Source of the DNA: Sulfurimonas sp.
GTDB taxonomy: Bacteria; Campylobacterota; Campylobacteria; Campylobacterales; Sulfurimonadaceae
Length of the DNA: 50,332 bases
Assembly: GCA_013791885.1 (NCBI GenBank)
Contig: VMSZ01000070.1
Location: 1-50,332 of the forward strand
Reading direction: 5' to 3'
Below the pieces are notes generated by a model. That model had not been told where the DNA came from, ran no database searches, and worked only from the letters and a program-made list of their open reading frames with translations. The position numbers and the translations under genes were made by a program. The number at the start of each line of letters is the position of its first letter. The first letter of the stretch is position 1. Below, one piece after another: positions 1-50,332 of the stretch.

Positions 1-10
1 AGGTAATTTA

Positions 11-244
11 ATGGAAGAAACTAATCTCGTAGTGGAAGGTGTAAAGTTTATGTTTTTAGGAATGGGGGCTGTTTTCCTGTTCTTGACATTAATGATTGTA
101 ACGATGAACATCATGTCGTATATCATTCATAAATTTTTTCCGGAACCTCAAAAAAGCGTAACATCAAATGTTGAAACTCAAAAAGACAACAAAAAAATAG
201 TAGCAGCAATAACAGCAGCAATAGCTCATCACAGACAAGGGTAA
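11..244 (+). CDS. oadG: Sodium-pump decarboxylase gamma subunit (OadG family)
   Basis: The 77-residue protein has one hydrophobic membrane segment at about residues 12-37 and a short charged cytoplasmic tail, the shape of OadG/MmdC subunits. In the known complex the gamma subunit joins the soluble carboxyltransferase to the membrane beta subunit and helps assembly. Its identity rests mainly on position: it lies 8 bases before oadA, which is followed by oadB, the classical G-A-B order. The AGG at bases 1-3 may be its ribosome site, so the upstream region lies outside the window. The tail is rich in Ala/Thr/Lys, as is common in this poorly conserved family. Confidence 0.8.
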   Translation: MEETNLVVEGVKFMFLGMGAVFLFLTLMIVTMNIMSYIIHKFFPEPQKSVTSNVETQKDNKKIVAAITAAIAHHRQG

Positions 245-252
245 GGATTACA

Positions 253-2055
253 ATGGCTAAAAAATTTATAGACATAATGGATACAACTTTTAGAGATGGT
301 TTTCAGTCAGTTTTCGGCGGTCGCGTACTAATGAAAGATTTTTTTCCAGCTGTAGAAGCTGCAAAAACTGCCGGAATAAATCACTTTGAGTTTGGCGGAG
401 GAGCAAGATTTCAATCTTTGTACTTCTACTTAAGAGAAGATGCTTTTGAGATGATGGACGAATTTAGAAAAATTGTTGGTCCTGATGCAAACCTTCAGAC
501 TTTAGCTCGCGGTGTTAACACAGTTATGCTTGATACAGGTTCAAAAGAGCTGATTGACTTGCATGCAAAAATGTTTAAAAAGCACGGGACAACTACAGTT
601 AGAAATTTTGATGCATTAAATGATGTTGAAAATCTAAAATATTCTGGTGAGAGAATCGTGCATCACGGACTTAAGCACGAGGTTGTTGTGACAATGATGG
701 ATTTACCTCCAGGATGTCACGGTGCACATACCGTAGAGTTTTATGAAAAAACTTTACGTGAGATTTTAGACAGCGGCATTCCTTACAGTAGTATCTGTTT
801 TAAAGATGCATCTGGAACTTCTAATCCTCAAAAAGTATTTGAAACTATTAAAATGGCTAGAAAACTTATTCCTGAAGGAACGCATCTTCGTCTTCATACG
901 CATGAGACAGCCGGTGTTTCTGTTGCTGCGTATATGGCAGCTCTTGAAGCGGGTGTTGATGGTATAGATATGGCAGCTGCTCCAGTTTCTGGCGGTACAA
1001 GTCAGCCTGATATTTTAACGATGCTTCATGCTACTAAAGGTATGGATTATGACCTTGGTGGTTTAGAGATTAATAAAATACTAACGTATGAAAAAGAGTT
1101 GGCATATTGTCTCTCTGATTATTTCATGCCGCCAGAAGCTACTATGGTTTCTCCGATTATTCCTTTCTCACCAATGCCTGGCGGTGCTTTAACTGCAAAT
1201 ACGCAAATGATGAGAGATAACGGAATCTTAGACAGATTTCCAGAAGTTATTGCTGCTATGACGGAAGTTGTTGAAAAGGGTGGGTACGGTACTTCTGTAA
1301 CTCCTGTTTCTCAGTTTTATTTCCAACAGGCACTGAATAATGTAATGCAAGGTCCATGGAATGCTATTGCTCCAGGTTATGGAAGAATGGTTCTTGGTTA
1401 TTTTGGTAAAACTCCTGTTGCTCCGGATCCTGAAGTAGTAAGAATTGCTTCAGAAAAGTTAGGATTAGAACCTACAACTGAAAAAGCTCTTGATTTGGCA
1501 AATGCAGATGAGACAAAATCTCTTGCAAACTGGATTAACAAGCTTAAGGAAGAAAATATAGAAATTACTGAAGAAAATATCTTTATTGCTGCTGCATGTC
1601 AAGAAAAAGGTATCGCGTTTTTGCAAGGCAAAGGCGAGTTAAATGTTCGTAAAATATCAGAAATGAAAACAGAAAATGATTGTGAAGGAAATTCAGAGAT
1701 GGCAAGTGGAAATTATACAGTAGTAGTAGACGGACAAAAGTTCAGTGTTCAAGTAGCAGAAGGTGATGCAAACATCCAAGTAACAGCAGTAAATGGTGAA
1801 AGTGTAGCTCCTACGGCTGCTCCTGTCTCTTCAGGTGGAAATACTTTAGATATTAAAGCTCTTTTACCGGGCAGTGTTTGGAAAATTGTTGCTAATCCGG
1901 GCCAGAGTGTAAATGAAGGCGATGTTATTTTGATTTTAGAATCAATGAAAATGGAAATAGATATTGTCGCACCAAGAGGCGGTGTAGTTAAATCTATAAA
2001 TGTTGCAACAAACGACAAGGTAGTCGAAGGTCAAGTTGTCGCATTGTTAGGATAA
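253..2055 (+). CDS. oadA: Biotin-dependent carboxyltransferase, oxaloacetate decarboxylase alpha / pyruvate carboxylase subunit B
   Basis: The 600-residue protein has the full domain order of the family. An N-terminal HMGL-like TIM barrel carries [10 protein letters not shown] at residues 10-19 and the metal-binding motif LHTHETAG near 215. A conserved carboxylase domain follows, then a linker at about 480-530 and a C-terminal biotinyl domain. The biotin acceptor is Lys566 in ESMKME. The enzyme moves CO2 between biotin and pyruvate/oxaloacetate. With OadB and OadG next to it, a membrane decarboxylase that exports sodium is the likely assembly. In Campylobacterota very similar proteins are also annotated as pyruvate carboxylase subunit B, and sequence alone does not settle the direction of flux. 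Confidence 0.93.
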
Positions 2056-2059
2056 CAAG

Positions 2060-3391
2060 ATGAGAAAAACTATAATAAAGTTCTTTGCATTTTTTATATT
2101 GATAGGATTTGGTTCACTATTTGCAAATGAAATCCAGACACCTGAAGTAGGGAGCAGTTCTGCACATATGGAAGAGACTTATAAAGCACAGCCATTCATG
2201 GATATGATTGACGGTTTTTTAACTTCTACGGGTGTTAGTGCATTGATAGAACCGCGCGCTGATGAGATGAACTCTCATGGCGAGCCTATCAGTGATTTCC
2301 ATAAGTCATGGGGACGTGTAATTATGATTTTAATTACATTTTTACTTTTCTACTTAGCAATTGCTAAAGGTTTTGAGCCATTGCTTCTTTTACCTATTGG
2401 TTTTGGAGGTCTTTTAGCGAATATTCCTCTTGCCGGTATTGGAGGAGATACAGGATTTTTAGGTATTATTTACCATATGGGTCTCTCGAATCAGCTTTTC
2501 CCAATACTTATCTTTATGGGTGTTGGCGCAATGACTGACTTTGGTCCACTTTTATCAAACCCTAAAACAGCACTTCTAGGTGGAGCTGCTCAGTTTGGTA
2601 TTTTTGGAACTCTTGTTGGAGCAGTTGCCTTATCACAATATACAACTTTGTTTGACTTTACACTCAAACAAGCGTCTGCTATTTCTATTATTGGTGGAGC
2701 AGATGGTCCGACGTCTATTTTTATTGCGACAAACCTGGCGCCGGAGTTACTTGGAGCAATTGCAGTAGCATCATATTCATATATGGCAATGGTACCTATT
2801 ATTCAGCCTCCAATTATGAAAGCATTAACAACAGATGCGGAGAGAAGAATTAGAATGACGACATTGCGTCACGTATCTCGTTTAGAGAAGTTAATTTTCC
2901 CTATTCTTGTACTTGTGCTTGCAATTCTCATTCTGCCTGATGCTACGCCACTGATTGGTGCGTTTATGTTTGGTAACTTTCTAAAAGAAAGCGGTGTTGT
3001 TGATAGGCTCTCAGACACAATGCAAAATGCGCTTATAAACATAGTTACTATTTTCTTAGGTCTTGCCGTTGGTTCAAAACTTGCAGCAGATCAGTTCTTA
3101 GTACCGGATACTTTGGCTATTCTTGCCCTTGGTATTGTTGCGTTTTCTGTTGGTACTGCAGCGGGTGTCATCATGGCGAAGATTATGAATCTTTTCCCAG
3201 GGCATAAAGTAAACCCGCTCATTGGTTCTGCAGGTGTTTCAGCTGTTCCTATGGCAGCCCGTGTATCAAATAAAGTTGGTATGGAATATGACCGTACAAA
3301 TATGCTTTTAATGCACGCAATGGGTCCAAATGTTGCAGGGGTTATCGGTTCGGCTGTTGCAGCCGGTATATTAATCTCATTATTTCAGTAA
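2060..3391 (+). CDS. oadB: Sodium ion-translocating decarboxylase beta subunit
   Basis: This 443-residue polytopic membrane protein starts 4 bases after oadA. It has a leading hydrophobic segment that looks like a signal or first helix, then about 9-10 membrane segments. The family hallmarks are visible: a glycine-rich [10 protein letters not shown] at about 212-221, and the conserved C-terminal block with SAGVSAVP and [12 protein letters not shown]. In characterised relatives the beta subunit decarboxylates carboxybiotin and couples this to Na+ export. The N-terminal extension before the first conserved helix (about residues 20-90) is longer than in the enterobacterial proteins. The stop codon lies inside a strong hairpin (3380-3409). 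Confidence 0.92.
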
Positions 3392-3409
3392 CAAGTGTTA
3401 CTGAAATAA
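3380..3409 (+). terminator. Hairpin terminator overlapping the oadB stop codon
   Basis: Bases 3380-3393 pair perfectly with 3396-3409 (14 bp, loop AG), and the oadB TAA is inside the left arm. The stem is AT-rich and nearly palindromic, so it could act in both directions between oadB and the convergent cheV gene. There is no clean T-run after it on the plus strand. Confidence 0.65.
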
Positions 3410-3415
3410 AAGGCT

Positions 3416-3445
3416 AGTAAGGAGAAACTGTTATCTCTTCTTACT
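3416..3445. terminator. Second inverted repeat between convergent oadB and cheV
   Basis: AGTAAGGAGA (3416-3425) pairs with TCTC-TT-CTTACT (3434-3445), with a two-base bulge. It lies just past the cheV stop codon (3454-3456 on the minus strand) and is placed to end cheV transcription. Confidence 0.45.
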
Positions 3446-3453
3446 GGATTTGG

Positions 3454-4389
3454 CTAGAGAAGAGAAATAATGAGTGGTATAATCCCATGACTTTTAGTCT
3501 TATCGATAAATCCGTTTGCACCTAAAACTTCAGATTCTCTTTTATTATTTTCTCCTGTCATAGAACTGTTTACAATTATAGGAATCTCTTTTGAATAGGG
3601 ATTGCTTCTAATCATTTTAATGACTGTAAACCCTGACATCTCGGGCATCTCAATATCTGTAACAATTGCAGGAATATCTTTAGCATTTTCACCTAAAGAA
3701 ATTACATAATCTAGAAGCTTTTTACCATTGTCAAAAAGTTTCATATCAATTTTTGCATTTGCAAATATTTGGATAAGAGCTCTTTGCGCTGTCTTTGAAT
3801 CTTCTGCAATTAAGACTGTACCGTTTTTAAGCTTTTGAGGAATTACCAGGTTTTTGATAACTTCACTGTCTTTTATAACATCAACCATAGCGTGAGGTAT
3901 AACTTGAGATAAAAGTTTTTCATAATCAAGAATAAGACATAAACTTCCATCTTCCAATCTGGTGTCATTCATAACGACACCGTCTTCTTTAAGTCTATAA
4001 CTGTCTGGGGCATGCATCTGATTCCAGTTCTTTTTTATAACTCTGTACGCAGACATAATTCTGAGTCCTATGATAATACCATTAAAGTCACATATGAGTA
4101 TGTTGGATCTTGTTATCTCTTCTTTTGTAAGCGTGACATTTAACCATTTTGGGAGATTTAAAATAGGTATTTGTAATCCCCTAAGTATAATAGTTCCTTC
4201 AAGAAGTGGGCTGGAAGAGGGAATTTGTGTTAAATAATGATTCTTAGATTCTACAACCTCTCTCGTTTTAAAAACATTTATTGCATAGTATGCTGAAGCG
4301 GATAAATCACTAACTCTGAAGACCAAAAGTTGAAGTTCATTATTTTTAGCAAGATTTGTAGCGGCATCAACTTTATCTAAAACAGACAT
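3454..4389 (-). CDS. cheV: CheV-type chemotaxis coupling protein (CheW domain plus receiver)
   Basis: The 311-residue protein has a CheW-like coupling domain at about residues 15-165, where hydrophobic strands include LLEGTIILRGLQIPILNLP. A CheY-like receiver follows at about 190-311 with the acidic pair in LIAEDS, the phospho-acceptor Asp in VTDIEMP, and the conserved Lys in IDKT. CheV proteins join chemoreceptors to CheA and are tuned by receiver phosphorylation. Campylobacterota often carry several. The ATG at 4387-4389 has a good AAAGGG site five bases upstream. It stands alone, divergent from the next operon. Confidence 0.9.
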   Translation of the reverse strand: MSVLDKVDAATNLAKNNELQLLVFRVSDLSASAYYAINVFKTREVVESKNHYLTQIPSSSPLLEGTIILRGLQIPILNLPKWLNVTLTKEEITRSNILICDFNGIIIGLRIMSAYRVIKKNWNQMHAPDSYRLKEDGVVMNDTRLEDGSLCLILDYEKLLSQVIPHAMVDVIKDSEVIKNLVIPQKLKNGTVLIAEDSKTAQRALIQIFANAKIDMKLFDNGKKLLDYVISLGENAKDIPAIVTDIEMPEMSGFTVIKMIRSNPYSKEIPIIVNSSMTGENNKRESEVLGANGFIDKTKSHGIIPLIISLL

Positions 4390-4501
4390 ATTTACCCTTT
4401 ATTGAAAACTTCCTCAATCATACCTAAAATCTAATGAATAATGATTAAATATTAATAATGAAATGGTAAAATATTTCCAATTATACACGAAGGGTGAGAA
4501 A

Positions 4502-5302
4502 GTGAAATTTATTATTATTTTATTGTCTATGTATTCATTTTTATTTGCAAAAGTTTATTATTCTAAAGTGGAACCTTATGAGGTACGCAGTATCTCTTCC
4601 AATGTTTCCGGTCTTGTTCTTTTTGTAGATGAAGACAGTTTAGGTAAAAAACTTTCAGAGAAAGTATATTTAAAAATAGACTCTGAACTTGATGTAGATG
4701 AACTAAAATCTGTGCAAAATAAGCTCAAATACATTAATGACACTATTAAAGCAAATGAGTCAATTTTAGTGAATTTAAAAGAGTCTTTGAAAAGAAAAAG
4801 AGATAATTACAAACAGATAGAATCTTTGAAAATTAAGTCTCGTGTCGAAAAAGACAGAGAGTTTTATGATCTTGTTACTAGCGAGAATTTGTATCTAAAT
4901 ACTCAAAAAGAGATTAATAATTTGAAAATCCAGATGGCTGACTTGTCACACAGACAAACGCAGCTCCAAAGAAGTATCAAAGACAAAAATCTAAGTGATA
5001 AAGGCTTTGTTCTATACTCATTATCTGTAAAACCGGGGCAGGTTGTAGGTGTCTCTACGCCTCTTGCAAAAATTGCAGATGTTTCAAAAGCGATTTTGAC
5101 GATTTATCTTGATGAAGCAGATGTGAAAAATGCTACCAAAAGATTGATATACCTTGATGATGTGAAAAGTAAGTATAAAATTTCCAGAGTTGTAAGTATT
5201 GCCGATGAGAAAAATATTTCAAAATATATGGCTCAAATTATTATTGATTCTCCAGAACTCTTTTCAAAGCTTGTAAAAGTTGAAGTAAAAGAGGAGTTAT
5301 AA
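4502..5302 (+). CDS. HlyD-like periplasmic adaptor (membrane fusion) protein
   Basis: I place the start at GTG 4502 rather than ATG 4463: AAGGG at 4490-4494 is well spaced for it, and the protein then opens with a clean signal peptide (about residues 1-16, ending LFA). The mature part has a short lipoyl-like strand region, a long coiled-coil hairpin (about residues 60-160), then a second half-barrel containing SVKPGQVVGVSTPLAKIAD. This is the shape of adaptors that link an inner-membrane pump to TolC. A TolC-like gene lies 2.9 kb downstream in the same run of genes, but no pump gene is present. Confidence 0.75.
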   Translation: MKFIIILLSMYSFLFAKVYYSKVEPYEVRSISSNVSGLVLFVDEDSLGKKLSEKVYLKIDSELDVDELKSVQNKLKYINDTIKANESILVNLKESLKRKRDNYKQIESLKIKSRVEKDREFYDLVTSENLYLNTQKEINNLKIQMADLSHRQTQLQRSIKDKNLSDKGFVLYSLSVKPGQVVGVSTPLAKIADVSKAILTIYLDEADVKNATKRLIYLDDVKSKYKISRVVSIADEKNISKYMAQIIIDSPELFSKLVKVEVKEEL

Positions 5303-5303
5303 G

Positions 5304-7037
5304 GTGAATGACATCACTGCATGTTCTCTCGATTGCTATGATACCTGCACAATAGCTTACAAAGACGGAAAGCTCGAAGGTGCCAAGGATTGGCACACCC
5401 AGGGTTTTTTGTGCCCTCATATGAATCATTATGATAAATATGAGACTATAACTGCTCCGCGATATAAAGGCGAAGAGATAAGTTTGCAAAGAGCGCTTGA
5501 GCTCCTTAAAGAGATGTTGCTCAGCTGTAAAAAAGATGAGATATTGCACTATCGCGGGAATGGAAACTTTGGATTGATGCAAGAGGTGAGTGATCATTTT
5601 TTTGCCTCTTTTGGAGCAACCTTAACAGATGGAAACCTTTGTGATGGAGCTGGAGAAGCAGGAATTATAGAAGGAAGAGGCTCAAATAAAAATATGCCTT
5701 TTTCAGAAATAAAAAAATCAGAAGTAGTTATATTTTGGGGACGAAATCCTCATACTACTTCGAGCCATCTTTTACCTTTGCTAAAAGATAAAACTATTAT
5801 TGTCATAGATCCTGTAAAAACAAAAATTGCAAAAACGGCTGACTTGCATATACAGATAAAACCTCGTGGTGATTTTTATTTAGCCATGATGCTGAGTCGT
5901 TTTTTACATATAGAGCATGGGTATGACGAAGAATTTTTACAAAATTACGCAAGTGAGTATCAAGATTTTTATGAACTTACTCAAACTATACGTATCAAGG
6001 CAACTTTAGAAAATATAGATGTTACATTGGGACAGATAGGAAAAGTTTTAGAGCTAATCCGAGGTAAAAAAGTTGCAATAGTCTGTGGAGTCGGAATACA
6101 AAAATATAGTGATGGCGCAGATATTATGCGTGCTATTGATGCTTTTGCAGTTTATTTGGGTCTTTTTGGAAAAGAGGGGTGCGGGGTTGCCTATTTGGGC
6201 CATTCTAAAGAGAAAATTGTATCGCCGTTTTATACAAAAGCCAAGAGAATTTCTAAGGTCAACACTGATTTTGCAAAATTTAAAACGGTGTTTATACAAG
6301 GTGCGAATCCTCTTTCACAGATGCCGGATACACTCAGAGTCAAAGAGTCCTTAAGCCAGGTAGAGAATGTTGTTTATTTTGGTCTTTACGAAAATGAAAC
6401 CAGCGACAGGGCCGATTTAATTATTCCTGCGAAGAGTTTCTTGTATAAAAATGACATTAGAACCTCTTATGCGAATAACTTTCTTCTTAATATGAATAAA
6501 GTTGCCCAAAGCGATGTCGGAATAAGTGAGTATAATTTGAGTGCCTATTTATGCAAAGAGTTTACGGTTGAACTTCAAAGCGAAGAAGAGTATTTAAAAC
6601 ATTTTAAAAATCATGGAGTACAGAAGATAGACGGTTCTTTACAGGTTGAAGGCATAGAAGAGATTCCATATGCGGAAGGTTTTGACACAGATGATGGTGA
6701 GTTTGTTTTTTTAGAGGAGTTTGATACAGACTCAAATCCGGATGATAGACTTTTTTTGATAACTCCAAAAAGTCCTCATAGTTTAAATTCTCAATTTAAA
6801 CGCGAGAAGAGTGTTTATCTTAACAGTTCTCTCGGATTTGATGAGGGAGAAAGGATTACTGTTTCCTCATCCAACGGAACTTTGAGTTTAGAAGTCAAAC
6901 ATAATGATGATTTGAGACCAGACTGCGTTTTGATTTATAGTGGTACAGCGGGTGTGAACAATTTAACGAGCTCAAAACACTCTTTAGATGGAAAAAATGC
7001 GATATATCAAGAAAATAAAGTGGAGATAAATAGATGA
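5304..7037 (+). CDS. Molybdopterin-dependent oxidoreductase, DMSO reductase superfamily, cytoplasmic
   Basis: The 577-residue protein starts at GTG 5304 with GAGGAG 7 bases upstream, 1 base after the previous stop. Cys7, Cys11, Cys15 and Cys37 form an N-terminal [4Fe-4S] site. Cys113, in GNLCDGAGEA, aligns by eye with the Mo-ligand Cys/Sec of NapA and formate dehydrogenase. EVVIFWGRNPHTTSSH and the Asn-Pro-Leu in QGANPLSQMPDT are typical bis-MGD contacts. It ends with a short molydopterin-dinucleotide-binding domain. There is no twin-arginine signal, so it should be cytoplasmic. It is short for the family, and no electron-transfer subunit lies nearby. The substrate cannot be read from sequence. 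Confidence 0.82.
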   Translation: MNDITACSLDCYDTCTIAYKDGKLEGAKDWHTQGFLCPHMNHYDKYETITAPRYKGEEISLQRALELLKEMLLSCKKDEILHYRGNGNFGLMQEVSDHFFASFGATLTDGNLCDGAGEAGIIEGRGSNKNMPFSEIKKSEVVIFWGRNPHTTSSHLLPLLKDKTIIVIDPVKTKIAKTADLHIQIKPRGDFYLAMMLSRFLHIEHGYDEEFLQNYASEYQDFYELTQTIRIKATLENIDVTLGQIGKVLELIRGKKVAIVCGVGIQKYSDGADIMRAIDAFAVYLGLFGKEGCGVAYLGHSKEKIVSPFYTKAKRISKVNTDFAKFKTVFIQGANPLSQMPDTLRVKESLSQVENVVYFGLYENETSDRADLIIPAKSFLYKNDIRTSYANNFLLNMNKVAQSDVGISEYNLSAYLCKEFTVELQSEEEYLKHFKNHGVQKIDGSLQVEGIEEIPYAEGFDTDDGEFVFLEEFDTDSNPDDRLFLITPKSPHSLNSQFKREKSVYLNSSLGFDEGERITVSSSNGTLSLEVKHNDDLRPDCVLIYSGTAGVNNLTSSKHSLDGKNAIYQENKVEINR

Positions 7038-8215
7038 ATATACAAGAATTAGATAAAAAATATGTGTTACCAACGTATGCAAGAGCAGATGTAGAGTTTG
7101 TGAGCGGAAAAAATGCGAGATTAGTAGATGCTAATGGCAAAAAATACATTGACTTTACTTCGGGTATTGCTGTTGTGAGTGTTGGACATGGAAATGAGAG
7201 ACTGACAAATGCAATATGTGAGCAAATCAAAGATATGATGCATATGTCAAACCTTTATTACATTGCACCTCAGGCAAAAGCTGCTCAGAAAATCGTAGAA
7301 GCAAGCGGATACGATATGAAGTGTTTCTTTGGAAACAGTGGTGCAGAGGCGAATGAAGGGGCCATAAAAATAGCAAGAAAACATGGTGAAAGAGATGGCC
7401 AGGTAAAGCAGTATAAGATTATTACACTCAACCACTCTTTTCATGGTAGAACTATAACAACCGTAAAAGCAACGGGACAAGAGAGTATGCACAACTACTT
7501 CGGTCCTTTCCCGGATGGTTTTGTTTATGCAAACGGTATAGATGAGATTGAAAGTCTATTGGATGACCACACTGTAGCAGTTATGATAGAACTTGTTCAG
7601 GGTGAGGGCGGAGTCCAACCGCTTGATAAGCAAAAAGTGCAAGCCTTAGCTAAATTACTGAAAGAAAAAGGTGTCTTGTTGATGGTAGACGAAGTTCAGA
7701 CGGGCGTTTACAGAACAGGAAAATTTTTAGCTTCAAATTATTATGAGATAGAACCGGACGTTATTACTTTGGCAAAAGGTGTTGGCGGCGGAGTTCCTGT
7801 CGGTGTTGTTATGACAAGCCTTAAAGGTATTTTTTCGCCAGGAGATCATGGTTCTACTTTTGGCGGGAATAATCTCAGTACACGTGCAATATGTGAGGTT
7901 ATAGACATTTTAAATGAGTATGATGCAAACGGCGAGTTGGCAAGAGGAATTGCTTATTTTGATGCTGCGTTAGAGAATTTTTACAATGCACACAAAGAGT
8001 TGTTTATGGAAAAGGTCGGCATCGGCATGATAGCCGGTTTACGAGTAAAAGATGCCGATACTCTCGGTAAAATCATAAACGCAGCAAGAGAACACGGAGT
8101 GATGGTTTTAAAAGCTGGGCGAAATACTTTGAGATTTTTGCCACCACTAACAATAACAAAAGAGGAAATAGATGAAGGTTTTGAACTTTTACACACTGCT
8201 CTTACTACTCTCTAG
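7034..8215 (+). CDS. argD: Acetylornithine / succinyldiaminopimelate-type aminotransferase
   Basis: The 393-residue fold-type I PLP enzyme of class III shows FGNSGAEANEGAIKIAR, the HSFHGRT block, EPVQGEGG-like ELVQGEGGVQP, MVDEVQTGVYRTGK, and the PLP lysine in TLAKGVGGG. Length and motifs match ArgD, which aminates N-acetylglutamate semialdehyde in arginine synthesis and often also serves lysine synthesis. Its start overlaps the previous stop as ATGA, so the two are translationally coupled. Other arginine genes are absent here, as is usual in this phylum where they are scattered. Its 3' end overlaps the TolC-like gene by 44 bases. Confidence 0.9.
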   Translation: MNIQELDKKYVLPTYARADVEFVSGKNARLVDANGKKYIDFTSGIAVVSVGHGNERLTNAICEQIKDMMHMSNLYYIAPQAKAAQKIVEASGYDMKCFFGNSGAEANEGAIKIARKHGERDGQVKQYKIITLNHSFHGRTITTVKATGQESMHNYFGPFPDGFVYANGIDEIESLLDDHTVAVMIELVQGEGGVQPLDKQKVQALAKLLKEKGVLLMVDEVQTGVYRTGKFLASNYYEIEPDVITLAKGVGGGVPVGVVMTSLKGIFSPGDHGSTFGGNNLSTRAICEVIDILNEYDANGELARGIAYFDAALENFYNAHKELFMEKVGIGMIAGLRVKDADTLGKIINAAREHGVMVLKAGRNTLRFLPPLTITKEEIDEGFELLHTALTTL

Positions 8216-9383
8216 CGCGACACTTCTCGCCAATGAGAATAATGCTTCGTTGGATGAGTATATCTCTGATTTGAAAAAAGCGCAGTTTAATTATGACTAC
8301 CAAAAAAATGAGGCACAGGGTTCAATCCTTCGTGACTCATGGATAGCTCCGCTGAATCTTAATTATTCGCACTCTACAAGTAACCCTTATGACGCGGAAC
8401 AGGTAAGCCAGGCTGCAGCCATCAAAATGGATCAGCCGATTTTTCAAAGCGGCGGGATTTATTACGGTATTAAGTTTGCAAATGCTTCGAAAGAGTATGC
8501 AGATTACTCTGTAGACGTAGCTAAACGCAAGATGATTAAAGACGCTATAACTTTGCTTATGCAGATAAAACAGAGTGAAATACGAGTGAAACGCCAAAAT
8601 TTTCAGATAAAAAACTCAGAGATTAACTTAGAGCAAAAAAAAGAACAATATTTAAGCGGTCAGCTTGATTCCGGATTTTTAGATAGTGCTATCATAGAGA
8701 GAAACCTTGTTATTCAAGCATTGTATGATATTGAAACATCCAGAGAAAAACTTATTGCAAGCTTTAAAGCTATTAGCGATTTACCATATAAAGAGGCTCC
8801 TATTCCTCATTTGGAGCTTTTAAACGAGGAAGAATTTTTAAAAAATAATATTGTTTTAAAAATGACAGAGTCGCAAAATACGAAAGATGATTACAACAAA
8901 AATGTAACCGTTGCCAAATACTTGCCTAAAGTGAGTGTTACAGCGGGTTATAATTGGAGTAAAAGCGAAGGACAGCTTTTTAAATTGACAGACGGTGAAA
9001 GAGATTATTACGACTATGGCTTCAAGGTAAATATGCCATTAAACATTAACACTTTTAGAGACATAGAATCGGCTAAAGTAGATTTTTTAAAGTCACAAAT
9101 CAAGGTAGAAGATGAAAAACGCGCACTTACATCTGTTTTCGTCCAAGTTCTTGAAAACATTAAAAAACTAGACAAAAAAATAGTTTTGAGTGTTGAAAAC
9201 AGAGAGCTTTATGCAAAGCTTTTAGAAGATACTAAGAGTCTTTTTAACGCAGGATACAAAACAGAGTATGATATAGAGACACTCCAAAATTCTGTACAAA
9301 TTCAAGAACTGGACTCTAAAATATTTGAACTAGACCGTCAGCTTGAACTTTTAACACTTTACGAAATGTATGTAAATGACTAG
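8172..9383 (+). CDS. TolC-like outer-membrane efflux protein
   Basis: The 403-residue protein has a signal peptide (about residues 1-20, ending LLAN) and long heptad-rich helices in two repeats (about 90-200 and 290-395), separated by strand-like segments with alternating residues (VSVTAGYNWSKSEGQL). This is the TolC/OEP architecture. The ATG lies inside the end of argD but has GAGGA at 8163-8167, so the overlap seems genuine. It probably forms the exit duct for the adaptor encoded at 4502. The pump itself is not encoded nearby. Confidence 0.82.
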   Translation: MKVLNFYTLLLLLSSATLLANENNASLDEYISDLKKAQFNYDYQKNEAQGSILRDSWIAPLNLNYSHSTSNPYDAEQVSQAAAIKMDQPIFQSGGIYYGIKFANASKEYADYSVDVAKRKMIKDAITLLMQIKQSEIRVKRQNFQIKNSEINLEQKKEQYLSGQLDSGFLDSAIIERNLVIQALYDIETSREKLIASFKAISDLPYKEAPIPHLELLNEEEFLKNNIVLKMTESQNTKDDYNKNVTVAKYLPKVSVTAGYNWSKSEGQLFKLTDGERDYYDYGFKVNMPLNINTFRDIESAKVDFLKSQIKVEDEKRALTSVFVQVLENIKKLDKKIVLSVENRELYAKLLEDTKSLFNAGYKTEYDIETLQNSVQIQELDSKIFELDRQLELLTLYEMYVND

Positions 9384-10377
9384 ACTTAAATTCAGCGAAT
9401 ATATGACAGATTGGCTGTACGGTCAAGATGGTTATTACGCGAGTTATAAAGAGATAGGCAAGGGCGGTGATTTTTACACCTCTGTAAGTACGAGTAAATT
9501 CTTTGGCGGAACTATTGCAAAACACATTATTTCGTTAGTTGATGAAGGTTTTTTGCATCCAAGCGGAACAGTTTGCGAAATAGGGGCGCATCATGGCTAC
9601 TTTTTAGCAGATGTCATTGAGTTTATTTATACGCTTCGACCTAATCTTTTAAAGACTTTACAATTTGTCATTATAGAACGATTTGAAAATTTACAGGAGT
9701 TTCAAAAAAATTATTTTGAAGAGAGTTTTGGCGATGCTGTCAATCTCACACATTATAAATCGCTGGGTGAACTCAAGTGCAAAACTGCGTTTTTTATTGC
9801 CAATGAAATCTTTGACGCTTTCCCATGCGAGCTTTATTATAAAGGTAAAACTGCAAGAGTCGATGGGCACAGTATAGAGTTTGATGTGGACGATGCCTGG
9901 GTAGATGAAAAAGCGAAGAAATACCACAAAGACAGAGGCGAAATAGCGCTTGGCTATGAAGAGTTCGCTAAAGAGATGGCAAACGCAGCTTCAAAGTTTG
10001 AATTTATGAGCTTTGATTATGGTGAGATGGCGGCACGACCTGACTTTTCTTTGCGTGTGTATGCCAAACATGAGGTTATTCCTTTTTTTGAAGAGAGTAT
10101 AAAACGCGAAGAGCTCTTTGCAAAAAGCGACATTACTTACGACGTGACCTTTGCGCATGTTAAAGATGCTTATGAAGAGGCTGGAGTGACGTTTATAGAG
10201 TTAAAGGCTCAAATGGTCGCTTTAGTTGATATGGGAATTCTAGAGCTTTTAGAGATGCTCAAAGCAAACGCAGACGAGAAGATTTATGCACAAGAACTTG
10301 AAAAAGTAAAAATGCTTATTATGCCAAACTTTTTAGGGGAACGCTTTAAAATGGTACGGTTTAGAAAAAATGACTAA
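9376..10377 (+). CDS. MidA/NDUFAF7-family SAM-dependent methyltransferase
   Basis: The 333-residue protein begins MTRLKFSEYMTDWLYGQDGYY and continues with GGDFYTSVSTSKFFGG, the conserved opening of COG1565. VCEIGAHHGYFLADV is the SAM-binding glycine loop, and FFIANEIFDAFPCELY is the family's Asn-Glu motif. The mitochondrial homologue NDUFAF7 methylates an arginine of a complex I subunit during assembly. A similar role with the bacterial NADH dehydrogenase-like complex is only inference. It overlaps the TolC-like gene by 8 bases and the next gene by 8 bases. Confidence 0.85.
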   Translation: MTRLKFSEYMTDWLYGQDGYYASYKEIGKGGDFYTSVSTSKFFGGTIAKHIISLVDEGFLHPSGTVCEIGAHHGYFLADVIEFIYTLRPNLLKTLQFVIIERFENLQEFQKNYFEESFGDAVNLTHYKSLGELKCKTAFFIANEIFDAFPCELYYKGKTARVDGHSIEFDVDDAWVDEKAKKYHKDRGEIALGYEEFAKEMANAASKFEFMSFDYGEMAARPDFSLRVYAKHEVIPFFEESIKREELFAKSDITYDVTFAHVKDAYEEAGVTFIELKAQMVALVDMGILELLEMLKANADEKIYAQELEKVKMLIMPNFLGERFKMVRFRKND

Positions 10378-11158
10378 TGTAATAAATATGGAACTTTTGG
10401 CGATTCATCTCTTCAAGCCTCTTTCAATAGCGACAATAGAAAAAATGCTGGGCGTTACTTTCAAAAAAGCCATAGAGGCAACGCATTATGCCCAAGTTGG
10501 CGAGGCTATGATTACCTACACAAATTTCAATGTACTAACACTTATAAATTGGCCCAAAGAGCATATTGAAGAGACACTTGACTCCTTTGGTGTTGTAAAT
10601 GATGCGAACACTATTAATCAAGATTATCCAATTCGTATTGATGAGACAATAGAAAAGGCGTTTATGATTGATAATGAAAAAATTACACTCAAAGAGTTTA
10701 GTATCATCAATCTCATTATTATTTCTCATGTTATATCTCAAAGTGTTGCACTTGAAGTGTATGAGAAAAAGCTCTCAAGTTATTATGAAAAAAGCAGAAA
10801 ACTTATCGATGCTTCTAATACTTTTTCTATCTTTAAGCGTGCTTCATTAGCAAGGTTTTCCAAGGAACTTGTTCTTGTGCGTCACGATATGCTTATAGAC
10901 CTTTATCTGCTTGATAAACCAAATATTTTGTGGGACAATGAAGATGCAGAGCTTCTTTATAACAGACTTGCTTCGAGCTTGGAGCTTAAAGACCGTTTTG
11001 ATATTGTCGAATATAAACTCAACAGTATTAAAGATGACATAGTAATGGTTATGGATCTCACAAACCATAACCACAGCTCTTTTTTGGAGTGGATTATCAT
11101 CATCCTGATTATGATTGAGATTGTTATGGGTTTAATGGAGTGGTTCGGACTCAAATGA
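10370..11158 (+). CDS. RMND1/YagE family (DUF155) membrane-anchored protein
   Basis: The 262-residue protein carries the DUF155 signature in its C-terminal half: LLYNRLASSLELKDRFDIVE, the KLNSIKDDI stretch, then a helix anchored by one membrane segment at about 236-258 and a short tail. Yeast RMD1 and human RMND1 are relatives; RMND1 supports mitochondrial translation, while the bacterial role is unknown. The N-terminal half is a small alpha/beta domain of unknown function. It closes the operon, and its last 27 bases overlap the end of the convergent minus-strand gene. Confidence 0.82.
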   Translation: MTNVINMELLAIHLFKPLSIATIEKMLGVTFKKAIEATHYAQVGEAMITYTNFNVLTLINWPKEHIEETLDSFGVVNDANTINQDYPIRIDETIEKAFMIDNEKITLKEFSIINLIIISHVISQSVALEVYEKKLSSYYEKSRKLIDASNTFSIFKRASLARFSKELVLVRHDMLIDLYLLDKPNILWDNEDAELLYNRLASSLELKDRFDIVEYKLNSIKDDIVMVMDLTNHNHSSFLEWIIIILIMIEIVMGLMEWFGLK

Positions 11159-14100
11159 TAGATATTTTGTTTCAAAGCTATTAACGCTGATTGGTTTACT
11201 CTCAAGGTAACCTTGAAAAGTATCGCATTTTGTAAATTCTAAAAAATCTAATTGCTCTTGTGTTTCAACTCCTTCAGCTACTATCGCGAAGTTAAGGATA
11301 TGTCCCATTTTTATGATTGCTTGGGTAATAGCCGTATCATCTTTGTCTTGAGGAATATCCCCTACAAAGCTTTTATCTACTTTTAAAATATCCAGAGGAA
11401 ATTTCTTTAGATAAGATAAAGATGAATAGCCTGTACCAAAATCATCAAGAACAAGCTTAACGCCCAATGAACGAAGTGCGTGTAAAATGACAAGAGAGTC
11501 TTCTGTGCTTTTCATAATGGCACTTTCAGTTAATTCCAGTTCTAGATATTTGGGATTAATCTTGAATTTTAAGATAGCATTTCGTACTTCATCCACAAAA
11601 CTGTTGTCTTTAAGTTGAAGTGCTGAGACATTGATACTTATTGATAATGATTTTTGATGCTCTGTGTTCCATTTGGATAATACTCTGCATGCTTCGTTAA
11701 GTACGAAAGAGCCTATCTCTTTAATAAGATCGCTTTCTTCGGCTATAGGTATAAATTCATCAGGGTAAATCACACCTTTGATAGGGTCTATCCATCTTAT
11801 AAGTGCCTCAGCACCCATAAGTTTTTTTGTTTTTATATTTATTTGCGGTTGCAGATATACTTCAAGCTCATTTTTGGCTATAGCCTGTCTTAAGTTCTGT
11901 TCTAACTCGATTTTTTTCCGAGCTTGCAGAGTCATTTCATTAGCATAATAAACAAAGTTATTGCCGCCTTTGCTTTTTGCCTGGTAGAGGGCCACATCTG
12001 CATACTGCAACATCTCTTGAGAAGATTTTATTTCTGCGTTTATAATACTGATACCTATACTTACACCTATTTGAAGTGATATATCACCTGTGAGATTCCA
12101 GGATTCAGTGAGCAGAGTGATAATTTCTGAAGCTATATTTCCGGCATCTTCAACATTTGTAATGTTTGGCAGGAGTATAGCAAATTCATCACCTCCCAAG
12201 CGGCATATTAAATCAACGTTTCTAAGTCTGCTGTTGAGCCGATCGGCTATTTTTTGTAAAAGTTCATCGCCTACCAAATGTCCATAGCTGTCATTGACAT
12301 TTTTAAATCTGTCTAAATCCAAAAGCAAAAGAGCAGATATGGAAGGATGACGCCCATAGGCTCGTATACTGCTATCAAGAGAAGATAAAAGAAGCAATCT
12401 GTTTGGTAGTTGCGTAAGAGCATCGTGGTGTGCTAAGTGCTCCAACTGCTGTTCGCTTAGTTTTTGTTGCGTGATGTCAGAAAAAACACCAATGTAGTTT
12501 ACTGTTTCCCCAAGAGTGTCATTTACCTGATTAATACTTAGAAGCTCAGGATAAAGTTCTCCATTTTTTTTGCGGTTCCAAATCTCACCATGCCAATAGC
12601 CGTCTTTTTGTATTTTTTGCCACATGTCTGTGTAAAATTCTTTATCATGCTTGCCGGATTTTAAAAAAGTCGGTTTTTTATTAATAACCTCTTTTTCACT
12701 ATAGCCGGTCAGTTTGAAAAAAGCTTGATTAACACGGGTGATATTTTGATTTTTATCTGTAACTATAATCCCTTCATTAGTATTTTTAAATACAGATTCA
12801 ATTTCACGTCGCTCTTGTTGTATGGCATTGCTTTCACTCACATCAAATAAAATACAATGGGTATGCAAGGGCATTCCTGCATCGTCATATGTCAGTGAAC
12901 CATTAAGTTCTATGTGAATATTTTTGCCGTTTTTGCCTACAATAACAAAAGCCTGGTTTTGAATATATCCATTTTGTATGAATGGAGCAAATACTTTTCT
13001 AAATTCTTCCAAAGACCTCTCTGTAAGAAAATTACCGATGAACTTTCCTTTTACTTCATTTTCTGTATAGCCGCTAAGTTCTGTCCATTTTTTATTAACT
13101 TCTAGAATAGTTCCTTCTAAGTCGAGGGATTGATAAGCAAAAGGAGCGTGTATAAAAAGTTCTTTAAATTTTTTTTCATTCTCTTTGAGTTCTTCAATGA
13201 AATATTTTTGTGCGGTAATGTCACTTAAAATACAGTGCGTGTGCAAAAAAATTCCGTTTTCATCTTTGCTGGTTCTACCTTGAACCTGTACCCATCGTGC
13301 ACCTTTTTTTTTGGTAATAAACTCAAATTCAGGGCCTTCAATAGCTCCACTTGAGACTAGTACAGGGAAGTTTTCCGTAAGTGTTGCGAGTGAAGATGAG
13401 GTGATGAATTCAGCATAATTATGACCTAACACCTCTTCTTTTGTATAACCAAAATTCTCAAGCCAAGCTCTGTTGATGTCTAAAATAACTCCATTTTTAT
13501 CGAGCGACTGGTAAGGAAGAGGCGCCTGCTCAAAGAGTTCTCTAAATCGTAATTCGCTTTTTAGAAGAGATTTTTTGAGATTTTCTTTTTGGGTAATATC
13601 CTCTTTAAAACCTATAAAGTGAGTTATTTCTTCTTGGGAGTTGAAAATTGGAGTAATGGTAAGTTCTTCTTGGTAAAGTACTCCGCTTTTACGCTTATTT
13701 GTAACGATTCCTTTCCAGACTACTCCATCATTTATGCTTTCCCACATGGCTTCATAAAACTCTTTGCTCTGTACACCGGAGTTGATAAGTTCAGATGGCT
13801 TTTTTCCTAAAGCAAATTCAATGTCATACCCTGTAAGGGTTGCAAAAGCAGGATTCGCCCATTGAATTGTTGCATCTTTGTCTGTGATTACAACGGCGTT
13901 AACAGAACCTTTAAACGCACTCATAAAGATATTTAATTCTTTTTGTTGAGCTTCAAGAGTACTAATGGTAAACTCTTTTTTATTTAAAGTTTTAAGCAGG
14001 AAATCTACGGTTTTTCCATGGAGTGAAGTCATGATATCGTGTCGTTGTATTACTCCGTAAAACTCTCCATGCATATTATTTACAATCAAATCTGTGGCAT

Positions 14101-14779
14101 GATTTTGATGCATTTGCACGATGACGGCTTGGAGTGTTGTATCTGTAGTTGTAAAAAGAGGTTTTTTAAGGTTTAAGGTTGAGAGTTTTGTATATAGAGG
14201 AATCTGAGTTGCAGCACATTCAAGAATTTCTTTCTCGCTTATGAGAGCTTTTGGAATACCATTATCAAGTACAACGAGAGATGTGTTTTTTGTACTTTCA
14301 AGAGCAACAAGGGCATCGCTAAGGGTTTTGTCAGCAGTGAGCGTTGGAAAGTTTGTTTTAGCTATGTCCATGGCTGTCTTGTTCACGACAAAGAATTCTA
14401 AACCGATATGTGTGAGAAAGTCATGTTCAGTTGCAATTCCACTCAGTTTACCTTGATGGTCTACTACAATAAGATGTCTGATTTTTTTTGTATAAATAAG
14501 CTCATAAGCTTCAAAAAAGCCAAGTGATTCATTGGCACTCAAAACAGGAGAACTCATAACTTCTGCTATGTTTGTTGTGTTGATGTCAATTTCTGATGAT
14601 ATGAGTTTTATAGCATCTTTTTGAGTGAAAATGCCTACCGGAAAGTTTTCATCATCAACAATTACACTACAGCTTAACTTATTGTTCGACATGGCATTTA
14701 ACATGTCACTTACGTTGTCGTAAGTTTTGAGTGTAAAGACATCCTTGGTTATGATGTCTTTTAATGAAATGTCAGGCAT
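11132..14779 (-). CDS. Giant CBS-CBS-PAS4-GGDEF-EAL cyclic-di-GMP signalling protein
   Basis: The 1215-residue soluble protein has two pairs of CBS domains (about 1-115 and 135-260), four PAS domains (about 285-400, 405-530, 535-655, 660-780), a GGDEF domain (about 785-945) with intact RLGGDEFAILLP, and an EAL domain (about 960-1205) with intact EALIRW and DDFGTGYSSLSYL. Both cyclase and phosphodiesterase sites look competent, so it may switch activity or be dominated by one. CBS domains usually bind adenine nucleotides, which could link energy status to c-di-GMP. No membrane segments are seen. It starts 19 bases after pilT in the same operon, suggesting surface motility as an output. Confidence 0.9.
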   Translation of the reverse strand: MPDISLKDIITKDVFTLKTYDNVSDMLNAMSNNKLSCSVIVDDENFPVGIFTQKDAIKLISSEIDINTTNIAEVMSSPVLSANESLGFFEAYELIYTKKIRHLIVVDHQGKLSGIATEHDFLTHIGLEFFVVNKTAMDIAKTNFPTLTADKTLSDALVALESTKNTSLVVLDNGIPKALISEKEILECAATQIPLYTKLSTLNLKKPLFTTTDTTLQAVIVQMHQNHATDLIVNNMHGEFYGVIQRHDIMTSLHGKTVDFLLKTLNKKEFTISTLEAQQKELNIFMSAFKGSVNAVVITDKDATIQWANPAFATLTGYDIEFALGKKPSELINSGVQSKEFYEAMWESINDGVVWKGIVTNKRKSGVLYQEELTITPIFNSQEEITHFIGFKEDITQKENLKKSLLKSELRFRELFEQAPLPYQSLDKNGVILDINRAWLENFGYTKEEVLGHNYAEFITSSSLATLTENFPVLVSSGAIEGPEFEFITKKKGARWVQVQGRTSKDENGIFLHTHCILSDITAQKYFIEELKENEKKFKELFIHAPFAYQSLDLEGTILEVNKKWTELSGYTENEVKGKFIGNFLTERSLEEFRKVFAPFIQNGYIQNQAFVIVGKNGKNIHIELNGSLTYDDAGMPLHTHCILFDVSESNAIQQERREIESVFKNTNEGIIVTDKNQNITRVNQAFFKLTGYSEKEVINKKPTFLKSGKHDKEFYTDMWQKIQKDGYWHGEIWNRKKNGELYPELLSINQVNDTLGETVNYIGVFSDITQQKLSEQQLEHLAHHDALTQLPNRLLLLSSLDSSIRAYGRHPSISALLLLDLDRFKNVNDSYGHLVGDELLQKIADRLNSRLRNVDLICRLGGDEFAILLPNITNVEDAGNIASEIITLLTESWNLTGDISLQIGVSIGISIINAEIKSSQEMLQYADVALYQAKSKGGNNFVYYANEMTLQARKKIELEQNLRQAIAKNELEVYLQPQINIKTKKLMGAEALIRWIDPIKGVIYPDEFIPIAEESDLIKEIGSFVLNEACRVLSKWNTEHQKSLSISINVSALQLKDNSFVDEVRNAILKFKINPKYLELELTESAIMKSTEDSLVILHALRSLGVKLVLDDFGTGYSSLSYLKKFPLDILKVDKSFVGDIPQDKDDTAITQAIIKMGHILNFAIVAEGVETQEQLDFLEFTKCDTFQGYLESKPISVNSFETKYLSFESEPLH

Positions 14780-14798
14780 CTCTGTCCTTTAAATACAT

Positions 14799-15905
14799 TT
14801 ATAGTAGGTGAATCATTTTTACAAGCTCTTCCGGACGATTTGAAGATTTGATTGCGTTTTCTTTACTGATTACTTTTTTTCTAAGCAGTTCCATTAACTG
14901 CTGCGTTTGTGTGGTCATATGCGTTTCTTGCTGGTTTAACTGCATTTGAGAATATATTTGGTGAACCTTATCCTCGCGTATCTGATTTTGAATAGCCGGA
15001 TTTGTTATAAGAATCTCTTGTGTTGCAACTTTTCCGCCGCCGACTCTAGGAATGAGTGTTTGAGAGATTACAGCAATAAGTGAAGAAGAAAGCTGTGCTC
15101 TGACTTGAGCCTGTTCCTGCCCGTCAAAAACGTCAATAATACGGTTGATGGTTCCCGGAGCAGAATTTGTATGGAGTGTTCCAAAAACCAAGTGACCTGT
15201 TTCAGCTGCTGTTAACGCTGCACCGATGGTCTCAGCATCTCTCATTTCCCCAATCAGAATAACATCCGGGTCTTGTCTGAGAGCGTATTTAAGTGCTGTG
15301 GCAAAAGATTTGGTATCGCTTCCGACATCTCTTTGAGAAAAGAGAGATTTGTTGTTTTTATGTACAAACTCAACAGGGTCTTCAATAGTGATAATGTGAC
15401 GTCGCTCAGTTAAATTAATCTCATGAAGCATAGAAGCCAGCGTAGTTGACTTACCGCTTCCGGTTGGGCCGGTTACTAAGATGAGACCTTTTTCTCTTTT
15501 TACCAACTCTTTGAAAATAGGCGGATTTCCATACTCATCAAGTGTTGGAATATCGATAGGAATCATACGAAAGGCACAGGCTATACCGTGAATTGTTCGG
15601 TAGTAGTTTGCACGAAAACGGCCTACATCTTTGAGTTCAAAAGAGAAGTCAAGTTCATTATGCTCTTCAAATTCTTTTTTGTACTTGTCTTCAATAAGCG
15701 TATAAGCCATCTCTTCAACATCTTTGGCACTGAGAATAGGAAGGTTGAGAGGTCTGAGTTCTTTGTCAATTCTAATCTGCGGTTCACTTCCTACAACAAG
15801 GTGTAAGTCAGAGGACTTAAACGCCAAAACACTTTTGAGCAGTTTTTTGATGTCTATTGTTTTTTTGTTAGTTGTCTCTTCTGGTGTGTTTGTATCTATA
15901 CTCAT
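14799..15905 (-). CDS. pilT: Type IV pilus retraction ATPase PilT
   Basis: The 368-residue secretion-type ATPase has an N-terminal PAS-like domain starting with SSDLHLVVGSEPQIRID (about residues 31-47), Walker A GPTGSGKSTT near 146, the Asp box, Walker B VILIGEMRD, and the His box with GTLHTNSAP. GEMRD is the AIRNLIRE-neighbour pattern typical of PilT/PilU rather than PilB. PilT powers pilus retraction in twitching and DNA uptake. The start overlaps the upstream gene stop as ATGA. No pilin genes are in the window. Confidence 0.88.
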   Translation of the reverse strand: MSIDTNTPEETTNKKTIDIKKLLKSVLAFKSSDLHLVVGSEPQIRIDKELRPLNLPILSAKDVEEMAYTLIEDKYKKEFEEHNELDFSFELKDVGRFRANYYRTIHGIACAFRMIPIDIPTLDEYGNPPIFKELVKREKGLILVTGPTGSGKSTTLASMLHEINLTERRHIITIEDPVEFVHKNNKSLFSQRDVGSDTKSFATALKYALRQDPDVILIGEMRDAETIGAALTAAETGHLVFGTLHTNSAPGTINRIIDVFDGQEQAQVRAQLSSSLIAVISQTLIPRVGGGKVATQEILITNPAIQNQIREDKVHQIYSQMQLNQQETHMTTQTQQLMELLRKKVISKENAIKSSNRPEELVKMIHLL

Positions 15906-16243
15906 AAAAATGCTCCTTGGTAGCTATCTTCATTAAAACCAACAACGAGAGTATCGTTGAACTCTATAACCGGACGTTTAATCAGTAAGTTTTCTTTGCA
16001 TAACCACTCTGCCATGCCTTTTTCATCTAAGTTCTTTTCTTTTAGACCAAGTGTTCTGTATGTGGTGCTTTTGGAATTAAAAAGAGTTTTTATTTGCGTT
16101 TTAAGAAGCCAGGAAGAGATTTTATCGCATCCCACACCCTGCGTTTTAAAATCATGTAACTCAAATTCCAAGTTATGTTTTTTGAAAAATGCAAGTGCTT
16201 TTTTTACGCTGTCACAGTTTTTAATTCCATACACCTGAATCAT
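15902..16243 (-). CDS. ArsC/Spx-family (YffB-like) thioredoxin-fold protein
   Basis: The 113-residue protein has the ArsC-like fold: GIKNCDSVKKALAFF with a single N-terminal Cys10, and the later RPVIEF/LVVGF strand pair. It lacks the CxxC of redox-switching Spx and the full arsenate reductase arginine set. YffB/Spx-like protein of unknown substrate is therefore the safest call. It lies 2 bases after gatC and overlaps pilT by 4 bases. Confidence 0.8.
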   Translation of the reverse strand: MIQVYGIKNCDSVKKALAFFKKHNLEFELHDFKTQGVGCDKISSWLLKTQIKTLFNSKSTTYRTLGLKEKNLDEKGMAEWLCKENLLIKRPVIEFNDTLVVGFNEDSYQGAFL

Positions 16244-16245
16244 AA

Positions 16246-16536
16246 TTACTCTATAATCTTTGGAACTATGAAAAAGTGCTCTGCTGCGTTTGGCGCATGT
16301 CTGAGTATGTCATTGTTGATTCTTGCATCACACAAAGGAACATCTTCCCTTAAATAGGTAGCATTGTCATTCATAGCAAACTTATCGTCTACATTGTCTG
16401 TGTTTAACTCGCTGAGATTGTCGACAAAAGACATAATTTCAGAGAGTTGTTCAATTATCTCTTCTCTCTTGTCTTCAGATATTTTCAGATAAGAAAGTTT
16501 TTCGAGTCTTGTTAATAGTGCATTGTCTACTTGCAT
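16246..16536 (-). CDS. gatC: Asp-tRNA(Asn)/Glu-tRNA(Gln) amidotransferase subunit C
   Basis: The 96-residue protein matches GatC in length and motifs: LEKLSYLKISEDKREEIIEQL at the N-terminus, IMSFVDNLSELNT, and the C-terminal LRHAPNAAEHFFIVPKIIE. GatC holds GatA and GatB together for indirect Gln-tRNA (and Asn-tRNA) synthesis. gatA and gatB are elsewhere, as is common in this phylum. It is the first gene of the minus-strand operon that continues into the Spx-like gene, pilT and the c-di-GMP gene. Confidence 0.92.
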   Translation of the reverse strand: MQVDNALLTRLEKLSYLKISEDKREEIIEQLSEIMSFVDNLSELNTDNVDDKFAMNDNATYLREDVPLCDARINNDILRHAPNAAEHFFIVPKIIE

Positions 16537-16675
16537 AGTTATCCCTGATAGTGAATTTTAAGTATAAGATTGTAACAAAAAAACCTTATATTAATAATTC
16601 ATTTGATGAAACTTTAACAAAGTATGCGATATTATTTTGCACAATTTGAAAAACATATATAATTAAGGACTATTT

Positions 16676-17272
16676 TTGAGTTTAAGAAATGATATAGAGA
16701 TGGTAAAAGAGGAGTTGAACTCCGAAGAGAAATTTTTTGAAAAAGCTGTAGTAACAGAGAGATTTTTAAAAAAGTATAAAAAACTCATCATAGGTTCTAT
16801 AGCAGGGATAGTTGTAGTTGTCGGTGCAAATATAGCGTATGACATCAACAAAAAATCTCAAATACAAGCTGCAAATGAGACTTTGGCACAGTTGATACAA
16901 AATCCAGAAGAGAGTGCAAATGTGCAAAGACTTGCATCGTTAAGTCCGGCCCTACATGATGCTTGGGTTTATTCACAAGCGATAGCAAACAAAGATATGA
17001 AGGCTTTAGAAACATTGCAAGGTTCTAAAACAATTATTATCAGTGATTTGGCAAAGTATGAACTCGCACAAAGTTCAAAAGATATAACAAAGCTCGATGA
17101 CTATGCTTCTAGACAAAATGCAATTTATGCTGATTTGGCAATTGTGCAAAGTGCTGTTATGCTTATGAACGACGGCAAAACTGATCAGGCGCATCAGAAA
17201 CTTGCGACAATCAATGAAAACTCTTCACTGTATAAAGTTGCCAGAGCATTATTGCATTATGGGGTTAAATAA
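16676..17272 (+). CDS. Membrane-anchored TPR-like protein (YfgM-like)
   Basis: I accept TTG 16676 as the start: AAGGA lies at 16665-16669 and no better start fits. The 198-residue protein has a charged cytoplasmic N-terminus, a single membrane segment at about residues 37-56 (IIGSIAGIVVVVGANIAY), and a helical periplasmic domain with degenerate TPR-like repeats. This layout resembles YfgM, a periplasmic chaperone partner of the Sec translocon in E. coli. The next gene is a beta-propeller lipoprotein, as yfgM-bamB are adjacent in E. coli. Similarity is by layout rather than clear motifs. Confidence 0.6.
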   Translation: MSLRNDIEMVKEELNSEEKFFEKAVVTERFLKKYKKLIIGSIAGIVVVVGANIAYDINKKSQIQAANETLAQLIQNPEESANVQRLASLSPALHDAWVYSQAIANKDMKALETLQGSKTIIISDLAKYELAQSSKDITKLDDYASRQNAIYADLAIVQSAVMLMNDGKTDQAHQKLATINENSSLYKVARALLHYGVK

Positions 17273-17275
17273 GTT

Positions 17276-18271
17276 TTGAAGAAAATTCTCTTAGCATCTG
17301 GTGTGCTTTTCATCATTCTGTTTGGCGGCTGCAGTACAAAAGAGGCATACAAGCCTCTTTATGTGGATCAGGACTGGTCTAAATATGGTTCAAGTGAGAA
17401 AGAAATTGTAGATGTCGGGTTAGATTTAGCTGTTTTGGAAGATGCGACTCTTTTGTCTAAAAACGGTCCTATCGAAGTACAAATCGAAGAATCAGACAGA
17501 ATATTGGGCAGTAGTGACGGATGGGTTCTGAGCTCGAACATTGATGGGCTTTTGACTCTGCAAAGTATTCAAGACAAAAGCAAGATTGAAAAATTTGAAC
17601 TGAAAAAAACAATTGCAGCTGCAAGTGTAAACGGAGATATTTTAGCTGTTTTATTCGCTGATAACGACATGGCGCTTTACAGTATGGCATCTAAAGAACT
17701 TCTCTTTAAAGAGCAGGGCGGAAAGTCGCTGACAGCTGATTACAGGATAGTAAATCCCTACTTTATGAAAGAGTTGGTTCTTTTTCCAACACTTGATGGA
17801 AAAGTAGTTATTATCAATGCGTCACTTAAAAAGAAACTCAGAACAGTTCTTGTTTCATCTGAGGACCACTTTAACAATATTATCTTTTTTAATGTCATAG
17901 ACAATAAAATCATTGCGGCAAGCGGCAGTAAAATGTTTTCACTTTCACAAAAAGAGGTTCGTGTAAACTTTGAACCAAGAGATATTATTTTTGAAGATAA
18001 AGTAATCTATATTACAACGAAACAGGGCGAAGTACTTGCACTTACTCCTGATTTGCAAATTATTTCAAAAATTAAATTTCCTTTTGCCCACTTTTTGGGG
18101 ATGATTGCAAAGGGAGATAAAATCTATCTTTTAGAAAAAGAGGGTTATCTTATAGCGCTTGACAAAGATATGTATGACTACAGTGTTCATGAAGTAGACA
18201 TTGAAGACGGGTTTGTATTTTCTGCAAAAAATGCTTTTTATATTTCTGATGAGTACATCTCAGTAGAGTAA
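17276..18271 (+). CDS. Beta-propeller lipoprotein (BamB-like)
   Basis: The 331-residue protein starts at TTG 17276 and has a lipoprotein signal with lipobox FGGC (Cys19). The rest has repeating beta strands of the PQQ/propeller type, for example VNGDILAVLFADNDMALYS and KVIYITTKQGEVLALTPD. BamB assists outer-membrane protein insertion. The call is supported by the YfgM-like gene 3 bases upstream, but sequence identity to BamB is not evident by eye. It overlaps the recombinase start by one base. Confidence 0.6.
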   Translation: MKKILLASGVLFIILFGGCSTKEAYKPLYVDQDWSKYGSSEKEIVDVGLDLAVLEDATLLSKNGPIEVQIEESDRILGSSDGWVLSSNIDGLLTLQSIQDKSKIEKFELKKTIAAASVNGDILAVLFADNDMALYSMASKELLFKEQGGKSLTADYRIVNPYFMKELVLFPTLDGKVVIINASLKKKLRTVLVSSEDHFNNIIFFNVIDNKIIAASGSKMFSLSQKEVRVNFEPRDIIFEDKVIYITTKQGEVLALTPDLQIISKIKFPFAHFLGMIAKGDKIYLLEKEGYLIALDKDMYDYSVHEVDIEDGFVFSAKNAFYISDEYISVE

Positions 18272-19095
18272 TGTCTGGTGAACTTGAAGCATTTTTAGAA
18301 TACATAAGTGTAACAAGAGCACTCAGTAAAAAGAGTGTTGAGGCCTATAAAGGCGACTTGCAGGCCATAGAAAATGAACTGAACAAGCCGCTTATAAATC
18401 TTGAGACAAACTCTCTTTTGTCTCTTCTTTGTAAATATAAAAACAAAAGAACTCTCAACAGAAAACTCTCATCCGTGAACGCTTTTTTTGATTTTTGTTA
18501 CAAGAGTCAATTTAATGAAACGCAGAGAAAACTAAAATTTTCAAAAATTCCAAAACTTCTTCCTCAATTCCTCAGTTTTAACGAGATACAAAACGCCATC
18601 AAACTCATAGACAGAAGTACTTGGCTGGGATTACGTGATTATGCACTAATACTTTTTTTATATGCTACGGGTGCGAGGGTAAGCGAAGCCTTGGCACTTG
18701 GACGTGATGACATTGATGGAGAATGGCTTCACATACGCCATGCTAAGGGTGAGAAAGAGAGAATAGTCCCTATTGCAAAAGTGGCAAAAGTAGCGATTGA
18801 AACTTATTTGCATGCTTTGGAAAAAGAGCATAACCATGTATGGTGTAATTATAAAGGGGAAAGACTCAGCCGTATTTCTGCATATAAAATTACTCAAAAG
18901 TATCTAGGTGTGTCACCCCATGTTTTACGTCACTCCTACGCTACTTCTCTTATTAGCGGAGGCGCAGATTTACGTGTTGTGCAAGAGCTTCTCGGTCACG
19001 CTTCGCTTTTGACCACACAAATATACACCCACATACAAAAGCAGGATTTAAAAGAGACAGTTGATGTTTTTCATCCCATGTCTAAAGAACATTAA
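18271..19095 (+). CDS. xerH: Tyrosine recombinase, XerH-type
   Basis: The 274-residue protein has an N-terminal core-binding domain (about 1-100) and a catalytic domain with Arg in TGARVSEAL, Lys in HAKGEKERIV, the HxxR motif in PHVLRHSYAT, His in LLGHASLLTTQ, and the nucleophile Tyr in IYTHI. It is a full-length Xer-type recombinase. Campylobacterota use a single recombinase (XerH) at difH to resolve chromosome dimers, which fits this stand-alone chromosomal copy. An integrase of a mobile element is less likely, because no element genes surround it. It overlaps the previous stop by one base. Confidence 0.82.
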   Translation: MSGELEAFLEYISVTRALSKKSVEAYKGDLQAIENELNKPLINLETNSLLSLLCKYKNKRTLNRKLSSVNAFFDFCYKSQFNETQRKLKFSKIPKLLPQFLSFNEIQNAIKLIDRSTWLGLRDYALILFLYATGARVSEALALGRDDIDGEWLHIRHAKGEKERIVPIAKVAKVAIETYLHALEKEHNHVWCNYKGERLSRISAYKITQKYLGVSPHVLRHSYATSLISGGADLRVVQELLGHASLLTTQIYTHIQKQDLKETVDVFHPMSKEH

Positions 19096-19182
19096 AGTAG
19101 AAATATTAATTTTTATAATAAGATTTATATTACTTTAATATATTAATCTATAAAATAGGTAAACAAAATGAAAAGGAAAAAC

Positions 19183-19623
19183 ATGAAAAAAAGTTTTTTA
19201 AAATTAGGTTTAGCAGCATTAATTTTAGGTGCGTCGTCCCTAGCGGCGGGTGAATATGACTTAAGAACAAATATGTTACAGTTGAATAATGAGTTGAGTG
19301 AAATTCGCGGAGGTCTGATTGCCGGGGATAATCAGCTTGTTGCTACATCTTTGAGCGCTTTTGCAAAAGATGCAAGTGATTTGTTAAGTCAAAGAGAGGA
19401 AATTATTAAAAAATTTCCACAAGATATGAAAAATAAAAAACATAAAGCAAATCTTGCGAATGAAGCAGCAAGAACGATTGATTATAATGTAAAACAAATT
19501 GAAGCTTCTCTAGATAATAAAAACCCTGCTTCTAAAAAACAAAGAAGAGAGCAGGCTCAAATAGCCTATCTTAACATTGTGAATGCATGTTTTCAATGTC
19601 ATAATGTGGCACGCGATAAATAA
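19183..19623 (+). CDS. Periplasmic cytochrome c'-like protein
   Basis: I choose ATG 19183 because AAGGA at 19174-19178 precedes it; an in-frame ATG at 19168 lacks a site. The 146-residue protein has a signal peptide (ending near SLAAG), then four predicted helices, and a single haem site CFQCH near the C-terminus. A C-terminal CxxCH after a four-helix bundle is the cytochrome c'/c-556 arrangement. The role may be electron transfer or NO/ligand binding in the periplasm. An AT-rich promoter region with TATAAT at 19114-19119 lies upstream. Confidence 0.75.
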   Translation: MKKSFLKLGLAALILGASSLAAGEYDLRTNMLQLNNELSEIRGGLIAGDNQLVATSLSAFAKDASDLLSQREEIIKKFPQDMKNKKHKANLANEAARTIDYNVKQIEASLDNKNPASKKQRREQAQIAYLNIVNACFQCHNVARDK

Positions 19624-19640
19624 ATATAAAGAGGATAATG

Positions 19641-19660
19641 AGCCTGCGGGCTTGTTGTCT
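19641..19660 (+). terminator. Short hairpin after the cytochrome gene
   Basis: AGCC (19641-19644) pairs with GGCT (19649-19652) around a TGCG loop, and T-rich sequence follows. It is short, so only weakly supported as an intrinsic terminator. Confidence 0.35.
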
Positions 19661-19708
19661 ACAGTAAAAATCTTTTAAAATATAAGGTATTTATAGTACT
19701 ATTACACT

Positions 19709-20182
19709 ATGAATAGCACGCATAACTCTTTTTTCTCGAAACCGTTTCTGAGATCACTTTTTTTTACCCAAAACAAATGGCATCAGCATGGCGTTTTACT
19801 TCATACACTCAGAGTCTTGTATTACACTCTCAAATCAGGTGATTTTAAATTTTTTGCCGCTGCGCTTTTGCATGATATCGGTAAGCCTTTTACTGCTCAT
19901 ATTAAAGATCAGGAAGACAGAGATTTTAACGAATACAGCTTTACCGACCACGAAGAAAAAAGTTATCAGATTATTAAAAACTGGCCTTTTATAAGTGAGT
20001 ATACAAAAGAGATCGTGCGTTATCATTATCTTATTCGCGATATCAACAAAAGTAAAAAAGAAGATTTACCCCGTTATGCGCAAAAAAAAACAATCTGGGA
20101 CTCCTTAAATGGAGATATGCAAAACGATTTGATGCGATTTTTACATTATGATGATTTGGGTAAAGGTAAAAAGAGAAGATGA
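19709..20182 (+). CDS. Small HD-domain phosphohydrolase-like protein
   Basis: The 157-residue protein has an HD-type metal site: an early His in WHQHGVLLHTLR, the HD pair in ALLHDIGKP, a His in FTDHEEKS, and a later HYHYL segment. HD proteins hydrolyse nucleotides or other phosphoesters. The short length and solitary domain do not indicate a substrate. There is no clear ribosome site before the ATG. Confidence 0.7.
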   Translation: MNSTHNSFFSKPFLRSLFFTQNKWHQHGVLLHTLRVLYYTLKSGDFKFFAAALLHDIGKPFTAHIKDQEDRDFNEYSFTDHEEKSYQIIKNWPFISEYTKEIVRYHYLIRDINKSKKEDLPRYAQKKTIWDSLNGDMQNDLMRFLHYDDLGKGKKRR

Positions 20183-20219
20183 GATATAATAAAGAATTCA
20201 ATTATGGAGCTTTCTTCTC

Positions 20220-20726
20220 ATGTTAAAAAAACTGACCCCTTTTTTAGTCATTGGAGGAATTATCGCTGTTATTGTGCTGGTGTTTTTATCACTCGCTTCT
20301 AAACAAAATATGATAGTTATTCAAGAAGGAAATCTGGCGCAGTTGCCACTTGAAATGCAGCTCAACAAATACCAGGACAGCGATTGCGGTATGGTTATAG
20401 AAGATTTTGCTTATGCATCTCAGGTGGTAGCACAAAGCGGGAAAACATGGTTTTTTCATGACCATGGCGGCTTTGTACACTGGCTTGAAGATAAAGAGTT
20501 TAAAGACGAAGCTAAAATCTGGGTTATGAGCAGAGATACTAAGAGATGGATAGACGCAAAAGAAGCGTCTTATTCATTAAATGAGATTACTCCTATGGGT
20601 TATGGCTTTGGTGCTTATGAAATGCAGCAAGAGGATTTTGTGGACTTTGAGACAATGCGTCTGAAAATGCTCCGAGGTGAGACAATGAATAATCCCCTTA
20701 TAAAAAAACAACTTTTAGGCAAATAA
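20220..20726 (+). CDS. NosL-like membrane-anchored periplasmic protein
   Basis: The 168-residue protein has an N-terminal membrane anchor at about residues 7-27 and a periplasmic domain with the NosL-type features CGMVIEDFAYASQVV (Cys56, Met58) and WFFHDHGGFVHWL. NosL binds Cu(I) and helps build the copper centres of nitrous-oxide reductase. The family also occurs in other copper-delivery settings. Here no nos genes are present, but the next gene, overlapping by one base, is a DsbD-like transporter of the kind linked to cytochrome oxidase copper supply. Copper handling for an oxidase or for N2O reductase is thus an inference. Confidence 0.65.
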   Translation: MLKKLTPFLVIGGIIAVIVLVFLSLASKQNMIVIQEGNLAQLPLEMQLNKYQDSDCGMVIEDFAYASQVVAQSGKTWFFHDHGGFVHWLEDKEFKDEAKIWVMSRDTKRWIDAKEASYSLNEITPMGYGFGAYEMQQEDFVDFETMRLKMLRGETMNNPLIKKQLLGK

Positions 20727-21433
20727 TGGAAACGGTTAATTTACTCACCATCATCAGCATTGCTTTTTTAGGCTCTTTTGGGCACTGCATAGGAATGTGC
20801 GGGGGTATTGTTGTCGCTTACACGACTATAAAAATAGAACCTGCAAGTTCAAAGGTGTCTAAAAGTGTTGCACATCTTCTTTACTCTTTCGGCCGTGTTT
20901 TAACCTACACTGTTTTAGGCGCAATGTTTGGAGCGCTTGGCGGCGTGGCTACTTTTAGCAACTATGCCAATGGTGGACTTTTGATTTTTGCGGGAATTGC
21001 GATGGTATTAGCCGGGCTTTCTCTCATGGGAAAAATAAAATTTTTAACGCTTATTGAACATTCGTTTTCTTCTTCGCCAACATATAAAAGAGCTTTCAAG
21101 TCTGTTCTAAATTCCAAATCAAACCTCAGTTTCTTTGTTCTTGGAATGTTGAACGGGCTTTTGCCTTGCGGCTTTGTCTATTTCTTCGCCATTACGGCGG
21201 CAAGTACGGCAGACCCGCTTTATGGGGCTTTGGTTATGGCAATTTTTGGTTTAAGCACCATTCCTGCCATGTTTGGATTGGGGTTTTTAACATCTTTGGC
21301 TTCGGCTATGAGTTTTAGAAATATGATGATGAGCCTCTCGTCCATTGCAGTCATTCTTTATGGAGTTTACACAATCTATAATGGATACGATTACATAAAC
21401 AACCCTCTTAAAACACTAAGAGATTGCCACTAA
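20726..21433 (+). CDS. Sulfite-exporter/DsbD-like (COG2836) six-helix membrane protein
   Basis: The 235-residue protein has six membrane segments and paired cysteine motifs in helices 1 and 4: GHCIGMCGG (about residues 19-27) and LNGLLPCGFVYF. This is the COG2836/DsbD_2 family, often annotated as TauE/SafE sulfite exporter. Relatives are found with ccoGHIS and copper proteins of cbb3 oxidase assembly. The two cysteine motifs suit thiol-based electron or metal transfer across the membrane. Coupling to the NosL-like gene by one-base overlap supports a metal role. Confidence 0.78.
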   Translation: METVNLLTIISIAFLGSFGHCIGMCGGIVVAYTTIKIEPASSKVSKSVAHLLYSFGRVLTYTVLGAMFGALGGVATFSNYANGGLLIFAGIAMVLAGLSLMGKIKFLTLIEHSFSSSPTYKRAFKSVLNSKSNLSFFVLGMLNGLLPCGFVYFFAITAASTADPLYGALVMAIFGLSTIPAMFGLGFLTSLASAMSFRNMMMSLSSIAVILYGVYTIYNGYDYINNPLKTLRDCH

Positions 21434-21517
21434 AATTGTTTTAACAAAGAGTTGCTATAATAACTAAATTTTTTACATATTTAATGTGTAATATCAGATA
21501 ACAAAAAAGGTATAGCT

Positions 21518-22336
21518 ATGAAAAGTTCCATCATTGATAGCATCAAATCACTTCCTCCTCTCTCAAAAACAATCACCGAGATAAATATGGTCTACGCAAG
21601 TGAAGACTCTTCTATAAATGATTTAGCAAAGGTGGTTGAAACTGATCCGATGATTGTGGCAAACCTGCTAAAGGCTGCAAACTCTCCGCTTTATGGCTTT
21701 GGAAAAGAGATAAGAAATGCAGCACAGGCAGTGAGCCTTTTTGGCATGAGTTTAACGCGTTCTATAGCTGTTGGAAATTCTGTGCGAAAACTTTTAAATG
21801 TTGATATGAAACCTTACAATGTAACAAGTGAGCGTTTTGCAGAGATTTCATCTTTACAGGCAAGTTTGATTTTAAATTGGTACAAGCATATAAATAAGCA
21901 AAAGGCAGAGATACTTTATTTGGCTGCGTTTTTACAAGATACAGGAAAAATACTTATTGCCAGTGATGTTATTCAAGAAGATGAAACGACCTCTTTTGCT
22001 TCTGAAGTAGAGCTTACAAATGATCTACCTTCAGTTGAACGTTCATATGTGAATGTTACAAGTTCTGAAGTTACCGCTGAGATTTTTGATCATTGGGGAT
22101 TTGATCAAAGTTTCATTGAAATGATTAAATTTTCAGACAATCCAGAAGCTGCACCGACTTCAATAAAAGAGTATTCTTTGGCTCTGAATATTATAAAAAC
22201 AATTCTTCCGCTCAATAAGCCACTTAGCGAACAGTCTATCAATTTCGGTTTGAGAAAAGCCCATGATGCGGGATATAATCATGAAACACTTGAAGATGAG
22301 ATTGACCGTATGCTAGAAATTTTGGAAGCAAAATAG
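21518..22336 (+). CDS. HDOD-domain signalling protein
   Basis: The 272-residue protein is mostly one HDOD domain: SLPPLSKTITEIN at the start, VETDPMIVANLLKAANSPLYG, and then the HDOD core with FGMSLTRSIAVG and AAFLQDTGKILIA. HDOD proteins are HD-like but generally lack catalytic metal ligands, and they act in signalling. No output domain is attached. The stop codon directly abuts polA (TAG then ATG), so the two are probably co-transcribed, although no functional link is known. Confidence 0.85.
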   Translation: MKSSIIDSIKSLPPLSKTITEINMVYASEDSSINDLAKVVETDPMIVANLLKAANSPLYGFGKEIRNAAQAVSLFGMSLTRSIAVGNSVRKLLNVDMKPYNVTSERFAEISSLQASLILNWYKHINKQKAEILYLAAFLQDTGKILIASDVIQEDETTSFASEVELTNDLPSVERSYVNVTSSEVTAEIFDHWGFDQSFIEMIKFSDNPEAAPTSIKEYSLALNIIKTILPLNKPLSEQSINFGLRKAHDAGYNHETLEDEIDRMLEILEAK

Positions 22337-25054
22337 ATGAGTAAAACCGTCACGGTCATAGATACTTTCGGCTTCTTCTTTCGCAGTTTTTACGCTCTTC
22401 CACAACATTTAAAAAATAAAGAGGGATTTCCTACGGGGCTTCTCACCGGTTTTACGAACTTTATTTCAACTCTGCAAAAACAGCATGACAGTGATTATCT
22501 CATTTTTGCCATAGATTCCAAAGGGCCTACTTTTAGAAATGAAATAGATACAAACTACAAAGCAAACCGTCAAGCTCCACCACCGGAGCTAACTTTACAA
22601 CTCCCAATTGCCATAGAATGGATAGATAAAATGGGCTATAAAACACTTGGAAAAGTTGGTTTTGAGGCTGATGATATCATAGCAACTGTTGTAAAGTTTG
22701 CCAAAGAGCAGGAGTATAATGTCCGTGTTGTCTCTCATGACAAAGATTTGTACCAGCTCATAGACGATGGTAAAATTGTTCTTGTTGATGCAATCAAAAG
22801 AAAAACTGTAGATGAAGATGCTTGTTTTGAAAAGTACGGAGTGACTCCAAAACAGTTTATAGATTACCAGTCCATTCTCGGCGACAGCGCGGACAATGTT
22901 CCAGGAGTAAGAGGCATAGGCAAGGTTGGAGCTGAGAAACTTTTACAGGAATTTGGTTCACTTGACAATATATATGCAAATATTGATGCCATCAAAGGTG
23001 CAAATCAGAAAAAACTCATAGAATCAAAAGAACAGGCTTACATGTCAAAACAGCTTGTGAGTCTGCGAGATGATGTGCTTCCTGAACTTAATTTTGAAGA
23101 GTACAAAATGGATATTGAACATCCGTTTTTGAACATCTATGATGAACTTGTAAAGTATGAACAAAACGCAATTCTGAGAAGTTTACATGCTAGAAATATG
23201 GTGAGTGAAGCAACAAAGCATGAAGCACTTGAGAAGATAGAAGAAGAAAAACAAGAGAGTAGAAAGATCGATTTTAAAGCCACGCTGATTACGGATGAAA
23301 AAGAGCTTACCCGTGTTCTTTCGCTGCTCGATGAGACGACGATAGTTGCGTTTGATACGGAGACAACGGGGCTTGATTATGGAAAAGACCATTTAGTAGG
23401 TTTTAGCTTTAGTTTTAACGACCGTGAAGCGTATTACGTTCCTTTTGCGCACTTTTATCTAGGTGTGCCGCATCAAGTTTCACAAGAAGCCGCAAAAAAC
23501 GCTATCAAGCAGATATTTAACTCTTTGGTTGTCGGTCATAACATTAAGTTTGACCTGCATTTTGTGAGTAGATTTTTAGGTGTAGATACGCTTGAGATTT
23601 ACGGTGACAGCATGATTTTGGCTTGGCTGATTAACCCGGAAAGTGCACTTTCTTTAGACAAACTTTCAGATAAGCTACTTGAACACAAGATGGTTGCGTT
23701 TGATGAGACAGTCAAAAAAGGTGAAACATTTGCGGGAGTTGCTCTTGAAGATGCCTGCAACTATGCGGCAGAAGATGCCTATATTACACTTAGACTCTAT
23801 AAACTCTTTTTACAAAAACTCGAACTTCAGGATGCAGGCGAGCTTATAGACGAAGCAGAAGAAGTAGAAGTGCCGTTTATTCAAACGCTTTTGGCTATGG
23901 AAAAAGCGGGTATAGCCGTAGATAGTGCTTTTTTAGAGAAGTTCTTAGTTGAAGTTAAAGAGAGACTTGGCGAACTTACAACAGAGATTTATAAACAAGC
24001 AGGGAGTGAGTTTAATATTAACTCTACTAAACAGCTTGGAGTCATACTTTTTGAAGAGTTGGGCTTGCCGGTTGGGAAAAAAACAAAAACGGGTTATTCA
24101 ACAGATGAGAAGGTTTTGAGTTCTTTAGAAGGTACACACCCCATTATTCCTTTTCTTTTGGAATACCGTGAGGTACATAAGCTTTATTCTACCTACATTG
24201 AGCCGCTTTTAAAACTCTCCAAAGAGGATGAACACGGCAGAATCCACACCTCTTTTGTTCAAACAGGAACAGCAACAGGGCGTTTGAGTTCTAAAAACCC
24301 TAACCTGCAAAACATTCCTGCAAGAAGTGACTTGGGACTTCGCATTCGTGAAGCTTTTGTAGCACCAAAGGGCAAAAAACTTGTCGGCATCGACTACTCT
24401 CAAATGGAGCTGCGTTTACTCGCACACTTTTCGGGAGACAGTGTTTTAGTCTCTGCGTTTAACGAAGACAAAGATATTCACACACAAACAGCCATAGCGC
24501 TCTTTGGCGAGGAAGAAGCTCCTTCAAAACGCAATATTGCAAAGACTGTAAACTTTGGACTTTTGTATGGCATGGGACAGAAAAAACTCTCTGAGACTTT
24601 GGGCATAACTACAAAAGAGGCAAAAGATATTATAGAAAAATATTTTGCTTCGTTTCCGACGGTGCGAACATATTTCCGTTCTATTGTAGATATTTCAAAA
24701 GAGCAGGGTTATGTCGAAACTCTGTTAAAGCGTCGCCGTTATTTTGACTATGAAAACGCAACGCCGATGTTTAGAGCAGCCTTTGAGAGAGAATCCGTTA
24801 ACACTGTATTTCAGGGAAGCGTGAGCGATTTAATCAAGCTGAGTATGAATAAAATTCACAAGCTGATACAAAAAGAGCAGTTAAACGCAACCATGCTTTT
24901 GCAAATCCATGATGAACTTATTTTTGAAGTCGATGCAGACGAGGCTGAAGTTTTAGCACAAAAATTTCAAAAGATTATGGAGAATATTAGAGAGTTACGC
25001 ATTCCTCTTAAAGTCAGTGTAAACATTGGAGACAACTGGGGCCAGCTCAAATAA
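22337..25054 (+). CDS. polA: DNA polymerase I
   Basis: The 905-residue protein is full length with all three domains. The 5'-3' exonuclease (about 1-290) shows VSHDKDLYQLI and GDSADNVPGVRGIGKVGAEKLL. The 3'-5' proofreading domain (about 310-500) keeps catalytic acids in VAFDTETTGLD, GHNIKFDLHF and YAAEDAYITL. The polymerase domain (about 560-905) shows GRLSSKNPNLQNIPAR, DYSQMELRLLAH, the O-helix KRNIAKTVNFGLLYGM, and motif C LQIHDELIFEVD. Proofreading therefore looks active, unlike Taq polymerase. It serves Okazaki-fragment processing and repair. Confidence 0.97.
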   Translation: MSKTVTVIDTFGFFFRSFYALPQHLKNKEGFPTGLLTGFTNFISTLQKQHDSDYLIFAIDSKGPTFRNEIDTNYKANRQAPPPELTLQLPIAIEWIDKMGYKTLGKVGFEADDIIATVVKFAKEQEYNVRVVSHDKDLYQLIDDGKIVLVDAIKRKTVDEDACFEKYGVTPKQFIDYQSILGDSADNVPGVRGIGKVGAEKLLQEFGSLDNIYANIDAIKGANQKKLIESKEQAYMSKQLVSLRDDVLPELNFEEYKMDIEHPFLNIYDELVKYEQNAILRSLHARNMVSEATKHEALEKIEEEKQESRKIDFKATLITDEKELTRVLSLLDETTIVAFDTETTGLDYGKDHLVGFSFSFNDREAYYVPFAHFYLGVPHQVSQEAAKNAIKQIFNSLVVGHNIKFDLHFVSRFLGVDTLEIYGDSMILAWLINPESALSLDKLSDKLLEHKMVAFDETVKKGETFAGVALEDACNYAAEDAYITLRLYKLFLQKLELQDAGELIDEAEEVEVPFIQTLLAMEKAGIAVDSAFLEKFLVEVKERLGELTTEIYKQAGSEFNINSTKQLGVILFEELGLPVGKKTKTGYSTDEKVLSSLEGTHPIIPFLLEYREVHKLYSTYIEPLLKLSKEDEHGRIHTSFVQTGTATGRLSSKNPNLQNIPARSDLGLRIREAFVAPKGKKLVGIDYSQMELRLLAHFSGDSVLVSAFNEDKDIHTQTAIALFGEEEAPSKRNIAKTVNFGLLYGMGQKKLSETLGITTKEAKDIIEKYFASFPTVRTYFRSIVDISKEQGYVETLLKRRRYFDYENATPMFRAAFERESVNTVFQGSVSDLIKLSMNKIHKLIQKEQLNATMLLQIHDELIFEVDADEAEVLAQKFQKIMENIRELRIPLKVSVNIGDNWGQLK

Positions 25055-25069
25055 TGACTGCGTTTAGCA

Positions 25070-26209
25070 ATGCATAGCATTTCGAAGTTTACTCTTGTAA
25101 CTCTTTTACTACTTTCTATGACGACAATGATGTCCAATGTCGCCATAGTTACAACTGTTCCTCACTTAAAAGATTATTTCTCTTGCGAGCCAAATATTGA
25201 ATTTCTCTCTAGGTTGATGATTACTTTCCCCTCACTTGCTATCGCACTCTTGGCTCCATTTTTGGGGCATCTGATTTTTCGTTTTGGCAAGAAAAACGCA
25301 GCCATTTTGGGACTTTTTTTCTTTGCGCTTTTTGGAAGTACAGGTTTGTACCTTGATGATATTTCTTGGCTCTTAGCTTCGCGTTTTCTCTTTGGCATTG
25401 CGGTTGCGGTACTTATGATTGTCTCAACAAGCTTTGTAGGCGACTACTTCAGCGGGGAAGAGAGACACAAGTTTATGGGCAGACAGAGTGCCTTTTCGGC
25501 TGTAGGCGGGGTTATTTTTGTCTTTGGCGGCGGAATATTAGCCGACATAGATTGGCGTTATGCTTTTGGAATTTACCTTATAGGGCTGTTTCTCATTCCT
25601 CTAAGCATCAAATTTTTACAAGAATCAAAACGTGAAGAAGCTCTAGATGAGGAGAGTTTAAACAACAGACTCTTTGGTATTTATATTCTTGCCTTTATTT
25701 TAATGCTCTTCTTTTACATCCTGCCGACACAGATTCCTTTTTTGATTATCAACCATTTTGGAGCCTCTTCGACTTTAGCCGGAGCCATCATCTCCACTGC
25801 GTTTGTTGCCAACGCTTTTGGAGCTTTGGCTTTTGCAAAACTCAAAAAGAAACTGTCACATCCGGCTATTTTTCTCTTAAGTATGAGTATTATCGCTCTT
25901 GGTTTTATTCTCATCGGTTTTGTGGATGATGTGCGTCTCTTTTTTCTTACTTCCCCCGTTATGGGTTTTGGAGGCGGTTTGGCTATGACAAATGTTGTAG
26001 CATGGATGCTCAGTCGTGCGCACTACACAAAACGCGTAAAATCTTCGGGTTATTTGACAAGTGCCATCTTTTTGGGACAGTTTAGTTCGCCTATCTTGTT
26101 TCACCCTTTTGTGAGTTACTTTGGTGTGAGAGACTTTTTCATTTTTGTTGGGGTTGTGCTTGCTCTGAGTGTTGTTATAGCTTTACTTCGCAAAAAAATC
26201 TTAGCCTAA
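25070..26209 (+). CDS. Major facilitator superfamily transporter
   Basis: The 379-residue protein has about 12 membrane segments. The MFS motif A region lies between helices 2 and 3 (APFLGHLIFRFGKKNAAILG), and an RFLFGIAVAVLMIVSTSFVGDYF-type helix-4 segment follows. It is short for a drug antiporter but complete. ATG 25070 gives a first helix with the usual length; an earlier ATG at 25054 meets a stop after 7 codons. The substrate is unknown. It converges with the MATE gene, and their ends overlap by 9 bases. Confidence 0.82.
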   Translation: MHSISKFTLVTLLLLSMTTMMSNVAIVTTVPHLKDYFSCEPNIEFLSRLMITFPSLAIALLAPFLGHLIFRFGKKNAAILGLFFFALFGSTGLYLDDISWLLASRFLFGIAVAVLMIVSTSFVGDYFSGEERHKFMGRQSAFSAVGGVIFVFGGGILADIDWRYAFGIYLIGLFLIPLSIKFLQESKREEALDEESLNNRLFGIYILAFILMLFFYILPTQIPFLIINHFGASSTLAGAIISTAFVANAFGALAFAKLKKKLSHPAIFLLSMSIIALGFILIGFVDDVRLFFLTSPVMGFGGGLAMTNVVAWMLSRAHYTKRVKSSGYLTSAIFLGQFSSPILFHPFVSYFGVRDFFIFVGVVLALSVVIALLRKKILA

Positions 26210-27514
26210 GGCTTTGAGCTTTTTATAAGACACCCACCACAAAAAAGCAGCCGAAGAGAAGATGATGGCGTCAAGTCCAAGCCATAAAGAGTAGATTTCA
26301 AGTTCAAAAAGTGCGAGTAGACTAAAAAGCGCTATAGGTGCAATTACTTGTCTGTAAACGCTGATAGGAAAGATGACTGCGGGTTTTGCTATGCCTTGAA
26401 GCATGGCAATGTAGATAAAAATCATAACAAAACCAAAAAACGCGAAACCGCAGATACGAAGATAGAGAACACTTTGTTCTATAACTTGCAAGTCGTTTGT
26501 GAGTAAAGAAGCCAAAAAATTCCCAAACAAATAAAACGCAGCCACTCCAAGAGCGCTTAAAATAAAGCCGTATTTTATTGCTAAGTTTGTCGTAGGCATT
26601 ATTCTCGCATAGCTTTTAGCTCCGTTATTTTGTGAAACTATGGCAAGTGTTGCAATGCTTAGACCAACCACAGGCATTAAAAATATCTGCTCAATACGCA
26701 TCCCAATCCCAAACGCAGCCACAGCTTCTTTGCCGTAAGGAGCCACAAAATAGGTGATAATGTACATTCCAAAAGCCATCATAAACATATTCATACTCGG
26801 AGGAAAACCTTGCTTGAGAAGCTCAAGTATGACTTTTGCATCAAAGCTAAACTCTTGCATATTGAGATGAAGTGTTGTTTTTTGAAGCTTATAAAAGAGG
26901 TAGGACATGGTAATAAACTCAGAAATAATAGTGGCCATGGCAATTCCGCTCACACCGTAGTTAAATGTGTAGACGAAAACATAGTTGAGTGCAATGTTTA
27001 AAAACGCAGTAAAAATGAGAACATTTCTAAAAGAGACCATATCTCCCGTTGCGTTTAGCAGCGCATTGAAGAAAAATGAGCCTATGAAAAAGAGGGTGGC
27101 ATAGAGGATGACATTGATGTAACTCAGTGCCTCAGCGGTATAACTAGAGTCTCCAAGAGCATTGATGAGATACGGCACGCTGAGAATGCCAAAGATACTC
27201 AAAAACAAAGAGAGTAAAAATGCAAAGAGCATTGCGTTTAGGGCAATATGTCTCGCTTTTTGAAGGTTCTTTTCACCCAAAGCATTGCCGACTAAAGAGG
27301 TGAGTGCTTCGCTCATGCCAATGGCTATAGCCAAAATCATAAAGAAGATGGAAGCACACAGAGAAAGAGCGGCAAGAGCCTCCGTTGAGATGATGCCTGC
27401 AAAATAGGTATCGGTGACATTAAACATGGTGTGAAAGAAATAGCCGATAATTGCCGGAAGAGAAAGTTTGATGAGATGTTCGTCAATGGAACCTGTAGTT
27501 AAATCAGTATGCAT
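26201..27514 (-). CDS. MATE-family efflux transporter
   Basis: The 437-residue protein has 12 predicted membrane segments in two similar halves and the MATE opening KLSLPAIIGYFFHTMFNVTDTYFAG. Repeats of the VGNALGEKN motif in the first half and VSQNNGAKSYAR in the second mark the loop after helix 2 and helix 8. MATE exporters expel cationic drugs or metabolites using Na+ or H+. No regulator lies next to it. Confidence 0.9.
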   Translation of the reverse strand: MHTDLTTGSIDEHLIKLSLPAIIGYFFHTMFNVTDTYFAGIISTEALAALSLCASIFFMILAIAIGMSEALTSLVGNALGEKNLQKARHIALNAMLFAFLLSLFLSIFGILSVPYLINALGDSSYTAEALSYINVILYATLFFIGSFFFNALLNATGDMVSFRNVLIFTAFLNIALNYVFVYTFNYGVSGIAMATIISEFITMSYLFYKLQKTTLHLNMQEFSFDAKVILELLKQGFPPSMNMFMMAFGMYIITYFVAPYGKEAVAAFGIGMRIEQIFLMPVVGLSIATLAIVSQNNGAKSYARIMPTTNLAIKYGFILSALGVAAFYLFGNFLASLLTNDLQVIEQSVLYLRICGFAFFGFVMIFIYIAMLQGIAKPAVIFPISVYRQVIAPIALFSLLALFELEIYSLWLGLDAIIFSSAAFLWWVSYKKLKALG

Positions 27515-27577
27515 TTAGCTCTTTTATGTAAAATAGTGGCAAGATTATAACGAAGATAAATAAGAAGCAGGTTTGTT

Positions 27578-28597
27578 ATGCAGTATAGATATATAGGCAA
27601 GAGCGGATTACGTGTGAGTCCCATTTGCATGGGGACAATGACCTTTGGAACGCAATGCGCCAATGAGAAAGAGGCTTTTGCCATCATGGACAAAGCTTAC
27701 GATGCAGGTGTGAACTTTTACGACACGGCGGAGCTTTATCCTGTGCCGCCATCAGGAAAACTTGCAGGTCTTACAGAAGAGATAGTCGGACGCTGGCTTA
27801 AAACAAAACCGCGTGAGAGTGTCATACTCGCAAGTAAAGTTGCAGGTGCGGCAAACGGCTGGTTTGTTCCGCCTATCCGTCATGGATTGACAGCTATTGA
27901 CAGTTTTCATATTGAACGCGCAATAGAGGGCAGTTTAAAGCGTCTGGGAACGGATTATATTGACTTGTACCAAATGCACTGGCCAGATAATGTTGTGCCC
28001 ATAGAGGAGAGCTTAAAGGCCTTTGACAAGCTGGTTCAAAGCGGAAAGGTTCGTTACATTGGAACTTCAAATGACACAGCCTATGGAACGACAAAAGCTT
28101 TAATGACTTCCGAGTTTAAAGGGTACGCGAGATTCGAGTCTATTCAAAACAATTTTTCGCTTTTAAATCGTCGTTTTTTAGACGAGCTTGGCGCTGTATG
28201 CGAAAAAGAGAAGATTTCTCTCTTGCCGTATTCGCCTTTGGCGGGTGGTGTTTTGAGTGGAAAGTACAACCAAAATGTACAAACACAGGGGCGTTTTAGC
28301 GCTTATGTAAACGCAACTGACAAACGCCAACGTTTAATGGCACAGCGTTTTATGAATGATAAAACGCTTGCTTCAACGCAAAAGTATCTCAAAATTGCAC
28401 ATGATGCAGGTCTGCACCCGGTAACTATGGCAACAGCATGGTCAAAACAGTTCTCTTTTGTGGCTTCGACTATTATCGGTGCGACAAACAGCGAGCAGCT
28501 TGACGCGACTTTGGCGGCTATGGATGTGACTTTGAGTGAGGAAGTTTTAAAAGCCTGCGATGAGGTTCATCAGCAGATTCTGTACCCTATGGGGTGA
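27578..28597 (+). CDS. Aldo/keto reductase
   Basis: The 339-residue protein is an NADPH-dependent TIM-barrel oxidoreductase of the Tas/YghZ-like group. The catalytic tetrad is visible: Asp in NFYDTAELYP, the Tyr in the same motif, Lys in LASKVAG, and His in YQMHWPD. GTSN and PLAGGVLSGKY are further family signatures. The substrate is unknown. It is divergent from the MATE gene and convergent with the next gene, overlapping its 3' end by 11 bases. Confidence 0.9.
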   Translation: MQYRYIGKSGLRVSPICMGTMTFGTQCANEKEAFAIMDKAYDAGVNFYDTAELYPVPPSGKLAGLTEEIVGRWLKTKPRESVILASKVAGAANGWFVPPIRHGLTAIDSFHIERAIEGSLKRLGTDYIDLYQMHWPDNVVPIEESLKAFDKLVQSGKVRYIGTSNDTAYGTTKALMTSEFKGYARFESIQNNFSLLNRRFLDELGAVCEKEKISLLPYSPLAGGVLSGKYNQNVQTQGRFSAYVNATDKRQRLMAQRFMNDKTLASTQKYLKIAHDAGLHPVTMATAWSKQFSFVASTIIGATNSEQLDATLAAMDVTLSEEVLKACDEVHQQILYPMG

Positions 28598-30761
28598 GTA
28601 CAGATGTCGGTTTGTTTTTAGGCTCTGAAAAGTAAAAGCCCTGAGAGAACTCTATTTCTAAATCCAAAACAATATCCTGTATAGCTTTGTTGTGCACAAA
28701 TTCGGCTATACAGGGAATCTTTGCGTTTTTGGCAAAATATGCAATGGCTCTTGCAATCTCATAACTTTTGGAATTAGTGTCGAGATTTTTAATATACCTT
28801 GCATCTATTTTCAAAAAGTCTATATCTAATTCTAAAACTCTTTCAAAATTGGAATATTCCGAACCGAAATCATCTATGGCAAGTTTATAGCCTCGGCTTT
28901 TAAGCATGTTGAGTTGAGTTATGTGATCCTTTTTACCGCTTGCGCTTACACCTTCAAGTATTTCTAAAATCAGACGAGAAGGGTCTACGTTATACTCTGA
29001 GCTTTTGGCATCAAGATAGTCAACAAGATAATATTTGCTTAAGTCATCCTCTGTAATATTTATGGAAAACATGTAATTATTTTCCGACATAACTTTAAAG
29101 CTTTTATCTATCATTATTTTGGTAATTTCAGGAAGTAAGCCGGATAACCTGGCCGGTTCTATAAACTTATTCGCAGAGATGAGCTCCCCGTTTTTCTCAA
29201 TTCTTGCCAGAACTTCAAACTTATTAATAAGCCCCGTATTATTGTCTCTTATACCTTGAAAATAAGGGATTATCTGATCTTTCATTAAGGCAGTATGCAA
29301 TAAGTTATTTGATTCTATAAAAGATTTTCTGTAGGCATCTGTTATATTGTTTTCATCTTCACGATAAATATAAAGATTGTTTTTTCCGTTATTTTTTGCT
29401 TCTTTAAGAGCCATTGCCGAATTTCTGAGTAAATGTGTATTCCCACAAAAAGCACCATAAGAAAAAGAGACATTTAAAGTTATTTTTTCCAGTTTTATTT
29501 TTGTATTGTAAAAGTGTTCTTGAATTTTTGACACAGTAGCTTTTATGTCAATTTGTCCGTCAAAAAGTATGGCAAATTCATCTGCATTGATTCTGAAAAT
29601 ATTTTTTTCTCCAAACTTTTCTTTAAAGATGTGTGCGAGTTTTACTAAGAGCTTATCCCCTGTAGCAAACCCGTAGGCTGTATTGATATAGCTGAAATTA
29701 TTGATGTTTAAGAGTAGAAGTGTTCTGATTTTTTTACTTTTTAAAACTTTTTCGAGTTGCGTTTTGTTGAAAAGTTTTGTAAGTGAATCTCTGTATGCGG
29801 CTTCTTCCAAGAGTTTTTGTGTGTGTTTTAATTCACTCAGGTCAGTAAAAACTGCAAGATAGTTGTCTTTATTGTTTAGTTCGTTATGCAGGGATGTTAT
29901 GCTCAGCCACTGCGTTATTTCTTTGCCGTCAGCTCTTTTATTTATTATTTCATTATTCCAGGTATTTGTTTTTTCTATCTGATCCCACATTTGTTTGTAA
30001 AACTTTTCATCATATTTTCCAGAGGCTATAATATTTGGATTTTTTCCGAGGAGTTCTTGTTCTTTGAATCCATATATTTTTTCAAAGGCATGATTGACTT
30101 CCAATATTTTATTATTAGAATCTGTAATAAGCATACCCTCATTTGCATTTTGCATTGCACTTGAAAAGAGTTTTAAGCGTTTTTCATTTTTTTCATTTTT
30201 GAGTACGATGTTTACTAATGAGGCCGCAGTCTCAAGAAGTTTTTTATGAAACGCAGCGGGAGAGCGATGCTCAAACGAGGAGAGGGCAAAAGTGCCTATA
30301 GGGCTTTTGTTTTCATCTCTCACCGGCATCGACCAGCATGCACACAAGTTAAAGTCATAAGCAATTTGTCGTAAATCTGTCCATCTCTCATCAGTAAAAG
30401 TATCGCTTACAAATTGTGCTTCATTATGAAAAACGGCATTGCCGCAAGAGCCGCCATGCGGTCCTGGTTTAAGGTTTTCCAGTGTTTTATGCCCAATATT
30501 TGCAATAGATGGAGCAGACAAGACACTCAGTAAACCGCTCTTTGTATTTTTTATCATCACTGAAGCAACAGAATTTGGAAGTAATTTTTCGGCAAGCAAG
30601 CAGAGCTTGGATAAGATATTGGATGTTTTGGCCTGAGACGCCATCATGTCTAATATACTATTTTGTATTTCTAGAATATCATTGTATTCTTGTGGAGTGA
30701 TAGGGACTTCGTCCAGATTCTTGTTTTCTAAAGTCTCACAAGATGTATTATTACTATTCAT
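28587..30761 (-). CDS. GAF-PAS-GGDEF-EAL protein with degenerate catalytic motifs
   Basis: The 724-residue protein has a GAF domain (about 30-190), a PAS domain (about 200-315), a GGDEF domain (about 320-475) and an EAL domain (about 490-715), with no membrane segment. The GGDEF signature is RINADEFAIL, so the first two glycines are replaced (Asn-Ala), which predicts no cyclase activity. The EAL signature reads FEVLARI (EVL in place of EAL), but DDFGSEYSN and AEFVH are kept, so phosphodiesterase or c-di-GMP-binding activity remains possible. The GAF domain has the free-radical/Met-sulfoxide-like SCGNAVFHNE motif with a Cys. Confidence 0.88.
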   Translation of the reverse strand: MNSNNTSCETLENKNLDEVPITPQEYNDILEIQNSILDMMASQAKTSNILSKLCLLAEKLLPNSVASVMIKNTKSGLLSVLSAPSIANIGHKTLENLKPGPHGGSCGNAVFHNEAQFVSDTFTDERWTDLRQIAYDFNLCACWSMPVRDENKSPIGTFALSSFEHRSPAAFHKKLLETAASLVNIVLKNEKNEKRLKLFSSAMQNANEGMLITDSNNKILEVNHAFEKIYGFKEQELLGKNPNIIASGKYDEKFYKQMWDQIEKTNTWNNEIINKRADGKEITQWLSITSLHNELNNKDNYLAVFTDLSELKHTQKLLEEAAYRDSLTKLFNKTQLEKVLKSKKIRTLLLLNINNFSYINTAYGFATGDKLLVKLAHIFKEKFGEKNIFRINADEFAILFDGQIDIKATVSKIQEHFYNTKIKLEKITLNVSFSYGAFCGNTHLLRNSAMALKEAKNNGKNNLYIYREDENNITDAYRKSFIESNNLLHTALMKDQIIPYFQGIRDNNTGLINKFEVLARIEKNGELISANKFIEPARLSGLLPEITKIMIDKSFKVMSENNYMFSINITEDDLSKYYLVDYLDAKSSEYNVDPSRLILEILEGVSASGKKDHITQLNMLKSRGYKLAIDDFGSEYSNFERVLELDIDFLKIDARYIKNLDTNSKSYEIARAIAYFAKNAKIPCIAEFVHNKAIQDIVLDLEIEFSQGFYFSEPKNKPTSVLTP

Positions 30762-30825
30762 AATATTCCAAGTATTTTATATAGGCGCATACTAACAACT
30801 TTAGTATAAAGGGAAACTTACAATT

Positions 30826-30855
30826 TTGTCATACTCACTCAGATTAGTATATAAT
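30826..30855 (+). promoter_or_regulatory. Sigma70-type promoter before the 30880 gene
   Basis: TTGTCA at 30826-30831 and TATAAT at 30850-30855 are separated by 18 bases. Transcription from about 30862 would give a short leader with AAGGAG at 30867-30872. This argues that the upstream in-frame start at 30826 is not used. Confidence 0.5.
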
Positions 30856-30879
30856 TTCACAAATTCAAGGAGCTTGAGA

Positions 30880-31311
30880 GTGAATACAAAAACAGAAACA
30901 ATTTTAGAACTTTTGCATAAACATTTTTCAGATGAAGAAAAGCAGTATAGCGAGTTTGAAAGTTCAGATATAGAATACTTTGTCGGATGCATGTTTTACA
31001 ATCATTTTGCATTTAGTAAAGCACTGGATAATTTAAAAACGATGGATTTGTCATACGATTTTTTATCTGCGTTTAGCGATGAAGAGTTTAAAGAGATAGA
31101 GCAAATAGTTCAAAGTATTCTTATTGAAGACGAGTTGCAAAAATTGGAATTTCTACAAAAATTTATTGAAGAATCACGAAAAAAATATACAAAATCTGAA
31201 CTTTATCTTCTAGACAGACTTGCGTATCATGTAAACGCAATGGCACAAAGATATGAAAAAAACGCAGAGGTGGTGCATATCGATTTTCAAAATCCTCTTT
31301 TAAGAAAATAG
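30880..31311 (+). CDS. Conserved hypothetical protein upstream of thiE-like gene
   Basis: I do not recognise this family. GTG 30880 is preferred because AAGGAG (30867-30872) lies 7 bases before it. The protein is then 143 residues, acidic, helical and without signal or membrane segments. A heptad-like region (EELQKLEFLQKFIEESRKKY) and a single Cys in FVGCMFYNHFAF stand out. It overlaps the thiE-like gene by one base (TAG/GTG), so the two are co-translated. Confidence 0.7.
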   Translation: MNTKTETILELLHKHFSDEEKQYSEFESSDIEYFVGCMFYNHFAFSKALDNLKTMDLSYDFLSAFSDEEFKEIEQIVQSILIEDELQKLEFLQKFIEESRKKYTKSELYLLDRLAYHVNAMAQRYEKNAEVVHIDFQNPLLRK

Positions 31312-31859
31312 TGAAAAAGTACCTCATAACGTCGCCTGAACATTATACTCAGGAGAGTTCTTCGTTTAAAAAAGCACTAGAAGCAAGTTTTATGAGACAC
31401 TCTCCTGATTTTGCGCTTTACAGAGACAAAGAAAATGCAAATTATAAAGGGTTGGCAAAGATTTTTGTAAAACTTTGCAAAGATTATAAGGTTAAAGCAT
31501 TTGTGCATGGAGACTATTTACTTGCAAGTGAACTCGGTGCAGATGGTGTACATCTGACATCTACGCAGTTGAGCGAAATACAAAACGCCAAAGAAAAAAA
31601 TCTTGAAGTGGGGATAAGTTCCCATACAACAGAAGAGGTTTTAGAAGCCCAAGAACTTGGGGCTTCTTATGTGACTTATAGCCCGATTTTTGCTTCTCCT
31701 GGTAAGGGGGAACCTAAAGGCATAGAAGATTTAAAAGCTTTGCTTGAGTGTTGTGAAATAAAAGTTTTCGCTCTTGGCGGTATTGTAAATGAAGAACAAG
31801 TTCAAGAAATACAAAATACAAAAGTTTACGGTTTTGCCTCAATTCGGTATTTTTATTGA
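31311..31859 (+). CDS. thiE: Thiamine-phosphate synthase (ThiE/TenI family)
   Basis: The 182-residue TIM barrel has GADGVHLTS, the GISSHTTEEVLEAQELGASYVTYSP-type core (shown here in part), PIFASPGKGEPKG, and the phosphate-binding ALGGI. ThiE couples HMP-PP and thiazole phosphate to make thiamine phosphate. The protein is shorter than typical ThiE (about 210), the usual N-terminal QLR/KN block is weak, and the usual T in PIFxTxTK is changed to a Ser-Pro sequence. A TenI-like relative is therefore possible. It starts at GTG. Confidence 0.7.
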   Translation: MKKYLITSPEHYTQESSSFKKALEASFMRHSPDFALYRDKENANYKGLAKIFVKLCKDYKVKAFVHGDYLLASELGADGVHLTSTQLSEIQNAKEKNLEVGISSHTTEEVLEAQELGASYVTYSPIFASPGKGEPKGIEDLKALLECCEIKVFALGGIVNEEQVQEIQNTKVYGFASIRYFY

Positions 31860-32923
31860 TTTGAAGAGATTTGATTTTTTCCGTTGCGTTTAGAATTATA
31901 AAGTGCATTGTCTGCACACTGAAAGAGCTTGTCTACGGTATTTAAATCTGTATTTGCTTGGCAGACACCGACACTGCAGGTAAATGTTTTAACATGCATA
32001 AAATCATGAGAAGCTAATTTTGTCATGAGCCTTTGCATATTTAAAATTGCCTGCTCAAGTGTTGTATTTGGCATGATTATTATAAATTCTTCACCACCCC
32101 ATCTTCCGACAGCATCTGTTTTTCTGCTGTTGCTCATGAGCAGATGTGCAAACTCTTTTAAAACAGTGTCGCCAATAATGTGGCCATATTTGTCATTTAT
32201 CATTTTAAAATCATCAATGTCTAAAATTGCAATACTTAGATTTGTACCGTATCTTTCATATTCGTGAAATTTCTCTTCTATAATTTTATCAATTTTTCTA
32301 CGGTTAAACAGAGATGTCAGAGTGTCTGTATTTGTGAGTTTTTTTAATTGTGTAGATACTTTTTCAAAAGATTGCTCAATGGCAAAGTAGACAAGAGTGA
32401 GCAGTATGGAGGCTACAAAAAGTCTTAAAAATGATGTAATATCCCAAGAAGTTTCATTCCAAAAAAGTACGCCGTAAAAGAGAAAAGTAAATAGAAAAAG
32501 ATAATAGACTAAAGATATTGCAAGCCCTATTTTTGGTTTAAATTGTGAAATAGCGAAGATAGGGACAAAAATAGTCCAGATAAGTCCAAAACTGCTATTG
32601 TGATTGAAATATACAAAAGTAAACATAAAAAGTGAAAGCATTAACAGACCGACTGTTGCAGCTTTTTTAAGGTTGTTGTTATGTCTTAGGTCAAGATAGA
32701 GGTAAAGAAAAACACAAAAAGCCACGGTGTCAATAAAAGCTATAAAATAGTTATGGATGAAGAAGATATGTATAAAAGCAAATAGAGAAAAAGCAAATAT
32801 CCCAAGGATGAAAAAAGTATTGAGCATAATTACTTTTCTTAATAAAAAGTAATCAGCAGAGCCCCTTCGAAATGATAAAGGAGGGTAAATTAGATTTTTA
32901 AATCTTTCTTTTAATGTGTTCAT
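31853..32923 (-). CDS. Membrane-bound diguanylate cyclase
   Basis: The 356-residue protein has about five or six N-terminal membrane segments (about residues 28-190) of a MASE-like sensor type, then a GGDEF domain with LFNRRKIDKI, the LDIDDFKMINDKYGH metal motif, and RWGGEEFIIIMP. The GGEEF active site is intact, so it probably makes c-di-GMP. The membrane sensor ligand is unknown. Its 3' end overlaps the thiE-like gene by 7 bases. Confidence 0.9.
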   Translation of the reverse strand: MNTLKERFKNLIYPPLSFRRGSADYFLLRKVIMLNTFFILGIFAFSLFAFIHIFFIHNYFIAFIDTVAFCVFLYLYLDLRHNNNLKKAATVGLLMLSLFMFTFVYFNHNSSFGLIWTIFVPIFAISQFKPKIGLAISLVYYLFLFTFLFYGVLFWNETSWDITSFLRLFVASILLTLVYFAIEQSFEKVSTQLKKLTNTDTLTSLFNRRKIDKIIEEKFHEYERYGTNLSIAILDIDDFKMINDKYGHIIGDTVLKEFAHLLMSNSRKTDAVGRWGGEEFIIIMPNTTLEQAILNMQRLMTKLASHDFMHVKTFTCSVGVCQANTDLNTVDKLFQCADNALYNSKRNGKNQISSNQ

Positions 32924-32974
32924 TAGTCACATAGTAGCTAAGTAATAATAAATTTAATCTTATTATTTTCTGTG

Positions 32975-34213
32975 CTAGGTAAGAAGTTTTCCTGCCAAAG
33001 CACCGCTGGCAAAACTCCACTGAAGATTATAGCCTCCGCAAGGGCCATCGAGGTTCATTATCTCCCCGCAAAAATATAAACCTTTTATGATTTTACTTTG
33101 CATAGTTTTTGGATTGATTTCTTTTAAATCTATTCCTCCGCGAGTAATCATCGCCATTTTAAAACCGTCATGTCCTGTAACGGTAAGCGGAGTCCAGACT
33201 AAAATTTGCATCAATTTTGCACGGGAAGCTCCATCTATTTTGTTATATTGGGCATCAGGATTGACGTTTGCAAGCAGACACAACTCTCTGGAGAGAGGTA
33301 CTGGAAGTAGGGTGGCGACATGCTCTTGCATGGGTGCGAGAGGATTTTTTGCAACACTGTTTTTAATGTGAGCGGAGATTTGTTCCTCGTTCATCCCTTT
33401 TGTGAGATTGAGCAAAAGAGGCACTTCGCCGTATTTGTCCAAAAGCGGGGTGATTTCACGTGCAAAATCCAAAACAACCGGACCGCGAATTCCGTGATTT
33501 GTAAAAATTAAATCTCCGCTGGCTCTGAGTTTTTTATGCTTTTTCAAATCAACCCGAAGTTCCACTTTTGCGATGGTGTCAGCTCGGCAATTTTTCACCC
33601 ACTCTTCTTTGGTTTTGAGCGGCATCATGGCCGGATGCAGTTCTGTGACCTTATGTCCAAGCTCGGCGGCCATAGTGTAGCCGTCACCCTCAGCCCCAAG
33701 AACCGGGTAACCAAGTCCTCCGGTAGCAACTACGACATTGGGCGCATAAAAAGTCTGTTCTTGCGTTTGTACACCTTGCGTTTGGTTTTCGTTTGCAAGG
33801 ATTTTGAGTGCTTTTTGCGAACGCAGCAGAGTGACACCCAATCTTTGCATCTCATCACGAAGTGCATCAATGATGGTCGCGGAGCTGTGAGAAGTGGGAA
33901 AAACTCTGTAACCGTCAGGCGCATGCGTCTCAACGCCAATCTCTTTAAAAAACGCAAGCAGAGCCTTGTAGTCAAGTGCTGTCAGAGCGTCTTGCATAAA
34001 ACGCCCGTCTCTTCCAAAACGCGCCATAAAATCTTCATTGGAGAGTGTGTTTGTAAGGTTACAACGCCCGCCGCCCGTGGCCTTGAGCTTTGAGGCAATG
34101 TTTGAGAGTTTTTCCAAAAGAAGCACTTTTTTGCCATTGCGTGCAGCAACAATCGCCGCCATCATGCCCGCTGCACCACTTCCAAGTACTATAAGTTCGT
34201 AATCTGTTTGCAA
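32975..34213 (-). CDS. NAD(P)/FAD-dependent oxidoreductase, YhiN/HI0933 family
   Basis: I place the start at TTG 34213: on the minus strand AAGGA (34219-34223) sits 5 bases before it, and the protein then begins MQTDYELIVLGSGAAGM, directly at the FAD-binding strand. A longer frame reaches 34285 but has no site and adds an unconserved 24 residues. The 412-residue protein shows ATGGGRCNLTNT, VVATGGLGYP and the C-terminal GEIMNLDGPCGGYNLQ that define the HI0933 family. The substrate is unknown. Confidence 0.88.
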   Translation of the reverse strand: MQTDYELIVLGSGAAGMMAAIVAARNGKKVLLLEKLSNIASKLKATGGGRCNLTNTLSNEDFMARFGRDGRFMQDALTALDYKALLAFFKEIGVETHAPDGYRVFPTSHSSATIIDALRDEMQRLGVTLLRSQKALKILANENQTQGVQTQEQTFYAPNVVVATGGLGYPVLGAEGDGYTMAAELGHKVTELHPAMMPLKTKEEWVKNCRADTIAKVELRVDLKKHKKLRASGDLIFTNHGIRGPVVLDFAREITPLLDKYGEVPLLLNLTKGMNEEQISAHIKNSVAKNPLAPMQEHVATLLPVPLSRELCLLANVNPDAQYNKIDGASRAKLMQILVWTPLTVTGHDGFKMAMITRGGIDLKEINPKTMQSKIIKGLYFCGEIMNLDGPCGGYNLQWSFASGALAGKLLT

Positions 34214-34314
34214 ATCTATCCTTGCGTTTTTGAAATTATAACGATTCTTTGACATAGAGTTCAAAATTTGGAGATATAATTCCATTTTTACTTGAATTGA
34301 TAAAAGAGGTCTTT

Positions 34315-35022
34315 ATGATACAGTATGATAATTATGTTTCTGTTATTGCTAATTCGCCGTTATTTAAAGATACATCGTCTGAATTTAAGCGTATGTTGTT
34401 TGATTCAATGGAGTATAAATTTCTTCCAAAAAAAACGGTGATAGACGAAGATGACAGGCTACAGTGGCTTCATTTAGTCATTGGCGGGCGTATCAAGATT
34501 TCACAAATCAACCTTCTTACAAGCAAAGAGTATATCGTCTATTTGCTCAATCCGGGAGATGTTTTTGATGTCCTCTCTTTTATAGACCAAAAGGAGCACT
34601 ACGCTCTTTTTGAAGCTTTGGAAGATACGGATGTACTACGCATCGACATAGTCAAAGCACGTGAACTTCTTTCCGTCACTCCCGAATTTAACAAAATATT
34701 TTTGCCGTATCTTGGAAGACGCATGCGCTTTTTGGAAGAAAATGCTTCGGATTTGGCCCTTTTTGATACGGTTACGAGACTCTCCAAACTGATTCTCAGA
34801 AATATCGATACGGAGGATGCGGAGAATGACGAGATAGAACTTATCAACAATCTTTCCCAAGAGGACATTGCAAAGATGCTTGGCTCTGTGCGCACTGTCA
34901 TCAGCCGCAACCTTCAGGAACTCAAAAAAAATCAAATCCTTGAAACAGATAAAGGAAAACATAAGGTAAAAGATCTCAACGCGCTTATAAAACAGTGCGA
35001 ACACGCCTTGATACCAGAATAG
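34315..35022 (+). CDS. Crp/Fnr-family transcriptional regulator
   Basis: ATG 34315 follows a GAGG site at 34306-34309; a TTG six codons earlier is in frame but has no good site. The 235-residue protein has a cyclic-nucleotide-binding-like sensor fold (about 15-130) and a winged-helix domain with SQEDIAKMLGSVRTVISRNLQELK. It lacks the N-terminal cysteine cluster of true FNR, so it is not an Fe-S oxygen sensor of that type. A Dnr/NnrR-like NO sensor or another ligand is possible. The next gene, an outer-membrane protein, carries a possible site at its promoter. Confidence 0.85.
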   Translation: MIQYDNYVSVIANSPLFKDTSSEFKRMLFDSMEYKFLPKKTVIDEDDRLQWLHLVIGGRIKISQINLLTSKEYIVYLLNPGDVFDVLSFIDQKEHYALFEALEDTDVLRIDIVKARELLSVTPEFNKIFLPYLGRRMRFLEENASDLALFDTVTRLSKLILRNIDTEDAENDEIELINNLSQEDIAKMLGSVRTVISRNLQELKKNQILETDKGKHKVKDLNALIKQCEHALIPE

Positions 35023-35032
35023 TATCTTTTGA

Positions 35033-35076
35033 GTGATACTTAAGTCACACATTTAAAAAAAATCTTCTTGTATGAT
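35033..35076 (+). promoter_or_regulatory. Candidate promoter and Crp/Fnr-like half-sites before the outer-membrane protein gene
   Basis: TATGAT (35071-35076) is a good -10 element, giving a start near 35083. GTGA (35033-35036) and TCAC (35045-35048) form inverted half-sites centred near -42, the class II activator position. The spacer is 8 bases rather than the usual 6, so the operator call is weak. The -10 call is firmer. Confidence 0.4.
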
Positions 35077-35108
35077 TCCGAACTTTAATAAAAGTAAGGA
35101 GATAGACA

Positions 35109-36359
35109 ATGAAAAAAATGAGTTATTCACTTATAGCACTAGGTTTTTTAGCAACTTCGGCTATGGCACTAGACATGACGGATTATAAACCGACAGACAG
35201 TTTTTTTGATGAAGCGTATGTAAACGCACAATTTGCTCTTGAAGACGGAAACCAAGATCAGACAAGTTACAACGGTGTATTTGGTGCGAACTACCAAGCG
35301 CGTAAATTTACCTTGCCATATGCATGGAATATCAGAGCAAATGCTGAGGCAGATATCTCAAGAGGAGAAGATGCAAACAGCTCTACCGAGTCAAACTATG
35401 AAGTAACAGTTGATGGTAATTTCGACAAATACTTTAGCGATACGGAAGATTTCTTCTACTATGGTTCTGCTGAATTAGCATATGCGGACAAATATCTTAA
35501 AGTAGATGAGAACAATGCAAGTATTTCAACGATGGAAGATGCAGAAAATCCTTATGCTAAAGTAGGCGTGGGTGTTGGTTATGGACGTGTTTATAATGCG
35601 ACATCATTGGCAAAAGCGCTTCGTATCGCTGAAGATTTCAAAACATACAACATCATTACAAAAGAGATTGATGATGATACTATGATGAAGTTAGCGCAGC
35701 TTATCGAACTTGAGCCTGAGTACTATAGCAAATATGGACCGGTAGAGTATAAAAAACACTGGTTTGAAGCGATGGAAAAAGTCCTAAAAGAGGGCGGTGT
35801 TCTTGAGCAAGACGGCGCACTTGGCGCTTTTGGTGTTGTTCGTATCGAAGAGATTTTATTTGAAGAGCGAGTTGCAGCGCGTTACCATGGTTGGTTAGTG
35901 CGTGCGGGTCTTGGTAAAATTATGTCTAGCTATGATGGTACAACAAATGATCCGACTTTTGATATGGCATTTGAGTACGGTCTGCCTATCGGTTATCAGC
36001 TACAGTTTTACAATATAGCAAAATACAGCACTCTGATGGTTGGTGACAGCGATAAAGAGACAGGACACCTCTTTACAAACAGCATGAGTTTGACGTATGA
36101 AATCTCTAACATGATCGACTGGGAAAATGCATGGAACTACAGATATGACAACTCAAGTGTCAAAGATGTTGAAGATGTAACTACAAACAGTTTGGATAGT
36201 ACATTCCGTTACTATTTGACAAACCGTTTGAACTTCTATACGACTGTAAGTTTATTAAAAGTATATGATGGTCATACATATGATTCAGCAAACGCAAACA
36301 GCCGCAATGACGACTTAGAGACACGCGTATTTACCGGTTTACAATATAGATTGAAATAA
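35109..36359 (+). CDS. Outer-membrane beta-barrel protein of unknown function
   Basis: The 416-residue protein has a signal peptide ending near SAMA/LDM, then many amphipathic strands rich in Tyr/Phe/Asn (for example WNIRANAEADISR and FRYYLTNRLNFYTTVSL), ending in FTGLQYRLK. The start has AAGGAGA at 35096-35102. A helical insert (about residues 165-255) interrupts the strand pattern. The strand pattern and the acidic turns suggest a barrel, but I do not recognise the family. It follows a Crp/Fnr-type regulator, so regulation by it is plausible. Confidence 0.7.
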   Translation: MKKMSYSLIALGFLATSAMALDMTDYKPTDSFFDEAYVNAQFALEDGNQDQTSYNGVFGANYQARKFTLPYAWNIRANAEADISRGEDANSSTESNYEVTVDGNFDKYFSDTEDFFYYGSAELAYADKYLKVDENNASISTMEDAENPYAKVGVGVGYGRVYNATSLAKALRIAEDFKTYNIITKEIDDDTMMKLAQLIELEPEYYSKYGPVEYKKHWFEAMEKVLKEGGVLEQDGALGAFGVVRIEEILFEERVAARYHGWLVRAGLGKIMSSYDGTTNDPTFDMAFEYGLPIGYQLQFYNIAKYSTLMVGDSDKETGHLFTNSMSLTYEISNMIDWENAWNYRYDNSSVKDVEDVTTNSLDSTFRYYLTNRLNFYTTVSLLKVYDGHTYDSANANSRNDDLETRVFTGLQYRLK

Positions 36360-36387
36360 TTTCTATTCAGACCTTCCTGTTTAGTAT

Positions 36388-36415
36388 CTTAAAGAGGTTT
36401 CATTCCCTCTTTAAG
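36388..36415 (+). terminator. Intrinsic-type hairpin after the outer-membrane protein gene
   Basis: CTTAAAGAGG (36388-36397) pairs perfectly with CCTCTTTAAG (36406-36415) around an 8-base loop. It sits 29 bases after the stop codon. No long T-run follows, but the stem has 10 perfect pairs. Confidence 0.65.
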
Positions 36416-36527
36416 AGCCCCTTCCAAACTTCTTAAAATCCCTTTTTATCTAATTCAGAGTAAAATTCGCTTCAATTTTTCCATGAGAGAGTGTCTATGA
36501 AAAGCTTACTATCTGCAATTTCCATCG

Positions 36528-36617
36528 TTCCCATCGTCCCGATGGGAATGCATATCACTAAATAATGCACATAACTAAGTAAAGCAGATATATATACTCC
36601 CACGCGGAGCATGGGGG
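36528..36617. repeat. Two-hairpin REP-like palindromic element
   Basis: The first hairpin pairs TTCCCATCG (36528-36536) with CGATGGGAA (36540-36548) perfectly and is followed by TGCATATC. The second pairs CTCCCACGC (36597-36605) with GCATGGGGG (36609-36617), with one mismatch and one wobble. The pair of GC-rich hairpins, about 48 bases apart, with GGGAATGCATA and a CCCACGCGGAGC core, matches my memory of a widespread family of REP-like paired palindromes in Proteobacteria. It lies in the 350-base gap 36360-36709, which otherwise holds only the terminator and the leader of the next gene. Confidence 0.55.
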
Positions 36618-36709
36618 CAAGAGAACACCAACTAACATTTTAAGCATACCAATTCATTGCGTTTGGGGCTAAAATTTTCGAAACAGTAAAAAAGTTTAGG
36701 AGATTATAA

Positions 36710-37603
36710 ATGAAGATTAAAATTTCGTTAGAGTGGTTTTTAAACCCTGACCATTTACCAATGATAGCTGGTGTTGTAAGCGGAAAATACAAAGAAAAAG
36801 GGCTTGATGTAGAGATAATAGAGCCAAAAGAACATTATGACGGTTTTGAAGAGTTAAAAGCTGGTGCTATTGACATTCATTGTAATGAGCCGCTGCATTT
36901 GTTTGAGCACCACTTTGATGGCATCAAGTCTTTGGGATGTTTTTTTGAGACACGCGGCGGTGTTATGATTCGTGCGGATAGAGTCGAAAAACTCAGAGCA
37001 AACGGGAAAATAAAAATAACCACTCCGGCGTCAAATCCCGTAACAAATAAGATAGGTTTTGAAATCATCAAACGCTATGGCGAGAAAAACGGCTTTGTCA
37101 TAGAGCGAGAAAATGTAGAGTTTGTCGAGACCGATTTTTGGCACATTAACAACATGAAAAACGATGAGAGTTTTGATGGTGCTTGGCTCTGTTTTTACAA
37201 CTTTGAGGGTGTAGAGGCCGAGATGGAAGGTTTTGAGAACCTATTCATAGACCAGTTTGAATCGCCTTACCCGAACTTTTCAGCGCTTGAGTTTATGACT
37301 TCACAAAATATTATTGACAAAAAGGGTGAAGAGCTTTGCAAGTTTATAGAAGTTACAAATGAAATGGCAAGCTATCTAAAAACGCGTCCTATTGAAGCGC
37401 AGAGTATTTTTTATGATTACTCAAAACAAGATAAATCGCCTTTAATGGACAAAATAATTGTTGACACTTTGACGCGTTTTGAGACGGACATCAAAGCTGA
37501 TGGAGCGAGATGGAGAGAGTTGTATGAATTTTTAGAAGAACTAGAGCTTGTGAAACTAAATAACGAACAATATAAAAACATTTGGGAAATCCCAAACCAC
37601 TAA
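36710..37603 (+). CDS. THI5/NMT1-like (SsuA-type) binding-fold protein without signal peptide
   Basis: The 297-residue protein shows the NMT1/THI5 opening (SLEWFLNPDHLPMIAGVV, then GLDVEIIEP), the GAIDIHCNEP strand-loop, and the second lobe with FDGAWLCFYNFEG. Most bacterial relatives are secreted binding proteins for HMP-type pyrimidines or sulfonates. This one has no signal peptide or lipobox, and no ABC permease or ATPase is nearby, so it is probably cytoplasmic. Roles as an enzyme (yeast Thi5 makes HMP-P) or a ligand carrier are both open. A GGAG site at 36700-36703 supports the start. Confidence 0.7.
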   Translation: MKIKISLEWFLNPDHLPMIAGVVSGKYKEKGLDVEIIEPKEHYDGFEELKAGAIDIHCNEPLHLFEHHFDGIKSLGCFFETRGGVMIRADRVEKLRANGKIKITTPASNPVTNKIGFEIIKRYGEKNGFVIERENVEFVETDFWHINNMKNDESFDGAWLCFYNFEGVEAEMEGFENLFIDQFESPYPNFSALEFMTSQNIIDKKGEELCKFIEVTNEMASYLKTRPIEAQSIFYDYSKQDKSPLMDKIIVDTLTRFETDIKADGARWRELYEFLEELELVKLNNEQYKNIWEIPNH

Positions 37604-37618
37604 ACACAGGAGAAAAAA

Positions 37619-38071
37619 ATGAAAACATATGAAAAAACTTCGCTGATTGCCTGCACTCTTGAGGAGCTGTTTCGTTTTCATCTTGACTTAAATAACCTCA
37701 AAGCAATCACTCCAAAAGATACAAAAGTTACGCTCATTGGCGAGCTTTTTACTCCAAAAGAGGGAGATATTTTAAAGCTTAAAACCGTGAAAAATTTCAT
37801 CCCCATCATGTGGGAAGTTCAAATAGAGAAAGTTCAGGAGCCCCATTTACTTGTAGATTTAGCGCTCAAATCACCTTTTAAGTACTGGAAACATTCTCAT
37901 ATATTTACGCAAAAATCAAACGGGCTTTGCGAACTTAAAGATGTTGTGCATTATGAAGCTCCTTTTGGTTTTATTGGAAGCTTGTTTGACTTTTTTATTG
38001 TCCATGAATTGGCTAAAATGTTTGCGTATAGACACGAAGTGACACAAAAAATATTAGGAGGCAGAGGATGA
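37619..38071 (+). CDS. SRPBCC-fold (START-like) protein
   Basis: The 150-residue protein resembles the polyketide-cyclase/CoxG-like SRPBCC family: it begins YEKTSLIACTLEELFRFHLDLNN, continues with alternating strands, and ends with a long helix (VHELAKMFAYRHEV). The family binds hydrophobic ligands. The gene is 15 bases after the THI5-like gene and overlaps the glutathione peroxidase gene by 4 bases, so the three form an operon. A ligand or client relationship between them is not known. Confidence 0.75.
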   Translation: MKTYEKTSLIACTLEELFRFHLDLNNLKAITPKDTKVTLIGELFTPKEGDILKLKTVKNFIPIMWEVQIEKVQEPHLLVDLALKSPFKYWKHSHIFTQKSNGLCELKDVVHYEAPFGFIGSLFDFFIVHELAKMFAYRHEVTQKILGGRG

Positions 38072-38601
38072 AAAAGTTATTGATGCTTTTACTGCTCATG
38101 ACACAACTTTTTGGAGGCGAGGCTATGAATATTTACGATATAGAAGTTAAAAATATAGACGGACAAAGTGTGAAACTTGATAAATACAAGGGCAGAGTGA
38201 TGCTCATTGTAAACGTTGCTAGCCACTGCGGATACACAGGACAGTACGAAGGTCTTCAAAAACTTCATGAGAAGTACAATGAAAAAGGACTCAGCGTTTT
38301 AGGTTTTCCGTGCAATCAGTTTCTCTCACAAGAGCCGGGAACAGAGGAAGAGATTAAAAACTTTTGCATGAGTAAGTTTGGAGTTGCGTTTGATATGTTT
38401 GCAAAGATAGACGTCAACGGAGCAAATACGCATCCGCTCTACACATACTTAAAAGCAAACGCAAGCGGTCTTATGGGTTCGGAGATAATTAAGTGGAACT
38501 TTACAAAGTTTTTAGTGGACCGTGAGGGCAAAGTAATTGGGCGTTACGCGCCATCAAGAACGCCTGCTCAGATAGAAGCAGATATAGCAAAGCTCCTTTA
38601 A
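38068..38601 (+). CDS. Glutathione peroxidase-family thiol peroxidase, exported
   Basis: The 177-residue protein has a signal peptide (about residues 1-19) and then the GPx fold. The peroxidatic Cys is in NVASHCGYTGQY, in the position of Sec in animal enzymes. The conserved Gln-containing block GFPCNQFLSQEPG carries a second Cys, and WNFTKFLVDREG is the third motif. Cys-type bacterial GPx usually works with thioredoxin. Export to the periplasm is less common for this family and is inferred from the leader. Confidence 0.88.
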   Translation: MKKLLMLLLLMTQLFGGEAMNIYDIEVKNIDGQSVKLDKYKGRVMLIVNVASHCGYTGQYEGLQKLHEKYNEKGLSVLGFPCNQFLSQEPGTEEEIKNFCMSKFGVAFDMFAKIDVNGANTHPLYTYLKANASGLMGSEIIKWNFTKFLVDREGKVIGRYAPSRTPAQIEADIAKLL

Positions 38602-38647
38602 GAAATGAGACTTTTTAAGTATAATTTTCGAAAAAAAGGGAATGTGT

Positions 38648-40813
38648 ATGGCTGGTAATGATATTAAACTTCAAAATATCTCTAATTTTTTCAAAGATCC
38701 TATAAAAGAGAGTGATGGCTCACTCTTGGGATACAAAGTCAGTGAAGAAGATGCCGGAAAACTTAATGATTTATTAATTAAACTCAACGAAAGAAAAAAA
38801 AATCTTAAAGAAGCGCAGCGACTTGCCAATATAGGACACTGGGAATTGGACTTAGTCCATCATTCTCTTTACTGGTCAGATGAAGTTTATAGAATCTTTG
38901 GTCTTGAGCCACAAGAGTTTGGCGCCACTTATGAATCTTTTTTAAAACATATCCATCCAGACGATCATGACCTTGTCAACAATGCCTATATGAACTCTGT
39001 AGCAGATAAGAGTTCTTACCGTATCGTTCACAGGGTTTTAACCAAGCAAAATGAACTCAAATATGTAGAAGAGCGCTGCATACACAAACTAGATGACAAT
39101 GGCAATGTTGTGCGTTCCATAGGTACTGTTCATGACATTACAAAGACAGTCATATACGAAAAAGAGCTTGAACTCGCCTCAAATGTTTTTAAATACTCTA
39201 CAGATGCTATTGTTATTACCGATGCAGAAAATAAAATCGTCTCCGTAAATAACGCTTATGAAAAATAGACTCAATATTCAGCTCATGAAGTACTTGGAAA
39301 AGATCCGAAAATTTTGAGTTCAGGATGGGGCGATAAAGAGTTTTATCAAACCATGTGGAAGGGTATTGTTGAAGATGGATTTTGGCAGAGTGAAATATGG
39401 GATAGGAAAAAAGATGGCACCCTCTACGCTGCATTTCAGTCTATAGTCGCCGTACGAGATAAAGAGAATAAAATAGTCAACTATATAGCGATTTCTCATG
39501 ACATTACGGAGATGAAAAATAGAGAAAAAACTATACAGCAACTTGCCTTTTATGATTTTTTGACAAAGCTGCCCAATAGAAAACTTTTTGAACAAGAGGT
39601 GGAGAGTTTTATAAAGTCTTCACACTACTCCAATAAAACCTTTGCGATGCTTTTTTTGGATTTGGACAATTTTAAATGGGTGAATGACTCTTTGGGACAT
39701 CGCTTCGGAGATAAAGTGTTGGTAGAAGTGAGTAAAAAAATTAGTTCTGCAATATCGCAAGATTGCATTGCAGCGCGTCTTGGCGGTGATGAGTTTGTCA
39801 TTTTAGCGCCTTATGAAAAGAGCTTAAGTATCTCTCAGCTTGCCTCCAAGATTATAGAAGATGTAAGAGTTCCTTTGGTGGTAGAAGGCAAAGAGATAAA
39901 TGTAGGTTGGAGTATCGGGATTAGTCTTTTTCCTGAAAATGCTACCTCATATACGCTGCTGATGCAAAACGCAGATACCGCCATGTATGCAGCCAAAGCA
40001 AAAGGAAAAAATAACTTTAAATTTTTTGCCGATGAGATGAATAAGTCTGCAAAAGAGCGTCTTTTGATAGATACAAGACTCAGATATGCTACATCAAGCG
40101 CAGCTTTCACGCTCAATTATCAGCCAAAATATTCTTGTATCGAGAAACAGATCAAAGGTCTTGAAGCACTTATTAGATGGCAAGATCCGGTCCTAGGATT
40201 TGTCCCTCCGGATAAATTTATCCCTATAGCGGAAGAGTCAGGGTATATTTACGACATAGGTTTGTGGGTCATCAAAGAAGCACTTCGTGCACTCAAAGTT
40301 ATCCATTCAATAGATGCTTCGCTCACAATGGCCATCAATGTCTCAGGAAAGCAGCTAGAGAATAGTGACTTTTATGAGGATGTTGTTGCTATCGTGAGAG
40401 AGTCTGCTATCGCTACGGAAAAAATTGAGTTTGAAATCACTGAAACTGCCATCATGGAGAATATCCAAAGCGTTGTTCCTATTTTGCAAAAGATAAAAGA
40501 GTTCGGCATAAAAATCTCGATAGATGATTTTGGAACAGGATACTCTTCAATGGCGTACTTGAAAAAATTGCCATTAGATAGCCTTAAAATAGATAGAGCG
40601 TTCATTATGGATCTTGAAAAAGATGAAGAAGACAGAGCTATAGTTCAAGCTATTTTGGCCCTCAGTAATGCTTTAAATCTCACGACCATTGCCGAAGGTG
40701 TTGAGAAAATTGAACATAAAGAGATTTTAGAAGAGATGGGCTGCAATATCTACCAAGGCTACCTTTACTCGAAGCCTCTTGATCTCAATGCCTTACTGGA
40801 GTTTATGAGCTGA
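38648..40813 (+). pseudogene. PAS-PAS-GGDEF-EAL protein interrupted by one in-frame TAG
   Basis: Start ATG 38648 follows AAGGG (38636-38640). The frame encodes a PAS domain (about 55-175) and the start of a second PAS domain, then meets TAG at 39266-39268 within VSVNNAYEK-stop-TQYSAHEVLGK. The same frame continues without shift into the rest of the PAS domain, a GGDEF domain with ARLGGDEFVIL and an EAL domain with EALIRW and DDFGTGYSSMAYL. The stop replaces one residue that is usually Ile or Leu in this motif (EKITGYS). The whole would be about 721 residues. The downstream part has no good start except TTG 39314 with a weak site. Both catalytic signatures are intact, so the damage looks recent, or it is a sequence error. 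Confidence 0.85.
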
Positions 40814-40876
40814 CAAAAAAGCACTACAAATAAAAGCTTGTTCAGACTATAATAGTTTTAAAATAAGGAGTATCTC

Positions 40877-41140
40877 ATGTTAAAAGATTTAATCTACACA
40901 GGAATAGGCGCAGTGGCGGTTTTGAAAGAAAAAGTTGAAGCTGAAGTTAAAAAACTTGAAGCTGAGGGTAAACTCAAAACAACAGACGCCAAGAGTTTTT
41001 TAGAGTCTATTGAGACGAAGGGCAAAGAGGAAGAAGCAAAGTTTAAAGAACAACTTAAAACTACTCTTAAAGAGGTAATTGATGAGCTTGGTCTTGCGAC
41101 AAAAGAGGACTTGCAAAAGCTCAAAGAGGATTTAAAATAA
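40877..41140 (+). CDS. Small phasin/PhaF-like coiled-coil protein
   Basis: The 87-residue protein has a short hydrophobic N-terminus (about residues 3-17) and a long charged helix ending LGLATKEDLQKLKEDLK, which is similar to the tail of PhaF-type granule proteins. Small proteins of this shape are often found before AarF/UbiB-type kinases. The gene lies 8 bases before such a kinase. Whether the cell stores polyhydroxyalkanoate is not shown. AAGGAG at 40864-40869 is a good ribosome site. Confidence 0.65.
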   Translation: MLKDLIYTGIGAVAVLKEKVEAEVKKLEAEGKLKTTDAKSFLESIETKGKEEEAKFKEQLKTTLKEVIDELGLATKEDLQKLKEDLK

Positions 41141-41148
41141 ACTCTTTT

Positions 41149-42693
41149 TTGTACACACTCAAATACTATTCGCCCTCAAGGGTATATAGAGTTTTTACTT
41201 TTTTACTGACTATTTATTTGGTCATAAAAAAGAAAAAAAGCTTTTTGGGTTTTACGCCATTAGCACCGTTAGAGCTCAAGAAAACCATTATTTATTTGGG
41301 TGCGAGCTTCATTAAACTCGCTCAGGTTTTGGCAACTCGCTCAGACTTTTTTGACAAAGAGTATCTTGATGAGCTCAAAGAGCTCCATGACGCCCTGCCG
41401 CCGATGAGCGAGAAGGATTTTGAGGAAGTTTTCAAGCGCGCATTTGCTCATGATGCTTTTAAGAGTTTTGAGCAAAAACCTATAGCTTCCGCCTCCATCG
41501 GGCAAGTCCACATCGCATACACGCATGAGGGCGAGAAGGTGGCTGTGAAACTGCGTCGAAAAAATATCTACGCTCAAGTGATGGCAGATATCCGCATCAT
41601 CAACTCTTTTAATACGCTTTTTAAACCGCTTTTTTCGCACTATACAAAAAATTCCATAGAAGCGGTCATAAGCGAGTTTTCAAAGATGATAAAAGAAGAA
41701 GTAAGTCTCAACCAAGAGCTTAAAAATCTTCTCAAATTCTCTGGAGTTTACAAAGACGCAGGCGTAAAATTTCCAACTCCATACCCTACACTTTGTAGTG
41801 ATGACGCCCTTGTCATGAGCTACGAAGAGGGTTTTCGTTTTGATGACAAAGAGAGCATTTTTGCCAACAACATTGACTTTAGGGCTATCATCGCAAAACT
41901 TGTAGATTTTTACACAACGCAGATGCTCATTAATGGTTATTTTCATGCCGATCCGCATCCGGGAAATCTGCTTGTAAGTAAAGAAGGTGAGCTGATTTTG
42001 CTTGACTTTGGAATGGTTAAAACCGTACCAAACAACTCTCGTGTGGCAATTATTGAGCTCATTAAAGCAGCCAACGAGCAAGACTATGAGCGCTACATTG
42101 CCGCAAACAAAAAGCTGGGAACCATCGCCTATGAAGCTCCGACGGCTGAACTGGCAGAGTTTACGGCAAAAATGTTTGAGATATTTTCAAACGACAATCT
42201 CGACAGTGAATCTATGCAGCAACTTGCCTTTGATGTGCTTGAGTCTACAAGAGATTTACCTTTTAAACTTCCAAGTGATGCTATCTACATCTTGCGAGTG
42301 AGCGCCATCATCGAGGGTTTAGGGACGACTTACATAGAAAATTTTAACGGTGTCAAAGACATCTTACCGATTTTGCAAAAGAACATTCCAAGAGCTTTGG
42401 GAGCAAAAGAAGGCATCCTTGAAACACTCTTAGAAGAGATAAAAGAGCTGCCTTTCATTGCCAAAGATTTTAAATCCGCCATCAAAAAAATAAGCTCGGA
42501 TGAACTCAGAGTTGAACTCTCAAACGACCAGTTGGAGTGGATAAAAAAAGATGTAAAAACGCAGGTAAAATCCTACGCAATCTCATTTTCGCTGATGCTC
42601 GGCGGCGTTTTTGTTTTAGTGTACGAGAGAGAGTACAAAGAGCTAGCCGTGGGGCTTTTTGTCTTTGGTGTGGCGAGAATACTCTATAAATAA
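41149..42693 (+). CDS. ABC1/UbiB-family atypical kinase
   Basis: The 514-residue protein has the UbiB/ADCK core: FIKLAQVLATRSDFF in the KxGQ position, the Ala-rich loop ASASIGQVH, the Lys in VAVKLRRKNI, the HADPHPGNLL catalytic loop, and LLDFGMV. Two C-terminal membrane segments follow (about 472-490 and 492-512). KxGQ reads KLAQ, with Ala for Gly. The family acts in quinone-related lipid metabolism, and this phylum uses menaquinone. The start is TTG 41149, close behind the phasin-like gene. Confidence 0.85.
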   Translation: MYTLKYYSPSRVYRVFTFLLTIYLVIKKKKSFLGFTPLAPLELKKTIIYLGASFIKLAQVLATRSDFFDKEYLDELKELHDALPPMSEKDFEEVFKRAFAHDAFKSFEQKPIASASIGQVHIAYTHEGEKVAVKLRRKNIYAQVMADIRIINSFNTLFKPLFSHYTKNSIEAVISEFSKMIKEEVSLNQELKNLLKFSGVYKDAGVKFPTPYPTLCSDDALVMSYEEGFRFDDKESIFANNIDFRAIIAKLVDFYTTQMLINGYFHADPHPGNLLVSKEGELILLDFGMVKTVPNNSRVAIIELIKAANEQDYERYIAANKKLGTIAYEAPTAELAEFTAKMFEIFSNDNLDSESMQQLAFDVLESTRDLPFKLPSDAIYILRVSAIIEGLGTTYIENFNGVKDILPILQKNIPRALGAKEGILETLLEEIKELPFIAKDFKSAIKKISSDELRVELSNDQLEWIKKDVKTQVKSYAISFSLMLGGVFVLVYEREYKELAVGLFVFGVARILYK

Positions 42694-42932
42694 AAGGCAT
42701 AGATGTCAATAAAACGCAGCGAAAGAGTGGATTTACCCCGCTCATGTGTGCGGCATGTTATGGACGAAACGAGGTTGTAAAAATCTTGCTAGAGAGCGGC
42801 GCCGACAAAGATGCCACTGATGCAAAAGGGCTAAGTGCCACGGATTTTGCCAGAAAAATGAATAAAAAAAGCATCCTCAAACTGCTTGACTATGATGAAA
42901 ATGCGCCGAAAAATGTGACTTATGCAAGGTAA
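42690..42932 (+). pseudogene. Ankyrin-repeat remnant
   Basis: From 42690 the frame reads KGIDVNKTQRKSGFTPLMCA, then AACYGRNEVVKILLESGADK and a following repeat (DATDAKGLSATDFARKM). These are classic ankyrin repeats, but the frame begins inside a repeat (GIDVN) right after a stop, with no ATG, GTG or TTG before the repeat. The first possible start is ATG 42744, which would cut the first repeat. An ATG at 42703 is in another frame. It looks like the C-terminal end of a longer ankyrin gene whose front was lost next to the kinase gene. Confidence 0.7.
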
Positions 42933-42982
42933 AAAGATTTCCTGATACAATAAAATCTAATTATTGAATCTCAAGGGTGAAG

Positions 42983-43990
42983 ATGAAGAAAAAAGTTATT
43001 ATTATCGGGGCAGGGCTTAGTGGCGTTTATCTCTCTTATTTACTTCAAGAGAGGTATGAAGTTACAATTTTAGAAGCCAGAGAGAGAACGGGCGGGCGTA
43101 TTTTCAGCTATGGCTCTCACGACCTTGGACCTTCTTGGATCTGGTCACATCAAAAAAATATTTTAAAACTTCTGAGTGAATTAAAGCTCGAACTTTTCTC
43201 TCAATACACAAAGGGGTATGCTCTCTATGATGCCCAGCCAAAAGTGCAAACCTTTCACCCGCAACCCTCAGCTCCCTCTGCAAGAGTAAAGGGTTCTCTC
43301 AGTATGCTCATAGAAAAACTACAAGAAAAACTCTCACAGACTAAAATTATCCTCTCCCAAGAAGTTCTAAGCGTACGACAAAACGCAGAGGGCGTTACAG
43401 TTACAACAGCTACGGAGATTTACGAGGCAGACTATGCTATTGTTACGTTGCCTCCAAGACTTTGCGCTACCCTAGAGTATGAACCACAACTTCCCTTGGC
43501 TTTAAAAGAGAAGATGCTTCAAACGCAGACATGGATGGGAAACAGTATGAAATGTGTCATAGAGTTTGAGAGCGCTTTTTGGCGAGAGCGCGGACTCAGC
43601 GGTTTTATGTTCTCAAACCAAGGCCCAATTGCTGAGATGCACGATGCCTGCAGCGAAGATAAAGCCGCTTTGTTTGGCTTTGTGCACTCAAATGCATCTA
43701 TGCAAACTTTTCAAGAGGATGTAAAAGCACAGCTTATGCGAGTATTTGGCATCAAAAAAGAGGCGATTTTGGAGATTTATTTTGTAGATTGGAGAAGAGA
43801 GAAATTCACCTCCAGCGATCAAGATGCAAAACCTCTGAGCGCGCATCCTTCGTATGGCATAGATACAAGCAGTTATGAGGGACGAGTCTTTTTTAGCTCT
43901 ACGGAGTTTTCTTATCAAGAGGGTGGGTATCTTGAAGGTGCTGTTATGAACGCACAAAAGATTGCCGCGTCGTTTCACTCCTCACAATGA
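42983..43990 (+). CDS. Flavin-containing amine oxidase-family protein
   Basis: ATG 42983 is preferred over GTG 42977, because AAGGG (42973-42977) overlaps the GTG. The 335-residue protein has the FAD-binding GAGLSGVYLSYLL, EARERTGGRIFSYG and the C-terminal FAD segment (STEFSYQEGGYLEGAVMNA). It is shorter than typical amine oxidases (about 430-500), with a reduced substrate domain. The substrate is unknown. Confidence 0.8.
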   Translation: MKKKVIIIGAGLSGVYLSYLLQERYEVTILEARERTGGRIFSYGSHDLGPSWIWSHQKNILKLLSELKLELFSQYTKGYALYDAQPKVQTFHPQPSAPSARVKGSLSMLIEKLQEKLSQTKIILSQEVLSVRQNAEGVTVTTATEIYEADYAIVTLPPRLCATLEYEPQLPLALKEKMLQTQTWMGNSMKCVIEFESAFWRERGLSGFMFSNQGPIAEMHDACSEDKAALFGFVHSNASMQTFQEDVKAQLMRVFGIKKEAILEIYFVDWRREKFTSSDQDAKPLSAHPSYGIDTSSYEGRVFFSSTEFSYQEGGYLEGAVMNAQKIAASFHSSQ

Positions 43991-44096
43991 GCAAACGCAG
44001 TCATTTCGAGCTACACACAAATAAACTAACAAATTAAGCCTACTAAAAACACACTCCAAGGGTTAAGATAACATACACCATTAGAGGAATGATGAT

Positions 44097-44609
44097 ATGT
44101 TTTCAGCAACCACAAAATTAGACGCAACTTGCCACTCACAACCAAGACCAACGGTTTTGCTTACTTGCGCGGACAATATTATGCCACTCTCCTGGCATAT
44201 GCCAATTTCTAAAGAGCCTTTTCGTTATGCAATCTGTGTGCGTGATGAAAACTACAGCTATGATTTACTGCACAAACACAGAGAGTTTGCCCTAAACTTT
44301 TTAGACTACTCTTTTGTGGAAGCGCACCAAAAAACAGGTTCTCTTCACGGAAGAGGCATGAACAAGTTCAAAGAGAGCGGTCTAAGTAAAAAAAGCGCAA
44401 TGAGTATCAGCTCGAAACTCATAAAAGAAGCGTATATGATTTATGAGTGCTCTGTTATCGACATTCTCAACTACGGCGACCATGATGTTTTCATAGCCAA
44501 TGTCAATATTATTCTCAACAAACAAGACAAAGAGGTCTCGCCTACACTTTTTATGGGCAGGGGTGTTTACGAGACAACATCTAAAAATCCTATACAGTTA
44601 CAAAGGTAA
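44097..44609 (+). CDS. Flavin reductase-like (FMN-binding split-barrel) protein
   Basis: The 170-residue protein has the flavin reductase-like pattern: [10 protein letters not shown] early, [21 protein letters not shown], and [13 protein letters not shown]. The fold binds FMN and often supplies reduced flavin. The ATG at 44097 has GAGG at 44083-44086. It runs into trpB, 4 bases downstream, but no shared role is evident. Confidence 0.8.
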
Positions 44610-44613
44610 AACC

Positions 44614-45822
44614 ATGCAAGATTACATCCCCACAGCCTTTGATTTTGACCCCGATGCGCGAGGCCATTTTGGTATTTTTGGCGGAAGATTTGTTCCTGAA
44701 ACGCTCATGCCTGCTCTTTTAGAGCTAGATGCAGAGTATAAAAAAGTGCGTTTCGATGAGGAGTTTTGGGCGGAGGTCAATTATTATTTGCGAGAATATG
44801 TCGGCCGTCCTTCACCGCTTTATAGGGCAGCATCTCTCTCAAAAGAGCTTGGCGCTGAGGTCTATCTTAAACGCGAGGACTTAAACCACACAGGCGCCCA
44901 CAAGATAAACAACACCATCGCCCAAGGTCTGCTTGCTAAACGCATGGGTAAAACAAAGATTATAGCCGAGACGGGAGCAGGTCAACATGGCGTTGCTTCT
45001 GCTACGGTTGCGGCACTTATGGGTTTAGAGTGTGAAGTTTTTATGGGGGCAAAAGATGTGGCACGCCAAGAGTTGAATGTTTTTCGCATGAAGCTTTTAG
45101 GGGCAAAAGTGCATTCGGTTGAGAGCGGAAGTAAAACACTTAAAGATGCTATGAACGACGCCATCCGCCACTGGGTGACAAACGCAAGAGATACTTTTTA
45201 TGTCATAGGAACGGCGGCAGGCCCGCATCCTTACCCGCTTATGGTGCGTGATTTTCAAGCCATCATTTCTAAAGAAGCCAAAGAACAAATTTTGCAAAAA
45301 ACCGGAGCGATGCCTGATATGGTTGTCGCCTGCATAGGCGGCGGCAGTAACGCCCTTGGAATGTTTGCGCACTTTATTAACGAAGAAAAAACTCAGTGTA
45401 TTGGCATAGAAGCGGGCGGTCATGGGCTTGAAAGCGGTAAACATGGAGCGAGTCTGGCGCTTGGACGGCCTGGAATTTTGCATGGACAGCTGAGTTATTT
45501 ATTACAAAGCGCGGATGGGCAAATAGACGAAGCGCACTCTATTTCCGCAGGTTTGGACTATCCGGGCATTGGGCCCGAACACTCCTACCTCATGGAACAG
45601 GGCAAGGTGATGTATGACTCTGTAACAGACGACGAGGCGATGGAAGCTTTTGTCTGGCTCTCTCGTGCTGAGGGAATTGTCCCTGCGTTTGAGAGCGCTC
45701 ATGCCATTGCGTATCTTAAAAAGATTCCAAAAGAGGAGATAAAGGGCAAGGTAATCATCATCAGTCTCTCAGGCAGAGGCGACAAAGATATGCCTCAGGC
45801 GATGGAAATATTGAAGCTATAA
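44614..45822 (+). CDS. trpB: Tryptophan synthase beta subunit
   Basis: ATG 44614 follows AAAGGT (44602-44607); an overlapping frame back to 44500 is only the shadow of the previous gene. The 402-residue protein is a canonical Trp[21 protein letters not shown] lysine in [32 protein letters not shown] and the final SGRGDKDM. It joins indole to serine. No trpA or other trp gene is adjacent. Confidence 0.95.
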
Positions 45823-45823
45823 T

Positions 45824-45860
45824 CTATTAGGGTATCTTTTTTAAAAGAGAACTCTAATAG
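45824..45860 (+). terminator. Hairpin after trpB
   Basis: CTATTAG (45824-45830) pairs with CTAATAG (45854-45860), and TCTTTT (45835-45840) pairs with AAAAGA (45843-45848), with a small internal bulge. It starts 2 bases after the trpB stop. The rest of the gap to 45960 is AT-rich and probably carries the hemH promoter. Confidence 0.6.
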
Positions 45861-45960
45861 TAAAATCAAAAATTTAAACTTTCCAAAAAACCAACCGACA
45901 AATACCTACTACAAACAAATCCTTCATTCCTATAAAATAAAATAAAAATTGAGGTCTAAG

Positions 45961-46902
45961 ATGAAGAGAGCTATTTTACTTATGAATATGGGCGGGCCCA
46001 ATAATCTTGATGAGGTTGAAGTTTTTTTGACCAATATGTTTAATGACAAACGCATCATCGGTGCGCCTAAACCGATTCGCTCCATGATTGCAAAACTCAT
46101 CACTTGGAGACGCAAAGATGAAGCGAAGGCCAACTATGCGCATTTGGGCGGTAAATCTCCTTTAGTCGGCTACACACAGGAGCTTATAAACAATCTCGAA
46201 TCAAGTATCAAAGACGCTTCTATCCATATGGTTATGCGCTACACGCCTCCCTTTGCGAGCGATGTTTTAGACAAGCTTAGAGATGTGGATGAGTTCTACG
46301 CCATTCCTCTTTATCCGCATTACTCCTCGACAACAACGCTCTCAAGTTATGATGATTTGTATGAGACTTTTGACAAATTGCGCATCAAAGCCAGAGTCAA
46401 AAGTGTGGACGATTACTATAATGACCGCTATTACATCAACTCCATTGTTGAGCGCATCAAAGAGAGTTTAAACGGCGAAGACCCAGCGGAATTTGAGTTG
46501 ATTTTTTCCGCTCATGGACTTCCTAAAAAGATTATAGAAAAAGGGGACTCTTACCAAAAACACATTCGCCGAAATGTTTACCATGCAAGAAAAGCCCTCA
46601 TGCTTGCGGGAGTAGATTTTCATAAAACACATCTGGCATATCAGTCGCGTTTGGGACCATTGGAGTGGATTAGACCTTATTTAGATGACAAACTCAAATC
46701 TCTCAGCAAGAAAAAGGTTATAATCTTTCCTATTGCGTTTACGGTGGATAACTCTGAAACGGAGTTTGAGCTTGAGATAGAATACAGAGAAAAAGCAGAG
46801 GAGATGGGGTTTGATGAGTACAGAGTTGCCAAAGCGCCAAATAACCATCCTGAGTTTATAAAGTGTCTGACAAACATGTATGAAAATATGAAAGTATCGT
46901 GA
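45961..46902 (+). CDS. hemH: Ferrochelatase
   Basis: ATG 45961 follows GAGGT (45951-45955). The 313-residue protein has the family opening LLMNMGGPNNLDEVEVFL, the active-site His in FSAHGLPKKI, and the conserved acidic pair in FTVDNSETEFELEIEYRE. It inserts iron into protoporphyrin (or a related porphyrin), the last step of haem synthesis. The protein lacks membrane segments. The next gene begins 7 bases after the stop. Confidence 0.93.
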   Translation: MKRAILLMNMGGPNNLDEVEVFLTNMFNDKRIIGAPKPIRSMIAKLITWRRKDEAKANYAHLGGKSPLVGYTQELINNLESSIKDASIHMVMRYTPPFASDVLDKLRDVDEFYAIPLYPHYSSTTTLSSYDDLYETFDKLRIKARVKSVDDYYNDRYYINSIVERIKESLNGEDPAEFELIFSAHGLPKKIIEKGDSYQKHIRRNVYHARKALMLAGVDFHKTHLAYQSRLGPLEWIRPYLDDKLKSLSKKKVIIFPIAFTVDNSETEFELEIEYREKAEEMGFDEYRVAKAPNNHPEFIKCLTNMYENMKVS

Positions 46903-46909
46903 GAAGAGC

Positions 46910-48331
46910 ATGAAAGATTTTGCAGTGGTTGGCTCGGGCGTTGGCGGAAGTTCCATAGCTGCTTTGCTGAGTGCCAAAGGCTTTGATGTCGCTTTGTTTG
47001 AAAAAGAGCCGTATTTGGGCGGATGCAGCTCCTCTTTTTCTCACAAAGGCTACACATATAACACAGGTGCAACTACTTTGGCGGGCTATGAAGAGGGCTA
47101 CATTGTCAAAGAGATTTTTGACGCTATCGGTTTTGTGCCTGAGCTAATACAAACAGATCCTTCCATCGTTATCATTCAAGGTGCAAAAACCACTCCGCGT
47201 TATAAGGATTTTGAGCGCTTTTTTGAGAGTGTGCAAACAAATTACCCTCATGCAAAAAACAGAGAATTTTGGGAACTTGTGTATGACTTGAACAAAGAGT
47301 TTTACAAACAAAGCGGACATTACTACGCAAACGCAGGAGTCTTTTCAAAACTCAAGTCACTCATGAGCTTTTTGCCGCTTTTTTTGAAGTTTCAAAAGTA
47401 TCTCAGAGTGGATGCGCAGAGTTTTATAGAAGATTTTTTTGGCGGGATAAACGCAGAGTATATGCAATTTTTGGAGTCTCAGGTTCTTATCGTCGCGCAG
47501 GCTCCGCTCAAAGAGATTAATTTTTTTACCGCCGCACTCGCACTTGGCTACACTTTTAATGACAACCATTATGTTAAAGGCGGTTTTTCTCTTCTTTTTG
47601 AGACACTGACACAAAATGTACAAGAAGTCCATAAAAAAAGCGAAATACTTCAAATAGTCAAACGCAGCGACTGTTTTGAGCTGCACACGGCTAAAAAAAT
47701 TTATGAGGCTAAAAATGTGATACTTAACTCCACTGTTTATGAGAGTGCAAGACTTTTTACCGATGCAAACATCAAAAATTATTACAAAAAGTATGAAAAA
47801 CTAAACAACCACCAAAGTTCTTTTATGCTTTACATGAGCATTAAAAGCAGTAAAGAGTTTCATCACCATTACCAGATAATAGGCGATGAGGTAATTAAAA
47901 ACACGCTCTCAAAAGCGCTTTTTGTCTCTTTTTCGGATGCTCATGATGAAAAAATTGCTCCAAAGGGCATATATAGCATCACCGCTTCCATCCACACTGA
48001 CAGTAGATTTTGGGTAGATGAAGCCAACTATAAAGCGCAAAAAAAAGAGCTAGAGGGTATACTGCGTAAAACAATTTTAGAAACTTTAAAAATAGACGAA
48101 GCAGAAGTTTTAGAGTGCTTTAGTGCTACTTCTAAAACATTCGCCCACTACATCAACAGAAGCCAACTCGGAGGAAACGCAATTACCATGAAAAACTTTC
48201 TTCCATTTTTACCGGGAAATGACACTCCGATTAAAAACTTATATAACGTCGGAGACACGGTTTACGCGGCGCAGGGCTGGCCGGGAGTAATGCTTGGTGT
48301 AAAAAATTTACAAAGGTTGCTTGGTGTATAA
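46910..48331 (+). CDS. CrtI/CrtISO-like FAD-dependent oxidoreductase
   Basis: The 473-residue protein begins with a Rossmann FAD motif (VGSGVGGSSIAALLSAKG) and FEKEPYLGGCSSSF, as in phytoene desaturases and carotenoid isomerases. It ends with the family's FAD segment (NLYNVGDTVYAAQGWPGVML). AGAGCA lies before the ATG. Carotenoid genes are not adjacent, so the substrate is uncertain. Its last 11 bases overlap the histidine kinase frame, which starts at 48324 or 48321. Confidence 0.82.
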   Translation: MKDFAVVGSGVGGSSIAALLSAKGFDVALFEKEPYLGGCSSSFSHKGYTYNTGATTLAGYEEGYIVKEIFDAIGFVPELIQTDPSIVIIQGAKTTPRYKDFERFFESVQTNYPHAKNREFWELVYDLNKEFYKQSGHYYANAGVFSKLKSLMSFLPLFLKFQKYLRVDAQSFIEDFFGGINAEYMQFLESQVLIVAQAPLKEINFFTAALALGYTFNDNHYVKGGFSLLFETLTQNVQEVHKKSEILQIVKRSDCFELHTAKKIYEAKNVILNSTVYESARLFTDANIKNYYKKYEKLNNHQSSFMLYMSIKSSKEFHHHYQIIGDEVIKNTLSKALFVSFSDAHDEKIAPKGIYSITASIHTDSRFWVDEANYKAQKKELEGILRKTILETLKIDEAEVLECFSATSKTFAHYINRSQLGGNAITMKNFLPFLPGNDTPIKNLYNVGDTVYAAQGWPGVMLGVKNLQRLLGV

Positions 48332-49334
48332 CATTGCCCTTCATATAAAATCAAGAGATTGGCTTTACATTCTCATCATCGGCGTCTTTTTTGGCATGTT
48401 TCTCTCCTCTTTAGGTTACATTCTTTTAGAAAAACCTTGGCTTGATGGGGCTTTTTTTGGGGTGCTTTTGGGTTTTAGCATTACACTTTTTTCTCTCGTC
48501 TTTATCTCCTACATGAACAAAAATATTTTGCCAAAACTCGCAGAAGTTTACTGGCTGCCGCTCTCTATACTCTTTTCGTTTTTGTCGGGATTTTTGGGCA
48601 CGCTTGTGGGAACTTTTTTGGCGAAGCTACTCTCTTTAGAACTTATTCCTGCGTTTGAGGAACAAATTGTTGTGATTTCTCTCTCCATCGGTGTTTTGAC
48701 CTACATCGTCGGGGCTCTGCTTTACAGATTTGTAAAGATGCGCAACCAAAAAGACGCCATAGACCATGAGTATGTGCAAAGCCGTTTGCGCTCCCTTGAA
48801 ACGCAGCTCAATCCGCACTTTTTGTTTAATGCGCTCAACTCCATAGCCGAACTCATTCATCATGACAAAGACAAGGCAGAGATGGCTGTTTTAAAGGTTT
48901 CTGCGTTTTTGAGAAACTCTATGAACGAAAAAGCGCTGCTGTGTTTAGAAGATGAGATTCGCAATGTAAAAGATTATGTAGAGCTTGAAAACATCCGATT
49001 TTCGGGCAAAATAAAACTCCACATCCAAGGAAAACCAAAAAATTGGAGTATTCCAAAGTTTTCCATTCAGCTGCTTGTGGAAAACGCAATTAAACACGGC
49101 TATAATCCCGCAAAAGAGCAGTTAAACATCTGGCTCTCTTTTGATGATGCAAAAAAAATAATCATACTTAAAAATGATGGAAACGCAATGAAGTCGCAAA
49201 AGTTTGGAGTAGGGCTCTCAAACCTTAACCAACGAGTGGAGCTTTTGTGCCATGGAAAAATCGAGATTAGAGACACGCTAGAACCCACTTTTTATATCTA
49301 TGTAGGAGATTGTAATGAAAATATTAATTGTTGA
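48324..49334 (+). CDS. LytS/YehU-family membrane sensor histidine kinase
   Basis: I choose GTG 48324, with AAAGG at 48312-48316; TTG 48321 is also possible. The 336-residue protein has about four membrane segments in its first 140 residues, then a His_kinase (PF06580-type) domain: LNPHFLFNALNSIAELIHHD holds the phospho-acceptor His, LLVENAIKHGYNP is the N box, and GVGLSNLNQRVELL is the G box. It overlaps the response regulator gene by 20 bases, so the two form one two-component system. There is no separate ligand domain. Confidence 0.9.
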   Translation: MYNIALHIKSRDWLYILIIGVFFGMFLSSLGYILLEKPWLDGAFFGVLLGFSITLFSLVFISYMNKNILPKLAEVYWLPLSILFSFLSGFLGTLVGTFLAKLLSLELIPAFEEQIVVISLSIGVLTYIVGALLYRFVKMRNQKDAIDHEYVQSRLRSLETQLNPHFLFNALNSIAELIHHDKDKAEMAVLKVSAFLRNSMNEKALLCLEDEIRNVKDYVELENIRFSGKIKLHIQGKPKNWSIPKFSIQLLVENAIKHGYNPAKEQLNIWLSFDDAKKIIILKNDGNAMKSQKFGVGLSNLNQRVELLCHGKIEIRDTLEPTFYIYVGDCNENINC

Positions 49335-50010
49335 TGATGAAGAGTTGGCACGGGCTAGACTCTCAAGAATGTTAAACACGCTCGAACTTGGCTTAATAGA
49401 CGAGGCTACAAACGCAAATGAAGCCATAGAAGCTGTAAAAGCGGACAAATATGACCTTGTTTTTTTGGACATCAATATGCCTCAGGTAAGCGGTTTGGAA
49501 CTGGGCTATGAACTAAAATATTTGGATTCTGATGTGGCTATTATTTTTCAAACGGCGTATGAAGAACATGCGCTCAAAGCTTTTGATATCGGCGCGGTTG
49601 CTTATCTTGTGAAACCTTACTCGTTAGAGCAGGTTAAAATGGCCGTAGAACGTGTGAAAACGGCAAAAGTCAAAGATGAAGATTTACGCATACTCTCCAA
49701 AAGCGGAGATAATTATCTGCTGCTAAAACCTCAGGAAATTCACTACGTAAAAGCCGACCTTTCAGAGGTAATGCTCAGAACTGCCAAAGGTTTTTCTTAC
49801 TACGCACAGAAAATCTCCGACTTGCAAACAAAACTCGAAGCCCACAATTTTGTTCGCATTCACCGCTCTTACCTCATAAACATAGACGAGATAAAAGAGA
49901 TAGAAACCATAGAAAGCGAACTATGGAATCGCTTCACCAAACAATATAACGTTTCATTAAAAAGACAGACAGATCAACAGAAAGAAACTAGTGATTATGA
50001 CAAAGATTAA
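49315..50010 (+). CDS. LytTR-type response regulator, C-terminus altered
   Basis: The 231-residue protein has a receiver (about 1-120) with the acidic pair at Asp7/Asp8, phospho-acceptor Asp52 in FLDINMP, and Lys in YLVKPYS. A LytTR DNA-binding domain (about 135-231) follows, with EIHYVKADLSEVML and VRIHRSYLINIDEI. The usual LytTR end, a strand pair with a basic Ser-Arg/Ser-Lys tail, is not recognisable after about residue 200; instead the end reads RQTDQQKETSDYDKD. This is where a foreign hsdR begins, so the last part may have been replaced by an insertion or assembly join. Confidence 0.85.
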   Translation: MKILIVDDEELARARLSRMLNTLELGLIDEATNANEAIEAVKADKYDLVFLDINMPQVSGLELGYELKYLDSDVAIIFQTAYEEHALKAFDIGAVAYLVKPYSLEQVKMAVERVKTAKVKDEDLRILSKSGDNYLLLKPQEIHYVKADLSEVMLRTAKGFSYYAQKISDLQTKLEAHNFVRIHRSYLINIDEIKEIETIESELWNRFTKQYNVSLKRQTDQQKETSDYDKD

Positions 50011-50332
50011 CGAAAACACGTTAGCGGAACAGCCGGTGATTGAGTGGTTAAGGGAATTGGGCTATGAAACCCTGTTCAGCCCGGATTTGGCGCCGGGCGG
50101 AGCGTTCATGGAAAGAAACGATTACCGTGGAGTGGTTTTATCAGCCAGGTTTAGGCGATCTTTAAAGAGAATTAATCCTAATATTCCCGATGAGGCCTTG
50201 GATCAGGTGGCTAAAAAGATAATTAAATACGAACATGAGGATATTGAATTAGGCAATAAAGAAATGTATGAAATGTTGACCAGGGGAATAGTCGTAGACG
50301 TCAAAGACGAGCACAGTGACGTTAGAGGGAAA
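49997..50332 (+). CDS. hsdR: Type I restriction enzyme R subunit, N-terminal part (runs off the window)
   Basis: An open frame from ATG 49997 runs 112 codons to the end of the window without a stop. It encodes MTKINENTLAEQPVIEWLRE, then LGYETLFSPDLAPGG and RNDYRGVVLSARFRRSLKRI, and IVVDVKDEHSDVRGK. This is the start of HsdR subunits, before the PD-(D/E)xK nuclease core. Only the N-terminal tenth is present. It overlaps the response regulator's 3' end by 14 bases. The start of the reading frame is richer in G+C (about 58% in 50041-50100) and uses AGG for Arg four times, unlike the preceding genes. The hsdS/hsdM partners are not on the left side. Confidence 0.8.
   Translation, partial: MTKINENTLAEQPVIEWLRELGYETLFSPDLAPGGAFMERNDYRGVVLSARFRRSLKRINPNIPDEALDQVAKKIIKYEHEDIELGNKEMYEMLTRGIVVDVKDEHSDVRGK

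Follow-up and report, generated by a model that had tools for sequence, protein, structure and literature searches.

Why is a word of seven bases, AAACGCA, so frequent in the DNA of a Sulfurimonas species? The stretch analysed here, 50,332 nucleotides in length and hereafter called the window, had been described in a preliminary way as rich in this word, which was likened to the DNA-uptake sequences of other bacteria. Words that tag DNA for uptake in this manner are so far known from two other bacterial families only, and no uptake sequence for the Sulfurimonas group was found in the open literature. Based on sequence patterns in the window, its genome and related genomes, we propose that HAAACGCAR is probably a self-recognition (uptake) sequence of the Sulfurimonas lineage to which the window belongs.

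Occurrence of the word

AAACGCA is present in 74 copies in the window, 40 on the plus and 34 on the minus strand. The earlier count of about 65 (about 37 versus 29) described a real excess and understated it, as 100 dinucleotide shuffles of the window gave a mean of 10.5 and a maximum of 18 copies. A purine (G or A) follows the word in 67 of the 74 copies, in agreement with the preliminary description, and the shuffle mean for AAACGCAR is 6.2. The most over-represented 7-mer of the window is TGCGTTT/AAACGCA and the most over-represented 8-mer is AAACGCAG under order-2 and order-3 Markov models; neither is top-ranked in the window under maximum-order models, which is expected when the sub-words carry the excess. 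The density is uneven, as had been observed, with few copies below 8 kb, one in 16.3-21.9 kb and many at 23-28 and 42-49.5 kb. The positions, which include all ten that had been given as examples, are listed below, AAACGCAR copies as the 8-mers AAACGCAG or AAACGCAA and AAACGCA without the purine as 7-mers.

3138..3145, minus, AAACGCAA
4956..4963, plus, AAACGCAG
6923..6930, minus, AAACGCAG
8077..8084, plus, AAACGCAG
8523..8530, plus, AAACGCAA
9785..9792, minus, AAACGCAG
9981..9988, plus, AAACGCAG
10266..10273, plus, AAACGCAG
12034..12041, minus, AAACGCAG
14852..14859, minus, AAACGCAA
14901..14908, minus, AAACGCAG
16094..16101, minus, AAACGCAA
16139..16146, minus, AAACGCAG
16284..16291, minus, AAACGCAG
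18518..18525, plus, AAACGCAG
21924..21931, minus, AAACGCAG
23164..23171, plus, AAACGCAA
23346..23353, minus, AAACGCAA
23694..23701, minus, AAACGCAA
24410..24417, minus, AAACGCAG
24453..24460, minus, AAACGCAG
24527..24534, plus, AAACGCAA
24754..24761, plus, AAACGCAA
24883..24890, plus, AAACGCAA
25058..25065, minus, AAACGCAG
25294..25301, plus, AAACGCAG
25797..25804, minus, AAACGCAG
26534..26541, plus, AAACGCAG
26711..26718, plus, AAACGCAG
27002..27009, plus, AAACGCAG
27049..27056, minus, AAACGCAA
27232..27239, minus, AAACGCAA
28309..28316, plus, AAACGCAA
28721..28728, minus, AAACGCAA
29757..29764, minus, AAACGCAA
30249..30256, plus, AAACGCAG
31067..31074, minus, AAACGCAG
31233..31240, plus, AAACGCAA
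31260..31267, plus, AAACGCAG
31884..31891, minus, AAACGCAA
33761..33768, minus, AAACGCAA
33776..33783, minus, AAACGCAA
33950..33957, plus, AAACGCAA
34222..34229, minus, AAACGCAA
36290..36297, plus, AAACGCAA
36657..36664, minus, AAACGCAA
38384..38391, minus, AAACGCAA
38457..38464, plus, AAACGCAA
39967..39974, plus, AAACGCAG
42557..42564, plus, AAACGCAG
42712..42719, plus, AAACGCAG
43381..43388, plus, AAACGCAG
43521..43528, plus, AAACGCAG
43993..44000, plus, AAACGCAG
45180..45187, plus, AAACGCAA
45683..45690, minus, AAACGCAG
46733..46740, minus, AAACGCAA
47329..47336, plus, AAACGCAG
47449..47456, plus, AAACGCAG
47660..47667, plus, AAACGCAG
48175..48182, plus, AAACGCAA
48649..48656, minus, AAACGCAG
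48799..48806, plus, AAACGCAG
48901..48908, minus, AAACGCAG
49082..49089, plus, AAACGCAA
49181..49188, plus, AAACGCAA
49410..49417, plus, AAACGCAA
2959..2965, minus, AAACGCA without following purine
13913..13919, plus, AAACGCA without following purine
14920..14926, minus, AAACGCA without following purine
35222..35228, plus, AAACGCA without following purine
44747..44753, minus, AAACGCA without following purine
44938..44944, plus, AAACGCA without following purine
46048..46054, plus, AAACGCA without following purine

The motif is a feature of the genome as a whole (2.52 Mb), where AAACGCAR has 2,970 copies (1,465 + 1,505), about one per 0.85 kb, and the reversed word has 357. These counts do not bear out an absence elsewhere in the genome, which the preliminary description had named as a ground for rejecting its reading. 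In a 380-kb sample, the logo is HAAACGCARC, a preceding G being avoided, and AAACGCAG is observed 258 times with 15 expected.

Codon use and orientation

The word could arise incidentally from the choice of codons or dipeptides or from a mutational bias, and the genic copies do favour two reading frames, Asn-Ala (184) and Ala-Phe (134). However, in the 338 predicted genes of a 394,623-base sample of the window's genome, 425 copies of AAACGCAR are found, while 100 synonymous shuffles that left the proteins unchanged gave a mean of 64.8 and a maximum of 81. The reversed word is unenriched in these genes (50 copies versus 43 after shuffling), and one-base variants in the first six positions occur at 0.5-2.6 times expectation. 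Codon use is not the explanation of the excess. An origin in codon and dipeptide use, which the preliminary description had raised against its own reading, is refuted by the synonymous shuffling, and we regard a by-product of any of these kinds as extremely unlikely. The copies lie in genes and gaps, as had been stated, but not alike: per kb, the sample has 1.26 copies within predicted genes and 0.76 in intergenic DNA.

Chi and KOPS are likewise short and abundant genomic words. The word could thus be the site of a recombination or segregation machine, Chi-like (AddAB/RecBCD) or KOPS-like (FtsK), kept by selection. Against this, no orientation polarity was seen in the stretches examined: neighbouring copies have the same orientation in 266 cases and the opposite one in 225, and the strands are balanced where GC skew is strong (15/14 in L003, skew -0.133; 15/17 in L012, +0.099). 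Within these stretches, the lack of strand polarity reported earlier is borne out, and the words of other dialects are mostly orientation-balanced too, in small counts. Furthermore, close species carry completely different words, which would not be expected of conserved nucleases or translocases. We consider such a site very improbable.

Dialects and maintenance of the word

PolA relatives place the window in the genus Sulfurimonas. Three words were counted over whole genomes, and further dialect words were identified on stretches. AAACGCAR is enriched in 31 of the 135 genomes from the genus, GGCATGTGGA in 17 and TACATGTAGA in 20, and no genome belongs to two of these sets. GGCATGTGGA reaches 1,302 copies per genome, with one copy of the reversed word. 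The clade to which the window belongs clusters with GGCATGTGGA species, yet its word is AAACGCA, and dialect A occurs in clades that are not sisters. The comparison with related genomes, proposed in the preliminary description, shows that Sulfurimonas holds several lineage-specific dialects. In 366 genomes from the remainder of the phylum, two words were searched and neither is comparably enriched: GGCATGTGGA has at most 11 copies, and the ratio of AAACGCAR to its reversed control does not exceed about 2.4.

The copies are also maintained in place. At orthologous positions, the same-dialect relative L107 retains 17 of 33 window copies, against an 8-mer background of 12.9%, L041 retains 8 of 16 and L042 4 of 9; the background for the three is 13-16%. 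Five GGCATGTGGA relatives retain 0-1 of 15-28 window copies each (background 9-10%). In relatives, most copy sites carry ungapped variants, for example AAATGCAA or AAAAGCAA; therefore, the copies arose by substitution. This bears on the notion of a dispersed mobile repeat or insertion product, which would fit copies so numerous and scattered but not their substitution origin, nor the logo, in which only about nine positions are constrained and the flanking bases are near background. We give this notion hardly any credence.

The likeness to DNA-uptake sequences has thus gained, at the level of sequence, from the excess, the spacing of about 0.85 kb, the lack of polarity, the maintenance and the dialects. 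Competent cells would have a binding preference for outside DNA in which HAAACGCAR occurs; they would draw this DNA in through ComEC and a type IV-type competence pilus and recombine it. Word-bearing alleles would re-enter the population more often, and because of this the word would accumulate genome-wide by biased exchange (molecular drive). Separate Sulfurimonas lineages would read separate words. We infer the uptake bias, the molecular drive and the DNA binding of a candidate pilin from sequence patterns.

Restriction usually depletes its target sites rather than enriching them. This argues against the word being the target of a DNA methyltransferase, with uptake or restriction reading the methyl mark and not the bare sequence, as does a minor pilin that tracks the dialect (see below). 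Methyltransferase exchange could nevertheless drive dialect change, and Campylobacter jejuni transformation constructs are given methylated EcoRI sites as an uptake signal (PMC10046745). Overall, a methyl mark seems an unlikely basis.

Competence genes and the candidate reader

ComEC is present in 123 of the 135 Sulfurimonas genomes, irrespective of word enrichment; no ComEC was detected in 9 of the 68 genomes on the three enrichment lists and in 3 of the other 67, mostly incomplete drafts. G500, in which ComEC was not found, is listed as 99% complete. Pilin genes lie within about 10 kb of ComEC in many genomes. In the window's genome, the competence machinery expected alongside uptake sequences is present, with ComEC encoded on contig 48 and a total of nine matches of pilin type. 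The window itself contains the gene earlier called pilT:

14799..15905, minus, T2SSE-family ATPase (Pfam PF00437, E 6.9e-50)

Its product is possibly a pilus motor. The family match agrees with the earlier remark that pilT would fit uptake machinery, but it adds little to the uptake case.

The candidate reader, FimT-L, is a FimT/GspH-like minor pilin of 228 amino acids encoded on contig 14 of the window's genome, and its C-terminal part varies with the dialect. The partial Mantel correlation of FimT-L with dialect, given PriA and DnaB, is 0.41 (22 genomes, 0 of 999), and its sign is kept when the test is confined to the C, D and F genomes (0.27, 14 of 999) or to the A, B and E genomes (0.34, 26 of 999). 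For ComEC, for AclA, whose gene adjoins that of FimT-L, and for two other pilins, the corresponding values are 0.05-0.10. FimT-L of the window clade has an identity of 0.49 to that of GGCATGTGGA species and of 0.62 to that of distant AAACGCA species. In PriA, DnaB, ComEC, AclA and the first pilin, the window clade is closer to GGCATGTGGA species than to distant AAACGCA species, and the pilin next to priA leans slightly to the latter (0.58 versus 0.54). FimT-L alone of the few genes tested thus appears to follow the word beyond the species tree, with exceptions. In G405, FimT-L falls in the AAACGC-type clade but the word is CGGTGAAGT, and the TACATGTAGA genomes G186 and G479 have an AAACGCA-like FimT-L tail. 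Some enriched drafts, for example G449, G461 and G356, yielded no FimT-L.

The trees of the same 22 genomes require, for six dialect classes, 7 changes with FimT-L and 6 with species markers. In a FimT-L tree of 72 rows, the C rows are scattered (5 changes for 5 rows), as are the D rows (6 for 6). The species markers do not reject a single A+B+E clade (p-AU 0.338), and the pair test is unable to reach significance because the tree holds only 1-2 independent ACGC switches. We put the chance that FimT-L reads the word at about even. The uptake reading could also be right with another surface protein as the reader, FimT-L following the dialect through same-dialect gene exchange; this is compatible with our explanation, and a word that gates uptake would lead one to expect such exchange. 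The exceptional genomes and the scattered C and D rows agree with it, as does the ComEC partial correlation of 0.23 in 21 common genomes, and only a handful of genes was covered. On the other hand, AclA, although adjoining FimT-L, and the two other pilins follow the dialect less than FimT-L does. Another reader is a serious possibility, if a somewhat less likely one.

With FimT-L as reader, the window's clade would owe its change from the GGCATGTGGA dialect to AAACGCA to an exchange of this gene with another lineage, after which the words of the genome would have been rewritten by point mutations. We tentatively suggest, at slightly less than even odds, that uptake sequences arose independently in Sulfurimonas, making it the third such lineage next to Neisseriaceae and Pasteurellaceae, and that its dialects, perhaps seven or more, are set by a mobile FimT-like pilin, with this switch in the window's clade. 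If so, each swap of a FimT-like pilin directs DNA uptake to a new word, and thousands of genomic sites are rewritten afterwards.

Comparison with known systems

The USS of Pasteurellaceae has a density of around one copy per kb, as does the Sulfurimonas word. The two are also alike in a core of about 9 bp, in at least two dialects and in a minor pilin, PpdA/ComN in Pasteurellaceae, as the predicted receptor (PMC12616744); the extended USS in that source has an AT-rich flank, which the Sulfurimonas logo lacks. Inverted pairs and many intergenic copies, typical but non-defining traits of uptake sequences, do not mark Sulfurimonas, where copies are rarer between genes than within and close copies show no excess of inverted pairs (12 opposite and 16 same of 28 pairs less than 40 bp apart). 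In its close pairs, Sulfurimonas is unlike Haemophilus, for which terminator pairs are described (PMC5217627). The DUS of Neisseriaceae, with its receptor ComP, is alike in that about 1% of the genome lies in a short word on both strands, in the several lineage-specific dialects of related species and in a minor pilin as reader, which in Sulfurimonas is a candidate only (PMC3630211). Sulfurimonas differs from it in phylum (Campylobacterota), in its unrelated words, in having several words per genus with dialect A in non-sister clades, and in a candidate pilin that is FimT/GspH-like instead of ComP.

The prepilin N-terminus of FimT-L is matched by N_methyl and TIGR02532. The GspH model scores 29.5 bits for a paralogue of 178 amino acids and 20.6 for FimT-L, both below the cut-off of 80. 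The hits of a profile search against the PDB were weak (best E 0.0007), and almost all of them were to the N-termini of pilins. FimT of Legionella and other Gammaproteobacteria shares with FimT-L the pilin N-terminus and an arginine-containing C-terminal motif (PMC8897410). However, that motif is GRxR, which is absent from the aligned FimT-L members; these have GRP followed by variable residues, and a FimT-family label goes beyond the Pfam and NCBIfam matches. The Legionella protein binds DNA, with no sequence preference reported in the same source. Competence in C. jejuni differs in that neither of the two words searched is similarly enriched in the phylum genomes outside Sulfurimonas. It is alike in gene order: the gene of the pilin-like Cj0683 precedes priA (PMC10046745), a place taken in Sulfurimonas by the last pilin gene of the comEC locus.

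Abundance, shape and orientation of the word

AAACGCA occurs 74 times in the window, against a mean of 10.5 and a maximum of 18 in dinucleotide shuffles, and AAACGCAR occurs 67 times against a mean of 6.2. The word takes first place among the 7- and 8-mers of the window under order-2 and order-3 Markov models, which bears out the excess claimed in the preliminary description. The genome as a whole (G000; 2,523,358 bases, 75 contigs, of which contig 62 carries the window) is also rich in AAACGCAR, with 1,465 + 1,505 copies versus 191 + 166 of the reversed word, the same letters read backwards. This corresponds to one copy per 0.85 kb and about 0.9% of the genome. The logo from a 380-kb sample, in which two small contigs were masked, is HAAACGCARC, and beyond it the flanks are close to background except for a ripple of period 3. 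One-change variants at the first six positions are found at 0.5-2.6 times expectation, and position 7 is slightly tolerant, with variants at 2.5-2.7 times expectation.

Common codon pairs had been named as a possible source of the excess. Across a set of 338 predicted genes, the word has 253 sense and 172 antisense copies, or 425 in all; in 100 rounds of synonymous shuffling with all proteins left unchanged, the mean is 64.8 and the maximum 81. The reversed word stays close to its shuffled count (50 versus 43). Codon use is ruled out as the source. The enrichment is real, genome-wide and unexplained by composition or codons. The word had also been described as lying in genes and gaps alike; it is present in both, but at 1.26 per kb inside genes versus 0.76 per kb between them.

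The described lack of strand polarity was confirmed on stretches, where 266 of 491 neighbouring pairs have the same orientation and 225 the opposite one. Chi and KOPS were rejected as the identity of the word because orientation has no polarity in the stretches examined. Where GC skew is strong, whichever its sign, the two orientations are similar in number, and genomes of one contig are balanced between strands over their whole counts. Single stretches can be uneven (17/5 in L006, 2/11 in L007); those of other dialects are mostly balanced, with small counts, and one genome, G397, has two uneven stretches (12/5 and 8/16). The spacing of AAACGCAR is clustered, with a coefficient of variation of 1.23, and among close pairs the inverted arrangement is not in excess.

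One part of the window is poor in the motif, with one copy between 16291 and 21924, and several of its genes have no Pfam match. It is perhaps a recent insertion that has yet to gain the word. This part and genes of two families in the window are:
16676-21433, motif-poor stretch
18271-19095, phage-integrase family gene, inside this stretch
32975-34285, FAD/NAD-dependent oxidoreductase family gene
42977-43990, FAD/NAD-dependent oxidoreductase family gene
46910-48331, FAD/NAD-dependent oxidoreductase family gene

Distribution and dialects

The nearest named relatives of the window PolA are the Sulfurimonas MAGs STC_122, GWF2_37_8 and STC_53 (87%), in a list that may omit records very near the window. 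From these relatives, the genus (g1, phylum Campylobacterota) is taken to be Sulfurimonas. Among 397 genomes surveyed across the phylum, only G000 and G239, both of this genus, stand out for AAACGCAR. Comparison with related genomes, as had been proposed, showed enrichment of at least three times the reversed word in 31 of the 135 genomes of the genus, with the highest count, 4,199 copies, in G484.

Other species carry other words, as seen in sequence pieces (20 kb or shorter) taken from 60 genomes and 80 named loci.

Words of the genus, by dialect
Dialect; word; pooled consensus; counted over
A; AAACGCAR; HAAACGCAGY; whole genomes
B; TAAACGCSA; TAAACGCSA; stretches, up to 60 kb per genome
C; GGCATGTGGA; TTGGCATGTGGAAA; whole genomes
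D; TACATGTAGA; CTACATGTAGA; whole genomes
E; CTCACGCAG; CTCACGCAGR; stretches, up to 60 kb per genome
F; GTAGATGCTA; GTAGATGCTAAA; stretches, up to 60 kb per genome
H; GGATGTAGA; GGATGTAGA (one genome); stretches, up to 60 kb per genome

ACGC is common to A, B and E, and ATGTRGA to C, D and H. C and D are borne out by the whole-genome counts: at least 50 copies were found in 17 of the 135 genomes for the C word (1,302 in G360, versus 1 reversed) and in 20 for the D word (515 in G481, versus 8 reversed). With these thresholds, which like that for A are our own choice, no genome is shared among the A, C and D sets and 67 genomes are in none of the three; a recount covered the A set and the overlaps. 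None of 366 genomes from outside the genus has more than 11 copies of GGCATGTGGA. A local dialect call (threshold z ≥ 6 with no fewer than 6 copies) was made for 79 of 141 stretches and not for 62, with G000 and the window counted apart; the candidate words were taken from the same stretches, so these local counts are selected.

The most probable reading of the word is an uptake-sequence system with dialects, of putative function and receptor. A search of open papers on Sulfurimonas, Campylobacterota and Epsilonproteobacteria (uptake sequences, competence, transformation) gave no report of such a word, and as far as this search goes the system would be new for Campylobacterota. According to one source, Neisseriaceae and Pasteurellaceae are the only families known for this discrimination (PMC12616744). 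If true, a third origin in environmental sulfur-oxidising bacteria would mean that self-tagging does not depend on a host-associated way of life. Many dialects within a single genus, with one switch or more, would then provide a natural experiment on the birth, spread and change of such words and on the pilin part that reads DNA, and would offer a genome-based test of DNA-exchange partners in vents, sediments and groundwater.

Evolution of the words

In the PolA tree (79 rows), the window and stretches L107, L041 and L042 (all A) are joined by L114 (C) with a support of 99%. The wider window group (support 83) consists of 10 rows of C, 4 of A and 1 with no call; a separate, starred group contains the remaining A and B rows. 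The PriA+DnaB+ComEC tree of 29 genomes agrees on the grouping of A with C, since it places the A genomes G000, G484, G239 and G407 with four C genomes (99%). Uniting all A genomes in a single clade is rejected (p-AU 4.5e-5; 22 of the 29 genomes); a single clade of A, B and E is not rejected with species markers in 22 genomes (p-AU 0.338).

Conservation at orthologous positions, another proposed comparison, is found within the dialect: L107 keeps 17 of 33 window copies, versus 12.9% of sampled 8-mers. Five C relatives each keep 0-1 of 15-28 copies, versus a background of 9-10%, and often have AAATGCAA or AAAAGCAA at the corresponding places. By this comparison, copies arise by in-place substitution and persist within a dialect, and most window copies were gained after the split from the five C relatives. 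A dispersed repeat was rejected as the identity of the word on account of the near-background flanks and the origin of copies by substitution.

Competence machinery

ComEC was matched in 123 of the 135 genomes; the 12 without a match comprise 9 of the 68 genomes in a word list and 3 of the remaining 67. Contig 48 of G000 carries comEC and three pilin genes, and priA follows the last of these directly. This is the place of the competence protein Cj0683 in C. jejuni (PMC10046745). Many other genomes, though not every one (G403), have pilin genes no further than about 10 kb from comEC.

Between species, the first pilin of this locus varies greatly. Those of G000 (A; L138:5360-5731) and G439 (GGCATGTGGA; L187) nevertheless look nearly identical by eye, possibly by recent pilin transfer. 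This likeness across dialects, and a partial correlation with dialect of 0.05 (156/999 permutations as high, PriA+DnaB control), led us to reject the first pilin as receptor. A GspJ-like pseudopilin was rejected as well: it was matched in 76 of the 135 genomes (E up to 0.001) and had no match in G328, G332 and G009, which have words. Its partial correlation is 0.11 in 13 genomes; in the ten genomes common to both, it is 0.32, and that of FimT-L, described below, is 0.41.

FimT-L and its co-variation with dialect

Two related pilins are encoded away from comEC in G000, one of 178 aa on contig 31 and one, FimT-L, which is a candidate reader of the word:
L137:1501-2187 (G000 contig 14), FimT-L, FimT/GspH-like minor pilin, 228 aa

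The adjoining gene is, we presume, that of ATP-citrate lyase (AclA). The part of FimT-L that is C-terminal of a GRP motif differs with dialect. The tail is GDQSTMTGPYTAGTQRLIT in G000 and similar in other A genomes from each of the two clades and in G009, of dialect E; it is GKLGGASGGGNAEAY-like in B genomes, and C, D and F genomes have different tails.

Dialect labels for the pilin tests were our choice from whole-genome counts and local calls; weakly enriched genomes outside the labelled set include G129, G402, G406, G429, G448, G458, G459, G466, G468, G479, G494, G500 and G442. With AclA as the species marker (27 genomes; G015, G404 and G009, without AclA, dropped), the partial Mantel correlation between dialect and FimT-L is 0.52, and 0.57, 0.40 and 0.30 for its C-terminal, N-terminal and middle parts (0/999 permutations as high in each test). 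AclA alone is a poor control, because ComEC, PriA and DnaB then also correlate with dialect (0.29-0.38). Under the PriA+DnaB control, FimT-L retains 0.41 (22 genomes, 0/999), and the values are 0.10 for the last pilin (48/999), 0.08 for ComEC (77/999) and 0.07 for AclA (164/999). In 21 common genomes, FimT-L has 0.42 and ComEC 0.23 (1/999). The correlation of FimT-L is 0.27 within C, D and F genomes alone (14/999) and 0.34 within A, B and E genomes alone (26/999).

One clade (98/97) of the 72-row FimT-L tree takes in every labelled A, B and E row, 13 in total, together with 5 unlabelled ones; in it, G000 has as its sister G447, a member of the distant A group (99/96). Four of the five unlabelled rows (G429, G459, G466, G468) have the word at no less than 3 times control; the fifth, G405, is below this and carries another word. 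Holding the window clade with C rows is rejected (p-AU 9.5e-5, two C rows only). The mean identity of the window clade to C and to distant A genomes is 0.49 and 0.62 for FimT-L, compared with 0.74/0.71 for PriA, 0.90/0.89 for DnaB, 0.57/0.52 for ComEC, 0.90/0.85 for AclA, 0.50/0.43 for the first pilin and 0.54/0.58 for the last.

C and D rows are scattered in the same tree. The change between ACGC words and the rest takes 1 step on it and 2 on species markers, and the six dialect classes take 7 and 6, counts that cannot reach significance because there are only one or two independent switches. Besides G405, the exceptions are G186 and G479, whose dialect is D but whose tail is A-like, and G458 (3.1 times control), just outside the AAACGC-type clade. 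That uptake words in Sulfurimonas are a third origin, with the dialect set by a FimT-like minor pilin, has in our view a chance close to, but below, even, because of the C and D scatter and the 7 versus 6 changes. These same two results raise the odds that, within a correct uptake reading, a protein other than FimT-L is the reader, and we give this alternative an appreciable probability, somewhat under one half.

The FimT name is a resemblance: the GspH model score is below cut-off, and the GRxR motif is absent from the aligned members. For Legionella FimT, no sequence selectivity is reported (PMC8897410). FimT-L was recovered from all 15 genomes of one or two contigs and was not found in some enriched drafts. 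This absence may be an assembly effect, since in drafts the gene often sits close to where a contig ends, so that a repeat may come after it and MAGs may miss it.

Further over-represented words

CGGTGAAGT is abundant in G405 (L348-L351) and in L047 and is a possible further dialect. AGAATGACG, TTTGGAATGA, TAGCATCAT and CCATACTC, over-represented in L197 of G421, L178 of G486, L091, L046 and L112, may be extra dialects or repeats. CAAAAGAG is over-represented in many Sulfurimonas stretches regardless of dialect (L060, L062-L064, L067, L118-L119 and others), an excess that may partly be homology because these stretches share the polA region.
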